A stretch of DNA of 41,024 bases, from assembly GCA_025965125.1 (NCBI GenBank), contig JAOPXM010000013.1:1-41024 (forward strand), written 5' to 3'. Under the pieces are notes generated by a model, which was not told where the DNA came from, did not search any database, and saw only the letters and a program-made list of their open reading frames with translations. Position 1 is the first letter of the stretch, and every line of letters starts with the position of its first letter. A program made the position numbers and the translations under genes. Shown piece after piece: positions 1 to 41,024 of this stretch. Source of the stretch: Nocardioides sp. Its GTDB lineage: Bacteria; Actinomycetota; Actinomycetes; Propionibacteriales; Nocardioidaceae.

Positions 1-2
1 CG

Positions 3-98
3 CGCGTCGGCGCGGACTTCGTGGAGGTCCTGGTGGCCACCGATCGACAGCTACTGGTGCCCTTCGGCGCGATCGCCGCGGTCCAGAGCCACGACTGA
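3..98 (+). CDS. 3' end of a conserved actinobacterial hypothetical gene (partial)
   Basis: An open frame runs in from the left edge and stops at TGA 96-98, giving 31 residues that start RVGADFVEVLVATDR and end in LVPFGAIAAVQSHD. The pattern resembles the C-terminal beta-rich end of short actinobacterial hypothetical proteins that end in a 'GADFV...LVPFxAI' segment. That family match is from memory and uncertain. The gene converges on tatB across a repeat-filled 118-bp gap. The N-terminus is outside the window. Confidence 0.5.
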   Translation, partial: RVGADFVEVLVATDRQLLVPFGAIAAVQSHD

Positions 99-102
99 TC
101 CG

Positions 103-215
103 CCGACCTGTCAGAAATGGCCCTCAGAAACCTGCCGACCTGTCACTTCTGGCCCCGAGAGCGGGCCAAAACTGACGAGTCGATGGCCCTACAGGGGCCA
201 AAAGTGACAGGTCGA
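103..215. repeat. Four-copy intergenic repeat, two direct and two inverted units
   Basis: The gap between two convergent genes is filled by four copies of a unit of about 21 bp with consensus GACCTGTCASTTYTGGCCC. Two read forward (103-123, 135-156) and two read reversed (163-183, 194-215). Adjacent inverted units can fold: TGGCCC (184-189) pairs with GGGCCA (195-200) round a 5-nt loop, and GGCCC near 151-155 pairs with GGGCC at 163-167. The position between two stop codons suggests a bidirectional terminator or a mobile mini-repeat. No transposase is nearby. Confidence 0.8.
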
Positions 216-216
216 C

Positions 217-555
217 TTAGGTCGCGTCGGCGTCGTACGGCGGGACCTCGCCGTCGTCGAGGGGTCGCAGGCCGCGTCGGCGCGCGGGGGTGGCCTCGGC
301 GCGGTCGGCCTCCTGCATCGCCTCGGTGATGTGCTTGCGCACGATGGTGCGGGGGTCGAGGTCGCGAAGCTCGAGGTCGGCATAGTCGGGGCCGAGCTCG
401 TTGCGCAGCTCGTCGCGGGCCGCGTTGGCGAAGGTGCGGGCCTTGCGCACCATCTGGCCGGCCTGGCGCGCGAGTTCGGGCAGCTTGTCGGGACCGAACA
501 CCAGCACGGCCACGAACGCGATCACCGCGAACTCTGGCAGGCCGACTCCGAACAC
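217..555 (-). CDS. tatB: Sec-independent protein translocase subunit TatB
   Basis: A 112-residue membrane protein of the twin-arginine export system. With TatC it forms the receptor for folded proteins carrying RR signal peptides. The N-terminus is typical: a short transmembrane helix (about residues 4-20, containing LPEF), the hinge FGPDKLPELAR, then a long amphipathic, charged helix and a disordered acidic/basic tail. The tail is somewhat shorter than in many actinobacterial TatB proteins. The start is GTG at 555, only 3 nt after the mrp stop codon, so the two genes are almost certainly co-transcribed and translationally coupled. TatA or TatE is excluded mainly by the length and by the LPEF and Mrp context. 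Confidence 0.9.
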   Translation of the reverse strand: MFGVGLPEFAVIAFVAVLVFGPDKLPELARQAGQMVRKARTFANAARDELRNELGPDYADLELRDLDPRTIVRKHITEAMQEADRAEATPARRRGLRPLDDGEVPPYDADAT

Positions 556-558
556 GTA

Positions 559-1737
559 CTAGAACCTACTGGCAGGGGTGAGACCCAGCTGCAGGCCGGC
601 CAGCCCGCGGCCTCGGCCACAGAGCGTGTCCGCGATCCCCGAGAGCACGACGGCGGCCGGAGCCGTGGGGTCCGCGTCGACGATCGGCTTCCCGACGTCG
701 CCGCCCTCACGCAACGAGACGTCCAGCGGCACGCGGCCCAGGACGGGAACGTCGTAGCCGAACCGCTGCGAGAGGGTGGCCGCGACCCGGTCGCCACCGC
801 CGCTACCGAAGATCTCGAGCTTGTGCTCGGGGCTCCCCGAGTCGGCGCAGTGTGGACAGACCAGGAAGCTCATGTTCTCGACGACCCCCACGACGCGCTG
901 GTGCATCATCGAGGCCATCGTGCCGGCGCGTTCGGCCACCTCGGCCGCGGCCTCCTGCGGCGTGGTCACCACCACGACCTCGGCGCCGGGCAGATGCTGG
1001 CCGAGGGAGATGGCGACGTCGCCGGTGCCGGGCGGAAGGTCGAGGAGCAGCACGTCGAGGTCGCCCCAGTAGACGTCCGCGAGCATCTGCACGAGGGCCC
1101 GGTCCAGCATCGGCCCCCGCCAGGCGACGACCTGCTCGCGGCTGGGCTTCAGCATCCCGATCGAGATGACCGAGACCCCGCTCGACGTGGGCACGGGCAT
1201 GATCAGGTCCTCGACCTGGGTCGGACGGGAGTCGGCGATGCCGAGCATGGCTGGGACCGAGTGACCGTAGATGTCGGCGTCGACGATGCCCACCTTGAGC
1301 CCCTGCTTGGCCATCGCCAGCGCGAGGTTGACGGTCACCGACGACTTGCCCACACCACCCTTGCCGCTGGCGATCGCGAAGACCTTGGTGAGCGAGCCCG
1401 GCTGCGCGAACGGGATCTCGCGCGCCGCCTGGCCACCGCGCAGCGTCGCCTGCAGGCCCGAGCGCTGGTCGGCGCTCATGACCCCGAGCTCGAGCTCGAC
1501 ACCGGTGACCCCGGGCACCTGACGGACGGCGGCGTTCACGTCGCGGGTGATCGTGTCCTTCAGGGGGCAGCCGGCCACGGTCAGCAGGACGGTCAGGCGC
1601 ACCACACCGGCGTCGTCGATCCCGACGGAGTCCACCATGCCGAGGTCGGTGATCGGACGCTTGATCTCGGGGTCGTTGACGGTCGCGAGGGCGGCCCAGA
1701 TTTCGGGGTGGACCTGCTCGAGAGTGGGGGTGCTCAT
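559..1737 (-). CDS. mrp: Mrp/NBP35 (ApbC) family Fe-S carrier P-loop ATPase
   Basis: A cytosolic 392-residue protein that carries and transfers iron-sulfur clusters to apo-proteins. Residues 1 to about 95 form a MIP18/DUF59-type domain with a conserved Cys (AGCPLK, near 57). The deviant Walker A motif GKGGVGKS lies at 125-132, DADIYGHSVP near 153-162, and the Walker B-like LLDLPPGTGD near 231-240. The cluster-binding CPHC is at 294-297. The length is normal. An in-frame GTG 10 codons upstream also exists. I chose ATG 1737 because MSTPTLEQV is the usual start and a -10 hexamer (TACCCT, 1746-1751) ends 8 nt before it, pointing to a leaderless mRNA. It sits upstream of tatB, as in many actinobacteria. 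Confidence 0.92.
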   Translation of the reverse strand: MSTPTLEQVHPEIWAALATVNDPEIKRPITDLGMVDSVGIDDAGVVRLTVLLTVAGCPLKDTITRDVNAAVRQVPGVTGVELELGVMSADQRSGLQATLRGGQAAREIPFAQPGSLTKVFAIASGKGGVGKSSVTVNLALAMAKQGLKVGIVDADIYGHSVPAMLGIADSRPTQVEDLIMPVPTSSGVSVISIGMLKPSREQVVAWRGPMLDRALVQMLADVYWGDLDVLLLDLPPGTGDVAISLGQHLPGAEVVVVTTPQEAAAEVAERAGTMASMMHQRVVGVVENMSFLVCPHCADSGSPEHKLEIFGSGGGDRVAATLSQRFGYDVPVLGRVPLDVSLREGGDVGKPIVDADPTAPAAVVLSGIADTLCGRGRGLAGLQLGLTPASRF

Positions 1738-1745
1738 GATGCTCA

Positions 1746-1751
1746 AGGGTA
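1746..1751 (-). promoter_or_regulatory. -10 box TACCCT of a leaderless mrp-tatB promoter
   Basis: Read leftward, TACCCT is followed by 8 nt and then the mrp ATG, with no Shine-Dalgarno sequence between. In actinobacteria a TANNNT box this close to the start marks a leaderless transcript. I see no clear -35 box. Confidence 0.5.
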
Positions 1752-1797
1752 GTTGGTCGTTGCACACCGACAGCCGCCGGTGGGCGTGACGTACCGC

Positions 1798-2316
1798 TCA
1801 GGCGAGCCGGGGGTCCTCGTCGTCGCCGCGAGCCCGCTCGTCGAGATCGCTGAGCAGCGAGCGGAGCTCCGAGCGCATGAAGTCGCGGGTGGCCACCTCG
1901 CCGACCGCCATCCGCAGCGAGGCCACCTCACGGGCGAGGAACTCCATGTCCGCGTGGGCGCGCGCGTTGGCCTGCCGGTCCTGCTCGGCGACCACCTTGT
2001 CGCGGGTCTCCTGCCGGTTCTGGGCGAGCAGGATCAGGGGAGCGGCGTACGACGCCTGCAGGCTGAGGATCAGCGTGAGGAAGATGAACGGGTAGTCATC
2101 CCAGCGCGCGTTGGTGGGCGCGGCGACGTTCCAGACCACCCAGACCGCCACGAACATGGTCATGTAGGTCAGGAACCGGGCGGTGCCCATGAACCGCGCG
2201 AACTCCTCGGCGAAGACCCCGAGGGCGTCGGCCTTGAACGCGGGCCGGCGCACGATCGTGCGGCGCGTCTCCTTGGGGGTGTCCAGGCGGGAGCGGGGGC
2301 TCCGGGTCTCAGGCAC
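1798..2316 (-). CDS. DUF1003 family membrane protein
   Basis: A 172-residue protein with a charged N-terminus, two transmembrane helices (about 48-65 and 76-98) and a hydrophilic, probably coiled-coil C-terminus (102-160). The family signature is clear: VWVVWN in the first helix, then PFIFLTLILSLQASYAAPLILLAQNRQ. Function is unknown. It starts with GTG at 2316 and overlaps the end of the MgtE_N/CBS gene by 8 bp, so the two are translationally coupled. Together with the magnesium-type domain of its partner this hints at a shared membrane or ion role, which is inference only. A gap of 60 bp separates it from mrp. Confidence 0.88.
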   Translation of the reverse strand: MPETRSPRSRLDTPKETRRTIVRRPAFKADALGVFAEEFARFMGTARFLTYMTMFVAVWVVWNVAAPTNARWDDYPFIFLTLILSLQASYAAPLILLAQNRQETRDKVVAEQDRQANARAHADMEFLAREVASLRMAVGEVATRDFMRSELRSLLSDLDERARGDDEDPRLA

Positions 2317-3583
2317 GGCGCACCCCCTGTCGGCGGTCGGTCGAGCGGATCGCCTGGTCGCGCCAGTTCTCGGGGAGCATGTGGTCGAGGAGGTCGTCGA
2401 CGCTCACCGCGCCGACGAGGTGCCCGTTGTCGTCGACCACCGGCGCCGCCACGAGGTTGTACGTCGCCAGGTGGGCCGCCACCTGGTCGATCGTGGCCTC
2501 CGGACGCAGCGGGTCCATGGAGTCGTCGAGCACTCCCGCGACCAGCGTCGACGGCGGCTCGCGCAGCAGTCGCTGGATGTGGGCCACTCCGAGGAACCTG
2601 CCCGTAGGCGTCTCGAGCGGTGGCCGGCAGACGTAGACGAGCGCGGCCAGCGCGGGCGTGAGCTCCGGGTTGCGCACCTGGGCCAGGGCGTCGGCGATCG
2701 TGGCGTCCGGCCCCAGGATCACCGGCTCGGGTGTCATCATCGCGCCCGCGGTGTTCTCGACGTACGACATCAGCCGGCGCACGTCCTCGGCCTCCTCGGG
2801 CTCCATCAGCCGGAGGAGTGCCTCGGCCGTCTCCGCCGGAAGGTCGGCGATCAGGTCGGCGGCGTCGTCCGGTGACATCTCCTCGAGGACGTCGGCGGCG
2901 CGCTCGTTGTCGAGCGCCTCGAGGATCTCGACCTGGTCCTCCTCGGGCAGCTCCTCGAGCACGTCGGCAAGTCGTTCGTCGTCGAGGGCGGCGATGACGG
3001 CCGTGCGTCGCTCCGGGGGGAGGTCGTGGATCATGCTCGCCGCGTCGGCGACCCGCATCTCGTTGAGTGCCGCGATCAGGTGCGTCGCACCCTGGGTCTC
3101 GTCTCGCTGGGTGAGCCCCTCGACATCTCGCCACTCGACGACGTGGGTCTGGCCGCGCCGACGCAACGCCTTGGCCGGCTCCTGCACCGCGACCCGGCTC
3201 AGCACCCAGTCGCGGTTCCGGGCCTGCTCCATGCCCACGTCGTAGACCGTCGCGGTGATGCCGGCGCTCGGGATCGTCACGGTCCGGTCGAGCAGCTGGC
3301 CGATCACGAGGGTCTCGGTCGAGCGCTGCTCGAAACGGCGCATGTTCAGCAGCCCCGTCGTGTACACCTGACCGCTGTCGATGTTCGTCACGCGGGTCAT
3401 CGGGACGAAGATCCGGCGACGACCGAAGACCTCGGCCACCATGCCGAGCACGCGGGGCTGGCTGACCTCGGACCGGATCGCCACCACGAGGTCTCGCACC
3501 TTGCCGACCTGGTCGCCTTGGGGGTCGAAGATCGGCAGCCCGACGAGACGGGCCGCGTAGACGCGCGAGGGGGCGGTGCTCAC
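2309..3583 (-). CDS. Soluble MgtE N-domain/CBS protein with PRC-barrel-like N-terminus
   Basis: 424 residues with no transmembrane segment. About 10-150 look like PRC-barrel-type beta domains (LVGLPIFDPQGDQVGKVRDLVV). About 170-275 form an MgtE N superhelical domain with repeats of the type ERLADVLEELPEEDQVEILE. About 283-405 are two CBS motifs (MMTPEPV...; ...DDNGHLVGAVSVDDLLDHML). In MgtE Mg2+ channels these domains sense Mg2+ and gate a C-terminal membrane pore, which is missing here. The protein is thus a stand-alone sensor-like form, as in mycobacterial Rv1232c (from memory). The start GTG 3583 is preferred over an upstream ATG at 3634 because TAGCGT ends 8 nt before it. It is divergent from the sulfotransferase gene. 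Confidence 0.82.
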   Translation of the reverse strand: MSTAPSRVYAARLVGLPIFDPQGDQVGKVRDLVVAIRSEVSQPRVLGMVAEVFGRRRIFVPMTRVTNIDSGQVYTTGLLNMRRFEQRSTETLVIGQLLDRTVTIPSAGITATVYDVGMEQARNRDWVLSRVAVQEPAKALRRRGQTHVVEWRDVEGLTQRDETQGATHLIAALNEMRVADAASMIHDLPPERRTAVIAALDDERLADVLEELPEEDQVEILEALDNERAADVLEEMSPDDAADLIADLPAETAEALLRLMEPEEAEDVRRLMSYVENTAGAMMTPEPVILGPDATIADALAQVRNPELTPALAALVYVCRPPLETPTGRFLGVAHIQRLLREPPSTLVAGVLDDSMDPLRPEATIDQVAAHLATYNLVAAPVVDDNGHLVGAVSVDDLLDHMLPENWRDQAIRSTDRRQGVRRA

Positions 3584-3591
3584 GTCCCGCA

Positions 3592-3597
3592 ACGCTA
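3592..3597 (-). promoter_or_regulatory. -10 box TAGCGT, leaderless promoter of the MgtE_N/CBS operon
   Basis: Read leftward, TAGCGT is followed by 8 nt and then GTG 3583. No ribosome binding site is present. This supports the shorter start for the gene. Confidence 0.5.
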
Positions 3598-3643
3598 CCG
3601 GTCGGCGCGCCCTCTGCAGCGTCACTGGCACCATGTCTGCACC

Positions 3644-4825
3644 ATGACTTCAGCGTCGCCCCCTCCGTCGCCAGCGGCCTCCGGACCTCCGCAGCGCGTT
3701 GTTCTGCACGTCGGGCTGCCCAAGACGGGCACGACGTACCTCCAGGAGATGCTCGCTGCCAACCGCGACCGGCTGCGAGACGGCGGCGTGCTCTACCCGT
3801 TCCTCGGACCCGGCGCGATGTTCCGCGGTGCGGTCGAGGTGCGGGGCAGCCATGACAAGTTCGGGCTCCGCCCGCAGGACGTCGCGGGCACCTGGCAGCG
3901 GCTCTGTGACCGGGCGCGCGAGTTTCCCGGCACCACGGTGATCAGCCACGAGGTGCTCGCAGGCGCCACGATCGAGCAGATCGCGGCCGCCATCGCTCCC
4001 CTGGCGGGGCTCGAGGTGCACGTGGTCGTCACCGCCCGTGACCTCGGCCGCCAGGCCACCGCCCACTGGCAGGAGGAGGTGAAGCTGGGGGAGACCCGGT
4101 CCTTCGCAGCCTTCGAGCGGGACCAGTTCCGCGCCGACACCGGTCCGGACGCCGGCCCCGACGCCGGCGGGGTGCGGCCGCACTTCTGGCACGCCCAGGA
4201 CTTCGCGGACGCCCTCCGGCGCTGGTCGACGGCGGTCCCTCCCGGTCGGGTGCACCTTGTCGCCGGCCCGCCAGCGGGCGCACCCCCCGACGAGCTCTGG
4301 CGTCGGTTCGCAGAGGCGGCCGGCTTCGACGCCGACCTCGTCGACGCGGGTGCCGCTGCACGAGCCAACCCGTCGCTGGGCGTCGCGGAGATCAGGCTGC
4401 TGCGCGAGGTCAACCTCGCCCTCGACGGTCGCCTCGACCCCCGGGCCTACCAGCGCATCGTCAAGCGCGAGTACGCCGAGAGTGTGCTCGCCGGCCGGTC
4501 GTCGACGCGTCCGCGGACGCCGGCCTCGCTGCGCGAGGTGTTCGAGCCCGTCACCCGGGCCTGGTTGTCGCAGATCGAGTCCCGTGGTCACCCCGTCCAC
4601 GGCGATCCGGCCGACCTGCTCCCGGTGCTGGGTGGCGACGACGAGGTGCACCCGGACGACGTACCGGCCGCTGAGCGGGTCGACGACGACCCGGCAGCAC
4701 TGGCGGACGGGTTCGTGGCCGCCGCCGGTCCCGGGGAGTCGGCCGGGGGAACGAGCATCTTGGGCAGGCTGCGGAGCAGAGCCCGCAGGCTCCGCCCCGG
4801 TGATCCTTCTCATGATGAGATGTGA
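3644..4825 (+). CDS. Sulfotransferase-like P-loop protein
   Basis: 393 residues. A P-loop with the 5'-phosphosulfate-binding signature PKTGTT lies at 26-31, after the strand VVLHVGL. A second conserved region HVVVTARDLGRQ (about 126-137) corresponds to the 3'-phosphate loop of PAPS-dependent sulfotransferases, although the usual Ser is replaced. The substrate cannot be told. The C-terminal 100 residues are acidic and low-complexity. The open frame continues 206 codons upstream across the divergent gene; ATG 3644 is the first start clear of it, and MTSASPPPSP then leads straight into the P-loop strand. No sulfation pathway genes are nearby. Confidence 0.78.
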   Translation: MTSASPPPSPAASGPPQRVVLHVGLPKTGTTYLQEMLAANRDRLRDGGVLYPFLGPGAMFRGAVEVRGSHDKFGLRPQDVAGTWQRLCDRAREFPGTTVISHEVLAGATIEQIAAAIAPLAGLEVHVVVTARDLGRQATAHWQEEVKLGETRSFAAFERDQFRADTGPDAGPDAGGVRPHFWHAQDFADALRRWSTAVPPGRVHLVAGPPAGAPPDELWRRFAEAAGFDADLVDAGAAARANPSLGVAEIRLLREVNLALDGRLDPRAYQRIVKREYAESVLAGRSSTRPRTPASLREVFEPVTRAWLSQIESRGHPVHGDPADLLPVLGGDDEVHPDDVPAAERVDDDPAALADGFVAAAGPGESAGGTSILGRLRSRARRLRPGDPSHDEM

Positions 4826-4853
4826 GCGGCCCGCCTCTAGAGTGAGAAGGATC
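4802..4853. promoter_or_regulatory. Inverted repeat between the sulfotransferase and acyl-CoA dehydrogenase genes
   Basis: GATCCTTCTCA (4802-4812) is matched exactly by TGAGAAGGATC (4843-4853), an 11/11 inverted repeat with a 30-nt spacer. Inside the left half there is a 13-nt odd palindrome, TCTCATGATGAGA (4808-4820), overlapping the sulfotransferase stop codon. It lies 22 nt before the dehydrogenase ATG. It could be an operator for a dimeric repressor or a weak terminator stem. No regulator gene is adjacent. Confidence 0.45.
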
Positions 4854-4875
4854 CGATCTACTGGAAGGTAACTTG

Positions 4876-6072
4876 ATGGGCCGCCTCTGCGAGACCGACG
4901 GACTGACCGACGACCAGACCGAGATCCTGAAGGCGGTCCGGACGTTCGTCGAGGACAAGATCCTCCCGGTCGCCACCGAGCTCGAGCACGCCGACGAGTA
5001 CCCCACCGAGATCGTCGAGGGGCTCAAGGAGATGGGCCTGTTCGGCCTGATGATCCCCGAGGAGTACGGCGGGCTCGGAGAGTCGCTGCTGACCTACGCC
5101 CTGGTCGTGGAGGAGATCGCCCGCGGCTGGATGAGCGTGTCCGGGGTGATCAACACCCACTTCCTCGTGGCCTACATGCTCCTCCAGCACGGCACCGAGG
5201 AGCAGAAGAAGAAGTACCTGCCGAAGATGGCCGAGGGCGAGATCCGCGGCGCCTTCTCGATGTCGGAACCCGGTTGCGGCTCCGACGTGGCCGCCATCAA
5301 GACCAAGGCGGTCAAGGGCGAGGACGGCAACTACACGATCGACGGCCAGAAGATGTGGCTGACCAACGGTGGCTCGGCCAACCTGGTCGCCGTGCTCGTC
5401 AAGACCGACGAGGGTGCGGAGTCGACGTACAAGAACATGACGACGTTCCTGGTGGAGAAGGAGGTCGGGTTCGGCGAGACCGCTCCGGGCGTCACCATCC
5501 CCGGCAAGATCGACAAGATGGGCTACAAGGGCGTCGACACCACGGAGATGATCTTCGAGGGCGCCCAGATCTCGGCCGAGCAGATCCTGGGTGGTGAGCC
5601 GGGCAAGGGCTTCTACCAGATGATGGACGGTGTCGAGGTCGGGCGCGTGAACGTCGCGGCCCGTGGCTGCGGCGTCGCCAACAGGGCGTTCGAGCTCGGC
5701 GTCGCCTACGCCCAGCAGCGCGAGACGTTCGGCAAGAAGATCGCCGAGCACCAGGCCGTGATGTTCCGGCTCGCAGAGATGGCCACCAAGGTCGAGGCCG
5801 CCCACCAGATGATGGTCCGCGCGGCCCGCAAGAAGGACTCCGGCAAGCGCAACGACCTCGAGGCAGGCATGGCCAAGTACCTCGCCTCGGAGTACTGCTC
5901 CCAGGTCGTCGAGGACTCGTTCCGGATCCACGGCGGTTACGGATTCTCCAAGGAGTACGAGATCGAGCGGCTCTACCGTGAGGCGCCGATGCTGCTCATC
6001 GGTGAGGGCACCGCTGACATCCAGAAGATGATCATCGGTCGCCGCGTGATCGAGGACTACAAGCTGCGCTGA
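4876..6072 (+). CDS. Acyl-CoA dehydrogenase
   Basis: A 398-residue FAD enzyme of normal family length that oxidises acyl-CoA to 2-enoyl-CoA and passes electrons to ETF. Seen in order: the N-terminal helical domain, AFSMSEPGCGSD and KMWLTNG in the beta domain (FAD and substrate contacts), QQRETFGKKIAEHQAV in the C-terminal helical domain, and the catalytic Glu at 377 in IGEGTADIQ, the medium/short-chain position. A Shine-Dalgarno GGAAGG (4863-4868) lies 7 nt before ATG 4876; the TTG immediately upstream is less well spaced. Chain-length specificity cannot be read. A MaoC-type hydratase 2 kb downstream could act on its product. Confidence 0.93.
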   Translation: MGRLCETDGLTDDQTEILKAVRTFVEDKILPVATELEHADEYPTEIVEGLKEMGLFGLMIPEEYGGLGESLLTYALVVEEIARGWMSVSGVINTHFLVAYMLLQHGTEEQKKKYLPKMAEGEIRGAFSMSEPGCGSDVAAIKTKAVKGEDGNYTIDGQKMWLTNGGSANLVAVLVKTDEGAESTYKNMTTFLVEKEVGFGETAPGVTIPGKIDKMGYKGVDTTEMIFEGAQISAEQILGGEPGKGFYQMMDGVEVGRVNVAARGCGVANRAFELGVAYAQQRETFGKKIAEHQAVMFRLAEMATKVEAAHQMMVRAARKKDSGKRNDLEAGMAKYLASEYCSQVVEDSFRIHGGYGFSKEYEIERLYREAPMLLIGEGTADIQKMIIGRRVIEDYKLR

Positions 6073-6094
6073 CCCGGGCTGGCGTCCGGCGCAT

Positions 6095-6137
6095 CCCTTC
6101 GTGCCCCCTTCGTGCCCCTTCGTGCCCCCTTCGTGCC
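6095..6137 (+). repeat. Four tandem copies of CCCTTCGTGCC
   Basis: Units start at 6095, 6106, 6116 and 6127, with a period of 10-11 bp, directly after the acyl-CoA dehydrogenase gene. The last unit leads into an inverted repeat, GTGCCA (6133-6138) and TGGCAC (6150-6155), round an 11-nt loop. This may serve as a terminator-like structure or a slippage-prone array. It is too short and has no spacers, so it is not CRISPR. Confidence 0.8.
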
Positions 6138-6175
6138 ACTGTGGCGAAATGGCACGGATGTGACCAAAGTGACGC

Positions 6176-6181
6176 TAGAGT
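6176..6181 (+). promoter_or_regulatory. Possible -10 box TAGAGT before the EEP-family gene
   Basis: TAGAGT lies 51 nt before ATG 6233, which would give a short leader carrying the Shine-Dalgarno sequence. No convincing -35 box is seen. Confidence 0.35.
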
Positions 6182-6232
6182 CGCCCCGTCGACGGTGTGG
6201 TCCGGCACGCCGTCCGCTGCCCCGGAGGACCC

Positions 6233-7240
6233 ATGCGCCTGCCCCGCCCGCGTCTGCCGCGCGCTCGCGCAGCCTGGGTGGCGGTCCTCCTCGTCGCGAC
6301 GATGATCGGCGTCGGTGTGCTGCGCCTGGCCACGGGGCCTTCCGATGACGACGACGCGTCGCTCAGCGCCGAGACCTCCTCCTCCAGCACCCCCACGACG
6401 GCCCCGCCGACACCGACCGACGGACCCGTCCCCACCGACCCGTCGGTGCCGACGTTCTTCACGGTGAGCTCGTTCAACGTGCTCGGCGCCGGCCACACCT
6501 CCCCCAACGGCAACAAGCACGGTTGGGCGATCGGCGAGAAGCGGATGCACTGGGCCATCGAGCTGTTGCAGCGTCACGACGTGGACGTCGTGGGCTTCCA
6601 GGAGTTCGAGCTGCCGCAGTATCGGGTGTTCAAGTCCGAGCTCGGGGCCGGCTGGGGCGTGTATCCGGGCAACACCATGGGCAAGGTCGCGGTACGCAAC
6701 TCCATCGCCTGGCGCCTCGACACGTGGTCCCTGGTCGAACCAGGCTGGATGAAGATCCCCTACTTCCACGGCAACGAGATCCGGATGCCCGTCGTGAAGC
6801 TGCAGAACCTGAAGAACGGTCAGCAGGCCTACTTCATGAACTTCCACAACCCGGCCAATGCGCGCGGGCCCGCCCAGAAGTGGCGCAACATCGCCGCCGC
6901 CCGCCAGATCGCCAAGGCCAACGCGCTTCGCGCCAGCACCGGCCTGCCGGTGTTCCTCACCGGCGACATGAACGAGAAGGACTCCTACTTCTGCAAGGTC
7001 ACCCGCAGCACGGACCTGCACGCGGCGAACGGAGGATCCAACGTCGGGGGCTCGTGCGCGGTCCCTCGGCCGACCCGGATCGACTGGATCTTCGGCTCGT
7101 CGAACACCGGCTTCACGTCGTACGTCGACGACCGGAGTGCCCTGGTCAGGAAGACCACCGATCATTCGATGATCGTGGCCGGCGCCATGCTTCCGCCTGC
7201 TTTCGTGGTCAACGAGTGCGGCAAGTACACGCTCTGCTAG
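6233..7240 (+). CDS. Membrane-anchored endonuclease/exonuclease/phosphatase (EEP) family protein
   Basis: 335 residues. A basic N-terminus and one hydrophobic helix (about 14-33) act as a signal anchor, followed by a Ser/Thr/Pro-rich linker (about 45-72). The EEP fold then shows its active-site motifs: SFNVLG (Asn 82), GFQEF (Glu 124), NFHNP (203-207), GDMN (244-247), RIDWIF (Asp 284) and TDHSMI (Asp 310, His 311). It is therefore probably an extracytoplasmic metal-dependent phosphodiesterase; whether the substrate is nucleic acid, a lipid headgroup or a sugar phosphate cannot be told. ATG 6233 follows GGAGGA by 3 nt, a tight but usable spacing. A GTG at 6197 is an alternative. Confidence 0.85.
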   Translation: MRLPRPRLPRARAAWVAVLLVATMIGVGVLRLATGPSDDDDASLSAETSSSSTPTTAPPTPTDGPVPTDPSVPTFFTVSSFNVLGAGHTSPNGNKHGWAIGEKRMHWAIELLQRHDVDVVGFQEFELPQYRVFKSELGAGWGVYPGNTMGKVAVRNSIAWRLDTWSLVEPGWMKIPYFHGNEIRMPVVKLQNLKNGQQAYFMNFHNPANARGPAQKWRNIAAARQIAKANALRASTGLPVFLTGDMNEKDSYFCKVTRSTDLHAANGGSNVGGSCAVPRPTRIDWIFGSSNTGFTSYVDDRSALVRKTTDHSMIVAGAMLPPAFVVNECGKYTLC

Positions 7241-7270
7241 CCAGCCAGGACCGCACGCCGTCGGACCCGG

Positions 7271-7771
7271 TCAACCGGTGACGGCCACGTCGGACACCTG
7301 GTAGCCGACCTCCTCGTCCATGGCGTTCTTGTCCTGGTCGACGTAGACCGAGCTCGGGTAGTCCTGCCCATCGGGCCACGTCACGTCGACCGAGGCCGCT
7401 CCGGTGTCGTTGGCGGCGTCGATGACGTCGTTGATGCTCAGCCAGCGGTACTTCTCGACCGGATCGCCCTGCTTCACGCCGCGGCCACCCTCGGCGTACA
7501 CCGCGGCCGTGACGTCGCCGTGCTCGACCGTGACCCGGATCGGGACGCCGGCGTCGGCACAGAAGCAGCTGACGGAAAGGGAGTAGGAGTAGTCGGTCGG
7601 CTCGAAGGCGGGATAGCTCCCGACCGTGGGCTCCGCCGTGGGAGTGGGAGAGGTGCTCGAGGACCCTCCGGGGTCGGTGGCCGTGCCGGGATCGGAGTCG
7701 TTGCCGCACGCGGCGAGCGCGAGACACGCGACGGTGGCGACCAGCACGGCTGAAGGGGAGAGTCGCGACAT
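7271..7771 (-). CDS. DUF6174-type lipoprotein
   Basis: 166 residues with a lipoprotein signal peptide ending in the lipobox LAAC, lipidated Cys 22, then a Ser/Thr/Pro-rich linker (about 30-50). The mature domain carries SVSCFC (Cys 69, Cys 71), which are likely to form a disulfide or redox pair, followed by PIRVTVEHGDV and a C-terminal MDEEVGYQVSDV. This pattern matches the actinobacterial DUF6174 family, whose function is unknown. It is convergent with the EEP gene 30 bp away. Expected location: outer face of the cytoplasmic membrane. Confidence 0.8.
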   Translation of the reverse strand: MSRLSPSAVLVATVACLALAACGNDSDPGTATDPGGSSSTSPTPTAEPTVGSYPAFEPTDYSYSLSVSCFCADAGVPIRVTVEHGDVTAAVYAEGGRGVKQGDPVEKYRWLSINDVIDAANDTGAASVDVTWPDGQDYPSSVYVDQDKNAMDEEVGYQVSDVAVTG

Positions 7772-7879
7772 GGTGTTCTGACGTTCGACGCGCCCCGGAG
7801 GATCCGGATATGAGTCGACGCGGTTGGATGGTGGTGTCAGGGTGGGAGGACTGCCCGGCTAGACCTCGCGGAGGAACGC

Positions 7880-8062
7880 ATGACGGACTCGAAGGACAAC
7901 GACGACCTCAAGGCCAAGATGCGGGAGGCGCTGGATCGCAAGAACTCCAAGGAGAAGGGCGTCCACCAGGACGGCCCCGTGAAGGAGAAGGCCCACGGCT
8001 CCGAGGTCGTCGGCGGGGCCCCGAAGATGCACCGACGCAAGGCCGGTGGGGGCGGCTCGTGA
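7880..8062 (+). CDS. DUF5302 small protein
   Basis: A 60-residue, highly charged protein without Cys or membrane segment. The start MTDSKDNDDLKAKMREALDRK is probably helical; the end HGSEVVGGAPKMHRRK is the family hallmark. Function is unknown and it is found in actinobacteria. A strong Shine-Dalgarno GGAGG (7870-7874) lies 5 nt before ATG. Confidence 0.85.
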   Translation: MTDSKDNDDLKAKMREALDRKNSKEKGVHQDGPVKEKAHGSEVVGGAPKMHRRKAGGGGS

Positions 8063-8161
8063 CAATGGCCACGCCCGAGACGACTGCCGCTTCGATGCCG
8101 CGTTCGACACGATAGGCGTGGTCGGCGGATAGCCGAGCGTCTGGTGAACAGGAGCAGCAGG

Positions 8162-8698
8162 ATGCAGTTCGGTCGTAGCTACGAGGAGTTCGAGGTCGGC
8201 GCGACGTACAAGCACTGGCCCGGCAAGACGGTCACGGAGTACGACGACCACTTGTTCTGCCTGCTCACGATGAACCACCACCCCCTGCACCTCGACGCCA
8301 ACTACGCCGAGGAGACCACCCAGTTCGGCAAGAACGTCGTGGTCGGCAACTACGTCTACTCGATCCTGCTCGGCATGTCGGTGGCCGACGTCTCCGGCAA
8401 GGCAATCGCCAACCTCGAGGTCGAGTTTCTGCGGCATGTCGCACCGACGTTCCACGGCGACACTCTCTACGGAGAGACCACGGTGCTGGACAAGACCGAG
8501 AGCAAGAGCAAGGACGACCGAGGCGTCGTCCACGTGGAGACCATCGGCTACAACCAGGACGGCAAGGTCGTGTGCATCTTCCGCCGCAAGGTGATGGTGC
8601 CGAAGAACAGCTACCTCGAGGCCCGTGGTGGCGAGCAGCCCGGTCGTCCCGTGCCGCAGCCGGACAAGAACTGGGCGGGCTCAGCGCCGGTTGAGTGA
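8162..8698 (+). CDS. MaoC family dehydratase (mesaconyl-CoA hydratase-like hotdog protein)
   Basis: 178 residues forming one hotdog domain. The segment LTMNHHPLHLDANYA (35-49) aligns with the hydratase signature, and ANLEVEFLRHVAPTFHGDTLYGET (83-106) is typical of mesaconyl-CoA hydratase-like MaoC proteins. The position usually held by the catalytic Asp is Asn 38, while the partner His 43 is kept; this TMN form seems normal for the mesaconyl-type branch. Likely reaction: reversible hydration of a 2-enoyl-CoA. ATG 8162 follows AGGAG (8150-8154) by 7 nt, better placed than the GTG at 8144. Its 3' end overlaps the convergent MFS gene by 18 bp. Confidence 0.85.
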   Translation: MQFGRSYEEFEVGATYKHWPGKTVTEYDDHLFCLLTMNHHPLHLDANYAEETTQFGKNVVVGNYVYSILLGMSVADVSGKAIANLEVEFLRHVAPTFHGDTLYGETTVLDKTESKSKDDRGVVHVETIGYNQDGKVVCIFRRKVMVPKNSYLEARGGEQPGRPVPQPDKNWAGSAPVE

Positions 8699-9844
8699 GG
8701 CCGCCAGCCGCGGAGCGAACGCCGGAGCCAGTGGGACGATGCCGAGCACAAGCACCATGGGTACGGCGAAGCCGATCCGGAGCGAGTCGGAGCCAATGAG
8801 CCCGGTGAGCACCGAACCGAGCAGCGCGCCGACGTAGTTGAACTGGTTGAACCGGGCGATGACGGCGTCGACCCGGGCCTGGCGGACCGCGGGGTCGAAA
8901 CCCTCGCCGCCGGCGATCCGCGCGGCAGCGGAGAAGCTCAACGGCGCAACCACGGCGACGCCCGCGCCGAGGAGTGCGAAGCCGAGCACGGCGACCTGCC
9001 AGCTGGGTGAGAAGACGACGACCGCGAGCGCGGCCGCGGCGACCACAGCCCCCACCCGCAGCACGAGGACGGCGCCATGGCGGCGGACCAGCGAGTCGCC
9101 CGCGATCCGGACCGCGCCGCTGGCCACCAGGTAGGCAAGGGCCGCGAGGGCGACGTAGCGTTGCGGTGTCGAGAAGGTGTGGTCGAGGAACAACGGACCC
9201 CAGGTCTGCACGGCCGTGTCGACCATGTAGAAGAGCACCATCGCGACGCCGACCAGCATGATCGGCCGCCACGGTACGGCGACCTGGGTCGCGAGCTCCG
9301 TAGGTCCGTGGTCGCGCGGCAGGAACGGGCCGAAGGCGACCAGCAGCGGGACGACCCCGAGCACGGCGCTCGCCGGCAGCGGCAGGTCGGAGGTAGCGAG
9401 CGTGCTGGCAGCGCCGAGCACGCCACCGAGCGTCCACGCGCCGTGGAACGACGGGAGGATGGGACGGTCGTAGCGGTGCTCGAGCGCGACCGCCTGCATG
9501 TTCGTGCTCGCATCGACCACGCCGAGACCGAGCCCGTACGCCGCGACCCCACCGATGAAGAACGCGGCGCTCTGGGCGGAGCAGAGAACGGGCACGGCCA
9601 CCGCGACGATGAGGAGGCCGGCTCGCAGCAGCAACGCGCTGTCGCGGCGCCTGGCGAGACCCTCGGCCAGGACCGAACCGGCCCCGGCCAGCAGGATCAT
9701 CATCAACAGGATGAGCGAGAGGTCCACGTCCGAGAGGTCCCAGCGGTCCTGGAACTCCGGGAGCCGGGTCGTGAGGCTGAGGAGGATCAGGCCCTGGGAC
9801 AGGAATCCGGCGGCGGCGGCGGCGCGAGCCCGGGAGAGGTCCAT
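8681..9844 (-). CDS. MFS transporter (YbjJ-like)
   Basis: A 387-residue integral membrane protein with about twelve hydrophobic helices. It begins MDLSRARAAAAAGFLSQGL, has the loop LAEGLARRRDSALLLRAGLL between early helices, and contains GLGLGVVDASTNMQAVALEH, which is typical of the YbjJ-like branch of the major facilitator superfamily. The substrate is unknown. It starts at ATG 9844, divergent from the channel gene, and ends 18 bp inside the MaoC-like gene on the other strand. Confidence 0.85.
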   Translation of the reverse strand: MDLSRARAAAAAGFLSQGLILLSLTTRLPEFQDRWDLSDVDLSLILLMMILLAGAGSVLAEGLARRRDSALLLRAGLLIVAVAVPVLCSAQSAAFFIGGVAAYGLGLGVVDASTNMQAVALEHRYDRPILPSFHGAWTLGGVLGAASTLATSDLPLPASAVLGVVPLLVAFGPFLPRDHGPTELATQVAVPWRPIMLVGVAMVLFYMVDTAVQTWGPLFLDHTFSTPQRYVALAALAYLVASGAVRIAGDSLVRRHGAVLVLRVGAVVAAAALAVVVFSPSWQVAVLGFALLGAGVAVVAPLSFSAAARIAGGEGFDPAVRQARVDAVIARFNQFNYVGALLGSVLTGLIGSDSLRIGFAVPMVLVLGIVPLAPAFAPRLAASLNRR

Positions 9845-9958
9845 GGCCGAATCGTGGCACGACTGCTCTGGTCCACCGGGGCGCTAGAAGCCGAAATGGT
9901 GTTCGGTGTGCCGACGGTGCGGGACCATCACGGGACCGCACTCGACCAAGGAGATGGA

Positions 9959-11920
9959 ATGGCACGCACCGGCCAGCAGATGCGCAGTCGCACGGCGAGG
10001 GCGATGGCCGACCGGACGGCGGCCTCGCCAACCGTCACCCGAGGCGCCCGAGCGCCGAAGTCAGACCTCGGCGACAAGCTGCGCTACCGCTTCGACAACA
10101 GCATGTCGCGAGGAACGCCGGCTCTGATCGCCTGGCTGTCCGTCGTGACGCTCGTGCTGATCCTGGTCTTCTCGGTGTTCGTCACGATCTTCCGGCTCCG
10201 GCCCGCGGCGTACGCCGACCGCGGCTTCTTCCACGAGATGTTCTACAGCCTGCTGCACGCGCTGGATCCAGGCACGATCGGGGGTGACTCCGGTCCGTGG
10301 CGATTCCTGCTCACGACGCTGGCACTCACGATCGCCGGCCTCTTCATCGTGAGCGCGCTGATCGGTGTCATCGCGACGGGCATCGACAGCAAGCTCGCCG
10401 AGCTGCGTCGCGGCCGATCCATCGTGCTGGAGTCCGGCCACACCGTGATCCTCGGCTGGTCGGACTCGATCTTCACGATCGTGAGTGAGCTGACCATCGC
10501 CAACGAGAGCCGCAGGAAGCCCGTCATCGTGATCCTCGCCGACCGCGACAAGGTGGAGATGGAGGACGAGCTCAAGGCCAAGGTCCCGGACTCCCGCGGA
10601 ACCCGGGTGATCTGCCGGTCCGGCTCACCCATGGACATCGACGACCTCAGGCTGAGCAGCCACCAGACGGCCCGTTCGGTGATCCTCCTGGCGCCGGACT
10701 CCGAGGACCCCGACAGCGAGGTCATCAAGACCCTGCTGGCGCTCACGCACGGGGGGAGCGACGGGCCCCGCATCGTGGCCGAGATCCGCAACCCGAGCAA
10801 CCTCGAGGCGGCGCGACTGGTGGGCGCCAACCGCACCGTGCTGCTCGACATCCGCGAGACCGTCGCCAAGCTGGTCGTGCAGACGTCCCGACAGTCCGGC
10901 GCGTCCGCTGTGTACACCGAGCTCTTCGACTACGAGGGCGACGAGATCTACTTCCTCGAGAAGCATGACCTGGACGGCTCGACGTATGGCCAGGCTCAGC
11001 TCGCCTTCGAGAACGCCTCGGTCATCGGCCTGGTCACCGACGGCATCCCGGGTCTGAACCCACCCCCGGACACCGTCATCTCCGGGCACGGCCTCGTCGT
11101 CGTCGCGGAGGACGACTCGGCCCTCGACGGCCAGTCCCCTTCTCTCGCCGAGCCCGATCTGACACTGCTCGGCACCGAGACCGGCACCGACGAGCACCCC
11201 ACGCAGGCACTGCTGATCGGCTGGAACGAGCGCGCGCCGATCGTGCTGCGCGAGCTCGAGCACTACGCACAGCCCGGGTCGACCCTGACCGTGCTCACGT
11301 CGTTCGGTCACCCTGAGGTGCCCGAGCTCGAGAGTCTCGCGGTCACGATCGTCTCCGGTGCCACGACCGATCGCGCGACGCTGGAGAAGCATGTCGTCGA
11401 CGGCCTCGACCAGGTGATCGTGCTCTGCTACTCCGACGACCTCCCGGTCCAGGCGGCGGACGCACGGACCCTGGTCACGCTGCTCCACGTCCGCGACATC
11501 CTGTCCGGCTTCGGGTCGCCGACGCCGGTGGTCAGCGAGATGCTCGACGACCGCAACCGGGTCCTGGCCCAGGTGGCACAGGTCGACGACGTGGTGGTCA
11601 GCGGCGAGATCGTCAGCCTGATCGTCACTCAGCTCTCCGAGGACCAGCGCCTCGAGCTGGTCTTCTCCGAGCTGCTCGGCAACACGGGCGCGGAGATCTA
11701 CCTGCGACCCGCGGAGTGGTACGTCCAGCCGGGTGCGGAGGTCAGCTACGCGACGATCGTGGCGGGCGCGCTGCGCCGCGGGGAGACGGCCATCGGCTTC
11801 AAGTCGGAGCAGCTCGCGCGCGGGGACGGCACCGCGTTCGCCGTGGTGGTGAACCCGGCCAAGTCGGAGCGGTTCACCGTGCTTCCCGGCGACCGTGTCG
11901 TGGTGCTGGCCGAGTCCTGA
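9959..11920 (+). CDS. CASTOR/POLLUX-related putative ion channel
   Basis: 653 residues. A basic N-terminus is followed by TM1 (about 57-78), a re-entrant pore region containing LDPGTIGGDSG (about 102-112) and TM2 (116-142). There are then two cytosolic RCK-like Rossmann domains, the first from HTVILGWSDS (about 161) and the second from QALLIGWNERAPIVL (about 416). This architecture is that of the plant nuclear channels CASTOR/POLLUX and their bacterial relatives; ion selectivity is not established from sequence, and a GYG potassium filter is absent. AAGGAG (9948-9953) lies 5 nt before ATG 9959, so the long upstream open frame is not used. The phosphatase gene follows after 14 bp. Confidence 0.86.
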   Translation: MARTGQQMRSRTARAMADRTAASPTVTRGARAPKSDLGDKLRYRFDNSMSRGTPALIAWLSVVTLVLILVFSVFVTIFRLRPAAYADRGFFHEMFYSLLHALDPGTIGGDSGPWRFLLTTLALTIAGLFIVSALIGVIATGIDSKLAELRRGRSIVLESGHTVILGWSDSIFTIVSELTIANESRRKPVIVILADRDKVEMEDELKAKVPDSRGTRVICRSGSPMDIDDLRLSSHQTARSVILLAPDSEDPDSEVIKTLLALTHGGSDGPRIVAEIRNPSNLEAARLVGANRTVLLDIRETVAKLVVQTSRQSGASAVYTELFDYEGDEIYFLEKHDLDGSTYGQAQLAFENASVIGLVTDGIPGLNPPPDTVISGHGLVVVAEDDSALDGQSPSLAEPDLTLLGTETGTDEHPTQALLIGWNERAPIVLRELEHYAQPGSTLTVLTSFGHPEVPELESLAVTIVSGATTDRATLEKHVVDGLDQVIVLCYSDDLPVQAADARTLVTLLHVRDILSGFGSPTPVVSEMLDDRNRVLAQVAQVDDVVVSGEIVSLIVTQLSEDQRLELVFSELLGNTGAEIYLRPAEWYVQPGAEVSYATIVAGALRRGETAIGFKSEQLARGDGTAFAVVVNPAKSERFTVLPGDRVVVLAES

Positions 11921-11934
11921 GCGAGACTCGACCC

Positions 11935-12501
11935 ATGAGCGAGCACGAGCTGTGGCTGGTCCGGCACGGGCAGACCGAGTGGAGCCGGGACGGACGGCAC
12001 ACGTCCACGACCGACCTGCCCCTGCTCCCCGAGGGCGAGGAGGTCGCCCGCGGGCTCCGCGAGCGGCTGGCCGAACAGAACTTCGCCCTGGTGCTCACCA
12101 GCCCCCGGCTGCGCGCCCGCAGGACGGCGGAGCTGACCGGGTTCGCCGATGCCGAGCAGACGGAGGACCTCGCGGAATGGAGGTACGGCGACTACGAGGG
12201 CATCACCACCGACGAGATCCGCAAGTCCGTCCCGGACTGGACGGTGTGGACGCATCCGAGTCCCGGCGGCGAGTCCGCAGCGGAAGTGGCGGCACGTCAG
12301 GACCGGGTGGTCGAGCGGGTTCGCGCGGCCGAGGGGCCGGTCCTGGCGTTCGGGCACGGGCACTCGCTGCGAGTGCTGGCGGCGCGGTGGCTGGGCTTGG
12401 CGGGGACCGATGGCCGGCTGTTCCGGCTGGACACCGCGACCGTGTCCGTCCTGGGTTACGAGCGCGGCAGCCCGGTGCTGCTGCGCTGGAACTGCCCTTG
12501 A
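11935..12501 (+). CDS. Histidine phosphatase family protein (phosphoglycerate mutase-like)
   Basis: 188 residues of the branch 1 histidine phosphatase superfamily. The phospho-accepting His 11 is in LVRHGQTEW, the acid Glu 82 in EWRYGDYEG, and the second catalytic His 141 in FGHGHS. The GDYEG pattern is typical of actinobacterial acid phosphatases such as Rv3214-like proteins; the substrate is open. ATG 11935 is 14 nt after the channel stop, suggesting an operon. A GAGACT box 6 nt before the ATG could also give a leaderless transcript. Confidence 0.87.
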   Translation: MSEHELWLVRHGQTEWSRDGRHTSTTDLPLLPEGEEVARGLRERLAEQNFALVLTSPRLRARRTAELTGFADAEQTEDLAEWRYGDYEGITTDEIRKSVPDWTVWTHPSPGGESAAEVAARQDRVVERVRAAEGPVLAFGHGHSLRVLAARWLGLAGTDGRLFRLDTATVSVLGYERGSPVLLRWNCP

Positions 12502-12533
12502 CCGTGTGAGCCCCGGACGGGGACCGTTGGCGC

Positions 12534-13175
12534 ATGTCCCTGAGTGCCGGATGCCCACGCTGCTCGGCCCCCATCGCCGAGTGGTCGGACGGTTCGGACC
12601 ACGGCTGGTCGTGTCCCGAGCACGGCGCGGTGCTGCCCTTGTGGCGGCCGGCAGAGGCGTCGTACGACGCGTTCGTCGAGCACCTGCAGACGGCGGCGGC
12701 GTTCCCGACGTACCTCCCGTGGCCGATGAGCCCGGGATGGGGCGTCACCGACTTCGCCGTCGTGGCCGACCGGCCGGATCGGGCCCGGGCGACGATGACC
12801 TGCTGTTCGGGGACAAGCGACCTCGACGGTCCGGTCGACGTCCTCGTCGTGACCGAGGAGGCCGGCACCGGGCTCGGCGCACGGTGCGCGGGCACCAGAC
12901 ACGACGATCCGGGAGTCGGCGAGGGGCCGCCGGCCGTCCGTGTCCGGGTCGAGAGCCTGCAGGTGTCCCTGTGGCCGGTGTCGACCAGCGGGCAGACGGG
13001 GGAGTGGGATCGTTCGGTCGTCGTGGGCGAGGCACACGGGCGGTGGCTGTGGATCGTGCTGCGACCCGCCTCGGCGATGTTGCTGCTACGCGACGAGTGG
13101 ATCCTGCGCGATGTCTCGCGTCTGGGCCCGCCGCTGGTGGAGACGACCTTCGGGGGCCCGCGGCCGCCTTGGTGA
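12534..13175 (+). CDS. DUF6758 family protein with N-terminal zinc ribbon
   Basis: 213 residues. The N-terminus carries Cys 7 and Cys 10 (CPRC), then Cys 27 and His 30 (CPEH), fitting a small zinc ribbon. The rest is a beta-rich domain with FPTYLPWPMSPGWGVTDFAVV and TCCSGTSDLDGPVD. This is an actinobacterial family of unknown role, sometimes mislabelled phosphotransacetylase. ATG 12534 is 32 nt after the phosphatase stop. Confidence 0.78.
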   Translation: MSLSAGCPRCSAPIAEWSDGSDHGWSCPEHGAVLPLWRPAEASYDAFVEHLQTAAAFPTYLPWPMSPGWGVTDFAVVADRPDRARATMTCCSGTSDLDGPVDVLVVTEEAGTGLGARCAGTRHDDPGVGEGPPAVRVRVESLQVSLWPVSTSGQTGEWDRSVVVGEAHGRWLWIVLRPASAMLLLRDEWILRDVSRLGPPLVETTFGGPRPPW

Positions 13176-13212
13176 CCTCAGGGCAGCGACTCACGCCCCA
13201 CGCGACACGGCC

Positions 13213-13218
13213 TAGGCT
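13213..13218 (+). promoter_or_regulatory. -10 box TAGGCT, leaderless promoter of PHP-marC
   Basis: TAGGCT is followed by 6 nt and the GTG start of the PHP gene, with no ribosome binding site. This is the clearest leaderless start in the window. Confidence 0.6.
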
Positions 13219-13224
13219 CGCCGC

Positions 13225-14103
13225 GTGCGCATCGACCTCCACACCCACTCGCGGGCCAGCGACGGCACGCAGTCGCCGGAGGAGCTGGTGCGAGCCGCGG
13301 TCACAGTGGGACTCGACGTGCTCGCGATCACGGACCACGACACGTCCGCGGGGTGGGCCGAGGCCGAGCGCACCGCACGGGAGCTCGGTCTCGAGCTGGT
13401 CCGGGGCATGGAGATCAGCACGAAGCACCACGGCAGGGGAGTTCACCTGCTCGCGTACCTGCCGGACCCGACGTACCCCCCGCTGCTCACCGAGCTGGCC
13501 CGGGTCCTCGACGGACGCCGCTCGCGGGTGCCGGTGATGCTCGACCGGCTGCGGGGTATGGACATCGAGATCACCGACGAGGACGTACGCCGTGCATCCG
13601 GCGGCACCGCCGCCACCGGCAGGCCGCACGTCGCCGATGCGCTGGTCGCACTGGGGCGGGTGACGGACCGGTCGGAGGCGTTCGACCGCTACCTGGGCGC
13701 CGGGCGTCCGGCGCACGTCGACCGCTATGCCGCTCCGCTTGTCGACACGATCCGGCTCGTGCGCGAGGCCGGCGGGGTCAGCGTGATCGCCCACCCCTGG
13801 GGGCGCAGCGGCCGGCACTGGCCGGGAGCGGCCGAGCTGGCGGCGCTCAAGGACGAGGGACTGTCGGGCGTGGAGGTGGACCACCAGGACCACGACACCG
13901 ACTCGCGGCGCCTGCTGCGCTCGATCGCGCGGGACCTGGACCTCGTGGTGACCGGGTCCAGCGACCACCACGGCACCGGAAAGATCGACCACGACCTGGG
14001 GGTGAACACGACGTCGGCCGCTGACTACGAGCGGCTCCTCGAGCTCGCCGCGGCGGCGTCCGCACGCTCGGGCCGACAGACCCCGCAGGTGGTCAGACCG
14101 TGA
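13225..14103 (+). CDS. PHP domain metal-dependent phosphoesterase
   Basis: 292 residues. The trinuclear metal site of PHP phosphoesterases is visible: His 6 and His 8 (DLHTHS), Asp 13, Asp 37-His 38 (ITDHDT), Glu 63 (GMEIS), His 74 and later IAHPWG and SSDHHG. The arrangement resembles YciV/RNase AM (TrpH) proteins that act on 3',5'-nucleotide bisphosphates or trim RNA 5' ends; the exact substrate is inference. The start GTG 13225 is supported by the adjacent TAGGCT box. Its last 4 bases overlap the marC start (GTGA), so the genes are coupled. Confidence 0.88.
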   Translation: MRIDLHTHSRASDGTQSPEELVRAAVTVGLDVLAITDHDTSAGWAEAERTARELGLELVRGMEISTKHHGRGVHLLAYLPDPTYPPLLTELARVLDGRRSRVPVMLDRLRGMDIEITDEDVRRASGGTAATGRPHVADALVALGRVTDRSEAFDRYLGAGRPAHVDRYAAPLVDTIRLVREAGGVSVIAHPWGRSGRHWPGAAELAALKDEGLSGVEVDHQDHDTDSRRLLRSIARDLDLVVTGSSDHHGTGKIDHDLGVNTTSAADYERLLELAAAASARSGRQTPQVVRP

Positions 14104-14717
14104 CCAGCATCATCAGCGGCGTCCTGTTCGTCGAGGTGTACGTGACGCTCTTCGTGATCATGGACCCAGTGGGAACCGTGCCGATCTTCTTGTCGCTGAC
14201 CAGTGGACGATCGGCTGCGACCGCCCGGCGGGCGGCCTGGCAGGCAGTGGCCGTGTCGTTCGCGGTGATCTCGGTGTTCGCGTTCTTCGGCCAGCAGATC
14301 CTGGCCTACCTCCACATCTCGTTGCCGGCGCTGCAGTGCGCCGGCGGCCTGCTGCTGCTGCTCGTCGCCCTGGAACTGCTGACCGGCAACGAGAAGGAAC
14401 CGACCGCCGCCGCAGGCACCAACGTCGCGCTCGTGCCGCTCGGGACCCCGCTGCTGGCCGGACCGGGCGCGATCGTCGCGACGATGGTGTTCTCCCGCGA
14501 CGTCCACGACGTGCCCGACTTCGTCGCCGTGTCCGCCGGGGTCGTCGTCGTGCACCTGTGCATCTGGCTCGCGATGAGGTTCTCGCTGCCGATCCTGCGG
14601 CTCATCCGGGAGAGCGGGGTCCTCCTGGTCACCCGGATCGCCGGTCTCCTGCTGTCGGCGATCGCCGTGCAGCTGGTCGCCGACGCCGTACGAGCGTTCA
14701 TCGCCGGGGAGGGCTGA
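14100..14717 (+). CDS. MarC family integral membrane protein
   Basis: 205 residues with six predicted membrane helices. Typical features are the N-terminal VTLFVIMDPVGTVPIFLSLT, the second-repeat LVPLGTPLLAGPGAIVATMV and a C-terminal RIAGLLLSAIAVQLVADAV. MarC proteins are of uncertain function; a role in multiple antibiotic resistance was proposed and later doubted. It starts with GTG inside the PHP stop codon and converges on the SDR gene 39 bp away. Confidence 0.88.
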   Translation: MTSIISGVLFVEVYVTLFVIMDPVGTVPIFLSLTSGRSAATARRAAWQAVAVSFAVISVFAFFGQQILAYLHISLPALQCAGGLLLLLVALELLTGNEKEPTAAAGTNVALVPLGTPLLAGPGAIVATMVFSRDVHDVPDFVAVSAGVVVVHLCIWLAMRFSLPILRLIRESGVLLVTRIAGLLLSAIAVQLVADAVRAFIAGEG

Positions 14718-14756
14718 CGCCCACGCCGGTTGCGGAGCGAGGGCCGGGCAGGGCGG

Positions 14757-15536
14757 CTACTTGCGACCCACGGACTGGAGTCGCTGGAGCAGTCGGTTGG
14801 GCAGGATCCGGGACGCGGTGGCGATGGCCTTGTACTGCAGGCTCGGGATCGAGTAGGTCCGGCCCTTCGCGTAGTCGGCCAGGGCGTCGGCCACGAGCTT
14901 GTCGGCGTCTAGCCACAGGAAGTCCGGAGCGGAACCGCGGTCGACGTCCATCCGCTCGTGGAACTCGGTCTTCGTGAAGCCGGGGCACAGCGCCATGACC
15001 GTGACGCCCTGGTCGCGGTACTCGTTGGCGGCCCACTCGCTGAAGCTGTTCACCCAGGCCTTGGCCGCCGCGTAGGTGCCCCGGGGCAGGAAGGCCGCGA
15101 CGCTGGAGACGTTGATGACGCCGCCGCGGCCACGCTCGGTCATCGCACCCAGCGCCGCGTGGCTGAGCCGCAGCACCGAGGTCACCAGCACCTCGAGCAT
15201 CGCCGTCTCGGCATCGGCCGAGTTGGCGAGGAAGCGGCCCTTCAGCCCGAATCCCGCATTGTTGACCAGCAGGTCCACCGGTCGCTCGCGGTCGGCCAGG
15301 CGGGCCTCGACGCGAGCCAGGGAGTCGCGGTCGACGAGGTCGGCCGCGAGCACCTCGACCTGGACGCCGTGCGCCGTACGGAGCTCGGCGGCGACGGCCT
15401 CGAGCCGGGCCTCGTCCCGGGCCACGAGCACCAGGTCGTAGCCCTGCTGGGCGAGCTGAACGGCGAAGCCGTGACCGATTCCGGCGGTCGGACCGGTCAC
15501 CAGGGCGACGAGGGGGGCGGTACTCGATGCAGACAT
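14757..15536 (-). CDS. Short-chain dehydrogenase/reductase (SDR)
   Basis: A 259-residue NAD(P)-dependent oxidoreductase. Cofactor motif TGPTAGIG at 14-21, VNNAG at 91-95, Ser 144-145, and the catalytic YxxxK as Tyr 155 and Lys 159 (GTYAAAKAW). An Arg-Asp pair after the second strand (VARDEARL) suggests a preference for NADP(H). PGFTKTEFH follows, as in DltE-like classical SDRs. The substrate is unknown. The frame stays open far upstream over parA; ATG 15536 gives the standard SDR N-terminus, 60 bp from the divergent parA-like gene. Confidence 0.88.
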   Translation of the reverse strand: MSASSTAPLVALVTGPTAGIGHGFAVQLAQQGYDLVLVARDEARLEAVAAELRTAHGVQVEVLAADLVDRDSLARVEARLADRERPVDLLVNNAGFGLKGRFLANSADAETAMLEVLVTSVLRLSHAALGAMTERGRGGVINVSSVAAFLPRGTYAAAKAWVNSFSEWAANEYRDQGVTVMALCPGFTKTEFHERMDVDRGSAPDFLWLDADKLVADALADYAKGRTYSIPSLQYKAIATASRILPNRLLQRLQSVGRK

Positions 15537-15583
15537 GGCGCAAGTCAAACAGGTGCCTCCGCGATCTGCGCCGCTCGGTCCGG

Positions 15584-15589
15584 CATGAT
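15584..15589 (+). promoter_or_regulatory. Possible -10 box CATGAT, leaderless parA-like promoter
   Basis: CATGAT ends 7 nt before ATG 15597 and no ribosome binding site is present. The first base departs from TANNNT. Confidence 0.4.
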
Positions 15590-15596
15590 TGCCTCG

Positions 15597-16397
15597 ATGA
15601 CCACGACACTCGCGATCGCCAACCAGAAGGGCGGCGTCGCCAAGACCACGACCGTGGCGTCGGTCGGCGCCGCGCTGGCCGAGCTCGGGCACTCGGTCCT
15701 GCTCGTCGACCTCGACCCCCAGGCGTGCCTGACGTTCTCGCTGGGCATCGACCCCGAGGACCTCGAGCTGTCGATCCACCACGTGCTGACCAAGGGCCTC
15801 GACGCCAGCGCGGTCATCCTCGAGACCGAGGACGGCGTCGACCTGCTCCCGGCCACCATCGAGCTGGCCCGGGCCGAGGCCGACCTGCTCACGCGCACCG
15901 GTCGCGAGCACGTCATCAAGGCGGCCATGGAGGCCCTGGAGGAGGAGCAGGAAGAGGGATCCGGCTACGACTGGGTCCTGCTCGACTGTCCGCCGTCGTT
16001 GGGCGTCCTCACCGTGGCCGCGCTGACCGCCGCGGATGGCGTCCTGATCCCGCTGCAGTGCGAGACGCTCTCGCACCGCGGAGTGGGACAGCTGCTCGAC
16101 ACGGTGCACGACGTACGCCGCTTCACGAACCGGGGGCTCGAGGTGTGGGGCGTGCTGCCGACGTTGTACGACGGGCGCACCAACCACTCGCGCACGGTGC
16201 TCGAGACGATCGCCGACACCTACGACCTCGACGTGATCGAGCCGCCGATCCCCAAGACCATCAAGTTCGCCGAAGCCCCGGCGGCCGGCCGCTCGATCCT
16301 GGCCACGAGCCGCAGCAGCAAGGGCGCCAAGGCCTATCGCGACGTTGCGGCCAACCTCGTCCTTCGCTCAAGGCGCCCTTCGAAGAGCTCGAAGTAG
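15597..16397 (+). CDS. ParA/Soj family ATPase (MinD/ParA-like)
   Basis: 266 residues. Deviant Walker A NQKGGVAKTTT (about 9-19) with the signature Lys and Ala in place of the usual Gly, switch I LVDLDPQACLT, and Walker B VLLDCPPSLG. No DNA-binding N-terminal extension and no ParB partner gene next door, so this is an orphan ParA-like protein, like mycobacterial Rv3213c (from memory), rather than the chromosome-partition pair. It may position a protein or complex; that is inference. The L,D-transpeptidase gene starts 10 nt after its stop, implying co-expression. Confidence 0.87.
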   Translation: MTTTLAIANQKGGVAKTTTVASVGAALAELGHSVLLVDLDPQACLTFSLGIDPEDLELSIHHVLTKGLDASAVILETEDGVDLLPATIELARAEADLLTRTGREHVIKAAMEALEEEQEEGSGYDWVLLDCPPSLGVLTVAALTAADGVLIPLQCETLSHRGVGQLLDTVHDVRRFTNRGLEVWGVLPTLYDGRTNHSRTVLETIADTYDLDVIEPPIPKTIKFAEAPAAGRSILATSRSSKGAKAYRDVAANLVLRSRRPSKSSK

Positions 16398-16407
16398 GTC
16401 AGGGGTC

Positions 16408-17073
16408 GTGAGCCGTCATCGCGCCGAGGTGAGGCCCCGCTACGGGCGGATCGCCCTGCTGGCTTCGTCGCTCGCGGTGACCGGGATCGCTGTCCTCGGC
16501 GGCACCGGTGTGATCTCGCCGGCGGCGTCCGAGACCGGCAACGACCGGCCTTCGGCGACCAAGGGGAACAACTCGACACCCGACCCGAACGAGACGTCGC
16601 TCGCACCGGCAAGGATCACCGCCGGCTCGGGGTCGCCCGACACGACCGACGTCACCGACCTGGCCGATACCGTCCTTCCATCGGGCTCGGGCTCGGGCCG
16701 CCGCATTGTCTTCAGCGAGAGCCGCCAGCGCGTCTGGCTGGTCGACGGTGGCAAGCACGTCGCCCGGACCTACCTGGTGTCGGGAAGCAAGTACGACAAC
16801 CTCGACCCGGGCACGTACTCCGTCTACTCGCGCTCCGAGCAGGCGTACGGCGTCGACGACTCCGGCACCATGAGGTACTTCGTCCGGTTCACCCAGGGCG
16901 ACACCGCCGCGATCGGCTTCCACGACATTCCCATCAACGAGGGCAAGAAGGTGCAGACCGTCGCCCAGCTCGGCACCCCGCTCTCGCACGGTTGCATCCG
17001 CCAGAGACGCCCGGATGCGATCGCGCTGTGGGAGTTCGCGCCTCTCGGCACGACGGTGGTCGTCACCGTCTGA
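16408..17073 (+). CDS. L,D-transpeptidase (YkuD domain)
   Basis: 221 residues. A membrane anchor or signal segment (about 13-33) is followed by a low-complexity linker (40-95) and a YkuD catalytic domain. His 172 (GFHDIP) and the motif SHGCIR with nucleophile Cys 196 are present. Such enzymes make 3-3 cross-links in peptidoglycan or attach proteins to it, outside the membrane. GTG 16408 is chosen as the first start after the parA-like stop codon; an earlier ATG (16345) would overlap parA by 53 bp. It ends at the strong terminator shared with the helicase gene. Confidence 0.87.
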   Translation: MSRHRAEVRPRYGRIALLASSLAVTGIAVLGGTGVISPAASETGNDRPSATKGNNSTPDPNETSLAPARITAGSGSPDTTDVTDLADTVLPSGSGSGRRIVFSESRQRVWLVDGGKHVARTYLVSGSKYDNLDPGTYSVYSRSEQAYGVDDSGTMRYFVRFTQGDTAAIGFHDIPINEGKKVQTVAQLGTPLSHGCIRQRRPDAIALWEFAPLGTTVVVTV

Positions 17074-17074
17074 A

Positions 17075-17116
17075 ATCACAGCGGCCCGCCCGAAGTCTCA
17101 GGCGGGCCAGCGTGAT
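17075..17116. terminator. Bidirectional hairpin terminator
   Basis: ATCAC (17075-17079) and GGCCCGCC (17083-17090) pair with GGCGGGCC (17101-17108) and GTGAT (17112-17116), with a 3-nt internal mismatch and a 10-nt loop. The hairpin starts 1 nt after the L,D-transpeptidase stop and ends 7 nt before the helicase stop. It lacks a long U run, as is usual in GC-rich actinobacteria. Confidence 0.85.
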
Positions 17117-17123
17117 GTCGGGC

Positions 17124-18593
17124 TCAGGCCTCCGCGGCCGTACCCGCCCCCGAGGACCTGCGCCGGCGCCGGTTGCGATTGCGGGTGCCGCCGCTGCGGG
17201 CCTCGCCGTCCGCGCTGGGCCCGTCGGTGGTCTTCACCGGAGGAGGGTTCTCGGCGGCGGTCTCGCCGCTGCGGGTCCTGGTCCGGTTGCGGTCGCGGTT
17301 GCGGTCGCCACCCGTCTTGCGCTCGCCACCGTCGCGGTTGCTGTCGCGGCCACCGCCGCGGCCGCCACGGTCGCGATCGGTGCGCTCCCGGGGCTGCTGC
17401 GGGGCCGCGTCGACGATGCGGCCCTTGGTGCCTGGTGCGATGCCCTGGTCGTGGTAGAGGTGCTCGGACGTGGAGTAGGTCTCCTGCGGCTCGTCGAACG
17501 GCAGGTCCAGCGTCTTGTTGATCATCTTCCAGCGGTGCAGGTCCGCCCAGTCGACGAACGTGATGGCGATACCGGTGGCACCTGCGCGGCCGGTGCGGCC
17601 GATCCGGTGGACGTAGGTCTTGTCGTCCTCGGGGCAGGTGTAGTTGATGACGTGCGAGACGCCGGCGACGTCGATGCCGCGGGCGGCGACGTCGGTGGCG
17701 ACGAGGACACGGAGCTTGTCCTCACGGAACTTCGTCAGCGCCTTCTCGCGAGCAACCTGCGCCATGTCGCCGTGCAACGGGCTGGCGTCGAAGCCGCGCT
17801 CGGTCAGGTCGTCGGCCACCCGCTGCGCCTGGCGCTTGGTGCGGGTGAAGACGATCACTTTGCCGGCGTCCTCGGCCTGCAGGACCCGGGCGATGATCTC
17901 GGGCTTGTCGAGGTCGTGGGCGAGGTAGATGAACTGCGCGGTCGCGGGCACCATCGTGGTGTCGTAGGACGACTCGGCGCGGATGTTCATCGGGTGCCGC
18001 ATGTGGGTGCGGGCCAGCGAGACGATCGCGGCCGGCATGGTGGCCGAGAACAGCATCGTCTGCCGGGTCTCGGGTGTCATCGACAAGATGCGCTCGACGT
18101 CGGGCAGGAAGCCCAGGTCGAGCATCTCGTCTGCCTCGTCGAGGACCAGCGCGTGCACGTGGGAGATGTCCAGCGCGCGGCGGTTGCACAGGTCGATCAG
18201 GCGGCCAGGCGTGCCCACCACGATGTCCACGCCGGAGGCCAGCGTGTCGAGCTGGGTGTCGTAGCCGACCCCGCCGTACACCGTCAGGACCCGGAGACCG
18301 AGGTCCTTGCTGGCGAGGTGGAGGTCGTTGGAGACCTGCAGCGCGAGCTCACGGGTCGGGGCGACGATCAGGGCCTGCGGCTTGCCCTGGGGCAGGTCGG
18401 CGTACGCCGGGTCGTTCATCGTCACGCTGCGCTGCAGCACGGGGATGCCGAAGGCCAGCGTCTTGCCGGTGCCGGTGCGGGCCTGGCCGATCAGGTCGGT
18501 GCCCATCAGGGCGACGGAGAGGGTCATCTCCTGGATCGCGAACGGGGTCACGATGTTGGCGCGCTCGAGCGCGTCGCAAATCTCGGGGAGCAC
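17124..18593 (-). CDS. DEAD-box RNA helicase
   Basis: 489 residues from GTG 18593. Motif I ARTGTGKT (38-45), PTREL (79-83), TPGR (128-131), DEAD (152-155), SAT (183-185), ARGID (304-308) and HRIGRTGR (329-336) are intact, so it should unwind or remodel RNA using ATP. From about 385 the tail is RG/RN/basic-rich, a typical RNA-binding extension of RhlE/CsdA-like actinobacterial helicases. The in-frame codons before GTG read L-T-T-F-R-E-L-G. This contains the conserved Phe of the Q motif, so the natural start is probably upstream: a CTG at 18617 (a rare start) or across a one-base frameshift. An in-frame stop lies at 18633-18635. Confidence 0.9.
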   Translation of the reverse strand: MLPEICDALERANIVTPFAIQEMTLSVALMGTDLIGQARTGTGKTLAFGIPVLQRSVTMNDPAYADLPQGKPQALIVAPTRELALQVSNDLHLASKDLGLRVLTVYGGVGYDTQLDTLASGVDIVVGTPGRLIDLCNRRALDISHVHALVLDEADEMLDLGFLPDVERILSMTPETRQTMLFSATMPAAIVSLARTHMRHPMNIRAESSYDTTMVPATAQFIYLAHDLDKPEIIARVLQAEDAGKVIVFTRTKRQAQRVADDLTERGFDASPLHGDMAQVAREKALTKFREDKLRVLVATDVAARGIDVAGVSHVINYTCPEDDKTYVHRIGRTGRAGATGIAITFVDWADLHRWKMINKTLDLPFDEPQETYSTSEHLYHDQGIAPGTKGRIVDAAPQQPRERTDRDRGGRGGGRDSNRDGGERKTGGDRNRDRNRTRTRSGETAAENPPPVKTTDGPSADGEARSGGTRNRNRRRRRSSGAGTAAEA

Positions 18594-18617
18594 CCCGAGC
18601 TCTCGGAAGGTGGTCAG

Positions 18618-18767
18618 TGTCTTTCGCTTTCGTCAGTTCAGCCTGAGAAGCCGATTCGTCTTGGAATGCGGCGGACTCGTCGGTGCGAACCTCGGAAAGG
18701 GAACCTCGACAGCATCTGCCGCGCACATACTGGGCCGCGCCGAGAGGAGCGGGCGCGACACTTCTTC
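18618..18767 (-). promoter_or_regulatory. Probable 5' leader of the helicase mRNA
   Basis: From the likely TAGACT promoter (18774-18779) to the helicase coding region there are about 150 nt. DEAD-box helicase mRNAs often have long regulatory leaders. Another reading frame here could encode an acidic N-terminal extension (TDESAAFQDESASQAELTK) that would join the helicase if one base were added near 18612, so the sequence may instead be coding with an error. Confidence 0.4.
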
Positions 18768-18773
18768 GGGTTC

Positions 18774-18779
18774 AGTCTA
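18774..18779 (-). promoter_or_regulatory. -10 box TAGACT for the helicase transcript
   Basis: Read leftward, TAGACT lies in the divergent region, back to back with the -10 box of the ferritin-like gene 4 bp away. The two promoters overlap and probably compete or are regulated together. Confidence 0.4.
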
Positions 18780-18783
18780 TCGG

Positions 18784-18789
18784 TAGGGT
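18784..18789 (+). promoter_or_regulatory. -10 box TAGGGT, leaderless promoter of the ferritin-like gene
   Basis: TAGGGT is followed by 6 nt and ATG 18796, with no ribosome binding site. Confidence 0.55.
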
Positions 18790-18795
18790 CATTGC

Positions 18796-19509
18796 ATGAC
18801 TGCATCGACGGACGGCGCCCTCGAGGACGACGTCCCGGTGGCCTTCCAGGACCCCGGATATCGCGAGGCAGTGGTCGACCTCCTGGGGGTGATCGCGTAC
18901 GGCGAGATCTCGGCGTTCGAGCGCCTCGCCGAGGACGCGAAGCTGGCTCCGACCCTCGAGGACAAGGTGGCGATCGCGGCCATGGCGAGTGCCGAGTTCG
19001 GCAAGGTTGCGCTTCTCCACGAGCGGCTCACGGACCTCGGTGCGGACCCGTTCGCAGCCATGGCACCGTTTCGCGGCGCGATCGACCTCTTCCACGAGCA
19101 CACCCGGCCGGCCGACTGGTACGAAGGCCTGGTCAAGGCCTACGTCGGTGACGGCCTGGCCAACGACTTCTACCGCGAGATCGCGGCGTACCTCGACACG
19201 GCGACACGCGACCTGATCGTCTCGTCCCTCGAGGACACCGGACACTCGGCGTTCGCGATCGACCGGGTCCGGGCGGCGATCGTGGCCGACCACCGGCTCG
19301 GCGGCCGCCTGGCTCTGTGGGGGCGTCGGCTGATGGGGGAGGCGCTGACCCAGGGTCAGCGGGTGGCCGCCGAGCGGGACGCGTTGTCCGCACTGCTCGC
19401 CGGCGGGGTGGACCGTCCCGGCCTCGACCTGGCCGCCATCGGCCGGATGTTCACGCGGCTCACGGATCGACACGCTGAGCGGATGGCGGAGCTCGGCCTC
19501 GCCAGCTGA
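18796..19509 (+). CDS. Ferritin-like fold protein (MiaE-like/Rv3210c-like)
   Basis: 237 residues, all helical in character. AYGEISAFERLAEDAK (about 34-49) and AAMASAEFGKVALLHERL (61-78) carry carboxylates (Glu 37, Glu 67) and His 75 where a diiron site would be, followed by DWYEGLVKAYVGDGLANDFYREI, a hallmark of this actinobacterial family. Metal binding and any hydroxylase activity are inference. Adjacency to a DEAD-box helicase is common in actinobacteria and hints at an RNA-related role. ATG 18796 is supported by the adjacent TAGGGT box. Confidence 0.82.
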   Translation: MTASTDGALEDDVPVAFQDPGYREAVVDLLGVIAYGEISAFERLAEDAKLAPTLEDKVAIAAMASAEFGKVALLHERLTDLGADPFAAMAPFRGAIDLFHEHTRPADWYEGLVKAYVGDGLANDFYREIAAYLDTATRDLIVSSLEDTGHSAFAIDRVRAAIVADHRLGGRLALWGRRLMGEALTQGQRVAAERDALSALLAGGVDRPGLDLAAIGRMFTRLTDRHAERMAELGLAS

Positions 19510-19529
19510 CCCAGGCCGCGCCCGTGGCA

Positions 19530-19595
19530 GGGGCAAAACGACGGCGGATCCAGCACCATTCCCACGATGTGGCACCCGTTTGCCCCCTCGAGGGG
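19530..19595. repeat. Intergenic inverted repeat related to the axis element
   Basis: GGGGCAAAACG (19530-19540) faces CGTTTGCCCCC (19577-19587), an imperfect stem round a loop that includes GGCGGATCC. A perfect 12-bp palindrome CCCCTCGAGGGG (19584-19595) overlaps its end. The arms and the internal GGCGGAT match the element at the palindrome axis, so the DUF559 gene is flanked by two copies. It sits 20 nt after the ferritin-like gene and may also act as its terminator. Confidence 0.7.
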
Positions 19596-19653
19596 CGCGG
19601 AGCGCGCTTGTGGATGACCGCGTCAGCCCGGCCCCACGGGGTAGGCGTCGGGC

Positions 19654-20514
19654 ATGGATGTCGTGGAAGCGCTCGTGCGGCTGGGCGGGATTGCAAGCGC
19701 GGCCGACCTGACCGAGCTGACCTCGCCAGCGCGCGTTCGGTCGGCGGCCGACACCGGCCTCATCCACAGGCTCAAACGAGGGACGTACTGCCTGCCGGGC
19801 GTCGAGGAGGCCCTCCGCGTGGCGATCCGGCTCGGTGGCATGGCGTCTCATCTGTCAGCGGCGCAGCTGCACGGCTGGGAGGTGGCTCATCCACCGACGT
19901 GTCCGTGGATCGTGGTGCCCCGCAACCGGGAGGTGTCGGACCGGCTGGGCAGCTACGTGTTCTGGGCCGACCTCGCCGGTGAGGCCGGGCACGTCACCTC
20001 ACCGCTGCGGACGGTGATCGACTGCGGTCGAAGGCTGCAGTTCACTCCGGCGCTGACGGTGGCCGACTCCGCCCTCCGGCACCGGGCGATCACCCGGGAC
20101 CAGCTACGGGCGGGAGCCGTCGACGTCCGGGGCAAGGGTGCGGGGCCCGTGCGCGAGATAGCCGTACTCGCTGATGGCCGTGCGGCCAACGCGTTCGAGT
20201 CCGCACTGCGAGCGATCGCGATCCGGTCCGGCCTGGATGTGGTGCCCCAGCAGGAGGTCTCCATCGCAGGTGAGGTGGTGCATCCTGATCTCGTCGACGT
20301 AGGCCGGCGGCTCGTTCTCGAAGCCGATTCCTGGGAGTTCCACGCGACCCGCGAGGCCCACGACCGGGACTGCTGGCGCTACGACGAGCTGGTGCTCGCG
20401 GGTTGGACGGTTCTTCGCTTCACCTGGCGGCAGGTCATGCGAGAGCCCGGATGGGTACGAGCCTGTCTCGAACGGCGCGCCGGTGGGGCAAACGGGGGCG
20501 GATTCACTGGTTAA
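19654..20514 (+). CDS. AbiEi-like winged-helix/DUF559 (Vsr-like) protein
   Basis: 286 residues. The N-terminus (1-90) resembles the AbiEi-type antitoxin winged helix: GGIASAADLTELTS, then a basic RLKRGTYCLPG. The C-terminus (about 180-270) is DUF559-like, a PD-(D/E)xK nuclease-type fold related to Vsr: HPDLVD (Asp 212), LEADSWEFH (Glu 223, Asp 225), then a late strand VLRFTWRQV. Such proteins are common in several copies in actinobacteria, usually without an AbiEii toxin, as here. The last 9 or so residues (AGGANGGGFTG) are encoded by the axis repeat, and TAA 20512-20514 straddles the axis. The natural C-terminus is therefore uncertain. Confidence 0.8.
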   Translation: MDVVEALVRLGGIASAADLTELTSPARVRSAADTGLIHRLKRGTYCLPGVEEALRVAIRLGGMASHLSAAQLHGWEVAHPPTCPWIVVPRNREVSDRLGSYVFWADLAGEAGHVTSPLRTVIDCGRRLQFTPALTVADSALRHRAITRDQLRAGAVDVRGKGAGPVREIAVLADGRAANAFESALRAIAIRSGLDVVPQQEVSIAGEVVHPDLVDVGRRLVLEADSWEFHATREAHDRDCWRYDELVLAGWTVLRFTWRQVMREPGWVRACLERRAGGANGGGFTG

Positions 20515-20540
20515 CCAGTGAATCCGCCCCCGTTTGCCCC
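20485..20540. repeat. Palindromic intergenic element at the axis
   Basis: Each half reads GGGGCAAACG, GGGGCGGATT, CACTGGTT and then meets its complement with no loop. A diverged relative of the same element (GGGGCAAAACG ... GGCGGATC ... CGTTTGCCCCC) lies upstream of the neighbouring gene at 19530-19587, so this is probably a natural hairpin-forming repeat of this genome. How much of the symmetry was present in the real chromosome cannot be told from the window, because everything outside it is symmetric too. The stop codons of the two convergent DUF559 genes lie inside it and overlap by 4 bp. Confidence 0.8.
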
Positions 20541-21371
20541 ACCGGCGCGCCGTTCGAGACAGGCTCGTACCCATCCGGGCTCTCGCATGACCTGCCGCCA
20601 GGTGAAGCGAAGAACCGTCCAACCCGCGAGCACCAGCTCGTCGTAGCGCCAGCAGTCCCGGTCGTGGGCCTCGCGGGTCGCGTGGAACTCCCAGGAATCG
20701 GCTTCGAGAACGAGCCGCCGGCCTACGTCGACGAGATCAGGATGCACCACCTCACCTGCGATGGAGACCTCCTGCTGGGGCACCACATCCAGGCCGGACC
20801 GGATCGCGATCGCTCGCAGTGCGGACTCGAACGCGTTGGCCGCACGGCCATCAGCGAGTACGGCTATCTCGCGCACGGGCCCCGCACCCTTGCCCCGGAC
20901 GTCGACGGCTCCCGCCCGTAGCTGGTCCCGGGTGATCGCCCGGTGCCGGAGGGCGGAGTCGGCCACCGTCAGCGCCGGAGTGAACTGCAGCCTTCGACCG
21001 CAGTCGATCACCGTCCGCAGCGGTGAGGTGACGTGCCCGGCCTCACCGGCGAGGTCGGCCCAGAACACGTAGCTGCCCAGCCGGTCCGACACCTCCCGGT
21101 TGCGGGGCACCACGATCCACGGACACGTCGGTGGATGAGCCACCTCCCAGCCGTGCAGCTGCGCCGCTGACAGATGAGACGCCATGCCACCGAGCCGGAT
21201 CGCCACGCGGAGGGCCTCCTCGACGCCCGGCAGGCAGTACGTCCCTCGTTTGAGCCTGTGGATGAGGCCGGTGTCGGCCGCCGACCGAACGCGCGCTGGC
21301 GAGGTCAGCTCGGTCAGGTCGGCCGCGCTTGCAATCCCGCCCAGCCGCACGAGCGCTTCCACGACATCCAT
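20511..21371 (-). CDS. AbiEi-like/DUF559 protein, mirror copy
   Basis: Identical to the gene at 19654-20514: AbiEi-like winged helix, then DUF559 nuclease-like domain with Asp 212, Glu 223 and Asp 225. It converges on its own twin, overlapping by the 4 bases TTAA at the axis, which is not a natural-looking gene arrangement. Confidence 0.8.
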   Translation of the reverse strand: MDVVEALVRLGGIASAADLTELTSPARVRSAADTGLIHRLKRGTYCLPGVEEALRVAIRLGGMASHLSAAQLHGWEVAHPPTCPWIVVPRNREVSDRLGSYVFWADLAGEAGHVTSPLRTVIDCGRRLQFTPALTVADSALRHRAITRDQLRAGAVDVRGKGAGPVREIAVLADGRAANAFESALRAIAIRSGLDVVPQQEVSIAGEVVHPDLVDVGRRLVLEADSWEFHATREAHDRDCWRYDELVLAGWTVLRFTWRQVMREPGWVRACLERRAGGANGGGFTG

Positions 21372-21429
21372 GCCCGACGCCTACCCCGTGGGGCCGGGCT
21401 GACGCGGTCATCCACAAGCGCGCTCCGCG

Positions 21430-21495
21430 CCCCTCGAGGGGGCAAACGGGTGCCACATCGTGGGAATGGTGCTGGATCCGCCGTCGTTTTGCCCC
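21430..21495. repeat. Axis-related intergenic inverted repeat, mirror copy
   Basis: Same element as 19530-19595: GGGGGCAAACG facing CGTTTTGCCCC with the CCCCTCGAGGGG palindrome. It lies between the mirrored DUF559 and ferritin-like genes. Confidence 0.7.
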
Positions 21496-21515
21496 TGCCA
21501 CGGGCGCGGCCTGGG

Positions 21516-22229
21516 TCAGCTGGCGAGGCCGAGCTCCGCCATCCGCTCAGCGTGTCGATCCGTGAGCCGCGTGAACATCCGGCCGATGGCGGCCAGGTCG
21601 AGGCCGGGACGGTCCACCCCGCCGGCGAGCAGTGCGGACAACGCGTCCCGCTCGGCGGCCACCCGCTGACCCTGGGTCAGCGCCTCCCCCATCAGCCGAC
21701 GCCCCCACAGAGCCAGGCGGCCGCCGAGCCGGTGGTCGGCCACGATCGCCGCCCGGACCCGGTCGATCGCGAACGCCGAGTGTCCGGTGTCCTCGAGGGA
21801 CGAGACGATCAGGTCGCGTGTCGCCGTGTCGAGGTACGCCGCGATCTCGCGGTAGAAGTCGTTGGCCAGGCCGTCACCGACGTAGGCCTTGACCAGGCCT
21901 TCGTACCAGTCGGCCGGCCGGGTGTGCTCGTGGAAGAGGTCGATCGCGCCGCGAAACGGTGCCATGGCTGCGAACGGGTCCGCACCGAGGTCCGTGAGCC
22001 GCTCGTGGAGAAGCGCAACCTTGCCGAACTCGGCACTCGCCATGGCCGCGATCGCCACCTTGTCCTCGAGGGTCGGAGCCAGCTTCGCGTCCTCGGCGAG
22101 GCGCTCGAACGCCGAGATCTCGCCGTACGCGATCACCCCCAGGAGGTCGACCACTGCCTCGCGATATCCGGGGTCCTGGAAGGCCACCGGGACGTCGTCC
22201 TCGAGGGCGCCGTCCGTCGATGCAGTCAT
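21516..22229 (-). CDS. Ferritin-like fold protein, mirror copy
   Basis: Identical to 18796-19509: a 237-residue helical protein with Glu 37, Glu 67 and His 75 and the DWYEGLVKAYVGDG hallmark. It is divergent from the mirrored helicase gene. Confidence 0.82.
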   Translation of the reverse strand: MTASTDGALEDDVPVAFQDPGYREAVVDLLGVIAYGEISAFERLAEDAKLAPTLEDKVAIAAMASAEFGKVALLHERLTDLGADPFAAMAPFRGAIDLFHEHTRPADWYEGLVKAYVGDGLANDFYREIAAYLDTATRDLIVSSLEDTGHSAFAIDRVRAAIVADHRLGGRLALWGRRLMGEALTQGQRVAAERDALSALLAGGVDRPGLDLAAIGRMFTRLTDRHAERMAELGLAS

Positions 22230-22235
22230 GCAATG

Positions 22236-22241
22236 ACCCTA
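22236..22241 (-). promoter_or_regulatory. -10 box TAGGGT of the ferritin-like gene, mirror copy
   Basis: Read leftward, TAGGGT ends 6 nt before the ATG at 22229, giving a leaderless transcript. Confidence 0.55.
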
Positions 22242-22245
22242 CCGA

Positions 22246-22251
22246 TAGACT
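22246..22251 (+). promoter_or_regulatory. -10 box TAGACT of the helicase gene, mirror copy
   Basis: Back to back with the ferritin-like -10 box, 4 bp away. Transcription would start near 22258. Confidence 0.4.
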
Positions 22252-22257
22252 GAACCC

Positions 22258-22407
22258 GAAGAAGTGTCGCGCCCGCTCCTCTCGGCGCGGCCCAGTATGT
22301 GCGCGGCAGATGCTGTCGAGGTTCCCTTTCCGAGGTTCGCACCGACGAGTCCGCCGCATTCCAAGACGAATCGGCTTCTCAGGCTGAACTGACGAAAGCG
22401 AAAGACA
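22258..22407 (+). promoter_or_regulatory. Probable helicase mRNA leader, mirror copy
   Basis: About 150 nt between the likely transcription start and the first in-frame helicase codons. The frame carrying TDESAAFQDESASQAELTK runs through it and leaves the helicase frame only near 22410. Confidence 0.4.
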
Positions 22408-22431
22408 CTGACCACCTTCCGAGAGCTCGGG

Positions 22432-23901
22432 GTGCTCCCCGAGATTTGCGACGCGCTCGAGCGCGCCAACATCGTGACCCCGTTCGCGATCCAGGAGATG
22501 ACCCTCTCCGTCGCCCTGATGGGCACCGACCTGATCGGCCAGGCCCGCACCGGCACCGGCAAGACGCTGGCCTTCGGCATCCCCGTGCTGCAGCGCAGCG
22601 TGACGATGAACGACCCGGCGTACGCCGACCTGCCCCAGGGCAAGCCGCAGGCCCTGATCGTCGCCCCGACCCGTGAGCTCGCGCTGCAGGTCTCCAACGA
22701 CCTCCACCTCGCCAGCAAGGACCTCGGTCTCCGGGTCCTGACGGTGTACGGCGGGGTCGGCTACGACACCCAGCTCGACACGCTGGCCTCCGGCGTGGAC
22801 ATCGTGGTGGGCACGCCTGGCCGCCTGATCGACCTGTGCAACCGCCGCGCGCTGGACATCTCCCACGTGCACGCGCTGGTCCTCGACGAGGCAGACGAGA
22901 TGCTCGACCTGGGCTTCCTGCCCGACGTCGAGCGCATCTTGTCGATGACACCCGAGACCCGGCAGACGATGCTGTTCTCGGCCACCATGCCGGCCGCGAT
23001 CGTCTCGCTGGCCCGCACCCACATGCGGCACCCGATGAACATCCGCGCCGAGTCGTCCTACGACACCACGATGGTGCCCGCGACCGCGCAGTTCATCTAC
23101 CTCGCCCACGACCTCGACAAGCCCGAGATCATCGCCCGGGTCCTGCAGGCCGAGGACGCCGGCAAAGTGATCGTCTTCACCCGCACCAAGCGCCAGGCGC
23201 AGCGGGTGGCCGACGACCTGACCGAGCGCGGCTTCGACGCCAGCCCGTTGCACGGCGACATGGCGCAGGTTGCTCGCGAGAAGGCGCTGACGAAGTTCCG
23301 TGAGGACAAGCTCCGTGTCCTCGTCGCCACCGACGTCGCCGCCCGCGGCATCGACGTCGCCGGCGTCTCGCACGTCATCAACTACACCTGCCCCGAGGAC
23401 GACAAGACCTACGTCCACCGGATCGGCCGCACCGGCCGCGCAGGTGCCACCGGTATCGCCATCACGTTCGTCGACTGGGCGGACCTGCACCGCTGGAAGA
23501 TGATCAACAAGACGCTGGACCTGCCGTTCGACGAGCCGCAGGAGACCTACTCCACGTCCGAGCACCTCTACCACGACCAGGGCATCGCACCAGGCACCAA
23601 GGGCCGCATCGTCGACGCGGCCCCGCAGCAGCCCCGGGAGCGCACCGATCGCGACCGTGGCGGCCGCGGCGGTGGCCGCGACAGCAACCGCGACGGTGGC
23701 GAGCGCAAGACGGGTGGCGACCGCAACCGCGACCGCAACCGGACCAGGACCCGCAGCGGCGAGACCGCCGCCGAGAACCCTCCTCCGGTGAAGACCACCG
23801 ACGGGCCCAGCGCGGACGGCGAGGCCCGCAGCGGCGGCACCCGCAATCGCAACCGGCGCCGGCGCAGGTCCTCGGGGGCGGGTACGGCCGCGGAGGCCTG
23901 A
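22432..23901 (+). CDS. DEAD-box RNA helicase, mirror copy
   Basis: Identical to 17124-18593: ARTGTGKT, DEAD, SAT and HRIGRTGR motifs and an RG/RN-rich tail. The in-frame codons TTFRELG just before GTG 22432 belong to the Q-motif region. The only possible start before them is CTG 22408, since a stop lies at 22390-22392. Confidence 0.9.
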   Translation: MLPEICDALERANIVTPFAIQEMTLSVALMGTDLIGQARTGTGKTLAFGIPVLQRSVTMNDPAYADLPQGKPQALIVAPTRELALQVSNDLHLASKDLGLRVLTVYGGVGYDTQLDTLASGVDIVVGTPGRLIDLCNRRALDISHVHALVLDEADEMLDLGFLPDVERILSMTPETRQTMLFSATMPAAIVSLARTHMRHPMNIRAESSYDTTMVPATAQFIYLAHDLDKPEIIARVLQAEDAGKVIVFTRTKRQAQRVADDLTERGFDASPLHGDMAQVAREKALTKFREDKLRVLVATDVAARGIDVAGVSHVINYTCPEDDKTYVHRIGRTGRAGATGIAITFVDWADLHRWKMINKTLDLPFDEPQETYSTSEHLYHDQGIAPGTKGRIVDAAPQQPRERTDRDRGGRGGGRDSNRDGGERKTGGDRNRDRNRTRTRSGETAAENPPPVKTTDGPSADGEARSGGTRNRNRRRRRSSGAGTAAEA

Positions 23902-23908
23902 GCCCGAC

Positions 23909-23950
23909 ATCACGCTGGCCCGCCTGAGACTTCGGGCGGGCCGCTGTGAT
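23909..23950. terminator. Bidirectional hairpin terminator, mirror copy
   Basis: GGCCCGCC and GGCGGGCC stems extended by ATCAC/GTGAT, between the convergent helicase and L,D-transpeptidase genes. Confidence 0.85.
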
Positions 23951-23951
23951 T

Positions 23952-24617
23952 TCAGACGGTGACGACCACCGTCGTGCCGAGAGGCGCGAACTCCCACAGC
24001 GCGATCGCATCCGGGCGTCTCTGGCGGATGCAACCGTGCGAGAGCGGGGTGCCGAGCTGGGCGACGGTCTGCACCTTCTTGCCCTCGTTGATGGGAATGT
24101 CGTGGAAGCCGATCGCGGCGGTGTCGCCCTGGGTGAACCGGACGAAGTACCTCATGGTGCCGGAGTCGTCGACGCCGTACGCCTGCTCGGAGCGCGAGTA
24201 GACGGAGTACGTGCCCGGGTCGAGGTTGTCGTACTTGCTTCCCGACACCAGGTAGGTCCGGGCGACGTGCTTGCCACCGTCGACCAGCCAGACGCGCTGG
24301 CGGCTCTCGCTGAAGACAATGCGGCGGCCCGAGCCCGAGCCCGATGGAAGGACGGTATCGGCCAGGTCGGTGACGTCGGTCGTGTCGGGCGACCCCGAGC
24401 CGGCGGTGATCCTTGCCGGTGCGAGCGACGTCTCGTTCGGGTCGGGTGTCGAGTTGTTCCCCTTGGTCGCCGAAGGCCGGTCGTTGCCGGTCTCGGACGC
24501 CGCCGGCGAGATCACACCGGTGCCGCCGAGGACAGCGATCCCGGTCACCGCGAGCGACGAAGCCAGCAGGGCGATCCGCCCGTAGCGGGGCCTCACCTCG
24601 GCGCGATGACGGCTCAC
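23952..24617 (-). CDS. L,D-transpeptidase (YkuD), mirror copy
   Basis: Identical to 16408-17073: membrane anchor at about 13-33 and a catalytic SHGCIR with Cys 196. It follows the parA-like gene by 10 nt. Confidence 0.87.
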   Translation of the reverse strand: MSRHRAEVRPRYGRIALLASSLAVTGIAVLGGTGVISPAASETGNDRPSATKGNNSTPDPNETSLAPARITAGSGSPDTTDVTDLADTVLPSGSGSGRRIVFSESRQRVWLVDGGKHVARTYLVSGSKYDNLDPGTYSVYSRSEQAYGVDDSGTMRYFVRFTQGDTAAIGFHDIPINEGKKVQTVAQLGTPLSHGCIRQRRPDAIALWEFAPLGTTVVVTV

Positions 24618-24627
24618 GACCCCTGAC

Positions 24628-25428
24628 CTACTTCGAGCTCTTCGAAGGGCGCCTTGAGCGAAGGACGAGGTTGGCCGCAACGTCGCGATAGGCCTTGGCG
24701 CCCTTGCTGCTGCGGCTCGTGGCCAGGATCGAGCGGCCGGCCGCCGGGGCTTCGGCGAACTTGATGGTCTTGGGGATCGGCGGCTCGATCACGTCGAGGT
24801 CGTAGGTGTCGGCGATCGTCTCGAGCACCGTGCGCGAGTGGTTGGTGCGCCCGTCGTACAACGTCGGCAGCACGCCCCACACCTCGAGCCCCCGGTTCGT
24901 GAAGCGGCGTACGTCGTGCACCGTGTCGAGCAGCTGTCCCACTCCGCGGTGCGAGAGCGTCTCGCACTGCAGCGGGATCAGGACGCCATCCGCGGCGGTC
25001 AGCGCGGCCACGGTGAGGACGCCCAACGACGGCGGACAGTCGAGCAGGACCCAGTCGTAGCCGGATCCCTCTTCCTGCTCCTCCTCCAGGGCCTCCATGG
25101 CCGCCTTGATGACGTGCTCGCGACCGGTGCGCGTGAGCAGGTCGGCCTCGGCCCGGGCCAGCTCGATGGTGGCCGGGAGCAGGTCGACGCCGTCCTCGGT
25201 CTCGAGGATGACCGCGCTGGCGTCGAGGCCCTTGGTCAGCACGTGGTGGATCGACAGCTCGAGGTCCTCGGGGTCGATGCCCAGCGAGAACGTCAGGCAC
25301 GCCTGGGGGTCGAGGTCGACGAGCAGGACCGAGTGCCCGAGCTCGGCCAGCGCGGCGCCGACCGACGCCACGGTCGTGGTCTTGGCGACGCCGCCCTTCT
25401 GGTTGGCGATCGCGAGTGTCGTGGTCAT
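24628..25428 (-). CDS. ParA/Soj family ATPase, mirror copy
   Basis: Identical to 15597-16397: deviant Walker A NQKGGVAKTTT, 266 residues, no ParB partner nearby. Confidence 0.87.
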   Translation of the reverse strand: MTTTLAIANQKGGVAKTTTVASVGAALAELGHSVLLVDLDPQACLTFSLGIDPEDLELSIHHVLTKGLDASAVILETEDGVDLLPATIELARAEADLLTRTGREHVIKAAMEALEEEQEEGSGYDWVLLDCPPSLGVLTVAALTAADGVLIPLQCETLSHRGVGQLLDTVHDVRRFTNRGLEVWGVLPTLYDGRTNHSRTVLETIADTYDLDVIEPPIPKTIKFAEAPAAGRSILATSRSSKGAKAYRDVAANLVLRSRRPSKSSK

Positions 25429-25435
25429 CGAGGCA

Positions 25436-25441
25436 ATCATG
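25436..25441 (-). promoter_or_regulatory. Possible -10 box CATGAT of the parA-like gene, mirror copy
   Basis: Ends 7 nt before the ATG at 25428, read leftward. Confidence 0.4.
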
Positions 25442-25488
25442 CCGGACCGAGCGGCGCAGATCGCGGAGGCACCTGTTTGACTTGCGCC

Positions 25489-26268
25489 ATGTCTGCATCG
25501 AGTACCGCCCCCCTCGTCGCCCTGGTGACCGGTCCGACCGCCGGAATCGGTCACGGCTTCGCCGTTCAGCTCGCCCAGCAGGGCTACGACCTGGTGCTCG
25601 TGGCCCGGGACGAGGCCCGGCTCGAGGCCGTCGCCGCCGAGCTCCGTACGGCGCACGGCGTCCAGGTCGAGGTGCTCGCGGCCGACCTCGTCGACCGCGA
25701 CTCCCTGGCTCGCGTCGAGGCCCGCCTGGCCGACCGCGAGCGACCGGTGGACCTGCTGGTCAACAATGCGGGATTCGGGCTGAAGGGCCGCTTCCTCGCC
25801 AACTCGGCCGATGCCGAGACGGCGATGCTCGAGGTGCTGGTGACCTCGGTGCTGCGGCTCAGCCACGCGGCGCTGGGTGCGATGACCGAGCGTGGCCGCG
25901 GCGGCGTCATCAACGTCTCCAGCGTCGCGGCCTTCCTGCCCCGGGGCACCTACGCGGCGGCCAAGGCCTGGGTGAACAGCTTCAGCGAGTGGGCCGCCAA
26001 CGAGTACCGCGACCAGGGCGTCACGGTCATGGCGCTGTGCCCCGGCTTCACGAAGACCGAGTTCCACGAGCGGATGGACGTCGACCGCGGTTCCGCTCCG
26101 GACTTCCTGTGGCTAGACGCCGACAAGCTCGTGGCCGACGCCCTGGCCGACTACGCGAAGGGCCGGACCTACTCGATCCCGAGCCTGCAGTACAAGGCCA
26201 TCGCCACCGCGTCCCGGATCCTGCCCAACCGACTGCTCCAGCGACTCCAGTCCGTGGGTCGCAAGTAG
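25489..26268 (+). CDS. Short-chain dehydrogenase/reductase, mirror copy
   Basis: Identical to 14757-15536: TGPTAGIG cofactor loop, NNAG, Tyr 155 and Lys 159. It is divergent from the mirrored parA-like gene and converges on marC. Confidence 0.88.
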   Translation: MSASSTAPLVALVTGPTAGIGHGFAVQLAQQGYDLVLVARDEARLEAVAAELRTAHGVQVEVLAADLVDRDSLARVEARLADRERPVDLLVNNAGFGLKGRFLANSADAETAMLEVLVTSVLRLSHAALGAMTERGRGGVINVSSVAAFLPRGTYAAAKAWVNSFSEWAANEYRDQGVTVMALCPGFTKTEFHERMDVDRGSAPDFLWLDADKLVADALADYAKGRTYSIPSLQYKAIATASRILPNRLLQRLQSVGRK

Positions 26269-26307
26269 CCGCCCTGCCCGGCCCTCGCTCCGCAACCGGC
26301 GTGGGCG

Positions 26308-26925
26308 TCAGCCCTCCCCGGCGATGAACGCTCGTACGGCGTCGGCGACCAGCTGCACGGCGATCGCCGACAGCAGGAGACCGGCGATCCGGGTGACCAG
26401 GAGGACCCCGCTCTCCCGGATGAGCCGCAGGATCGGCAGCGAGAACCTCATCGCGAGCCAGATGCACAGGTGCACGACGACGACCCCGGCGGACACGGCG
26501 ACGAAGTCGGGCACGTCGTGGACGTCGCGGGAGAACACCATCGTCGCGACGATCGCGCCCGGTCCGGCCAGCAGCGGGGTCCCGAGCGGCACGAGCGCGA
26601 CGTTGGTGCCTGCGGCGGCGGTCGGTTCCTTCTCGTTGCCGGTCAGCAGTTCCAGGGCGACGAGCAGCAGCAGCAGGCCGCCGGCGCACTGCAGCGCCGG
26701 CAACGAGATGTGGAGGTAGGCCAGGATCTGCTGGCCGAAGAACGCGAACACCGAGATCACCGCGAACGACACGGCCACTGCCTGCCAGGCCGCCCGCCGG
26801 GCGGTCGCAGCCGATCGTCCACTGGTCAGCGACAAGAAGATCGGCACGGTTCCCACTGGGTCCATGATCACGAAGAGCGTCACGTACACCTCGACGAACA
26901 GGACGCCGCTGATGATGCTGGTCAC
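26308..26925 (-). CDS. MarC family membrane protein, mirror copy
   Basis: Identical to 14100-14717: 205 residues, six membrane helices. The GTG start overlaps the PHP stop by 4 bp. Confidence 0.88.
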   Translation of the reverse strand: MTSIISGVLFVEVYVTLFVIMDPVGTVPIFLSLTSGRSAATARRAAWQAVAVSFAVISVFAFFGQQILAYLHISLPALQCAGGLLLLLVALELLTGNEKEPTAAAGTNVALVPLGTPLLAGPGAIVATMVFSRDVHDVPDFVAVSAGVVVVHLCIWLAMRFSLPILRLIRESGVLLVTRIAGLLLSAIAVQLVADAVRAFIAGEG

Positions 26926-27800
26926 GGTCTGACCACCTGCGGGGTCTGTCGGCCCGAGCGTGCGGACGCCGCCGCGGCGAGCTCGAGGAGCCGCTCGTAG
27001 TCAGCGGCCGACGTCGTGTTCACCCCCAGGTCGTGGTCGATCTTTCCGGTGCCGTGGTGGTCGCTGGACCCGGTCACCACGAGGTCCAGGTCCCGCGCGA
27101 TCGAGCGCAGCAGGCGCCGCGAGTCGGTGTCGTGGTCCTGGTGGTCCACCTCCACGCCCGACAGTCCCTCGTCCTTGAGCGCCGCCAGCTCGGCCGCTCC
27201 CGGCCAGTGCCGGCCGCTGCGCCCCCAGGGGTGGGCGATCACGCTGACCCCGCCGGCCTCGCGCACGAGCCGGATCGTGTCGACAAGCGGAGCGGCATAG
27301 CGGTCGACGTGCGCCGGACGCCCGGCGCCCAGGTAGCGGTCGAACGCCTCCGACCGGTCCGTCACCCGCCCCAGTGCGACCAGCGCATCGGCGACGTGCG
27401 GCCTGCCGGTGGCGGCGGTGCCGCCGGATGCACGGCGTACGTCCTCGTCGGTGATCTCGATGTCCATACCCCGCAGCCGGTCGAGCATCACCGGCACCCG
27501 CGAGCGGCGTCCGTCGAGGACCCGGGCCAGCTCGGTGAGCAGCGGGGGGTACGTCGGGTCCGGCAGGTACGCGAGCAGGTGAACTCCCCTGCCGTGGTGC
27601 TTCGTGCTGATCTCCATGCCCCGGACCAGCTCGAGACCGAGCTCCCGTGCGGTGCGCTCGGCCTCGGCCCACCCCGCGGACGTGTCGTGGTCCGTGATCG
27701 CGAGCACGTCGAGTCCCACTGTGACCGCGGCTCGCACCAGCTCCTCCGGCGACTGCGTGCCGTCGCTGGCCCGCGAGTGGGTGTGGAGGTCGATGCGCAC
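26922..27800 (-). CDS. PHP domain phosphoesterase, mirror copy
   Basis: Identical to 13225-14103: DLHTHS, ITDHDT, GMEIS and SSDHHG metal ligands. GTG start with a leaderless promoter. Confidence 0.88.
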   Translation of the reverse strand: MRIDLHTHSRASDGTQSPEELVRAAVTVGLDVLAITDHDTSAGWAEAERTARELGLELVRGMEISTKHHGRGVHLLAYLPDPTYPPLLTELARVLDGRRSRVPVMLDRLRGMDIEITDEDVRRASGGTAATGRPHVADALVALGRVTDRSEAFDRYLGAGRPAHVDRYAAPLVDTIRLVREAGGVSVIAHPWGRSGRHWPGAAELAALKDEGLSGVEVDHQDHDTDSRRLLRSIARDLDLVVTGSSDHHGTGKIDHDLGVNTTSAADYERLLELAAAASARSGRQTPQVVRP

Positions 27801-27806
27801 GCGGCG

Positions 27807-27812
27807 AGCCTA
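27807..27812 (-). promoter_or_regulatory. -10 box TAGGCT of PHP-marC, mirror copy
   Basis: Read leftward, it ends 6 nt before the GTG at 27800. Confidence 0.6.
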
Positions 27813-27849
27813 GGCCGTGTCGCGTGGGGCGTGAGTCGCTGCCCTGAGG

Positions 27850-28491
27850 TCACCAAGGCGGCCGCGGGCCCCCGAAGGTCGTCTCCACCAGCGGCGGGCC
27901 CAGACGCGAGACATCGCGCAGGATCCACTCGTCGCGTAGCAGCAACATCGCCGAGGCGGGTCGCAGCACGATCCACAGCCACCGCCCGTGTGCCTCGCCC
28001 ACGACGACCGAACGATCCCACTCCCCCGTCTGCCCGCTGGTCGACACCGGCCACAGGGACACCTGCAGGCTCTCGACCCGGACACGGACGGCCGGCGGCC
28101 CCTCGCCGACTCCCGGATCGTCGTGTCTGGTGCCCGCGCACCGTGCGCCGAGCCCGGTGCCGGCCTCCTCGGTCACGACGAGGACGTCGACCGGACCGTC
28201 GAGGTCGCTTGTCCCCGAACAGCAGGTCATCGTCGCCCGGGCCCGATCCGGCCGGTCGGCCACGACGGCGAAGTCGGTGACGCCCCATCCCGGGCTCATC
28301 GGCCACGGGAGGTACGTCGGGAACGCCGCCGCCGTCTGCAGGTGCTCGACGAACGCGTCGTACGACGCCTCTGCCGGCCGCCACAAGGGCAGCACCGCGC
28401 CGTGCTCGGGACACGACCAGCCGTGGTCCGAACCGTCCGACCACTCGGCGATGGGGGCCGAGCAGCGTGGGCATCCGGCACTCAGGGACAT
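27850..28491 (-). CDS. DUF6758 zinc-ribbon protein, mirror copy
   Basis: Identical to 12534-13175: CPRC at 7-10, CPEH at 27-30, 213 residues. Confidence 0.78.
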   Translation of the reverse strand: MSLSAGCPRCSAPIAEWSDGSDHGWSCPEHGAVLPLWRPAEASYDAFVEHLQTAAAFPTYLPWPMSPGWGVTDFAVVADRPDRARATMTCCSGTSDLDGPVDVLVVTEEAGTGLGARCAGTRHDDPGVGEGPPAVRVRVESLQVSLWPVSTSGQTGEWDRSVVVGEAHGRWLWIVLRPASAMLLLRDEWILRDVSRLGPPLVETTFGGPRPPW

Positions 28492-28523
28492 GCGCCAACG
28501 GTCCCCGTCCGGGGCTCACACGG

Positions 28524-29090
28524 TCAAGGGCAGTTCCAGCGCAGCAGCACCGGGCTGCCGCGCTCGTAACCCAGGACGGACACGGTCGCGGTGTCCAGCC
28601 GGAACAGCCGGCCATCGGTCCCCGCCAAGCCCAGCCACCGCGCCGCCAGCACTCGCAGCGAGTGCCCGTGCCCGAACGCCAGGACCGGCCCCTCGGCCGC
28701 GCGAACCCGCTCGACCACCCGGTCCTGACGTGCCGCCACTTCCGCTGCGGACTCGCCGCCGGGACTCGGATGCGTCCACACCGTCCAGTCCGGGACGGAC
28801 TTGCGGATCTCGTCGGTGGTGATGCCCTCGTAGTCGCCGTACCTCCATTCCGCGAGGTCCTCCGTCTGCTCGGCATCGGCGAACCCGGTCAGCTCCGCCG
28901 TCCTGCGGGCGCGCAGCCGGGGGCTGGTGAGCACCAGGGCGAAGTTCTGTTCGGCCAGCCGCTCGCGGAGCCCGCGGGCGACCTCCTCGCCCTCGGGGAG
29001 CAGGGGCAGGTCGGTCGTGGACGTGTGCCGTCCGTCCCGGCTCCACTCGGTCTGCCCGTGCCGGACCAGCCACAGCTCGTGCTCGCTCAT
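28524..29090 (-). CDS. Histidine phosphatase family protein, mirror copy
   Basis: Identical to 11935-12501: LVRHGQTEW with His 11, Glu 82, and FGHGHS with His 141. It follows the channel gene by 14 bp. Confidence 0.87.
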   Translation of the reverse strand: MSEHELWLVRHGQTEWSRDGRHTSTTDLPLLPEGEEVARGLRERLAEQNFALVLTSPRLRARRTAELTGFADAEQTEDLAEWRYGDYEGITTDEIRKSVPDWTVWTHPSPGGESAAEVAARQDRVVERVRAAEGPVLAFGHGHSLRVLAARWLGLAGTDGRLFRLDTATVSVLGYERGSPVLLRWNCP

Positions 29091-29104
29091 GGGTCGAGTC
29101 TCGC

Positions 29105-31066
29105 TCAGGACTCGGCCAGCACCACGACACGGTCGCCGGGAAGCACGGTGAACCGCTCCGACTTGGCCGGGTTCACCACCACGGCGAACGCGGTGCCGTC
29201 CCCGCGCGCGAGCTGCTCCGACTTGAAGCCGATGGCCGTCTCCCCGCGGCGCAGCGCGCCCGCCACGATCGTCGCGTAGCTGACCTCCGCACCCGGCTGG
29301 ACGTACCACTCCGCGGGTCGCAGGTAGATCTCCGCGCCCGTGTTGCCGAGCAGCTCGGAGAAGACCAGCTCGAGGCGCTGGTCCTCGGAGAGCTGAGTGA
29401 CGATCAGGCTGACGATCTCGCCGCTGACCACCACGTCGTCGACCTGTGCCACCTGGGCCAGGACCCGGTTGCGGTCGTCGAGCATCTCGCTGACCACCGG
29501 CGTCGGCGACCCGAAGCCGGACAGGATGTCGCGGACGTGGAGCAGCGTGACCAGGGTCCGTGCGTCCGCCGCCTGGACCGGGAGGTCGTCGGAGTAGCAG
29601 AGCACGATCACCTGGTCGAGGCCGTCGACGACATGCTTCTCCAGCGTCGCGCGATCGGTCGTGGCACCGGAGACGATCGTGACCGCGAGACTCTCGAGCT
29701 CGGGCACCTCAGGGTGACCGAACGACGTGAGCACGGTCAGGGTCGACCCGGGCTGTGCGTAGTGCTCGAGCTCGCGCAGCACGATCGGCGCGCGCTCGTT
29801 CCAGCCGATCAGCAGTGCCTGCGTGGGGTGCTCGTCGGTGCCGGTCTCGGTGCCGAGCAGTGTCAGATCGGGCTCGGCGAGAGAAGGGGACTGGCCGTCG
29901 AGGGCCGAGTCGTCCTCCGCGACGACGACGAGGCCGTGCCCGGAGATGACGGTGTCCGGGGGTGGGTTCAGACCCGGGATGCCGTCGGTGACCAGGCCGA
30001 TGACCGAGGCGTTCTCGAAGGCGAGCTGAGCCTGGCCATACGTCGAGCCGTCCAGGTCATGCTTCTCGAGGAAGTAGATCTCGTCGCCCTCGTAGTCGAA
30101 GAGCTCGGTGTACACAGCGGACGCGCCGGACTGTCGGGACGTCTGCACGACCAGCTTGGCGACGGTCTCGCGGATGTCGAGCAGCACGGTGCGGTTGGCG
30201 CCCACCAGTCGCGCCGCCTCGAGGTTGCTCGGGTTGCGGATCTCGGCCACGATGCGGGGCCCGTCGCTCCCCCCGTGCGTGAGCGCCAGCAGGGTCTTGA
30301 TGACCTCGCTGTCGGGGTCCTCGGAGTCCGGCGCCAGGAGGATCACCGAACGGGCCGTCTGGTGGCTGCTCAGCCTGAGGTCGTCGATGTCCATGGGTGA
30401 GCCGGACCGGCAGATCACCCGGGTTCCGCGGGAGTCCGGGACCTTGGCCTTGAGCTCGTCCTCCATCTCCACCTTGTCGCGGTCGGCGAGGATCACGATG
30501 ACGGGCTTCCTGCGGCTCTCGTTGGCGATGGTCAGCTCACTCACGATCGTGAAGATCGAGTCCGACCAGCCGAGGATCACGGTGTGGCCGGACTCCAGCA
30601 CGATGGATCGGCCGCGACGCAGCTCGGCGAGCTTGCTGTCGATGCCCGTCGCGATGACACCGATCAGCGCGCTCACGATGAAGAGGCCGGCGATCGTGAG
30701 TGCCAGCGTCGTGAGCAGGAATCGCCACGGACCGGAGTCACCCCCGATCGTGCCTGGATCCAGCGCGTGCAGCAGGCTGTAGAACATCTCGTGGAAGAAG
30801 CCGCGGTCGGCGTACGCCGCGGGCCGGAGCCGGAAGATCGTGACGAACACCGAGAAGACCAGGATCAGCACGAGCGTCACGACGGACAGCCAGGCGATCA
30901 GAGCCGGCGTTCCTCGCGACATGCTGTTGTCGAAGCGGTAGCGCAGCTTGTCGCCGAGGTCTGACTTCGGCGCTCGGGCGCCTCGGGTGACGGTTGGCGA
31001 GGCCGCCGTCCGGTCGGCCATCGCCCTCGCCGTGCGACTGCGCATCTGCTGGCCGGTGCGTGCCAT
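29105..31066 (-). CDS. CASTOR/POLLUX-related putative ion channel, mirror copy
   Basis: Identical to 9959-11920: two membrane helices, a pore region with LDPGTIGGDSG and two RCK-like domains. AAGGAG lies 5 nt before the ATG at 31066. Confidence 0.86.
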   Translation of the reverse strand: MARTGQQMRSRTARAMADRTAASPTVTRGARAPKSDLGDKLRYRFDNSMSRGTPALIAWLSVVTLVLILVFSVFVTIFRLRPAAYADRGFFHEMFYSLLHALDPGTIGGDSGPWRFLLTTLALTIAGLFIVSALIGVIATGIDSKLAELRRGRSIVLESGHTVILGWSDSIFTIVSELTIANESRRKPVIVILADRDKVEMEDELKAKVPDSRGTRVICRSGSPMDIDDLRLSSHQTARSVILLAPDSEDPDSEVIKTLLALTHGGSDGPRIVAEIRNPSNLEAARLVGANRTVLLDIRETVAKLVVQTSRQSGASAVYTELFDYEGDEIYFLEKHDLDGSTYGQAQLAFENASVIGLVTDGIPGLNPPPDTVISGHGLVVVAEDDSALDGQSPSLAEPDLTLLGTETGTDEHPTQALLIGWNERAPIVLRELEHYAQPGSTLTVLTSFGHPEVPELESLAVTIVSGATTDRATLEKHVVDGLDQVIVLCYSDDLPVQAADARTLVTLLHVRDILSGFGSPTPVVSEMLDDRNRVLAQVAQVDDVVVSGEIVSLIVTQLSEDQRLELVFSELLGNTGAEIYLRPAEWYVQPGAEVSYATIVAGALRRGETAIGFKSEQLARGDGTAFAVVVNPAKSERFTVLPGDRVVVLAES

Positions 31067-31180
31067 TCCATCTCCTTGGTCGAGTGCGGTCCCGTGATGG
31101 TCCCGCACCGTCGGCACACCGAACACCATTTCGGCTTCTAGCGCCCCGGTGGACCAGAGCAGTCGTGCCACGATTCGGCC

Positions 31181-32344
31181 ATGGACCTCTCCCGGGCTCG
31201 CGCCGCCGCCGCCGCCGGATTCCTGTCCCAGGGCCTGATCCTCCTCAGCCTCACGACCCGGCTCCCGGAGTTCCAGGACCGCTGGGACCTCTCGGACGTG
31301 GACCTCTCGCTCATCCTGTTGATGATGATCCTGCTGGCCGGGGCCGGTTCGGTCCTGGCCGAGGGTCTCGCCAGGCGCCGCGACAGCGCGTTGCTGCTGC
31401 GAGCCGGCCTCCTCATCGTCGCGGTGGCCGTGCCCGTTCTCTGCTCCGCCCAGAGCGCCGCGTTCTTCATCGGTGGGGTCGCGGCGTACGGGCTCGGTCT
31501 CGGCGTGGTCGATGCGAGCACGAACATGCAGGCGGTCGCGCTCGAGCACCGCTACGACCGTCCCATCCTCCCGTCGTTCCACGGCGCGTGGACGCTCGGT
31601 GGCGTGCTCGGCGCTGCCAGCACGCTCGCTACCTCCGACCTGCCGCTGCCGGCGAGCGCCGTGCTCGGGGTCGTCCCGCTGCTGGTCGCCTTCGGCCCGT
31701 TCCTGCCGCGCGACCACGGACCTACGGAGCTCGCGACCCAGGTCGCCGTACCGTGGCGGCCGATCATGCTGGTCGGCGTCGCGATGGTGCTCTTCTACAT
31801 GGTCGACACGGCCGTGCAGACCTGGGGTCCGTTGTTCCTCGACCACACCTTCTCGACACCGCAACGCTACGTCGCCCTCGCGGCCCTTGCCTACCTGGTG
31901 GCCAGCGGCGCGGTCCGGATCGCGGGCGACTCGCTGGTCCGCCGCCATGGCGCCGTCCTCGTGCTGCGGGTGGGGGCTGTGGTCGCCGCGGCCGCGCTCG
32001 CGGTCGTCGTCTTCTCACCCAGCTGGCAGGTCGCCGTGCTCGGCTTCGCACTCCTCGGCGCGGGCGTCGCCGTGGTTGCGCCGTTGAGCTTCTCCGCTGC
32101 CGCGCGGATCGCCGGCGGCGAGGGTTTCGACCCCGCGGTCCGCCAGGCCCGGGTCGACGCCGTCATCGCCCGGTTCAACCAGTTCAACTACGTCGGCGCG
32201 CTGCTCGGTTCGGTGCTCACCGGGCTCATTGGCTCCGACTCGCTCCGGATCGGCTTCGCCGTACCCATGGTGCTTGTGCTCGGCATCGTCCCACTGGCTC
32301 CGGCGTTCGCTCCGCGGCTGGCGGCCTCACTCAACCGGCGCTGA
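31181..32344 (+). CDS. MFS transporter (YbjJ-like), mirror copy
   Basis: Identical to 8681-9844: about twelve membrane helices, GLGLGVVDASTNMQA. Its 3' end overlaps the mirrored MaoC-like gene by 18 bp. Confidence 0.85.
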   Translation: MDLSRARAAAAAGFLSQGLILLSLTTRLPEFQDRWDLSDVDLSLILLMMILLAGAGSVLAEGLARRRDSALLLRAGLLIVAVAVPVLCSAQSAAFFIGGVAAYGLGLGVVDASTNMQAVALEHRYDRPILPSFHGAWTLGGVLGAASTLATSDLPLPASAVLGVVPLLVAFGPFLPRDHGPTELATQVAVPWRPIMLVGVAMVLFYMVDTAVQTWGPLFLDHTFSTPQRYVALAALAYLVASGAVRIAGDSLVRRHGAVLVLRVGAVVAAAALAVVVFSPSWQVAVLGFALLGAGVAVVAPLSFSAAARIAGGEGFDPAVRQARVDAVIARFNQFNYVGALLGSVLTGLIGSDSLRIGFAVPMVLVLGIVPLAPAFAPRLAASLNRR

Positions 32345-32863
32345 GCCCGCCCAGTTCTTGTCCGGCTGCGGCACGGGACGACCGGGCTGCTCGCCACCAC
32401 GGGCCTCGAGGTAGCTGTTCTTCGGCACCATCACCTTGCGGCGGAAGATGCACACGACCTTGCCGTCCTGGTTGTAGCCGATGGTCTCCACGTGGACGAC
32501 GCCTCGGTCGTCCTTGCTCTTGCTCTCGGTCTTGTCCAGCACCGTGGTCTCTCCGTAGAGAGTGTCGCCGTGGAACGTCGGTGCGACATGCCGCAGAAAC
32601 TCGACCTCGAGGTTGGCGATTGCCTTGCCGGAGACGTCGGCCACCGACATGCCGAGCAGGATCGAGTAGACGTAGTTGCCGACCACGACGTTCTTGCCGA
32701 ACTGGGTGGTCTCCTCGGCGTAGTTGGCGTCGAGGTGCAGGGGGTGGTGGTTCATCGTGAGCAGGCAGAACAAGTGGTCGTCGTACTCCGTGACCGTCTT
32801 GCCGGGCCAGTGCTTGTACGTCGCGCCGACCTCGAACTCCTCGTAGCTACGACCGAACTGCAT
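32327..32863 (-). CDS. MaoC family dehydratase, mirror copy
   Basis: Identical to 8162-8698: LTMNHHPLHLD with Asn 38 and His 43, mesaconyl-CoA hydratase-like. AGGAG lies 7 nt before the ATG. Confidence 0.85.
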   Translation of the reverse strand: MQFGRSYEEFEVGATYKHWPGKTVTEYDDHLFCLLTMNHHPLHLDANYAEETTQFGKNVVVGNYVYSILLGMSVADVSGKAIANLEVEFLRHVAPTFHGDTLYGETTVLDKTESKSKDDRGVVHVETIGYNQDGKVVCIFRRKVMVPKNSYLEARGGEQPGRPVPQPDKNWAGSAPVE

Positions 32864-32962
32864 CCTGCTGCTCCTGTTCACCAGACGCTCGGCTATCCGC
32901 CGACCACGCCTATCGTGTCGAACGCGGCATCGAAGCGGCAGTCGTCTCGGGCGTGGCCATTG

Positions 32963-33145
32963 TCACGAGCCGCCCCCACCGGCCTTGCGTCGGTGCATCT
33001 TCGGGGCCCCGCCGACGACCTCGGAGCCGTGGGCCTTCTCCTTCACGGGGCCGTCCTGGTGGACGCCCTTCTCCTTGGAGTTCTTGCGATCCAGCGCCTC
33101 CCGCATCTTGGCCTTGAGGTCGTCGTTGTCCTTCGAGTCCGTCAT
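32963..33145 (-). CDS. DUF5302 small protein, mirror copy
   Basis: Identical to 7880-8062: 60 charged residues ending in the PKMHRRK region. GGAGG lies 5 nt before the ATG. Confidence 0.85.
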   Translation of the reverse strand: MTDSKDNDDLKAKMREALDRKNSKEKGVHQDGPVKEKAHGSEVVGGAPKMHRRKAGGGGS

Positions 33146-33253
33146 GCGTTCCTCCGCGAGGTCTAGCCGGGCAGTCCTCCCACCCTGACACCACCATCCA
33201 ACCGCGTCGACTCATATCCGGATCCTCCGGGGCGCGTCGAACGTCAGAACACC

Positions 33254-33754
33254 ATGTCGCGACTCTCCCCTTCAGCCGTGCTGGTCGCCACCGTCGCGTG
33301 TCTCGCGCTCGCCGCGTGCGGCAACGACTCCGATCCCGGCACGGCCACCGACCCCGGAGGGTCCTCGAGCACCTCTCCCACTCCCACGGCGGAGCCCACG
33401 GTCGGGAGCTATCCCGCCTTCGAGCCGACCGACTACTCCTACTCCCTTTCCGTCAGCTGCTTCTGTGCCGACGCCGGCGTCCCGATCCGGGTCACGGTCG
33501 AGCACGGCGACGTCACGGCCGCGGTGTACGCCGAGGGTGGCCGCGGCGTGAAGCAGGGCGATCCGGTCGAGAAGTACCGCTGGCTGAGCATCAACGACGT
33601 CATCGACGCCGCCAACGACACCGGAGCGGCCTCGGTCGACGTGACGTGGCCCGATGGGCAGGACTACCCGAGCTCGGTCTACGTCGACCAGGACAAGAAC
33701 GCCATGGACGAGGAGGTCGGCTACCAGGTGTCCGACGTGGCCGTCACCGGTTGA
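33254..33754 (+). CDS. DUF6174-type lipoprotein, mirror copy
   Basis: Identical to 7271-7771: lipobox LAAC with Cys 22, and SVSCFC with Cys 69 and Cys 71. Confidence 0.8.
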   Translation: MSRLSPSAVLVATVACLALAACGNDSDPGTATDPGGSSSTSPTPTAEPTVGSYPAFEPTDYSYSLSVSCFCADAGVPIRVTVEHGDVTAAVYAEGGRGVKQGDPVEKYRWLSINDVIDAANDTGAASVDVTWPDGQDYPSSVYVDQDKNAMDEEVGYQVSDVAVTG

Positions 33755-33784
33755 CCGGGTCCGACGGCGTGCGGTCCTGGCTGG

Positions 33785-34792
33785 CTAGCAGAGCGTGTAC
33801 TTGCCGCACTCGTTGACCACGAAAGCAGGCGGAAGCATGGCGCCGGCCACGATCATCGAATGATCGGTGGTCTTCCTGACCAGGGCACTCCGGTCGTCGA
33901 CGTACGACGTGAAGCCGGTGTTCGACGAGCCGAAGATCCAGTCGATCCGGGTCGGCCGAGGGACCGCGCACGAGCCCCCGACGTTGGATCCTCCGTTCGC
34001 CGCGTGCAGGTCCGTGCTGCGGGTGACCTTGCAGAAGTAGGAGTCCTTCTCGTTCATGTCGCCGGTGAGGAACACCGGCAGGCCGGTGCTGGCGCGAAGC
34101 GCGTTGGCCTTGGCGATCTGGCGGGCGGCGGCGATGTTGCGCCACTTCTGGGCGGGCCCGCGCGCATTGGCCGGGTTGTGGAAGTTCATGAAGTAGGCCT
34201 GCTGACCGTTCTTCAGGTTCTGCAGCTTCACGACGGGCATCCGGATCTCGTTGCCGTGGAAGTAGGGGATCTTCATCCAGCCTGGTTCGACCAGGGACCA
34301 CGTGTCGAGGCGCCAGGCGATGGAGTTGCGTACCGCGACCTTGCCCATGGTGTTGCCCGGATACACGCCCCAGCCGGCCCCGAGCTCGGACTTGAACACC
34401 CGATACTGCGGCAGCTCGAACTCCTGGAAGCCCACGACGTCCACGTCGTGACGCTGCAACAGCTCGATGGCCCAGTGCATCCGCTTCTCGCCGATCGCCC
34501 AACCGTGCTTGTTGCCGTTGGGGGAGGTGTGGCCGGCGCCGAGCACGTTGAACGAGCTCACCGTGAAGAACGTCGGCACCGACGGGTCGGTGGGGACGGG
34601 TCCGTCGGTCGGTGTCGGCGGGGCCGTCGTGGGGGTGCTGGAGGAGGAGGTCTCGGCGCTGAGCGACGCGTCGTCGTCATCGGAAGGCCCCGTGGCCAGG
34701 CGCAGCACACCGACGCCGATCATCGTCGCGACGAGGAGGACCGCCACCCAGGCTGCGCGAGCGCGCGGCAGACGCGGGCGGGGCAGGCGCAT
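33785..34792 (-). CDS. Membrane-anchored EEP family protein, mirror copy
   Basis: Identical to 6233-7240: signal anchor at 14-33, then SFNVLG, GFQEF, GDMN, RIDWIF and TDHSMI active-site motifs. Confidence 0.85.
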   Translation of the reverse strand: MRLPRPRLPRARAAWVAVLLVATMIGVGVLRLATGPSDDDDASLSAETSSSSTPTTAPPTPTDGPVPTDPSVPTFFTVSSFNVLGAGHTSPNGNKHGWAIGEKRMHWAIELLQRHDVDVVGFQEFELPQYRVFKSELGAGWGVYPGNTMGKVAVRNSIAWRLDTWSLVEPGWMKIPYFHGNEIRMPVVKLQNLKNGQQAYFMNFHNPANARGPAQKWRNIAAARQIAKANALRASTGLPVFLTGDMNEKDSYFCKVTRSTDLHAANGGSNVGGSCAVPRPTRIDWIFGSSNTGFTSYVDDRSALVRKTTDHSMIVAGAMLPPAFVVNECGKYTLC

Positions 34793-34843
34793 GGGTCCTC
34801 CGGGGCAGCGGACGGCGTGCCGGACCACACCGTCGACGGGGCG

Positions 34844-34849
34844 ACTCTA
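34844..34849 (-). promoter_or_regulatory. Possible -10 box TAGAGT of the EEP gene, mirror copy
   Basis: Lies 51 nt before the ATG at 34792, read leftward. Confidence 0.35.
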
Positions 34850-34887
34850 GCGTCACTTTGGTCACATCCGTGCCATTTCGCCACAGT

Positions 34888-34930
34888 GGCACGAAGGGGG
34901 CACGAAGGGGCACGAAGGGGGCACGAAGGG
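34888..34930 (-). repeat. Four tandem copies of CCCTTCGTGCC, mirror copy
   Basis: Same array as 6095-6137, read on the minus strand, with the GTGCCA/TGGCAC inverted repeat at 34870-34892. Confidence 0.8.
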
Positions 34931-34952
34931 ATGCGCCGGACGCCAGCCCGGG

Positions 34953-36149
34953 TCAGCGCAGCTTGTAGTCCTCGATCACGCGGCGACCGATGATCATCTT
35001 CTGGATGTCAGCGGTGCCCTCACCGATGAGCAGCATCGGCGCCTCACGGTAGAGCCGCTCGATCTCGTACTCCTTGGAGAATCCGTAACCGCCGTGGATC
35101 CGGAACGAGTCCTCGACGACCTGGGAGCAGTACTCCGAGGCGAGGTACTTGGCCATGCCTGCCTCGAGGTCGTTGCGCTTGCCGGAGTCCTTCTTGCGGG
35201 CCGCGCGGACCATCATCTGGTGGGCGGCCTCGACCTTGGTGGCCATCTCTGCGAGCCGGAACATCACGGCCTGGTGCTCGGCGATCTTCTTGCCGAACGT
35301 CTCGCGCTGCTGGGCGTAGGCGACGCCGAGCTCGAACGCCCTGTTGGCGACGCCGCAGCCACGGGCCGCGACGTTCACGCGCCCGACCTCGACACCGTCC
35401 ATCATCTGGTAGAAGCCCTTGCCCGGCTCACCACCCAGGATCTGCTCGGCCGAGATCTGGGCGCCCTCGAAGATCATCTCCGTGGTGTCGACGCCCTTGT
35501 AGCCCATCTTGTCGATCTTGCCGGGGATGGTGACGCCCGGAGCGGTCTCGCCGAACCCGACCTCCTTCTCCACCAGGAACGTCGTCATGTTCTTGTACGT
35601 CGACTCCGCACCCTCGTCGGTCTTGACGAGCACGGCGACCAGGTTGGCCGAGCCACCGTTGGTCAGCCACATCTTCTGGCCGTCGATCGTGTAGTTGCCG
35701 TCCTCGCCCTTGACCGCCTTGGTCTTGATGGCGGCCACGTCGGAGCCGCAACCGGGTTCCGACATCGAGAAGGCGCCGCGGATCTCGCCCTCGGCCATCT
35801 TCGGCAGGTACTTCTTCTTCTGCTCCTCGGTGCCGTGCTGGAGGAGCATGTAGGCCACGAGGAAGTGGGTGTTGATCACCCCGGACACGCTCATCCAGCC
35901 GCGGGCGATCTCCTCCACGACCAGGGCGTAGGTCAGCAGCGACTCTCCGAGCCCGCCGTACTCCTCGGGGATCATCAGGCCGAACAGGCCCATCTCCTTG
36001 AGCCCCTCGACGATCTCGGTGGGGTACTCGTCGGCGTGCTCGAGCTCGGTGGCGACCGGGAGGATCTTGTCCTCGACGAACGTCCGGACCGCCTTCAGGA
36101 TCTCGGTCTGGTCGTCGGTCAGTCCGTCGGTCTCGCAGAGGCGGCCCAT
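34953..36149 (-). CDS. Acyl-CoA dehydrogenase, mirror copy
   Basis: Identical to 4876-6072: AFSMSEPGCGSD, QQRETFGKKI and catalytic Glu 377 in IGEGTADIQ. GGAAGG lies 7 nt before the ATG. Confidence 0.93.
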   Translation of the reverse strand: MGRLCETDGLTDDQTEILKAVRTFVEDKILPVATELEHADEYPTEIVEGLKEMGLFGLMIPEEYGGLGESLLTYALVVEEIARGWMSVSGVINTHFLVAYMLLQHGTEEQKKKYLPKMAEGEIRGAFSMSEPGCGSDVAAIKTKAVKGEDGNYTIDGQKMWLTNGGSANLVAVLVKTDEGAESTYKNMTTFLVEKEVGFGETAPGVTIPGKIDKMGYKGVDTTEMIFEGAQISAEQILGGEPGKGFYQMMDGVEVGRVNVAARGCGVANRAFELGVAYAQQRETFGKKIAEHQAVMFRLAEMATKVEAAHQMMVRAARKKDSGKRNDLEAGMAKYLASEYCSQVVEDSFRIHGGYGFSKEYEIERLYREAPMLLIGEGTADIQKMIIGRRVIEDYKLR

Positions 36150-36171
36150 CAAGTTACCTTCCAGTAGATCG

Positions 36172-36223
36172 GATCCTTCTCACTCTAGAGGCGGGCCGCT
36201 CACATCTCATCATGAGAAGGATC
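36172..36223. promoter_or_regulatory. Inverted repeat upstream of the acyl-CoA dehydrogenase gene, mirror copy
   Basis: GATCCTTCTCA and TGAGAAGGATC arms (11/11) with the internal 13-nt palindrome, as at 4802-4853. Confidence 0.45.
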
Positions 36224-37381
36224 ACCGGGGCGGAGCCTGCGGGCTCTGCTCCGCAGCCTGCCCAAGATGCTCGTTCCCCCGGCCGACTCCCCGGGACCGG
36301 CGGCGGCCACGAACCCGTCCGCCAGTGCTGCCGGGTCGTCGTCGACCCGCTCAGCGGCCGGTACGTCGTCCGGGTGCACCTCGTCGTCGCCACCCAGCAC
36401 CGGGAGCAGGTCGGCCGGATCGCCGTGGACGGGGTGACCACGGGACTCGATCTGCGACAACCAGGCCCGGGTGACGGGCTCGAACACCTCGCGCAGCGAG
36501 GCCGGCGTCCGCGGACGCGTCGACGACCGGCCGGCGAGCACACTCTCGGCGTACTCGCGCTTGACGATGCGCTGGTAGGCCCGGGGGTCGAGGCGACCGT
36601 CGAGGGCGAGGTTGACCTCGCGCAGCAGCCTGATCTCCGCGACGCCCAGCGACGGGTTGGCTCGTGCAGCGGCACCCGCGTCGACGAGGTCGGCGTCGAA
36701 GCCGGCCGCCTCTGCGAACCGACGCCAGAGCTCGTCGGGGGGTGCGCCCGCTGGCGGGCCGGCGACAAGGTGCACCCGACCGGGAGGGACCGCCGTCGAC
36801 CAGCGCCGGAGGGCGTCCGCGAAGTCCTGGGCGTGCCAGAAGTGCGGCCGCACCCCGCCGGCGTCGGGGCCGGCGTCCGGACCGGTGTCGGCGCGGAACT
36901 GGTCCCGCTCGAAGGCTGCGAAGGACCGGGTCTCCCCCAGCTTCACCTCCTCCTGCCAGTGGGCGGTGGCCTGGCGGCCGAGGTCACGGGCGGTGACGAC
37001 CACGTGCACCTCGAGCCCCGCCAGGGGAGCGATGGCGGCCGCGATCTGCTCGATCGTGGCGCCTGCGAGCACCTCGTGGCTGATCACCGTGGTGCCGGGA
37101 AACTCGCGCGCCCGGTCACAGAGCCGCTGCCAGGTGCCCGCGACGTCCTGCGGGCGGAGCCCGAACTTGTCATGGCTGCCCCGCACCTCGACCGCACCGC
37201 GGAACATCGCGCCGGGTCCGAGGAACGGGTAGAGCACGCCGCCGTCTCGCAGCCGGTCGCGGTTGGCAGCGAGCATCTCCTGGAGGTACGTCGTGCCCGT
37301 CTTGGGCAGCCCGACGTGCAGAACAACGCGCTGCGGAGGTCCGGAGGCCGCTGGCGACGGAGGGGGCGACGCTGAAGTCAT
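36200..37381 (-). CDS. Sulfotransferase-like P-loop protein, mirror copy
   Basis: Identical to 3644-4825: PKTGTT P-loop at 26-31 and VVVTARDLGRQ region. It is divergent from the mirrored MgtE_N/CBS gene. Confidence 0.78.
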   Translation of the reverse strand: MTSASPPPSPAASGPPQRVVLHVGLPKTGTTYLQEMLAANRDRLRDGGVLYPFLGPGAMFRGAVEVRGSHDKFGLRPQDVAGTWQRLCDRAREFPGTTVISHEVLAGATIEQIAAAIAPLAGLEVHVVVTARDLGRQATAHWQEEVKLGETRSFAAFERDQFRADTGPDAGPDAGGVRPHFWHAQDFADALRRWSTAVPPGRVHLVAGPPAGAPPDELWRRFAEAAGFDADLVDAGAAARANPSLGVAEIRLLREVNLALDGRLDPRAYQRIVKREYAESVLAGRSSTRPRTPASLREVFEPVTRAWLSQIESRGHPVHGDPADLLPVLGGDDEVHPDDVPAAERVDDDPAALADGFVAAAGPGESAGGTSILGRLRSRARRLRPGDPSHDEM

Positions 37382-37427
37382 GGTGCAGACATGGTGCCAG
37401 TGACGCTGCAGAGGGCGCGCCGACCGG

Positions 37428-37433
37428 TAGCGT
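37428..37433 (+). promoter_or_regulatory. -10 box TAGCGT of the MgtE_N/CBS operon, mirror copy
   Basis: Ends 8 nt before GTG 37442, with no ribosome binding site. Confidence 0.5.
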
Positions 37434-37441
37434 TGCGGGAC

Positions 37442-38716
37442 GTGAGCACCGCCCCCTCGCGCGTCTACGCGGCCCGTCTCGTCGGGCTGCCGATCTTCGA
37501 CCCCCAAGGCGACCAGGTCGGCAAGGTGCGAGACCTCGTGGTGGCGATCCGGTCCGAGGTCAGCCAGCCCCGCGTGCTCGGCATGGTGGCCGAGGTCTTC
37601 GGTCGTCGCCGGATCTTCGTCCCGATGACCCGCGTGACGAACATCGACAGCGGTCAGGTGTACACGACGGGGCTGCTGAACATGCGCCGTTTCGAGCAGC
37701 GCTCGACCGAGACCCTCGTGATCGGCCAGCTGCTCGACCGGACCGTGACGATCCCGAGCGCCGGCATCACCGCGACGGTCTACGACGTGGGCATGGAGCA
37801 GGCCCGGAACCGCGACTGGGTGCTGAGCCGGGTCGCGGTGCAGGAGCCGGCCAAGGCGTTGCGTCGGCGCGGCCAGACCCACGTCGTCGAGTGGCGAGAT
37901 GTCGAGGGGCTCACCCAGCGAGACGAGACCCAGGGTGCGACGCACCTGATCGCGGCACTCAACGAGATGCGGGTCGCCGACGCGGCGAGCATGATCCACG
38001 ACCTCCCCCCGGAGCGACGCACGGCCGTCATCGCCGCCCTCGACGACGAACGACTTGCCGACGTGCTCGAGGAGCTGCCCGAGGAGGACCAGGTCGAGAT
38101 CCTCGAGGCGCTCGACAACGAGCGCGCCGCCGACGTCCTCGAGGAGATGTCACCGGACGACGCCGCCGACCTGATCGCCGACCTTCCGGCGGAGACGGCC
38201 GAGGCACTCCTCCGGCTGATGGAGCCCGAGGAGGCCGAGGACGTGCGCCGGCTGATGTCGTACGTCGAGAACACCGCGGGCGCGATGATGACACCCGAGC
38301 CGGTGATCCTGGGGCCGGACGCCACGATCGCCGACGCCCTGGCCCAGGTGCGCAACCCGGAGCTCACGCCCGCGCTGGCCGCGCTCGTCTACGTCTGCCG
38401 GCCACCGCTCGAGACGCCTACGGGCAGGTTCCTCGGAGTGGCCCACATCCAGCGACTGCTGCGCGAGCCGCCGTCGACGCTGGTCGCGGGAGTGCTCGAC
38501 GACTCCATGGACCCGCTGCGTCCGGAGGCCACGATCGACCAGGTGGCGGCCCACCTGGCGACGTACAACCTCGTGGCGGCGCCGGTGGTCGACGACAACG
38601 GGCACCTCGTCGGCGCGGTGAGCGTCGACGACCTCCTCGACCACATGCTCCCCGAGAACTGGCGCGACCAGGCGATCCGCTCGACCGACCGCCGACAGGG
38701 GGTGCGCCGTGCCTGA
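37442..38716 (+). CDS. Soluble MgtE N-domain/CBS protein, mirror copy
   Basis: Identical to 2309-3583: PRC-barrel-like N-terminus, MgtE N superhelix and paired CBS motifs, no membrane pore. It overlaps the DUF1003 gene by 8 bp. Confidence 0.82.
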   Translation: MSTAPSRVYAARLVGLPIFDPQGDQVGKVRDLVVAIRSEVSQPRVLGMVAEVFGRRRIFVPMTRVTNIDSGQVYTTGLLNMRRFEQRSTETLVIGQLLDRTVTIPSAGITATVYDVGMEQARNRDWVLSRVAVQEPAKALRRRGQTHVVEWRDVEGLTQRDETQGATHLIAALNEMRVADAASMIHDLPPERRTAVIAALDDERLADVLEELPEEDQVEILEALDNERAADVLEEMSPDDAADLIADLPAETAEALLRLMEPEEAEDVRRLMSYVENTAGAMMTPEPVILGPDATIADALAQVRNPELTPALAALVYVCRPPLETPTGRFLGVAHIQRLLREPPSTLVAGVLDDSMDPLRPEATIDQVAAHLATYNLVAAPVVDDNGHLVGAVSVDDLLDHMLPENWRDQAIRSTDRRQGVRRA

Positions 38717-39227
38717 GACCCGGAGCCCCCGCTCCCGCCTGGACACCCCCAAGGAGACGCGCCGCACGATCGTGCGCCGGCCCGCGTTCAAGGCCGACGC
38801 CCTCGGGGTCTTCGCCGAGGAGTTCGCGCGGTTCATGGGCACCGCCCGGTTCCTGACCTACATGACCATGTTCGTGGCGGTCTGGGTGGTCTGGAACGTC
38901 GCCGCGCCCACCAACGCGCGCTGGGATGACTACCCGTTCATCTTCCTCACGCTGATCCTCAGCCTGCAGGCGTCGTACGCCGCTCCCCTGATCCTGCTCG
39001 CCCAGAACCGGCAGGAGACCCGCGACAAGGTGGTCGCCGAGCAGGACCGGCAGGCCAACGCGCGCGCCCACGCGGACATGGAGTTCCTCGCCCGTGAGGT
39101 GGCCTCGCTGCGGATGGCGGTCGGCGAGGTGGCCACCCGCGACTTCATGCGCTCGGAGCTCCGCTCGCTGCTCAGCGATCTCGACGAGCGGGCTCGCGGC
39201 GACGACGAGGACCCCCGGCTCGCCTGA
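38709..39227 (+). CDS. DUF1003 family membrane protein, mirror copy
   Basis: Identical to 1798-2316: two membrane helices at about 48-65 and 76-98, GTG start. Confidence 0.88.
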   Translation: MPETRSPRSRLDTPKETRRTIVRRPAFKADALGVFAEEFARFMGTARFLTYMTMFVAVWVVWNVAAPTNARWDDYPFIFLTLILSLQASYAAPLILLAQNRQETRDKVVAEQDRQANARAHADMEFLAREVASLRMAVGEVATRDFMRSELRSLLSDLDERARGDDEDPRLA

Positions 39228-39273
39228 GCGGTACGTCACGCCCACCGGCGGCTGTCGGTGTGCAACGACCAAC

Positions 39274-39279
39274 TACCCT
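39274..39279 (+). promoter_or_regulatory. -10 box TACCCT of mrp-tatB, mirror copy
   Basis: Ends 8 nt before ATG 39288. It is inside the 60-bp gap after the DUF1003 gene. Confidence 0.5.
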
Positions 39280-39287
39280 TGAGCATC

Positions 39288-40466
39288 ATGAGCACCCCCA
39301 CTCTCGAGCAGGTCCACCCCGAAATCTGGGCCGCCCTCGCGACCGTCAACGACCCCGAGATCAAGCGTCCGATCACCGACCTCGGCATGGTGGACTCCGT
39401 CGGGATCGACGACGCCGGTGTGGTGCGCCTGACCGTCCTGCTGACCGTGGCCGGCTGCCCCCTGAAGGACACGATCACCCGCGACGTGAACGCCGCCGTC
39501 CGTCAGGTGCCCGGGGTCACCGGTGTCGAGCTCGAGCTCGGGGTCATGAGCGCCGACCAGCGCTCGGGCCTGCAGGCGACGCTGCGCGGTGGCCAGGCGG
39601 CGCGCGAGATCCCGTTCGCGCAGCCGGGCTCGCTCACCAAGGTCTTCGCGATCGCCAGCGGCAAGGGTGGTGTGGGCAAGTCGTCGGTGACCGTCAACCT
39701 CGCGCTGGCGATGGCCAAGCAGGGGCTCAAGGTGGGCATCGTCGACGCCGACATCTACGGTCACTCGGTCCCAGCCATGCTCGGCATCGCCGACTCCCGT
39801 CCGACCCAGGTCGAGGACCTGATCATGCCCGTGCCCACGTCGAGCGGGGTCTCGGTCATCTCGATCGGGATGCTGAAGCCCAGCCGCGAGCAGGTCGTCG
39901 CCTGGCGGGGGCCGATGCTGGACCGGGCCCTCGTGCAGATGCTCGCGGACGTCTACTGGGGCGACCTCGACGTGCTGCTCCTCGACCTTCCGCCCGGCAC
40001 CGGCGACGTCGCCATCTCCCTCGGCCAGCATCTGCCCGGCGCCGAGGTCGTGGTGGTGACCACGCCGCAGGAGGCCGCGGCCGAGGTGGCCGAACGCGCC
40101 GGCACGATGGCCTCGATGATGCACCAGCGCGTCGTGGGGGTCGTCGAGAACATGAGCTTCCTGGTCTGTCCACACTGCGCCGACTCGGGGAGCCCCGAGC
40201 ACAAGCTCGAGATCTTCGGTAGCGGCGGTGGCGACCGGGTCGCGGCCACCCTCTCGCAGCGGTTCGGCTACGACGTTCCCGTCCTGGGCCGCGTGCCGCT
40301 GGACGTCTCGTTGCGTGAGGGCGGCGACGTCGGGAAGCCGATCGTCGACGCGGACCCCACGGCTCCGGCCGCCGTCGTGCTCTCGGGGATCGCGGACACG
40401 CTCTGTGGCCGAGGCCGCGGGCTGGCCGGCCTGCAGCTGGGTCTCACCCCTGCCAGTAGGTTCTAG
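39288..40466 (+). CDS. mrp: Mrp/NBP35 (ApbC) Fe-S carrier ATPase, mirror copy
   Basis: Identical to 559-1737: DUF59 domain, GKGGVGKS at 125-132 and CPHC at 294-297. The tatB copy starts 3 nt after its stop. Confidence 0.92.
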   Translation: MSTPTLEQVHPEIWAALATVNDPEIKRPITDLGMVDSVGIDDAGVVRLTVLLTVAGCPLKDTITRDVNAAVRQVPGVTGVELELGVMSADQRSGLQATLRGGQAAREIPFAQPGSLTKVFAIASGKGGVGKSSVTVNLALAMAKQGLKVGIVDADIYGHSVPAMLGIADSRPTQVEDLIMPVPTSSGVSVISIGMLKPSREQVVAWRGPMLDRALVQMLADVYWGDLDVLLLDLPPGTGDVAISLGQHLPGAEVVVVTTPQEAAAEVAERAGTMASMMHQRVVGVVENMSFLVCPHCADSGSPEHKLEIFGSGGGDRVAATLSQRFGYDVPVLGRVPLDVSLREGGDVGKPIVDADPTAPAAVVLSGIADTLCGRGRGLAGLQLGLTPASRF

Positions 40467-40469
40467 TAC

Positions 40470-40808
40470 GTGTTCGGAGTCGGCCTGCCAGAGTTCGCGG
40501 TGATCGCGTTCGTGGCCGTGCTGGTGTTCGGTCCCGACAAGCTGCCCGAACTCGCGCGCCAGGCCGGCCAGATGGTGCGCAAGGCCCGCACCTTCGCCAA
40601 CGCGGCCCGCGACGAGCTGCGCAACGAGCTCGGCCCCGACTATGCCGACCTCGAGCTTCGCGACCTCGACCCCCGCACCATCGTGCGCAAGCACATCACC
40701 GAGGCGATGCAGGAGGCCGACCGCGCCGAGGCCACCCCCGCGCGCCGACGCGGCCTGCGACCCCTCGACGACGGCGAGGTCCCGCCGTACGACGCCGACG
40801 CGACCTAA
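40470..40808 (+). CDS. tatB: TatB translocase subunit, mirror copy
   Basis: Identical to 217-555: N-terminal membrane helix with LPEF, FGPDKLPELAR hinge and amphipathic helix, GTG start. Confidence 0.9.
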   Translation: MFGVGLPEFAVIAFVAVLVFGPDKLPELARQAGQMVRKARTFANAARDELRNELGPDYADLELRDLDPRTIVRKHITEAMQEADRAEATPARRRGLRPLDDGEVPPYDADAT

Positions 40809-40809
40809 G

Positions 40810-40922
40810 TCGACCTGTCACTTTTGGCCCCTGTAGGGCCATCGACTCGTCAGTTTTGGCCCGCTCTCGGGGCCAGAAGTGACAGGTCGGCAGGTTTCTG
40901 AGGGCCATTTCTGACAGGTCGG
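40810..40922. repeat. Four-copy intergenic repeat, mirror copy
   Basis: Same GACCTGTCASTTYTGGCCC-type units as 103-215, two in each orientation, between the tatB stop and the partial gene. Confidence 0.8.
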
Positions 40923-40926
40923 CGGA

Positions 40927-41022
40927 TCAGTCGTGGCTCTGGACCGCGGCGATCGCGCCGAAGGGCACCAGTAGCTGTCGATCGGTGGCCACCAGGACCT
41001 CCACGAAGTCCGCGCCGACGCG
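40927..41022 (-). CDS. 3' end of a conserved hypothetical gene (partial), mirror copy
   Basis: Identical to 3-98: 31 C-terminal residues ending LVPFGAIAAVQSHD, cut by the right edge of the window. Confidence 0.5.
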   Translation of the reverse strand, partial: RVGADFVEVLVATDRQLLVPFGAIAAVQSHD

Positions 41023-41024
41023 CG

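Follow-up and report, generated by a model that had tools for sequence, protein, structure and literature searches.

Palindromic contigs and strand-plus-complement products have been described in several systems. Some contigs in single-cell cyanobacterial assemblies carry a second half that is an exact mirror of the first, and they are very likely assembly artifacts (PMC12755884), while palindromic contigs of Mycobacterium bovis have been ascribed to a likely assembly error through which the gene annotation was doubled (PMC9455707). At the library level, genomic palindromes are reported to yield, during library preparation, reads in which a strand is joined to its complement (i.e., the PDSM model; PMC10908179). 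As far as the excerpted text of these reports describes the cases, the contig analyzed here (C188) resembles the first in the exact mirroring of one half in the other, the second in being a palindromic contig with doubled genes, and the third in having a native palindrome at the axis of a strand-plus-complement product. In contrast to C188, the excerpted text of the first two reports does not connect the axis with any native repeat; the chimeras of the third, again according to its excerpted text, arose in human libraries and produced false variant calls, whereas our case involves a whole contig. A palindromic contig of this sort is a known kind of artifact, not a real feature. We estimate a probability of about 95% that C188 is a fold-back artifact of short-read de Bruijn assembly with a final k of 127 rather than real biology.

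The window (i.e., the whole stretch of DNA that was analyzed; 41,024 bases) corresponds to the entire contig G000:C188:1-41024, one of the 257 contigs of the draft genome G000 (3,979,029 bases; 92.21% complete and 1.71% contaminated), and both of its ends are therefore contig ends. In a whole-window self-comparison, base x was the complement of base 41025-x at 41,024 of 41,024 positions, and the contig is thus its own reverse complement with 0 mismatches. The axis lies between positions 20512 and 20513, with no spacer. A chance origin of a palindrome of this extent is excluded. The initial annotation had described the whole 41-kb window as a perfect spacer-free palindrome with its axis at 20512/20513, and the full base-to-complement comparison bears out both the description and the coordinates. 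We take the left arm (positions 1 to 20512, forward strand; from a TatA/B-like to an AbiEi/DUF559-like gene) to be a real chromosomal segment and the right arm (positions 20513 to 41024, reverse strand), which is the exact reverse complement of the left, to be artifactual; the MiaE-like gene close to the axis, which six of six relatives carry once, supports the latter view.

Ten proteins from the open reading frame (ORF) list of the arm were scanned against Pfam. They comprise a TatA/B-like protein, a P-loop ATPase of the NUBPL/ParA family (presumably Mrp-like), an MgtE_N/CBS protein, an acyl-CoA dehydrogenase, a MaoC-like protein, MarC, an AAA_31 (ParA-type) ATPase, a DEAD-box helicase, a MiaE-like protein (PF13794; positions 18796 to 19509, forward strand), and an AbiEi/DUF559-like protein. 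Judged from these matches, the scanned genes are ordinary chromosomal ones. Toward the axis, the MiaE-like gene is the final one that the arm has in common with relatives. Between it and the axis lies the AbiEi/DUF559-like ORF (positions 19654 to 20514, forward strand), for which DUF559 scored above its cutoff and MTES_1575 and AbiEi_4 scored below theirs. Since the listed 3' end of this ORF is at the axis, the native C terminus is uncertain, and the 3' end may be partly mirror sequence. The gene is not at that place in the relative G004, although parts of its DNA have weaker matches elsewhere in G004 and in other relatives. A pattern scan of named genomes recovered one relative of its protein (54% identical), in a Nocardioides metagenome-assembled genome.

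The ends of the contig carry marks of the assembly procedure. The first 127 bases of C188 (positions 1 to 127, forward strand) are identical to the final 127 bases of contig C92 (positions 13450 to 13576 of 13576) and, by symmetry, recur as a mirror copy at positions 40898 to 41024 (reverse strand). Among 130 sampled contig ends, including those of C188, we counted exact overlaps of at least 25 bases and found three distinct joins (C92-C188, C192-C19, and C11-C196), each of exactly 127 bases. A de Bruijn assembler operating with k = 127 leaves adjoining contigs that share exactly 127 bases. The sampled overlaps therefore suggest that the contigs were made from short reads, most likely by a SPAdes-like de Bruijn program with a final k of 127. 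Near the contig end, positions 97 to 216 contain a second dispersed repeat, with many partly similar copies in the same genome (approximately 70 to 89% over most pieces).

The outer sequence of the palindrome leads to a single flank. Among the 257 contigs, the terminal 51 bases (up to 2 mismatches) were confined to C92 and the two termini of C188, and a search for a second flank with the first 400 bases as the query likewise pointed only to C92 and C188 itself among the 40 of 259 candidates that were scored. Two different outer flanks, which the initial annotation had named as an observation that would speak against an artifact, were thus looked for, and only C92 was found among the 257 contigs.

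The inner sequence was assessed by aligning the arm, C92, and another contig, C96, to stretches of four relatives from the same genus (G004, G010, G032, and G036), two of which consist of one or two contigs. All four exhibited the same chromosomal order, i.e., C92, the arm in one orientation, 1.2 to 1.7 kb of other sequence, and C96. Departures inside the arm were insertions of several kilobases and, in two of the relatives (G032 and G036), an out-of-order piece resembling the 6.4- to 7.2-kb part of the window (occurring twice in G032). Whole-genome searches of six relatives revealed a single MiaE-like gene and a single DUF3107 gene, adjoining each other, in every case. In G004, the intervening stretch contains the DUF3107 gene and a TetR gene, followed by a ThiF-rhodanese gene that also starts C96; the corresponding G004 stretch matches C96 from its base 1237 onward. 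For the first 1,236 bases of that stretch, only pieces of 29 to 110 bp matched G000 (40 of 522 candidates scored). The DUF3107 query, which matched all six relatives, returned no match in G000, and the TetR query returned 24 matches with identities of at most 52%, which we read as paralogues. Given the order in relatives and the failure to find the DUF3107/TetR stretch in G000, the true neighbor of the axis is missing, and the mirror copy occupies its position. The comparison with related genomes that the initial annotation had suggested therefore has a clear outcome, in that the arm leads into other unique sequence in all four aligned relatives.

These observations bear directly on the proposal that C188 represents a real, very recent inverted duplication (i.e., a head-to-head copy) in the chromosome. 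Such an event literally matches the sequence as assembled, and a very recent copy would be perfect. However, a duplication within the chromosome needs two outer flanks, and C92 alone among the 257 contigs shares the terminal sequence; moreover, C96, the expected inner neighbor, is assembled as a contig of its own. In bacteria, long perfect palindromes that lack a spacer are also unstable, which counts against this proposal. We consider it very unlikely; if real, C188 would mean that a bacterial chromosome carries a palindrome with arms of 20.5 kb and no spacer between them.

The axis coincides with a native element, an observation additional to those of the initial annotation. It is the exact center of CACTGGTTAACCAGTG, a 16-mer with 22 exact and 3 one-mismatch copies in G000. 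The surrounding 20-mer TTCACTGGTTAACCAGTGAA (positions 20503 to 20522), the core of this dispersed palindromic repeat, is centered exactly on 20512/20513 and was detected (up to 1 mismatch) at 24 sites in G000, 43 sites in G004, and none in the other 96 genomes of the genus that were searched (i.e., in 2 of 98 genomes). Sites in G000 include those on C13, C83, C84, C141, C143, and C244. With 21 further exact copies spread over 3.98 Mb, the probability that an axis would fall on a repeat center by coincidence is approximately 5 in a million. The 21 other exact 16-mer copies in G000 form perfect palindromes of only 18 to 28 bp, and the 22 exact copies examined in G004 form ones of 18 to 34 bp; neither set suggests that the native palindrome at the axis is longer. 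All 21 of the G000 copies are inside contigs, the nearest being 442 bases from a contig end. Across the two genomes, 11 distinct pairs of cores flank an imperfect inner hairpin (10 pairs spaced 62 bp apart and one spaced 84 bp apart), and the predicted single-strand RNA folds of these pairs (ten of 90 bases and one of 112 bases) range from -49.6 to -68.4 kcal/mol. We infer that such a hairpin-rich element would be a natural site for strand self-pairing and for a true drop in coverage.

Repetitive extragenic palindromic (REP) and palindromic interspersed repeats form a class of short dispersed palindromes that are often paired around an inner hairpin, and the repeat described here resembles them in these respects. 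It differs in its presence in only 2 of 98 genomes of the genus and in the absence of a match to a RAYT-type Y1_Tnp protein (PF01797) in the 92.21%-complete G000 draft, compared with 5 positives among 14 control genomes. The 16-base core was not found in the literature text searched, but the repeat may have been described earlier. It is a genuine feature, although a minor one.

The distribution of the repeat also informs two further readings. One is that the palindrome is real in at least some cells, with the lineage-specific repeat acting as a hot spot for palindrome-mediated inverted duplication and part of the population carrying the 20.5-kb arm as a head-to-head duplicate; we give this little credence. 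The other takes the contig to be the terminus of a linear replicon, namely, a covalently closed hairpin telomere of the protelomerase type that was read around its turn. A telomere of this kind would produce a palindrome that lacks a spacer and has a single flank, as seen for C92, but the axis motif is not confined to replicon ends (21 of its 22 exact copies are at other sites inside contigs), genes continue beyond the arm in all four relatives, and the scanned arm genes have the ordinary chromosomal character noted above. We therefore regard a telomeric origin as extremely improbable. Hardly credible, finally, is a long-read fold-back (from a missed adaptor or from both strands being read at once) that passed into the assembly: long-read fold-backs do make spacer-free palindromes without any axis motif, which counts for this route, but the 127-base overlaps point to short reads (although the assembly could conceivably be a hybrid one), and an axis on the repeat palindrome would be a coincidence.

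The interpretation of C188 as an assembly fold-back draws together the mirror identity of the whole contig, the 127-base joins, the single flank, the order in relatives, the missing neighbor, and the position of the axis on the repeat. The initial annotation had likewise considered a fold-back artifact most likely, and the flank, the synteny, the missing neighbor, and the repeat at the axis add support. Two of its proposed routes (i.e., an assembly path that doubles back along its own reverse strand and a library or amplification chimera) agree with our data, while the third, a long-read hairpin, fits poorly since the sampled overlaps are all exactly 127 bases. The true order in the genome would be C92, the 20.5-kb arm, the palindromic repeat, the DUF3107/TetR stretch, and C96. 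The native palindrome at this site is probably 18 to 28 bp long, as in the other copies, and, lying within a hairpin-rich element, it may have let the arm continue into its own reverse complement. In one possible route, a palindromic single-stranded end would have paired with another copy of itself and been extended, giving chimeric library molecules. Multi-k assemblers carry early low-k contigs into higher-k graphs, and in a second possible route an early low-k graph would have contained a path complementary to itself, which was then carried to k = 127.

Three considerations count against a fold-back. A contig assembled at k = 127 needs a supported palindromic word of 128 bases, for which a native palindrome of 18 to 28 bp alone is insufficient. 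The same repeat is unfolded and assembled straight through at all 43 other exact copies examined (all 21 others in G000 and 22 in G004). In addition, no further palindromic contig was found in a census of 74 stretches from 74 contigs, of which 73 were retained (the all-N C193 was dropped and the partly N C199 was kept). The most inverted 31-mers in the census were in C100 (18), C45 (18), and C195 (4); the stretches from C181, C95, C143, and C73 miss the contig middle, and a central axis was thus detectable in 69 of the 73. An apparent palindrome in C193 was rejected as due to masking. An off-centre stretch of C244, outside the census, contained no palindrome.

Gene and marker counts that derive from C188 are doubled in the public genome. 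The initial annotation had anticipated such a doubling in the event of an artifact. C188 also illustrates how an assembly by itself can suffice to diagnose a fold-back, through the k-mer overlap at the contig ends, the native palindrome at the axis, and the missing neighbor found by synteny.
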